A stretch of DNA of 26,358 nucleotides from Saccoglossus kowalevskii. Taxonomy: Eukaryota; Hemichordata; Enteropneusta; Harrimaniidae. A program made the translations under genes and the position numbers. Below, in pieces: positions 1 through 26,358 of this stretch. The stretch lies in NCBI RefSeq assembly GCF_000003605.2, contig NW_003119428.1, positions 244,022 through 270,379 of the forward strand, in the 5' to 3' direction. The first letter of the stretch is position 1; each line of letters begins with the position of its first letter. Under the pieces are notes generated by a model. It saw only the letters and a program-made list of their open reading frames with translations. It had not been told where the DNA came from and ran no database searches.

Positions 1-2897
1 TCATTTGCTTTCATTGAACACATACAACAATGCATATTTCCACTGAGATCAGTGACCTTTGATGTGTATCACCAGTGATCAGTCAAGTAGAAACAGTCAA
101 AATATTTTATCAGATTTTCTCAATTTTTGCATGATATTTTCATACAGGACATCTGTTGTTCAAACTCAGGGAAGACTTTATACTGATGAATAAGGTGACC
201 AAGTTTGATAAAGTTTGGAATAGAATTAGTAAAGTTATTATGCACACAATAACAATTATTAATGACGACGACGACAACAACAACGACAACGGACAAAATT
301 TTTCCCTTAATATACCTTTCCCTTCCATCTTTGATGGTACGGGCAAGGTAAAAATGGCTTCCAGTCAGCTACTTTGAATCAGTGACTCACCACTGTTGAT
401 GTAACATAATTGTTTAGTCAAAAGAAGATGGGAAAAGTAGAGGCAAAATAATGAATCTCAACGAGTTGTTTTATTTTCCACTCAACTTTTCATCTGAAAA
501 TAATTAAAATAGTGATTGTACTGACTCAATTTTTGTTTTCGTCAGAAATTTTTAATTTTAAAATTGAGCGGATGTCATCAATTTGACAGCAAAGCTCAAC
601 TAACAAGCTATTATCTGGATTTCCAGTTATTAATACTAAAATCATGAACACATACAATAAACTTATGAACTAATGTGGTTGTGCAGCTATCCAAGCGTGT
701 GTAATGAAACACGAAAAGTGATAGAGACACAGCAATAACTACAAGCATATTGCTTATGAAAATAGGAAACACCTGAAAAAATTAATTTCCTGTCGACTCT
801 CGTAAATTAAAAAAAATTGGAACAAAATGTGAGATATGGATATTAAAAGTGGCATTCAGTAGAATTCTTTGAACATGGGAAAATACACTTTGTGACATAA
901 TTTTAATATATAGCCACCTTTAGAACTGGATGCTAAGAAAACCTGTTTTATTGACACAGTACATGTAATTACGCCGAGGTTTCGATAACCTTCTTTTATA
1001 ATAAAAAAATATTAAATTTTTTAATTAAAAGTCAACGTCTGGCACTTTTTAAAATTCAAAAAGGAAGCAACACTACGTGGAAGGAAAACTGTTTTTATTC
1101 TAGCCAAAAGAATATAAGGAATTTCTATAGTGTAATTTCATCTCCTCAATACATATGCAGTTCTAGTTTCAGTGAACACAAGCACAAGGCGGTTCTTGGT
1201 GAATTGGTGGATACAAATACAAACATAGTAGACTCATTTGGCCCCGATATAGCGAGCCCAAGTTGAAACCTAGAACATCTGTCGAGTTGCTCTCATTGTA
1301 ACAGTAGAGACAAAATCACTCCTTTAAAACCCACTGAAATGCTTCTTGACCAAATAGAATGCCTAATTGCAGGACTTATACCAGTATATACCAGTATACC
1401 AAAATATTCTGTTGGAGTTTGACTCATTTCTCATGCCAAATCTCTCTGTTCTCATAAATTGTCTTTTTTTTACTAAAGATTTTCTTAGGACTTTTATATG
1501 CACATGTTCTCATAAACTGACCTATAACTTTATACAGGTCAAGTACATGTATGTGGCATCAAAGAGGAAACATAGACCGAGTTTTACTGTGTTAGGGAGA
1601 AACCACAAAGTCTAAGTTCAAACTCAGAGCACACACACTGACTGGTGATGTCATAGACATGCTACCTTGAACATGATGTTGCTCATTAGCTTTTGTGCGA
1701 TATGATGTTTCAAGTTAGATCATGAATATTTATAAGTTGATCACTATGCAGATCTGGCATATTAGAGTTGACCTGCCGCAATTTCAGTATGCAAATTTTA
1801 TGAGAAAATTGACTACAAATTTTGAAAGGTCAATGCTCACGCATACGTGTATTGCATCCATCCATTGTGTATTTAAGTTCTAAAACTTTTATAGCATAAT
1901 TATTTTGAAAACAGGGATCCCCTTTCTCATTTCAAATTTCATGCAGAAATGTTGACAGGAATCACTAAATGTTTTCAAAAGTATGTAATTTGCCATACAA
2001 AAAAACAGTCAGTTTTGAGTCAGAAATTGCCCTTGTACTTTCGTACCTTGTACTCTTCAGAAAGAATTGTCATACAGGGGCTTTTATTACACATAGACAC
2101 TAATCTTGTAATTGTATTTGTTGTGAGAAATGTACACAAAGTGCAAATGAGACTATGAACTTGTATGAAAACGACACATTTTTTCAGTAACATTGAAACC
2201 ATCAAATTCATAACATATACGACTTTGTAGCATATTCACTCAATGCATCACAAGAAAAGCGCAGCAAAGAAGAAAATATTTGTATAAAATGTACTATGGG
2301 TCATATTTCATTTTCTGGAAACTCAATACACAGCATGGTAGACATAACTTCACTGGTATTATAGCCGATTATACTCTTCTGTACATTTTCGCAAGCCCTT
2401 CCAGCAAAAACAAGATTGTACTGTTGAACGATACATGTGTAAACACTGGAAGGTTGAAAGTTGTGCGATTCCCACTGAATCAAACAGACGTGATGTATTC
2501 AATAAGCGTGGGCATTATGCAGACAGACAGTTAATTAAGTAACTAATTAACCTATCAGCGGAATCAGGTAATTAAAAAAGTAACCTAATCTTGTACTATG
2601 TTCACTCAAGTCATATATTGATGAAATGCTATAAATAAGTATGCAAATTAGACTAATTAATATGCATGGGGTTTACAATAATTTGATGATACAGTATCTG
2701 ATGACTGATTTTCATGAGATTGTGATCAGCAGTCATTGTAAAAAAAATTACAATATGTGAAGCAAGTTTTTGAAATCATATTAAATTGATGCAAGGATTG
2801 GTGTCAACAAATATTAACACAAATTACCAGGACTTTTGATTGGAAAATGCAGGAAAGCGGAAGAGTTTTACAATTGTACTTATTGTAATACACTTAC
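1..2897. other. No gene recognised; probably FAM227A intron and distal sequence
   Basis: The donor at 2897 shows that FAM227A continues leftward, but I found no exon with the expected family C-terminal motif and good splice sites here. A (GAC)n/(CAA)n microsatellite lies at about 264-293. Open frames here have non-coding character. One antisense stretch at about 1190-1290 is open in two frames but matches nothing I know. Confidence 0.5.
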
Positions 2898-3126
2898 CTT
2901 TCTTGGATTTGTTAGTTATAACTTCGGCTTTTCTCATCCCCTGAGGCTCAATTGCTTTGTAATTCCACGCCATCCAGGAGCGTGGTACAGGATTAGTACC
3001 GTCAATCCACTGCGAGGTCACGGTGCAAATATCAGACCGAAAATTATCATCAAACTGACGCCATGATGTTGGGAAGGCTTCGCAAAAGCTACTGTAAATA
3101 GCTTGTGATAGCAAATCTGGATAATT
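2898..3126 (-). CDS. FAM227A: FAM227A coding exon 8 (last one seen)
   Basis: 229-nt exon, phase 0 in and 1 out, acceptor TTACCTTTGTAG and consensus donor AAAG|GTAAGT. It encodes NYPDLLSQAIYSSFCEAF, then a Trp-rich stretch (SWRQFDD, SWMAWNYKAIEP) and a basic end (NKSKKG). The strong donor shows that the gene goes on. Reading through it would give a stop after 18 more residues, a less likely alternative C-terminus. Confidence 0.9.
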
Positions 3127-6100
3127 CTACAAAGGTAATAAAGAAAGTAATTCTTATGGTCAGTTGATGTAATTGTATGAACCCAGAAACTCAAATTTGA
3201 CTAAACATGGAATTGCTTTTTTAATCACATTTTCTGAAGTAATATTTCAAATTTAAGAGAAAATAAAAAATACTGCTTGAGAAATCCGTGAATGTTCTCC
3301 AAACGATGCACTAAATTACAGTTCTATTACTTTATTTCAATTCAAGCAAATGGTATTATTTTGGCACTTCAAAATTGATTTTTAATATAAATTTAAATGC
3401 AAAAGGCATATTTTCAAGGATTTCCATCCAAGTCTGTATTTAGGGATAACTGCAGTACAGTTTAATACTAATATCTACACTGAGGTCTTAAAGTTTTAAA
3501 ATGATTGCTGTGAGCGCCTCCTGGGTATGTTTAGCGCCCCCTAGTGGTCAAAAACCTTAGTTTTTCAATTTTTGTTCAACAAGGCTGCTTAAATTTATGA
3601 TTTTGGTGAATTGCTCATGGTGTAAATCATTTCACTTTGAACATTAATTATTATCATACAAGTATAGTAATTAATTATTAAACCCATTGTCTGTACTTTC
3701 TCTTTCTTGCTCCAAATCAAAAGAGCACTTTCTTTTTATATAATTTTAATCAGCAAATTTGATCAAGACAATGAGAAATTTCCAATCAGTCCAAAATAAC
3801 ATTTGTAACAATAACATTTGGGACTGACTGTGTCAACGCCATTTGAAATACATGGTCGTGTACAGTTTGGATCATTAAAACAACAGATTTTCCACGTTTT
3901 CGTTCCAGTTTTTGTATAATTTGGATTGTAATTTGCCCATTAAAAGTACAGTTGTGAAATAAACCGTTTTTTTGGCTCAAAAAAACAACAATAACATTTG
4001 GTTTATCAATTACCATAAAATTAATTATTTCATTTATTAATTTACTCTATTAATTAATTTGTGCATTTATTCAACCGCAATAAGCATCACGGGCGAGTGA
4101 CCAAGCGTCACGGTACCGTGTCGCTTCATAGGCCTGGGGAGAACACTGTCTTATTACCGTACTGGTAATTCATAGAATTCAAAAAAAAAATTGTAATTTG
4201 CGGCATTATAAATAATACTGCAAAATATGACATCACTTGATGTATGTGTCATATGTCAGGAATTCTCCAAGTACATCTCCAGTTATCCCAATGGAAATCA
4301 CAACATATTGTACCAGCGACTATTTCAACAAAACCTGAACTTATACTTTTTACTCAAGAGAGAAGCATAACTACAGGCCTATAGATCGTAACATTTTCTC
4401 AGTCAACACAGATAGAATTAGAAAGCTTCACTCAGCATGAATAACTTTGAGGTCATGTTGTTGAATAAATGGAAGTCCATTGCTACTATATATAATTGCC
4501 ATGTGCCAATTGTGTAGATAATATTATGGTCAATGTTACGTCTATCTGTATCTTTTTTCATCCCAACAAAAAAAACGAATCACTGTTTATTAAATTGGGC
4601 AAAAACAGTTCTTAAGCTTTTATTTCACACACAAAACAAAAATTTCCAGTTTAATCCTTTTAATTCATGCTCTTGAAAAAAACAATTATTTTTACTACCG
4701 AGAAAATGGTATACCGATACATACTTACTGTAAAATCTGTATTAGAAGCGGCGGCTTCTATTAAAATGGTCCAATGCAACAGAGGAGATGGGGCTTCTAT
4801 TACAGCTTCAACACATATGAGAAATGAAGAATTTTGGGTTCTCAATTGTTCAAAAAGAATGTGTGCAATTTCTATTGGGGATGCGGCTTCTAATACAGAT
4901 TTTACGGTACTTAGTAGCACACGTGTAAAGTGATATTAGACTTTTTAGCAACATTACCAGATTCAGAGTATAGTACAACACAATCCTGTAAATGGATTAA
5001 TTTAGCAAATGCATTTCTACTGAAATAAATAGAACCTGTGATAATACATTCTCATATTAAACTAAAATGCAGTTTAAATGAAACCAATAAATTTCATCGA
5101 ACACAATCATAATAATGATGATCTTAAATTAAGTTCCAATTTTTCATTGTAAAAAATTATGGAAAAAAGTTAGAAAATAAATGGAGCTAGTTGTATGGGA
5201 GATGAAAACTAACATAACTGTGAATTTGATTTTGTTTCAAAGTATCAAATTTTTATTATTCATTAAACTCAAGAAGTTTAGCGGCACATAAAAGTAAGAG
5301 AATTCATGCGGCAACCTTTTATGCTTATATGACTTATATTCATCTCAAGACGGTAATAATCACATAGTTCTTGCGAGCCATTTCCTTCTGCAGTCATAAA
5401 AAGATTACGATGTAGTAATAACCATAAAAATTAACGTACCTTGAAGAAGACGTCTCGGTATTGTGGTTCTTTGGCATATAGTAATAATTTGACGTAGTTG
5501 TGAGCTATGCGGTTGAATAATTTGGACTGTGATTTCTTACTAGGATGATAGTGCTGTAAGAATATCCACCAATATGTGTCCTAGAATAATAACAAATTTG
5601 AGTCAGGGCAGCACTATACTAGCTTTTATATGCTAATGGGGGCATGCGAACATGACAGGAATAGATTACCTAATCTTAGTATAGCGTATAGACAGAATTG
5701 TAATAAGACTCAGAGGTACAGTCAGATGCAGTTTTTAACAGTGCTAAGATACCTCTATGACTCTCTTCATGTTGATCGATGAAGGTTGATGAACGTGGGT
5801 GAGTTTGAAGTGGACATGAAGGGTTACTCACATGAAAAACATCTGACATCGCCCATGTTTTACTACAGAACTACTTATTATTTTTTTCTTTGTACATTGT
5901 ACACAGGAGTTATTTTTAATAATTGAACAGGTTGGGTTTTACTTTTCCTGTATAAGAGTCCCATGTATTATCCTTAAATCAGAGAAAAATAATATCAAGT
6001 TTATCTCAAAAATTGGACTTTCATGAAAATGTAATGATCAAACTTAACTTAGTCATATGGATTGTTTTACTTGCATGTAACAAAAAAGCCAATTTATGTT

Positions 6101-9100
6101 CTAATCTCCTCTAAAAATTATTAAATTATTTCACCAGTATCTAGGACTTACCAGCTCAGCGGATTCACTGCAGTAATCCAATTTGACCACTATATTTAGG
6201 TATATGTAACATATAAATATCTATAAATTGCATGGTATTGCTATAAATAGATTACTTCAAATGTTATTTGCGGGAAATCTAATAAATGTTGCAGATATTA
6301 TATTGTTAAATTACCTTCTCTACGATAACTTATATTCACTTTTTTTAATCTAATTTTCTAAAATCATTTTTATAAATTTTTTTGTGAAATATTTAATGAA
6401 TAGATTTTAAGATTCAAGTTGTACTCAAATTGTGTATTTCATTAGGATTTATATTATCATGGCATATTTTAATTTTATTGACTAAACCTTGCGACAGACT
6501 GGCTTCATGCTGAACAAGTGACCCAGAATAAATAATGTATAAGTAAGTACATGTAGAAGCAAAAACATATGGTATGCTTTTATTAATTTTATTTCATAAT
6601 ATTATTTAATTATAATTCTTCAGTCAGTAAGTTAATTTTTCATTGATCAGCAACCCAAATACCAACATCAACCATTAAATAAAGCTGAAGATGCCCAGGA
6701 GACATAATATATATTAAAGATGGAAGAAGACTATATTTGTTCTAATAGTATTATAGTACTGTAAAATACCTTATTTTAGCTTGGAATTTGTTTTCGTTAA
6801 AAGGATGATTCAGTGAAAATAAAATCTATATACTTTTTTTCCCTATATTTTACATTCTACTCATCAAAAATCAGAGAAAATAAACGCCGTACAAAACACC
6901 CAAAAAGTATTTTTATACAGTATGCTTCATTATTAACATGTGACTATAGATGCTCTTTTTTTTATTTACAGATATGGTAATTTTCAAAACAAATTTTCTG
7001 GTGATTAGAGTCTTATGATACATAGATATACTAGTACTTTGGGGATTTTAGGAGATACATTTACGCTACTCAAAAGTACCGTAATTTAATAGAGCTTAGA
7101 GAGAACTACTGTGAGCTGAGGGCATTGATGTATACGGGTAGTATACAGTACATGCATGCACACAGGGTAACTGAAATGACTCATTGTGTGTCACACATGA
7201 GAGTAAGAAATGATCTAATTTTCTTTGTCACATTTTATGTTACAAGAATGAAAAAAGTAAAATTTATGAAAAAAACAAAAACAAAAAAACAGATAAAATA
7301 GAGGTCCAATATTGAAAGTTTTAAGGCATTTTATTATTGTTTGCTACTGCAAGGAAATATCTCTAACAAGTATAACATCAATTGACATCATTTTAGTAGA
7401 ATTGAAAGACAATATACCTTTTTATAGGGGTTTAATTTTGTCAAATTCTTATTTTTTTCATACTATTTGATAGTTTTTTTCCGAAAAGAACAGGTTAACA
7501 AAAAAGTCTGTTATTAATATTGAAATAATTATAAAGTTAATACAGATTTTTACATGAAATAGCATCGCTGATATATGTGTCAGCATGGGTACATGAGTAT
7601 ATGAGTAATCACTGTGGTGATGATGATGGTGAGGAAAAGAGACAGTTTGTATGTTAATGGAAGATAATCCACATCAGATTTGGTGATAATTGTGACCACA
7701 AAAGATACGATTTAGAATATAAATAACCTCAATGTTGAAAAAAGCATGCATGACAATATCGCCATCGGCATGTTCAAAGGTTCCCCTGGGAGGACACTAA
7801 ACTAAACACAGACAATTAGTATCTTCAAGAGTAAAACCCGCAAAGTGCAACCCTGCACCTAGAAACTAACGAATAAATCATCACACCTAAAAACAAAAAT
7901 GTGTATGTTCATTCTCGCTTCGGAAGGTATAAATGATAACACTTTATTGATGGAACACGACCTTGGAGTGGCCCTTAGCAGTAAAGTGCATGTACTCAGC
8001 ACTGGCAGGTACTTGAAAACCCGGGGGCCATGAAAAGTAGTAGTCAATAAAGATTTATAATGCAATGAACTAAATGAAGTTTATACGGCAATGAGGTAAT
8101 GAACCTTCTACTCAGTATAATTGGATTTCAGTCTCCAATTTTTAATGTCAGCTTTTATTCTAAAATATATTAAATTGATAAATACTCAGTAATACTATTC
8201 CAATCAGTGAAAGACAACACTGCCCTCACAGTTATAATACTGAGAAGTAAAGTACCCCCTCTAGTGGTAAATTACAGAGTTACTCACCACAAGGATCGCT
8301 TCTGACATCCTAGAATAAAATAGTCTTTTGAATTCAGCTTTATAAAATGGCTTTCTGTCTAAATCTTTTTTGGCTGAGGCTATTTTTTTCAGTATGGTCA
8401 ATGCGTCCACGTCCGGTAGAGGTGTTAAGTCAGTTGGTTCAAATCCTGGATACTGGTAAAGCTGTAGGAGTTGACAAAACAGAGCAATGTAATTCTCAAA
8501 GAAAGCACCTTAATAAAGTATACACACTCTACATTATGGCCTGTCAGCAGAAATTATAGAAATCCTGAGAATGTGACTTTTTTTCTCACTCATCACATTG
8601 CATGAAAGACAATTTGCTTCCTAGAGTTACTGAACCCAACAAGTAAAACATTGACAGTTTTATATTAAGGTATAGATTAATCAGGGGAAATTGAAAACAA
8701 TTTTTTGGTGGTGAAAACTTACCTCTACTAACTTTGGTTTAATGGCACTCATCTCCTTTGACTGCTGAGTCTACAACAAATTAAAGATATGTAGTAAATA
8801 GATTACCATATTAATTATTAACATTTTCTAGAAAAAACAAATACTGATTGTTGTGGAAACTTTTACTCAGAACGAAGCAAATGCTGATGAAGCAAATAAA
8901 GAAAATGAAAATGAACTACTTCAGCCACACCATCAGACAAAACAGCCTGAATTATCCAGGACTTCACAGCAGCTAAAAAGAAGCAAGTGAGACCCACAGG
9001 AACGACATAAGGGAATATCAGGGAAGAGCCTGAAAGAAGCACCAAGAATATTCAAAAATCAAGATCCATGGAGCTAAATTTTGAGCCATATGACCAGAGA

Positions 9101-12100
9101 GAGGGATTGATACTTTTATGACTTTTCTGTTAAAATATGTTTCAGTGATTCTCTTTTTATGGCATGTTAGATAACTACCCGTATTCTGAGACTTGGTATT
9201 TAACAGTTATGCAATTGTTCCAGTCCAGTTGTTCAATAGTAATATGTAGGACAGGATATGTAGTTGTAAGTTGAATAGTAATCAGTCAAGGCAAGTCATT
9301 AAGGTTCCATAATGTCCAATGTATGTACCCGGTGCCTAATTTGAATGAAAACCATCCATACACAACCAAGATTGGTTCTGGAGTGGCTGAAATACTTGAT
9401 TTTGTTTTTAGCACAAAAACGGTCGTCATTCAGCCAACTTCAACCGCACCATGAAACAAATAGTCATTCATATGTATCCCAAGATGCATTATCATAATTG
9501 CATACCATAAGTAAAACCATTATTTTATTTTTAATATTTAGTAACATTATTATTAATCTTGGTAGTGACACAAATTTAAATGAAGTATAAAGCTACATTA
9601 CTCTTGTATCAAAACTCATACAACACGCTAAATAGGTGGTGTACCTCTTGCATCATTGCAGTGTACATTTCTTAGCTATAGAGGGCGCTATTTAAACCAG
9701 GCACCTCTGACAGCAAGGAACTAAAACTGAAAACATGGCACAGTAAATGCTATGTTGAATCAAATTAACGTGTACTGTATGAATGACTTGAACAGACACT
9801 CGCGTACAGCACTAAATCGCCTAGCACCACAGCATGTCTTTCGCTCATCCACCGGCATCCACCAAAAAGGGAAAGTGATTTCTGTCCATACCGATCTAGG
9901 CCACACAGCGTAAGATATTGGGGCAAAGGCCCTCATATCTGTACGAATGGTGAAACTCGCAAAAACGAATTGTGCAGCTTTAATAACAGTAAAAAATACT
10001 GACAAATAATTGTGAACTCATAGTAACTGCCAACATAGGAAATAAAGCAAAGGAATAACATGTCTGAGAACATGTGGATTCTATAATGCATTACTTTATC
10101 TAATATCCATTGCGTTTTAATTTTCATTTCAGTGTAAACAGGTAAGGTGGAATAAATTGAGAAAACTGTCACAAAAGTGTTTTACATGTTTCTGAATTTA
10201 TTCCCCATAGTGTGGATAATATCAAGAAGGATCCCAGTAAAACAATTAAGTAAAAGTTAACCTACAAACCTTTCTGCTGGCAGGCAAAGGAATCTTCGTA
10301 AGCTGCTTGACTTTAGTATTGACCTGAGGCAACAAAGCTGTAAAAAATAAATAAATATGTAAATACTTACAAATACATCATTTTCACAGATGAAAACCAC
10401 CATCTTTTAGGCAGGTAAAAATACCAGCAGGACTTGAACTTCACAGATGCATCAAAGGGCTTCACACTATAGATGCCCTAAGAGTTGTCTTCAAACATTA
10501 CAAATATTGTCTATGTTATTGCTAACAACAAATTTATTCAACATTGCCTTGGAAACTAGCTGGGTGCCTTTTCAAGCCAGAAGTTCAAGCCCTATACAAG
10601 CGATAATAATTCACCTTTCCGCAATTGAACATTTTTGTCATTTAGAAAACTCTTGCTTATCTGACAATGTACACAGCTCTACACACTGTTTTCTGTTTTA
10701 AACATGTTTTGCAGTGTTTTTGACTTGCTAAGTCCAGACTTTTTTATTCCTTGTTTCAGACAATTTTTTTGAGGAGGGCGGGAAAAAAATAAAATTAATT
10801 TTTTTTCCATTAGATTTGTGTGATTCTCAAAGAATTGTAAGTGAGATCATTGATCTGAAAGAAGAAATGAAATAAAAATTTATTCCATGTATAACCATGT
10901 TTCTCATCTGCATGAGACTTCAGTACTTTGATCATGATACTCCCACAAAAACTTGGGTTTGTTATGCGGCGAGCGAAAAAAAAAAACGAAGATATAAATA
11001 AGTTTTTTTTAGCAATTTTTTGCACTTACAAGTCGGTGGGCATGAGAAATTACGCTGAAATAAAATTTTATTTTTATTTCATTTTCGGCATCTGTTCATT
11101 CGGTGGGTTCGCGAAACAAGGGATAATAAAAGTCTGGCCTGAATAATACAAGGAAGCTATCACTGAGCTATCACAAAAGTTTCACTACACAATAGACAAA
11201 CTCTACCCACCAAGTAACAACTGGCAGTTTGTTACATTCGGACAATTATCTGAATAATCGGCATTTCGTTGCCTTCAAGCAACTCTCAAAAATGATTGGC
11301 AGTCCACTGCCTCCAAGCAATTTTCAAAATAATCAAAAGTTCGTCACCATCGAGCAAATCAAAGTAATCAACAGTATGTCACCTCAAAGAATATAAAAGA
11401 AATCAGCAGTCTGTTGCCTCTAAGCAAATCGATGTAATCTGCAGTTCATCTCCTCCAAGCAAATCAAAGTAATAGACAGCCTGTCGCCTCCAAGCGAATC
11501 AGGTGTGACATGCAGCGCCAAGCAAATCAAAGTAATTAATCAACAGTCTTTCACCTTCGAATAATTCTCAAAATAATTGGCAGTACTTCCCAACAATATA
11601 GAAATGGAATGCAAATAGAAGTCTATGACATCCCATTAAGTGTCATGTTTGCATAAACCTGAATGGGGAAAGATTTTACTAGCATCCCAGATAGGCAATA
11701 GTGGAATGAGGTATAGGGAAGGAAACACCACATAGACTTGCTACCAGTAAACAAAGATTTGTATAATACATTCCATAGATAATGAACTAAACAAAATCAA
11801 CATTGATTCTGAAAAAAGACTACTAACTAACTTACTAAAAAAAATAACTTACTAGCTTTAATAGAGTAGAGTCCAGCGAACTGATTCAATTCTCTGATTT
11901 CTTTTTCTATAAAGTAAAAACAATAACGTTTAACATTTTGTATAGGCAATAACTGTAACTAACTTTAGGCAAGAAACTGATAACTATTGGTACTCTCATG
12001 AATGTTGTTGTATGATTATTTATAAGTTTTTAAAGAGCCTTTTGAAACTCAAAATGGTGGTTGAAAATTGTCTACTCAACCACAGCAGCTTGGAAATGGA

Positions 12101-14750
12101 CATCACTGGTGCAGATGAAGGTAATTTTCAAATGATCTGAGCATTGATTAATCAGCAAATTAGTTTTGCTCAAAAGGGAAACAGTTGATTCATCCCAGAT
12201 TACCGGTACATTCATCCCAGGTAGATTTCTCTTAAAGTTAATTCATTTCACAGGTTGATTTGTTTCAAGTCACAAACAGGACAGTAAAAAAGAGCATCAC
12301 AACCTTTCATTCAAATTTGAATTTATATTTATAATTATTCAAAAATTTTTTAAGTCAAATCAAAATGAGTGTATTCTTTAATTTATGTTTTTATGGAAAG
12401 TAACCCACTTTTACTCACTTTTACTTTACCAGTAAAGTTATAATAGTTTGCACTACACTTATAAATGTGCAGTAACAAACAATTCAGGAAAAATAGCCTG
12501 TTCATTTATTTTGAAGAATTTGTGTTGTACATAGGAATTGTAACAACCATACTCATGTTTGCCGTTTTGCTGTCTGAAACTATATGGCGTGGACAGTAAT
12601 GAATAAAGAATACAGTACATGTTTTAATACCTTTTTGATAACCCTTTTCTCTGTACGGTGGCTGCACATCCATCGCTGTTCCATAATCATCATCAAAATT
12701 GGAAGCTCTACTTTCTATGACAAGTTCTGTGTAGCTTTGCAACTGCTGATCTAAGTGAGCTATTTTCTCATTGACTCTATCAATCGAGCCAATCAGAAAT
12801 GCTGTTACATAATGGGTCAAGGGCCTTTCAGGTAAACACACATTTCAAAACAGAAATTTCCTATGTAGATGTATTCTGTTTCAATGGTGTTAGTGGATCA
12901 ACAACAACAAGGTTACGAGAGGTGTCACAGAAAGTAGAGGTGTTAGAAAGGATTTAATGGCATCTTCAATGAAGAGGAGGTGATACTATAACAGCAAACT
13001 ACATGTGCAAACAGTAAGGTGATCATTTTGACAACACAGCAAACATACCATATTTGCACTATGATAGTACTTTAACCTTTTCACCACCAGTTCCCTCTTT
13101 TCATCACAAATTCACAAAATAGTCCTGTTTATAGTATGCACTTTCCTTCAAAAGATTGGGACAAAAATAGCCAAATTTTTTTGAGTAAATATGGAAAATT
13201 TACTCAAATTTTGTCTGTTAGCTCCAAAATTAGGGTTCATTTCCAAAAATATTGAAGAATATAAAAAAAATGGAGCAGACAAATTTGGGTGAGAAGTCCG
13301 ATGGTGAAACGTTTAAATGACAGGTGCGTATCTGTGGTCACAATATCCAGTACACTATAAATATTTGGTTAATGTATACACTTCTACTGGAAATGTACTT
13401 TTAAAAGAGCAAATATGGTAGGCTTTAGTTTCTCTAAAATTTTTGAATAAACAATTGCTAACCACCAAAAAATAAAATAAAAAAAAAACAGTACATTTAA
13501 AACATGAACAATTTAGTCATACACTTATTACATGTATGACTGCCTTGAATGACTACTATAATGATCTGCTTCATACCCCTGGCAAAGTTTCTAAATAAGG
13601 CATAACAGAAATCAGGTATATGAAAGCTATCACCTCTACATTGGGAGAATCCTGTGACTATCATTAAATTTGTTTCCTATTAAGCTTTTGACATCTTTTA
13701 ATTTTATCTTATAGTTTAGCTACTGTATTTTGTTATGATTTGTATTTTATTTACCATACTGCGCCCTCTGATGGCATAATAGTGTAATAAAGTTATTATT
13801 ATAAAAAATGGAAGGATCAATATTAACAATAAATGTTTTCACTGATTCTGGATATGGTAATTAAAGGGTGGGGGTTGTCACGCAGCTCATGTTCAAATTT
13901 CGTGTAAATAAACAATGTATTTTACATGTGTTGTATATGGTAATTGTTACGAGTCCCATATCGAACAGAACCACTACCCTTTAACTTGAATCAACAGCAC
14001 AATTTTACATTTATTTTTTTTAAACAAGGATTTCTATTTTATGATGTTTTCTAATTCATTGAAATCTCTTTCCTCTTGCAAATTATGGTCTCTTCTCAAT
14101 CCTAGGCAGGACCTCACGCCGTGACACGGAAAACGATTTTCATCTAGTAAATCCAAGATTGTATTGATAAATACACATATATAATGCGATTTGTTGTAGC
14201 TTTTCTATCAATTATGTTTCTATTAGCCACATACAGTGACCTTTGTTACAATTCAACTGTGAATTCCATGAAAAAGGAACTTAGAATTAAATAAATTCAA
14301 AAGCTTATTGATCATGTTAGTTGCGACATGGAGGTAGCAATACATATGAATGGTATTAATTTTATGATGTGCACATATAGTACTGGGTAAATCAGTCACT
14401 AGTGGTAAATAAAATCATGACTATAAAAATTTAAATTTATGTATTGTATTTTTGAAAATAAAACCAACTTCTCCAATAACCTGACACAACCACGTGTTAT
14501 TACAATATTTTAGCGTTGTAGAGAACCTAGCAACCAAGACGGTGACATCGGTCTATTTTTACTCGACTGTCAACTGTCTGAGCAAAATAAAAACACAAAA
14601 TTGTTAACTGTGATTTAACAAAAGGATACCGGGACTTTCATTCTGTTTTCGCAATAAATCGCTCTTGATCAAGTCTAATTCTTCTCTGGTTTTTAATAAA
14701 TCCTCTTCATAAAGGTTCATCGGCGAAGTTACTCTGTTTATGTTCGCCAT
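2898..14750 (-). CDS. FAM227A: FAM227A-like protein (FWWh-domain family), eight exons, 3' end not found
   Basis: I assembled this gene from eight minus-strand exons: 14750-14630, 12801-12631, 11906-11853, 10337-10270, 8770-8723, 8461-8288, 5580-5440 and 3126-2898. All have AG/GT borders and compatible phases (1,1,1,0,0,0,0,1), giving 335 codons without a stop. Residues 1-75 are charged and heptad-like, so probably coiled coil. Residues 155-335 form the conserved core, with KRLFYSRMSEAILV followed by DTYWWIFLQHYHPSK (YWW at 215-217), the signature of the FWWh/FAM227 family, then a Trp-rich segment (TSWRQFDDNF, PRSWMAWNYK). Molecular function is unknown; expression of the family is associated with ciliated cells and testis. 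I chose FAM227A over FAM227B because of the neighbouring CBY1. As I recall, human FAM227A has roughly 570 residues, so over 200 C-terminal residues should lie in exons left of 2898 or off the window. Confidence 0.9.
3534..3547 (-). promoter_or_regulatory. CTCF core motif
   Basis: GCGCCCCCTAGTGG is the exact reverse complement of CCACTAGGGGGCGC, the best-conserved core of the CTCF site in bilaterians. Whether it is bound cannot be told from sequence. Confidence 0.5.
4728..4907. mobile_element. Foldback MITE, 180 bp, CTGTAAAA ends
   Basis: The ends are inverted repeats of over 20 bp with one mismatch (4728-4749 against 4886-4907; left end CTGTAAAATCTGTATTAG). They are flanked by the direct repeat TACTTA at 4722-4727 and 4908-4913, which may be a 6-bp target duplication or a TA duplication extended by chance. 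GGCTTCTATTA motifs repeat inside. Open frames on both strands here (4660-4933) follow from the palindromic structure and are not genes. It lies in a FAM227A intron. Confidence 0.85.
5440..5580 (-). CDS. FAM227A: FAM227A coding exon 7, FWWh motif
   Basis: 141 nt (47 codons), phase 0-0, acceptor TTATTATTCTAG and donor AAG|GTACGT. It starts DTYWWIFLQHYHPSKKSQS, with Tyr in place of the usual first Phe of the FWWh motif, followed by KLFNRIAHNYVKLLL and YRDVFFK. This is the most diagnostic part of the gene. Confidence 0.95.
5581..8287 (-). other. FAM227A: FAM227A intron 6
   Basis: A 2.7-kb AT-rich intron with homopolymer and TATA-like runs. At 7859-8065 there is a somewhat GC-richer minus-strand frame with no recognised homology or matching splice phases. 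A pseudo-exon with a GTAAGT donor near 6152 was considered and rejected. Confidence 0.7.
8288..8461 (-). CDS. FAM227A: FAM227A coding exon 6, start of FWWh core
   Basis: 174 nt (58 codons), phase 0-0, acceptor CAACTCCTACAG and donor GTG|GTGAGT. It begins LYQYPGFEPTDLTPLPDVD and ends FKRLFYSRMSEAILV, the family's conserved F-x-x-S-E-A-x-L segment that runs straight into the WW motif of the next exon. An internal AG at 8311-8310 (TTATTCTAG) could act as an alternative acceptor, leaving only 22 nt; it would break the frame with exon 5. Confidence 0.9.
8723..8770 (-). CDS. FAM227A: FAM227A coding exon 5
   Basis: 48-nt, phase 0-0 exon (acceptor TTTGTTGTAG, donor GAG|GTAAGT) encoding TQQSKEMSAIKPKLVE. 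The KPKLVE-LYQYPGF junction with the next exon reads naturally as the start of the conserved FAM227 region. Confidence 0.82.
8771..10269 (-). other. FAM227A: FAM227A intron 4
   Basis: A 1.5-kb intron. It holds a TAGAGGGCGC motif (9679-9688) and a GC- and CpG-richer patch at about 9770-9970 that may be an old insertion. No gene is supported. Confidence 0.7.
9770..9970. other. GC/CpG-rich islet inside intron, possible decayed insertion
   Basis: This 200-bp stretch is close to 50% GC with many CpGs, against roughly a third GC around it. A plus-strand frame (about 9771-9912, starting NDLNRHSRTALNRLAPQHV) looks coding-like for some 45 codons but lacks a good start and splice sites. I do not recognise it. 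A retropseudogene or transposon fragment is possible. Confidence 0.3.
10270..10337 (-). CDS. FAM227A: FAM227A coding exon 4
   Basis: 68-nt exon between a strong acceptor (TTATTTTTTACAG) and donor AAG|GTTTGT. It enters in phase 1 and leaves in phase 0. It encodes LLPQVNTKVKQLTKIPLPA and then SRK, a basic proline-containing linker before the conserved core. Confidence 0.8.
10338..11852 (-). other. FAM227A: FAM227A intron 3
   Basis: A 1.5-kb intron containing the 35-bp minisatellite described separately, poly-T tracts near 10790-10810 and otherwise plain AT-rich sequence. Confidence 0.75.
11222..11590. repeat. Decayed 35-bp minisatellite, about 10 units
   Basis: Units of the form CAGTYTGTYRCCTCCAAGC followed by AAATCAAAGTAATC repeat with starts at about 11223, 11260, 11298, 11335, 11370, 11405, 11440, 11475, then near 11510, 11542 and 11579. 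The central steps are exactly 35 bp and the outer ones 37-38 bp, because the outer units carry CTCAAAATAATT in place of AATCAAAGTAAT. Units differ by many substitutions, so the array is old. It lies inside an intron of FAM227A. Confidence 0.85.
11853..11906 (-). CDS. FAM227A: FAM227A coding exon 3
   Basis: 54-nt exon with acceptor TTTACTTTATAG and a consensus GTAAGT donor, phase 1 on both sides. It encodes KEIRELNQFAGLYSIKA. The matched phases on both sides and the ideal donor support such a short exon. Confidence 0.8.
11907..12630 (-). other. FAM227A: FAM227A intron 2
   Basis: A 0.7-kb AT-rich intron. No other feature seen. Confidence 0.75.
12631..12801 (-). CDS. FAM227A: FAM227A coding exon 2
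   Basis: 171 nt, phase 1 in and phase 1 out. It reads AFLIGSIDRVNEKIAHLDQ and continues through an acidic stretch (NFDDDYGTAMD) to a GTATTA donor. The acceptor (TGTAACAG) has a poor pyrimidine tract, so the first few residues are the least certain part, but an acceptor at GAAAG further upstream would run into a stop. IDRVNEKIAHLDQQLQSYTEL looks like a second coiled-coil segment. Confidence 0.82.
13076..13312. mobile_element. TTAA-flanked piggyBac-like MITE
   Basis: The left end CCTTTTCACCACC and the inverted right end GATGGTGAAACGT form imperfect terminal repeats, each next to TTAA (13072-13075 and 13313-13316), the target of piggyBac transposases. The interior (CCTTCAAAAGATTGGGACAA, AAATAGCCAAAT) recurs near 23099-23229, showing an interspersed family. 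No transposase is encoded. Confidence 0.7.
13865..13980. mobile_element. 116-bp TTAA-flanked miniature element
   Basis: AGGGTGGGG at the left and CCACTACCCT at the right form short inverted ends, immediately flanked by TTAA at 13861-13864 and 13981-13984. The geometry fits a piggyBac-type non-autonomous element, but the terminal repeats are short and imperfect. Confidence 0.6.
14526..14535. promoter_or_regulatory. Partial RFX X-box
   Basis: CCTAGCAACC matches the centre and right arm of the RFX X-box (GTTGCCTAGCAAC-like). The left arm (AGAA instead of GTTG) is degenerate. It lies about 215 bp inside FAM227A, in its first intron, and about 300 bp from the CBY1 side. Ciliary genes are often under RFX control, so the site fits the context, but one good half-site is weak evidence. 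Confidence 0.4.
14630..14750 (-). CDS. FAM227A: FAM227A coding exon 1
   Basis: This exon encodes 40 residues from MANINRVTSPMNLYEEDLL and ends in phase 1 at a GTATCC donor (14629-14624). The ATG at 14750 has an A at -3 and G at +4 (AAAATGG), close to the optimal context and to a TISU-type start. The open frame continues 21 codons upstream to 14813, but with no further ATG, so 14750 is the start. The segment EEDLLKTREELDLIKSDLL is a likely coiled coil. Confidence 0.85.
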
Positions 14751-14830
14751 TTTTAATCGAGGATGTTCGTTGTATCTCTCCTCAAATGGATTACCGGAAA
14801 TGACGTACGACAACAGTTAAAATAATACAG
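14751..14830. promoter_or_regulatory. Bidirectional FAM227A/CBY1 promoter
   Basis: This interval separates the FAM227A start codon (minus) from the likely first exon of CBY1 (plus). It contains CCGGAA (ETS core, 14794-14799) immediately followed by TGACGTAC (CRE-like, 14801-14808), an arrangement common in TATA-less, housekeeping-like bidirectional promoters. CpG dinucleotides are more frequent here than in the flanking introns. No TATA box is placed sensibly for either direction. Exact start sites cannot be read from sequence. Confidence 0.65.
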
Positions 14831-14921
14831 GCAGGGACGTGAAATTCCAGCGGTCGTTTTGTTGTTTTTGTTATCTACCTTTGGTTTTTGGTGCTGTTTC
14901 CGACACAATCATAACATCGAA
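14831..14921 (+). other. CBY1: Probable CBY1 5'UTR exon
   Basis: A consensus donor (ATCGAA|GTAAGT, intron from 14922) lies on the plus strand just downstream of the shared promoter. The CBY1 ATG at 20580 sits three bases after an acceptor (TTTCTATTCAG|AAT), so a noncoding first exon is required somewhere upstream. This donor is the natural partner and makes a 5.6-kb first intron. The 5' end is a guess; a stretch encoding a short open frame from 14859 is not considered coding. Confidence 0.6.
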
Positions 14922-16945
14922 GTAAGTAGTTTAAATCACAAAGTGTTCGTGCCTATTTGGGTTGCGCCGATCTCAACATTATTTGTTAAAATGCGAAATA
15001 ATAACTGGTCAAAAACTGTTGTTTGTTTTCATCACAATTTTCCTATTTTTCGTTGCGTTGTCACTCAATGAATTATGTTTGTAAATTCACAATCAAATAC
15101 ACAGAACTAGCTTTGATATATTATGTTTGCAACATTGGAAATGTGTCATACAATCACCACCATTGCATATACATTCACTCATTTCAATGTTGTGTAAAAC
15201 GTATTACTAAACACTGTTATTACAAAAGCCAACACCTCTCTCTACACCTCCCTTACTAAACCAACTCGACTGCAATTTTCTAACAGTAACATTAAACCTC
15301 TTGTAAATACTTACGCTTATGTTAGTGTTACAAAGTTTGATTCGCCGTTTTTTTTATTATATAACACATTAACCAAATAAACATAACATTATTTTTTAAT
15401 GTATTCTCTCAACTACAACGATATCAGAAGGTCATTCAGTACAAACTATATTATAATAAATTAATCGCTCTAGAATCTTCAATTATTCTTCTAATATTCT
15501 AATTTTGCTAATTTCAATAACTTTTTAATAATTTGTCCTAGCATAAACCCTGCTTATTTGTTACCCCATTTGCATTAGATAATATACCTGTATTAATAAT
15601 TAACCAGACATTATTCTATATTCTATTATTCACAGAAAAACATTGTAGCAGGTCATCTGAATAACAATATTAATATGTATTTTTTGACAAATTAAAAATA
15701 TCCCCTTATAGATTTTATTGTATATCACATGTACCAGCTAGGGTTACTTTTATATAGACACTAGATCTGTTATACTTGTGGGTTCAACCACTGGTGGTCT
15801 CATCCATTTGATGATTTCATTAGAATGTGGCTAAAGTTAAATCAAGATTTTTTTTTCATTTTTTTTGGAGACAATGCTCATGCTGCAGTCACACGAAATT
15901 AAGACCAGAAATTTGTCTGTTTTGACTTCATTGTACACATGAATGTGCATAAATAAAAACAAATATTTATATACTTAGTAAGTTCTAATTATTCAGGTAG
16001 ATTTACATGTACATTAATATAACATAGTAATGTAGAAATTACCAGAACCACCATGAAATGTATGTACCGATACATACACACAATACCAGTAACTATTTTT
16101 ACACTATCTGATTTATCCAGAGTGATATTATTAATTTTGATCCAATGCTGTCTTATGTTTCTGTTAATTGCCATTCTGTTAAATTTGCATGTCATACAAA
16201 TTCTTTCTTCTTATTTATATTACAGTATCTGTGTTTTTACTACTATACTAATGTATCTATGTTTTATTACATTTTTATGTGTGGATGTTTATTTCTTCTG
16301 ACGTCATGAAATCTGTCATCTGTTCTTTTTTTAAATTTTGATCCAAGATATGAATAAGCTGGTGAGTTGTTAACAAGCATTTTAAGTCAAAGTGCCTGAT
16401 TTTCTTGTCTCTCACTAATAAAACTCACTAGCACTGCCGCTTTATACACTGCACGGGTGAGATAAAACGTTGTAAGGCTGCATGCAGTCGGTGTGTTCTC
16501 TAACAACTCGTCTGATAGCATTATGAATTAAATTGATAGTCTTGCTGCTGGTCTCGGTGGTGTATGTCGCCACAAGCATGTGAAAAGAACTGTAAGCTGA
16601 TTTATTTACAAGAAACAAAATTTCGCTTGTCATGAAATATTGTTAATAGGAGTGATGTTTTACTGGTATTCTCTTAATACAGGTAGTCACTGTGACATAC
16701 ACTGTGACTTTCACTGAACTAGGAAAAATATGAAATAGCAAACATTGTAAGGAATTTGACAGTGTATATCATCCATGAATGACTTCTGACAAAATCACAT
16801 GTCTGTTTATTTCATATCGCAGTTCCTTTTTATATGATTTCATCTATGTGCACACTTACGTAAACTTTAATCAAAATAAAACAATTTCAGCCTACAAGCT
16901 CACTTCCAATAGAGAAAATACAATACTTCCGTTATTTTAAAAGTT

Positions 16946-17111
16946 CAGTATGCGAGTACAATATTCAAACTACATGTAATTGATTACAATACGTGACAAA
17001 GAATTGGTGTTTCATTGTTACATCAACACTGAGGGCGCCTCAGATTTAGGTAAACAATAGCTTTGAATCTCTCATGTGTTTGAAAAATAAAAATTTTACT
17101 CACTTTTCTTC
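16946..17111. repeat. Duplicated segment, copy 1
   Basis: CAGTATG..GAGTACAATA.. through ATTACAATACGTGACAAAG and GGTAAACAATRGCTTT to CACTTTTCTTCACCTTT matches a second copy about 402-406 bp downstream, with a 4-bp insertion here. A shorter piece (CAATACTTC..TTATTTTAAAAGTT) is also repeated at 16921 and 17119, 198 bp apart, so the region was built by more than one duplication. Confidence 0.85.
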
Positions 17112-17147
17112 ACCTTTCAATACTTCTATTATCTTAAAAGTTGACTA

Positions 17148-17354
17148 CTGTAAAAGGGTTAATTATTCACTGGGTTTTATTTTTGCTTATTTCGCTGACT
17201 GGAAAATGCGCAAAATTAAAACCCAGTGAATATGTAAAACTGAGCATAGAACACATTATCTAAATGATAAAACCGTGAATTTAAAATCCACTGAATATGC
17301 CTGAAATGCTAAATCAGCGAAATTTAAATTTAGTGAATATTAGTCATTTTACAG
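17148..17354. mobile_element. Foldback MITE, 207 bp, CTGTAAAA ends, TA flanks
   Basis: It starts CTGTAAAAGGGTTAATTATT and ends ATATTAGTCATTTTACAG, with TA on both sides. A 22-bp near-perfect inverted repeat lies inside (17165-17186 with 17210-17231, around CACTGGGTTTTA). It sits between the two copies of the duplicated segment. It is a relative of the element at 22792-22963. Confidence 0.75.
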
Positions 17355-17555
17355 TATGTGGAGTACAATAATACAAACTAATTGATTACAATACGTGACA
17401 AAGAATTGGTGTTTCATTGTTACATCAACACTGAGAGCGCCTCAGATTGAGGTAAACAATGGCTTTCTGTAATTTTTTTTTATTTGACTGCACTTTTTGG
17501 GTTTTAAACTCTCATATGTTTGAAAAATAACAATTTTATTCACTTTTCTTCACCT
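17352..17555. repeat. Duplicated segment, copy 2
   Basis: Second copy of the 16946-17111 segment, nearly identical at first (17383 onward matches 16981 onward) but with a T-rich insertion of about 40 bp near 17470-17510 before the CTCATATGTTTGAAAAATAA part. Its GAGAGCGCCTC differs from GAGGGCGCCTC in copy 1. Confidence 0.85.
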
Positions 17556-18103
17556 TTAGAAACTGAAAATGCAGAAAATGCAAATTTTAAATTTAATTTA
17601 GTTTTTTTTGACTACAAAATACTAGTGAGAACATATTTTGCTCAAGAAAAAAGAATCACTCTGAAAAAACAAATAATGAATATTTTGATAGTTGACACAT
17701 AACCTGAAGTATATTCATACATGTACAGATATGAATTTACATGTACCTTTCGCTTTGTTTACATTGTTAGAATAATAGTGGTTGTGAATAAAGCTAAGTA
17801 CAATGGTTTACTGGGCAACACCCACAATACACATTGTGAAGTGGTTCTATAGATTATGTATACTCCAACATACTAATTTACCCACACAGGCTGAGTACTA
17901 AGTTACGAGCACTATGGACACAGGAAGAGTTACATGCTTGGTACTGTAGAAAAAACTTGTTTTTATTTCACGATCACTGTCACGTGTTGGTGGGTAAAAG
18001 GTTTCGAATTGTGGAGAGTTTTGTTGCTGTGTGAATAGTCGCAAAATTATTTCGCTCTGATCACATAAACTTAATTGAACTTTTGAACTCCACTCATTGC
18101 TTC

Positions 18104-18480
18104 AGCATATTAGTAAGCTTTTACACTCTGTTTCATCAGATTTTAATGTATTTGTGTTTCCCAAGGCAAGCACATACTTGGTGTGCAGTGTTTTCCTGGG
18201 ATTCATTTGCAGCTTGTCGTAGTGCCAGTCTTTTTTTTTGATATTGTCTTCTTGATATGAGAGCTTTCCACAGGGCACAATAAAGCAATTTTTATAACCT
18301 TTCATCTTGTGGTTGGGTTCAGTTGGCCACATTCCAACTTGAGTAGGATTTCAGCGGAACTTGAACTTGAACTCTCACGAATCAATTGATAACATGAACT
18401 GCATTTATTTGCGAACGAAATTCTTCAACGAACTGATAAAAACATAAACTTGTAGAACTGACCCACAGTTGAGCACGAAC
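18104..18480 (-). pseudogene. Possible retroelement remnant with short open frame
   Basis: The minus strand reads, in order, an AATAAA (18409-18404), a GTTCAAGTTCAAG stretch and an ATG-led 73-codon frame beginning MWPTEPNHKMKGYKN at about 18322. An LTR end followed by the start of a coding region would look like this. No primer-binding site, protease or reverse transcriptase is seen and the protein is not recognised, so this could be chance. Confidence 0.2.
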
Positions 18481-20579
18481 AAAAAACTGGAACACAACTA
18501 TCGTTTAACTTTTAAAAGTGAAATAGAACATTACGGCGTTTTCCACTCATACAGAGATTAACCAGTCAGTGACTGCGTTCTGAATCAATACTGTAATGGA
18601 ATGTCAGTCAACACCTATGGCTTATTATGGTTTCAACGATACATCTCATTTTTCAGTGAGCAAAAACAAATTTTAGATTTCATTGATCATTGCAAATTAG
18701 GTGATAAATATGCAAATTTATGCATTTTAATATTCAAATTTAGGTAAATGTTTTCTGTTTCCTTGTTAATTGGTAGACAGTTTAATACATTCTTACATGT
18801 GTTTTTCAAACTGTCACTGCCTGCATACATGTACACTCCACTCACATTGTAGTATCACTAGAGTAATAACATTACCCGGTAGTGTGTATGTATCACCTGT
18901 TTCTGCACCGTTATTATCACCAAGGTTTTTTACTTGTTGGTTCCATGTGTAACAAAGTATTAATAATGTAATAAGAATATCTGTGTTCATTGAAGGTAAT
19001 CAACATTATACCATGATCATTTCTCATGATAATATGAAATTATATGTTTTTATAATCACCTCTATTTTTTATCTAACGCTCTGGATTTGATTTTAATAAG
19101 TCTGCATTTGCGTGAGTTCCGTTAAATGATGAACAAAATCAAGTCTGCATCAGCATTGGCTACTGTTAAGGATAAAATAGTTACAGCCATGGCTGCTACT
19201 GGTAATACCACTTTGTTTTAGCCATTTATCAGCAGCGTGTTTAGCAAGTTCACAAATCTGGTGAAGATTATGTAAAATCACAAAATTTGTCAGATTCATG
19301 TAGCAACTTGAAATATGTTACCGTAACACATACTTTATGCAATATGTATTCTGATGTTTAATTTACCTTTCTGTGGGTGATGAAATTTGTTTTAAACAAT
19401 GATCACGTTTGAAATTACTCCCATAGTCATTATGTGACAAAAATAAAATTAAATTTGATGCTGAAGACTGGCAATTTTTAATATTAAATGATTTGTTTGA
19501 AAGTACAAATATTATTGCAGCTTATCTAAGTATATAATATCTGGGATTTAGGTAAACAAGCTGGTAAAAAGGAAAATACTAGTATGTAAACCGAGTTTTT
19601 AAAAATTACTGTTTTGATGTTTTGAGAGTCAATGCTGGGTTGTAATTTAATATTTTGTCATCATCAATGCAAAAAACACAAGCTTGTTACAGTGACATTT
19701 AAACCCAGTAATTGAATATGGTTACCATTGTTACCAAGTGTGTACAAGTGGTCTGTAAGTAACCATGTAATGCAATATGCAACATATTTTGCATGTTAAA
19801 TTGATTCTTATAATAATACGTGACAGGCAATCTCTAGGACAGAGTAAACCATATTGGGTCTGTTCAAGTCAATACGAAGCTACTTATAACAGTGTACCTA
19901 ATTGGCTATCAAACCCCAATACCAAACAGTCAGACCAATCAGAGGGCAGCTTGTTTTTCGAAAAGTGTTTTTTTTTTGGCGTATCAATTCCTGCATTGTA
20001 TAATGTGTGCTTTGACTCAATTTGACATCGCAAAGAGATATAAAAACATCTGAGCTGCAAGGACTAGCAAGCATTGCACTGGTTAGTTCTTGTGTTTCAC
20101 TGTTGAAAAAGTGTAATTTATTAGGGTGGCATGTACAAAAGTAATTACAGTGTTCTCCACAAAACTGAAATGTGAGATAGGTGGCATTATTTGCATACAA
20201 TTAGCATAACACAATCATTTGTTTTCTTATTTGCATATCTAAAGACGCTAAAGGGAAGTTGGTGGGTGGCACAACAAAACCTTAGTCTTGTGAAGAACAC
20301 TGAATTTCTGTAACCATAGCAACCTATTTTATTGATAATAAAATTCTCGCTCTTACAAATGGGCATAATTATGAACAAAACTGCTTTAATTTGACATTGC
20401 CCACATATTTTATAATAATTTTTAAGTCAAAAAAATCTCTATGAAGTATAAATGTGCAATTGCATTTATTTTCTTAATGGTTGCTGAAGCAGCCACTCTC
20501 AGAATGCCTCCTATTCCGTACAGCGTTTTTGCAGTTAAATTGTATATATAACTTTCAGTTATTTATTTCTATTCAGAAT

Positions 20580-20763
20580 ATGCCGTTGTTTGGGGATAAG
20601 TTCTCGCCCAAGAAGACTCCAATGCGGAGATCTGCTTCGTTGAATAATTTGAATAAACTAGACCATGCTGTTAGGGAGGCGGAGTACGGTATGGAGTTTG
20701 GACCAGCAGCTGTCAACCTTGGTAACCATAAACTAGTGTTTGAAAATGGAACCTGGGTGGAAG
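20580..20763 (+). CDS. CBY1: CBY1 coding exon 1
   Basis: The exon begins at the acceptor TTTCTATTCAG (exon start 20577) with the ATG at 20580. It codes for 61 residues plus one base and ends GTGGAAG|GTATGT. In-frame codons exist upstream of the ATG, but they lie in the intron before the acceptor. It contains the conserved SPKKTP motif and the RRSASL 14-3-3 site. Confidence 0.96.
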
Positions 20764-22184
20764 GTATGTGTTAAAGTTGCACTATTGCACTCAAAAGATC
20801 TGATGATACATTTTAATATTCAAAAAAAGATCCTTGTTAATTCTCAAGTGTCAGACCATGATTAAAAAGCATGAACAATAAAACACAATTGTTCAGACAT
20901 GATGAAAATCCAGAGCATGTGTGAGTGTTTCTCAGATATTTCCAAAAATTTCTACATATTCATTCCAATCTACACATACACAGTTAGCTGTTGTACAAGT
21001 GATAATACAACAAATGCGATATTTACTATATGGGGGTCGCCATCTTGAAAACTGCTTCAAACTAAATAAGATCCAAGTTGAAAAACACAAAATTGTCATT
21101 TCAACTCAGGAGCCAATCGGCCTTACAGTTAGATACCAATTTTGGTATACCCAGGGAAAGTGTTTTATGTTCTTCATGTAATTCGTATGATATTGGTATT
21201 TGTATACAAATAAAAGCATTCCAAATACTTGATAAAAGAGCATTCAAAATCAGGGGAACCTGATCTTGTTTCCATGGAAACAATGCTTTTGCGACTTTCT
21301 CGTATCTTCAAGCCTGACTTTGGTGGCCATATATGATTAGAGAATAGGTAAAATACAAAGTTCAAAAACTAGTTCAGGAACCCAAAGTGTTTTTTTTTTA
21401 GGAAGTTTTAGCAAATTACTGCCCCAAAAGTGTGTAAGCCATGACCATTCTTGAATTACATTATTAGGTGTACGGTATTCCATACAAAATCATTGAGGGA
21501 TATTGAATTGGCTATTAAGAAAAAGAAGGAAATCTCAGTGTTAGTAATGCAACATGAAAACATTCTTTTTAATACCATCATATACAAGGACTGCATAAAC
21601 TTTATACATTTCATTTTACAGATGGTTCACCTGGTGGTGCAGATCAAAGAGAATTCAACAAAATAAAGAAACAGAATCAGGCACTTTCAGAAGAAAACAA
21701 TCTCCTTAAATTAAAAATAGAAGTGCTTTTAGACATGGTATGTATGTATGTATGTTTGTTTGTTGATTGATTTACCCAGACATTTCTGAATTGCATTTTA
21801 TTCTGTATTTGTGAGGTTTTTTATACATTGGGTAGCACTACCATATTTGTGCTTACTTAAATGACAGATGTGTCTATGGTTGTGGTAAGTTACATTTTTA
21901 TTGATCATGCTAGTATGTCTGAATTCGATGCTGTTGTCTTTTTTTTTTGCTGTGATCTCCTGTATGATTTCTATCTATTTCGCATTGCCTATGGTGATTG
22001 CAATATGCCCATTGACAATATTGTATAACTTTTGTAAACTTCAGTTTAATAATTAATGTTTTGTTCCTTGTAGTTGGCAGAAACAACAGCAGAGAGTCAT
22101 CTCAGCCACAAAAAATTTGAAGAACTGAGAGGCGGTAGTGGCAGAGTGAAAGACAGCAAGAAACATACTGGATTTGGAGGATGA
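20580..22184 (+). CDS. CBY1: Chibby homolog (CBY1), three coding exons, complete
   Basis: Joining 20580-20763, 21622-21737 and 22074-22184 gives a 136-residue protein, close to the 126 of human CBY1. In vertebrates Chibby binds beta-catenin and limits Wnt signalling, and acts at the distal appendages of the basal body in ciliogenesis. Visible family marks are the N-terminus MPLFGDKFSPKKTP, the 14-3-3 site RRSASL with Ser20 at the same residue number as in human, the FENGTWVE segment, and a C-terminal coiled coil (about 72-110) with a heptad at I76, L83, L90 and L97. The tail (GGSGRVKDSKKHTGFGG) differs from the vertebrate basic tail. The gene is head-to-head with FAM227A and convergent with TOMM22. 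Confidence 0.97.
20764..21621 (+). other. CBY1: CBY1 intron 2
   Basis: An 858-bp intron. Overlapping short frames on both strands at 20921-21365 have no coding support. Nothing else is recognised. Confidence 0.8.
21622..21737 (+). CDS. CBY1: CBY1 coding exon 2
   Basis: 116 nt after the acceptor TTCATTTTACAG, phase 1 in and 0 out. It encodes DGSPGGADQREFNKIKK and then most of the coiled coil (SEENNLLKLKIEVLLDM), a very close match to the vertebrate EENNLLRLKVDILLDM region. The donor is GTATGT, immediately followed by a short (TATG)n/(TTTG)n microsatellite. Confidence 0.97.
21738..22073 (+). other. CBY1: CBY1 intron 3
   Basis: A 336-bp intron opening with (TATG)n/(TTTG)n at 21738-21762, so the microsatellite merges with the donor site. 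Confidence 0.85.
22074..22184 (+). CDS. CBY1: CBY1 coding exon 3 with stop
   Basis: It starts after TTGTTCCTTGTAG in phase 0 and encodes LAETTAESHLSHKKFEELR, then a Gly/Lys-rich tail to TGA at 22182-22184. LAETTAESHL corresponds to LSESTAESHL of vertebrate Chibby. Confidence 0.96.
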   Translation: MAETTAESHLSHKKFEELRGGSGRVKDSKKHTGFGG

Positions 22185-22231
22185 AACTAGAGCCTATATT
22201 AGTGCTGTAATTGTACATTGAACTAATGTGC

Positions 22232-22237
22232 AATAAA
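22232..22237 (+). terminator. CBY1: CBY1 poly(A) signal AATAAA
   Basis: AATAAA lies 48 bases after the CBY1 stop, implying a short 3'UTR of roughly 65-75 nt. No better signal is nearer the stop codon. Confidence 0.75.
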
Positions 22238-22791
22238 ATGAATAGAGTGGTCTGAATCACTTCAAGAAATATCACACATAACGGAAACGATTGGTTTAAT
22301 TTCAATCATGTGCTCATACAGTGTGTCCTTTTGTACATTACTGCTTCCGTCCAATCACACCCTGAAAGGTACTATGGGTAAATTATCTTGACATTAAAAA
22401 ATAGACACAAAATGGCCGCCATGTGACTTGATTTTGCCCCTCAGGTAATTCCATGGTCTCTCGTCATTGCGTCCACTATTCTTTGGTTACAACAAGGGAA
22501 CAATTGATGAGATGATAGAAGAGAATTTAACTATTTGTGGGCCAAAAACAAGTTCCATGGTGCTTTTTCTCTCAGCTGTCTATTTTTTATTTGTTAACAT
22601 TCAATTGCGATTTTGCTTTTAAAAATAACTTTGTATTTATTTGTAATTTTTAGGCGTTTTAATTTATCAGACTCTACTATAAATTCATTTGTAAATCTTG
22701 AAATAAACTCATTTTCCTATAAATGGTGTCCAGTATTTTGTGAAATTAAAGAGTGCAAGCCCTCAACTATGACAGCGAGTAATACTAACTA

Positions 22792-22963
22792 CTGTAAAAC
22801 CATTCATTCTCACTATTTTGATGTTTTGGGCAATTTCACTGGGTTTTAAATTCATGAACTTGGCACAGAAACAATGAGTTCTATTGTTATTTTAAACGTT
22901 CATGTGGATTAAATTTAACAGATTTTACTTAATTTAACCAGTGAATAATTAATGCATTTACAG
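22792..22963. mobile_element. Foldback MITE, 172 bp, CTGTAAA ends
   Basis: It runs from CTGTAAAACCATTCATTCTC to AATTAATGCATTTACAG between TA dinucleotides. It shares TTCACTGGGTTTTA and the CAGTGAATAATTAAT side with the element at 17148-17354, so the two belong to one family. It lies between CBY1 and TOMM22. Confidence 0.7.
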
Positions 22964-23095
22964 TAAAAGTAATTTGTAAATATATTTTTTTACCCCTTAG
23001 GGGTTGAGACTTGACTATGTTAGCAATGATGAAACAGTAGAGGATCCAGATTTTAATACTGAATACCGCTTGAGACAATAATGATAACAGTTTGA

Positions 23096-23229
23096 CCTTT
23101 CCTTCAGAAGATTGGGACTAAAATAGCCAAATGTTCTGAGTAAAAATTGGGGTTCATTTCAAGGAATATTGAAGGATACAAGAAAAAAATGCAGACAAAT
23201 TAGGCCGAAAAAGTCTGGGGGTGAAAAAG
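23096..23229. mobile_element. Truncated copy of the 13076-13312 element
   Basis: CCTTTCCTTCAGAAGATTGG, ACTAAAATAGCCAAAT, GGGTTCATTTC, GGAATATTGAAGGATA and GCAGACAAATTAGG follow the same order as in the intron element at 13138-13300. The right end GGGGTGAAAAAG abuts TTAA (23230-23233). The left end and an internal part are missing. Confidence 0.65.
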
Positions 23230-23297
23230 TTAACATTTAAAGTGTAGAGTCCCGATGCGAAAGCATTGACGATATGTTCTGTGAAAGTATTAAAATT

Positions 23298-23311
23298 GGG
23301 GGGGGGGGGGG
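23298..23311 (+). repeat. Poly(G) run, 14 bases
   Basis: Fourteen consecutive G in otherwise AT-rich intergenic DNA. It could fold as a G-quadruplex and is prone to length error in assemblies. Confidence 0.8.
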
Positions 23312-23669
23312 CTCTAAGTTCGTGCAGTCCTTGCTGTCATGCTATTCAAAGTTAGTAAACAATTACAATCTTTGGTACCTTCTCGCAAATCTGGCTACCA
23401 CACAAGACAATGCCTAAGATCCACCATCATTTTATGAAAAATCAAAATGAAATTAATCTTCATAACTTGCAAAATTCATCTTAAAGTGCTTGAAAGTATT
23501 AGCAAAGAATAAAATTACCTTCTATCAACATTGAAATTAATCGGTCCTGGCAGCTTTCACTTACTGGGTATCGATGGAATGTTTGGTCAATTTGTGTCAC
23601 CTTTCACTATTTATAAAAATTGGATCAAGACATGATTGGGAAATTGTGTCAATTTGGTTCAAAATTAAA

Positions 23670-24525
23670 ACAAGCAGCCTATCGGCTGAGATAGCTCCGC
23701 TGTTAGCAATGCACATTTCAATTAAAGAACTGAAGACATCATTAGAAAATGAACAATATGAATAGTATCAAAGCAATCGGACTTACAGTTTTTAACAAGA
23801 AGTCGAAAATATCACTTTTTACCAAAAATTACAAAAATATTCACCAAAATAAATAGAGAATTAAAGATATCATCACAAAACAAACAAATCTGAGAGAGGT
23901 CCACATGTAGTACCTATATATGTAATATCAAAGCAATCGGACTTGCAGTTTTCAACAAGAAGTCAAAAATATCACTTTTTACCAAAAATGACAAAAATAT
24001 TCACCAAAATTAGAGAACTGAAGATATCATCACAAAATGAACAAATCTGAGAAAGGTCTACATGTAGTATCTATATATGTAATATCAAAGCAATTGAACT
24101 ATTGGTTTTTAACAAGAAGTCGAAAATATCACTTTTTACCAAAAATATTTACCAAAATTAGAGAATTGAAAATATCATCACAAAATGAACAAATCTGAGA
24201 GAGGTCTACATGTAGTACCTATATATGTAGTATCAAATCAATTGGACTTGCGGTTTTTAACAAGAAGTCGAAAATATCACTTTTTACCAAAAATGACAAA
24301 AATATTCACCAAAATTAGAGAATTGAAGATATCAACATGAAATGAACAAACCTAAGAGAGGTCTACCCAAGGTACATATACACCAAGTATCAAAGCATTC
24401 AGGCTTGTAGTTTTCAAGAAGAAGTCGAAAAAGTAAAACATTGACACGGACGACGACGACGGACGACGATGGACAATCACTCATATGATAAGCTCCGCTC
24501 GACAAAGTCGACAGCGGAGCTAACA
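23670..24525. mobile_element. HINE-like element with internal 150-160-bp tandem repeats
   Basis: The head carries a small hairpin (CAGCC-TATC-GGCTG, near 23676) and TAGCTCCGCTGT (23692-23703), repeated inverted as ACAGCGGAGCTA at 24511-24522. Between them lie about four tandem units; the marker AGAAGTCGAAAATATC recurs with spacings of 160, 157, 148 and 157 bp (AGTC at 23801, 23961, 24118, 24266, 24423). A (GAC)n tract at about 24446-24475 and a terminal hairpin (24491-24521) close the element. Internal tandem repeats with subterminal inverted repeats and a 3' hairpin are typical of non-autonomous Helentrons (HINEs). There is no coding capacity. Confidence 0.7.
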
Positions 24526-24561
24526 AAAAGATCACTCAGGTATACATTGTATACTGTAATG

Positions 24562-24567
24562 TTTATT
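24562..24567 (-). terminator. TOMM22: Candidate TOMM22 poly(A) signal
   Basis: TTTATT on the plus strand reads AATAAA on the minus strand, about 275 bases past the TOMM22 stop. It would end the transcript just before the hairpin end of the neighbouring repeat element at 24525. Other AT-rich hexamers are possible. Confidence 0.45.
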
Positions 24568-24841
24568 TTCGTTGTAGTAAAAAATGTTTGGGATGATAAT
24601 AAAGTTATAATGATTGACAGCAAATATAACAGACCATACTGATAAAAACACAGAAATGTTATTGTGTCCGTACAGTCCTCCAGATGCAAGTCAGAAATGG
24701 AGCACTTTACCAATATGTTTATGAAATAAGTCAAATTTTTGACATATTTATGAAAGAGTATATGAATTGTTTAAATGAACTTATAATAAAGCTCCTTGTA
24801 AACATAAAATACACTGCAAATAGGCATCCATTTATACTATA

Positions 24842-24931
24842 CTATCGTGGTTGCGGCGCCATAGGAGCTGGAGCTAAACCAGCTGGCATGGCTGGGCTTC
24901 CGGAATATGCTGCATTGGGTCCAAGAAGAAT
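24842..24931 (-). CDS. TOMM22: TOMM22 last coding exon (C-terminus only)
   Basis: A strong minus-strand acceptor (CATTTTTGTCTCGACAG) opens a 30-codon frame, ILLGPNAAYSGSPAMPAGL, then a Pro/Ala-rich end (APAPMAPQPR) and TAG. Vertebrate TOM22 ends QILLGPNTGLSGGMPG, so the ILLGPN start, the SG and the Pro/Ala/Met-rich tail match. TOM22 is the central receptor subunit of the mitochondrial outer-membrane translocase, and this tail faces the intermembrane space. The receptor domain and transmembrane segment are in exons beyond 24950 that I could not find before the right edge. The neighbour CBY1 supports the call, because TOMM22 is next to CBY1 in human. The local GC content is well above its surroundings, as expected of coding sequence. 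Confidence 0.88.
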   Translation of the reverse strand: MLLGPNAAYSGSPAMPAGLAPAPMAPQPR

Positions 24932-24969
24932 CTGTCGAGACAAAAATGGATAATAAACTTTCAAGTACC

Positions 24970-25430
24970 GGTATTATGATGTTGCCACCTGACGATTTAT
25001 ATCATCAGTGATGTCATGGACTAGTATTTAAGTCTGATGATATGAACTTAAATGTTGCCCAATTGTGAGGATGCTTTTTTTTTTAAATTACACTTTTTTT
25101 TTTCTTTTGATCCAAAACCCAATCATGCCAAGTTAAACCTCCTATCCATGCAGATAGAGGGGTGTATTTTTATTCCTGCAACATCTGTGTGTAATCATAA
25201 ACTAATGTAAATGCAAAGCCGTGTTGGTAATGTGTGCAAATCTGCATACTTTCAAATCCAGGAACATAACTTCCATCAGAAAATACCTTACAACAGAAAC
25301 CACAAAACAGTTAGTCCATTTAATTGTTATTTAAAGGACAGATGATTAAAAACAGCCTTATTATTTTATCTCAAAGCAAACTGAGGAAGCCTCAACTCTT
25401 CCAGAATATAACAGCCTTATCACACAAAAT
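24970..25430. other. Presumed TOMM22 intron, no other feature
   Basis: Sequence upstream of the TOMM22 last exon on its own strand. T-rich runs occur near 25070-25105. No exon encoding the Gln-rich segment expected before ILLGPN was found here. Confidence 0.5.
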
Positions 25431-25433
25431 GAA

Positions 25434-26358
25434 CAAGCAGCCTGTCGGCTGAGATAGCTCCGCTGTTAGCAATGCACATGGCAATTAAAGAACAGAAGAT
25501 ATCATTAGAAAATGAACAAATCTGAGAAAGGTCCACATGTAGTACCTATATGTATAATATATCAAAGCAATTGGACTTGCGGTTTTCAACAAGAAGTCGA
25601 AAATATCACTTTTTACCAAAAATTACAAAAATATTCATCAAAATTAGAGAATTAAAGATATCATTATGAAATGAACAAATCTGAGAGAGGTCCACATGTA
25701 GTACCTATATATGTAATATCAAAGCAATTGGACTTGCGGTTTTCAACAAGAAGTCGAAAATATCACTTTTTACCAAAAATTACAAAAATATTCACCAAAA
25801 TTAGAGAATTAAAGATATCATTACAAAATGAACAAATCTGAGAGAGGTCCACATGTAGTACCTATATATGTAATATCAAAGCAATTGGACTTGCGGTTTT
25901 CAACAAGAAGTCGAAAATATCACTTTTTACCAAAAATTACAAAAATATTCACCAAAATTAGAGAATTGAAGATATCATTACAAAATGAACAAATCTGAGA
26001 GAGGTCAACATGTAGTACCTATATATGTAATATCAAAGCAATTGGACTTGCGGTTTTCAACAAGAAGTCGAAAATATCACTTTTTTACCAAAATTACAAA
26101 AATATTCACCAAATTAGAGAATTAAAGATATCATTACAAAATGAACAAATCTGAGAGAGGTCCACATGTAGTACCTATATATGTAATATCAAAGCAATTG
26201 GACTTGCGGTTTTCAACAAGAAGTCGAAAATATCACTTTTTACCAAAAATTACAAAAATATTCACCAAAATTAGAGAATTAAAGATATCATTACAAAATG
26301 AACAAATCTGAGAGAGGTCCACATGTAGTACCTATATATGTAATATCAAAGCAATTGC
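25434..26358. mobile_element. Second HINE-like element, cut by window end
   Basis: The same head as at 23670 (CAAGCAGCCTGTCGGCTGAG, then TAGCTCCGCTGT at 25455-25466) leads into at least five tandem units with almost constant period (AGTC at 25595, 25752, 25909, 26066, 26222; steps 157, 157, 157, 156). Units are much more alike than in the first element, so this array is younger or recently homogenised. The tail and terminal hairpin must lie beyond 26358. Confidence 0.75.

Follow-up and report, generated by a model that had tools for sequence, protein, structure and literature searches.

A head-to-head FAM227A-CBY1 pair with a probable TOMM22 exon alongside in Saccoglossus kowalevskii: an old gene neighbourhood by comparison with human

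CBY1 (Chibby) is a gene of the cilium and the basal body, and the strict form of the X-box, the sequence element sought at such genes, follows the pattern GYNRCCNTRGYAAC. In mammals, FAM227B and GALK2 are oriented tail to tail. In human, FAM227A and CBY1 are head to head, and TOMM22 follows CBY1 on the same strand. Human FAM227A and CBY1 both lie in 22q13.1, according to the accessible part of PMC11943489, and a 315 kb locus of the dog lists FGF7, GALK2, FAM227B, and DTWD1 together in the available portion of PMC9755188. In Drosophila, the portion of PMC2375033 at hand reports that Cby (CG13415) has a conserved X-box of the GYTRYY N1-3 RRHRAC form and is down-regulated in dRfx mutants; the same study searched the RTNRCC N1-3 RGYAAC form within 3 kb. 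A cilium role for FAM227B is not given in the accessible part of PMC10292845.

The window analysed here, i.e., the whole stretch of 26,358 nucleotides at C1213:244022-270379, is an N-free part of a 572 Mb genome and is bordered by runs of N, 30.5 kb long to its left and 7.4 kb long to its right, which are taken as assembly gaps. It contains FAM227A on the minus strand, CBY1 on the plus strand, and, represented by one exon, TOMM22 on the minus strand, with the first two genes arranged head to head. The identities, order, and strands put forward in the first-pass annotation are borne out by the Pfam families FWWh and Chibby and by shuffle tests, the assignment of TOMM22 resting on its one exon. 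By comparison with human, the head-to-head pair of FAM227A and CBY1 with TOMM22 alongside is a real, old neighbourhood, and it is a new instance of conserved microsynteny; an earlier report of the FAM227A-CBY1-TOMM22 linkage was not found in the literature, as far as the accessible parts of the texts go. The whole explanation preferred here combines this old neighbourhood and its inherited linkage with a common CpG-rich start gap of the head-to-head pair and an X-box input into CBY1, and it is given a probability of roughly 0.68.

FAM227A is read on the minus strand from eight exons. Specifically, the gene runs from a provisional first coding exon (exon 1, 14630..14750, with an ATG at 14750-14748, a donor, and an open frame that encodes 40 aa) through exon 2 (12631..12824), which is in phase with exon 3, and through the in-phase AG/GT exons 3 (11853..11906), 4 (10270..10337), and 5 (8723..8770), to exons 6 (8288..8461), 7 (5440..5580), and 8 (2898..3126), which carry the start, the DTYWW stretch, and the end of the FWWh domain, respectively. 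Exons 7 and 8 are placed by FWWh matches (that of exon 8 at C1213:246983-247153) together with frame and borders, and exon 6 taken alone falls under the FWWh cut-off with an E of 0.196. When joined, exons 2-8 form a single open frame with AG/GT borders, and the joined peptides of exons 3-8 match Pfam FWWh (PF14922) at 4.9e-56, with 189.2 bits against a cut-off of 25 and coverage of profile positions 2-150 of 150; the Pfam entry is labelled 'protein of unknown function'. Neither exon 1 nor the stretch of exons 2-5, when searched by itself, reaches the cut-off of any Pfam family, and a PDB search with the FAM227 protein returned no match. Exon 1 is provisional because its phase does not fit that of exon 2 (phase 1 versus phase 2) and a linking exon of 20-250 nt between the two had no candidate at the thresholds used; the start of FAM227A, and with it the shortness of the head-to-head gap, is accordingly provisional as well. 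Between exons 3 and 4, a 35 bp tandem repeat of 4.3 copies occupies positions 11353-11501 of the window.

CBY1 is encoded by three plus-strand coding exons (20580..20763, 21622..21737, and 22074..22184, the last with the stop), each assigned by Pfam Chibby and by translation. Their product, read from 20580-22184, is 136 aa long and matches Pfam Chibby (PF14645) at 2.5e-42, scoring 144 bits, where the cut-off is 24.8, over profile positions 1-113 of 114. All three candidates of a Chibby search of the same genome are matched, and all are the CBY1 exons of the window; a second Chibby gene was not seen in this protein search of an assembly with gaps, relatives of CBY1 were not found by tblastn in the collections of genome contigs and viral contigs, and a PDB search with CBY1 returned no match. 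Far upstream of the coding exons, a putative 5' non-coding exon of CBY1 may be located at 14871..14921 on the plus strand, as judged from the sequence only, by one donor (GTAAGT at 14922), with a start that is arbitrary.

The minus-strand segment 24842..24931 is probably the C-terminal, last coding exon of TOMM22: it follows an acceptor ...CTCGACAG, encodes 29 residues and a stop, and begins with ILLGPN, identical to the tail of human TOMM22. The human C-terminus aligns to this exon with a score of 48, which is reached by none of 300 dinucleotide-shuffled windows (maximum 42) and by none of 500 shuffled queries (maximum 42; Gumbel p 3.5e-4); in these tests TOMM22 was taken as a single query, uncorrected for the free choice of gene in the first-pass annotation, with the human gene order as the prior, and the comparison of the tail used the human sequence only, whose letters are identical to PDB 7ck6 chain C. 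In the assembly, the exon has one match, itself. That it is a chance or unrelated terminal exon is quite improbable. Such a reading would account for the shortness of the exon, 29 residues that taken alone match neither Pfam nor PDB, and for the lack of other TOMM22 exons: for the rest of the human protein, the best score in the window is 43, which 34 of 300 shuffles also attain, so that no further exon is seen there, and none with a score of at least 46 is present in the non-N letters of the fetched flanks. It is opposed by a score that neither series of shuffles reached, by an acceptor, a frame, and a stop that all fit, by the human order, from which TOMM22 is the gene expected at this place, and by the 7.4 kb gap after the window, which could hold the upstream exons. 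The Tom22 core with its transmembrane segment (PF04281) is not seen in the window, which this gap adjoins, and the upstream exons of TOMM22 may lie in the gap.

A true TOMM22 gene elsewhere in the genome was sought and not found. With E values of up to 10 allowed, full-length human TOMM22 matches nothing in the genome, and this negative is weak because the same query overlooked the exon of the window too. Genome-wide, the Tom22 profile is matched four times at E 6.5-10, in no case above the cut-off, and the four loci align to human TOMM22 with scores of 27-32, no better than chance.

The same genes are found here and in human 22q13.1, and TOMM22 is on the strand opposite to that in human. This difference would be explained most simply by one small inversion, in one lineage or the other, that turned TOMM22 relative to human; as TOMM22 is turned, its orientation is not constrained. 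The co-location of FAM227A and CBY1 in 22q13.1 is the part of the human arrangement documented in the accessible portion of PMC11943489. The wider 22q13.1 block does not show up near the window, where much of the sequence is gap: in difference to human, there is no JOSD1-like match here, and the Rad51-family matches, six in number, lie on other scaffolds (C995, C4378, and C890), with none on the scaffold of the window. A JOSD1-like gene was not found in the rest of this genome either, its three Josephin matches being all on C223, and these are presumably ataxin-3-like. Genes missing from a gapped assembly prove little.

On either side of the TOMM22 exon there is a copy of a dispersed element (~23672-24524 and ~25435-26358), the two copies having the same orientation, a common start sequence, and internal 157 bp tandem repeats. 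In the copy at ~23672-24524 there are also inverted repeats of 12 nt, TAGCTCCGCTGT/ACAGCGGAGCTA, and, close to its end, a strong hairpin (z -6.65). We take the element to resemble the non-autonomous Helitron/Helentron elements; a literature search on a Helentron-type element found nothing. An inversion of TOMM22 through these flanking repeats is not favoured because the copies, which share the same start, also share their orientation.

The region between FAM227A and CBY1 is marked by its base composition. From the provisional ATG of FAM227A to the putative CBY1 donor there are 172 bp, and across them runs a CpG peak (14451..15150), which is a candidate promoter: the CpG count has its maximum for the window here, where, of 520 windows of 400 bases, the seven highest start at 14451-14751, and the CpG o/e at 14501-15000 is 1.40 against 0.51 for the whole window, a value that 2 of 518 windows attain, itself included. 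FAM227A, and probably also CBY1 by means of its non-coding first exon, would start in this CpG-rich gap at ~14.75-14.92 kb. The gap also contains an ETS-CRE composite-like site, CCGGAAATGACGTAC (14794..14808, plus strand), which is the only match at <=1 mismatch and has no counterpart in 100 shuffles, for a motif chosen after the sequence had been read. Because CBY1 is a cilium gene, an X-box was sought in the gap as well. The only one is at 14521-14534 and has two mismatches; it was discarded, as the window holds 14 such matches against 8.9 expected and 11 of 100 shuffles reach 14.

These features bear on a selected bidirectional promoter, by which FAM227A and CBY1 would be co-regulated cilium genes and breaks in their common promoter would be harmful. 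This explanation is tentative and we lean against it. The head-to-head layout, present here and in human, speaks for it, as do two features of the gap, its CpG peak and its ETS-CRE-like site. Moreover, fly Cby is an RFX target in the accessible part of PMC2375033. Conversely, the gap is without a strong X-box, the match at 14521-14534 being not above chance, and neither a cilium study nor a cilium role of FAM227A or FAM227B was found in the literature, as far as the texts were accessible.

A strict X-box occurs only once in the window, at 20310..20323 on the plus strand (GTAACCATAGCAAC), and this site is located 256 bp upstream of the CBY1 ATG and ~5.4 kb from the head-to-head gap, so that CBY1 has, as a predicted site, the X-box upstream of the ATG that is used to recognise RFX targets. 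Of 1000 shuffled windows, 20 contain a strict match and 219 a match to the looser RTNRCC N1-3 RGYAAC form, and the 104,726 flanking bases contain 2 strict and 5 looser matches; the chance of an X-box in a given 300 bases is accordingly between ~1/70 (looser form, flanks) and ~1/4000 (strict form, shuffles). CBY1 here resembles Drosophila Cby, which is an X-box gene in the accessible part of PMC2375033. The form differs: fly Cby was listed there by GYTRYY N1-3 RRHRAC, whereas the site at 20310 fits RTNRCC N1-3 RGYAAC and not the former. A minus-strand site at 20480-20493 fits GYTRYY N1-3 RRHRAC and is one of four such rows in the window. In further contrast to fly Cby, an RFX target in the same portion of that study, the X-box of CBY1 is a predicted site and lies in a putative intron. 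This X-box may serve CBY1 as an RFX element of its own, and through it CBY1 would probably receive cilium-specific input, if RFX binds 256 bp before the coding exon.

The old, tight partnership of FAM227A and CBY1 and the fly-like X-box on CBY1 together allow a testable guess at the role of FAM227A. The most far-reaching reading would be a bilaterian cilium module, in which a bidirectional promoter and an RFX-bound element ahead of the CBY1 coding exon drive FAM227A and CBY1 in ciliated cells, FAM227A is an unrecognised ciliary or sperm-flagellum protein, and the linkage is kept for that reason; we regard it as unlikely.

The genome also has a second FAM227 gene, which offers a comparison. The FWWh profile has six matches in the genome from eight candidates, three of them in the window (one sub-cut-off) and three on C1009, where the gene (C1009:110321-119983, loci L030 and L031; neighbourhood assessed over 20 kb) is tail to tail with GALK2. 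The latter is read from two open frames on the minus strand, which follow downstream of the FAM227 exons (plus strand), ~6-7 kb from the last recognised of these. Joined, the two frames have as their best PDB match the N-acetylgalactosamine kinase 2a2c (1.2e-49), followed by the galactokinases 2aj4 (5.2e-24) and 1wuu (4.2e-15); one of them passes Pfam GHMP_kinases_C and the other has no family match. The FWWh locus of C1213 is found with CBY1 and that of C1009 with GALK2. Because the second FAM227 gene adjoins GALK2, as in FAM227B, the copy in the window is called FAM227A and the copy on C1009 FAM227B-like, in both cases by position. The adjacency on C1009 is like that of mammalian FAM227B and GALK2 in the available portion of PMC9755188, and the genome retains both mammalian pairings, FAM227A-CBY1 and FAM227B-GALK2.

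The two pairs, one head to head and the other tail to tail, provide a natural control, if a small one, on whether shared promoters keep genes together. The first-pass annotation had attributed the persistence of the linkage to selection on shared regulation, at least for the head-to-head pair, and this is supported only in part: the CpG peak between the two genes and the ETS-CRE-like site there agree with it, and the argument is weakened because FAM227B and GALK2 stayed linked in a tail-to-tail layout that precludes a shared promoter, and because the strict X-box of CBY1 is distant from the gap. Of the arguments available that linkages survive without a shared promoter, the FAM227B-GALK2 pair, being tail to tail, is the best. 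It also lends weight to the explanation that the genes of the window are neighbours only through slow rearrangement, here and in the vertebrate lineage, with no shared regulation, to which we would grant a little less than even odds. The second FAM227 gene, at its distance of a few kilobases from its mammalian neighbour, the turned TOMM22, whose orientation is without constraint, and the X-box that CBY1 has of its own far from the gap are all in line with it; the CpG peak and the ETS-CRE-like site between FAM227A and CBY1 are against it. In the preferred explanation, the linkage of FAM227A, CBY1, and TOMM22 would have been inherited from the common ancestor with vertebrates, and its survival would most likely be due to a low rearrangement rate together with a shared promoter of the head-to-head pair that is hard to break.

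Lastly, some observations concern the remainder of the window and the scaffold around it. An Rfam scan of the window at gathering scores gave no match, and ten ORFs of 48-106 aa to the left of FAM227A (within 1-2900), chosen by hand from the ORF list, have no Pfam match above cut-off. To the left of the window, an open frame at C1213:196855-197562 (locus L024:2756-3463, minus strand) encodes a folate-receptor domain (3.7e-17). To the right, two strict X-boxes on opposite strands are ~165 bp apart near C1213:296,670-296,850 (locus L014:6469 and 6633). On the same side, ~42 kb past the window, an open frame at C1213:312131-313012 (locus L016:1932-2813, minus strand) has an Axin beta-catenin binding motif (1.6e-11); CBY1 and Axin, which are both beta-catenin antagonists, accordingly share a scaffold.
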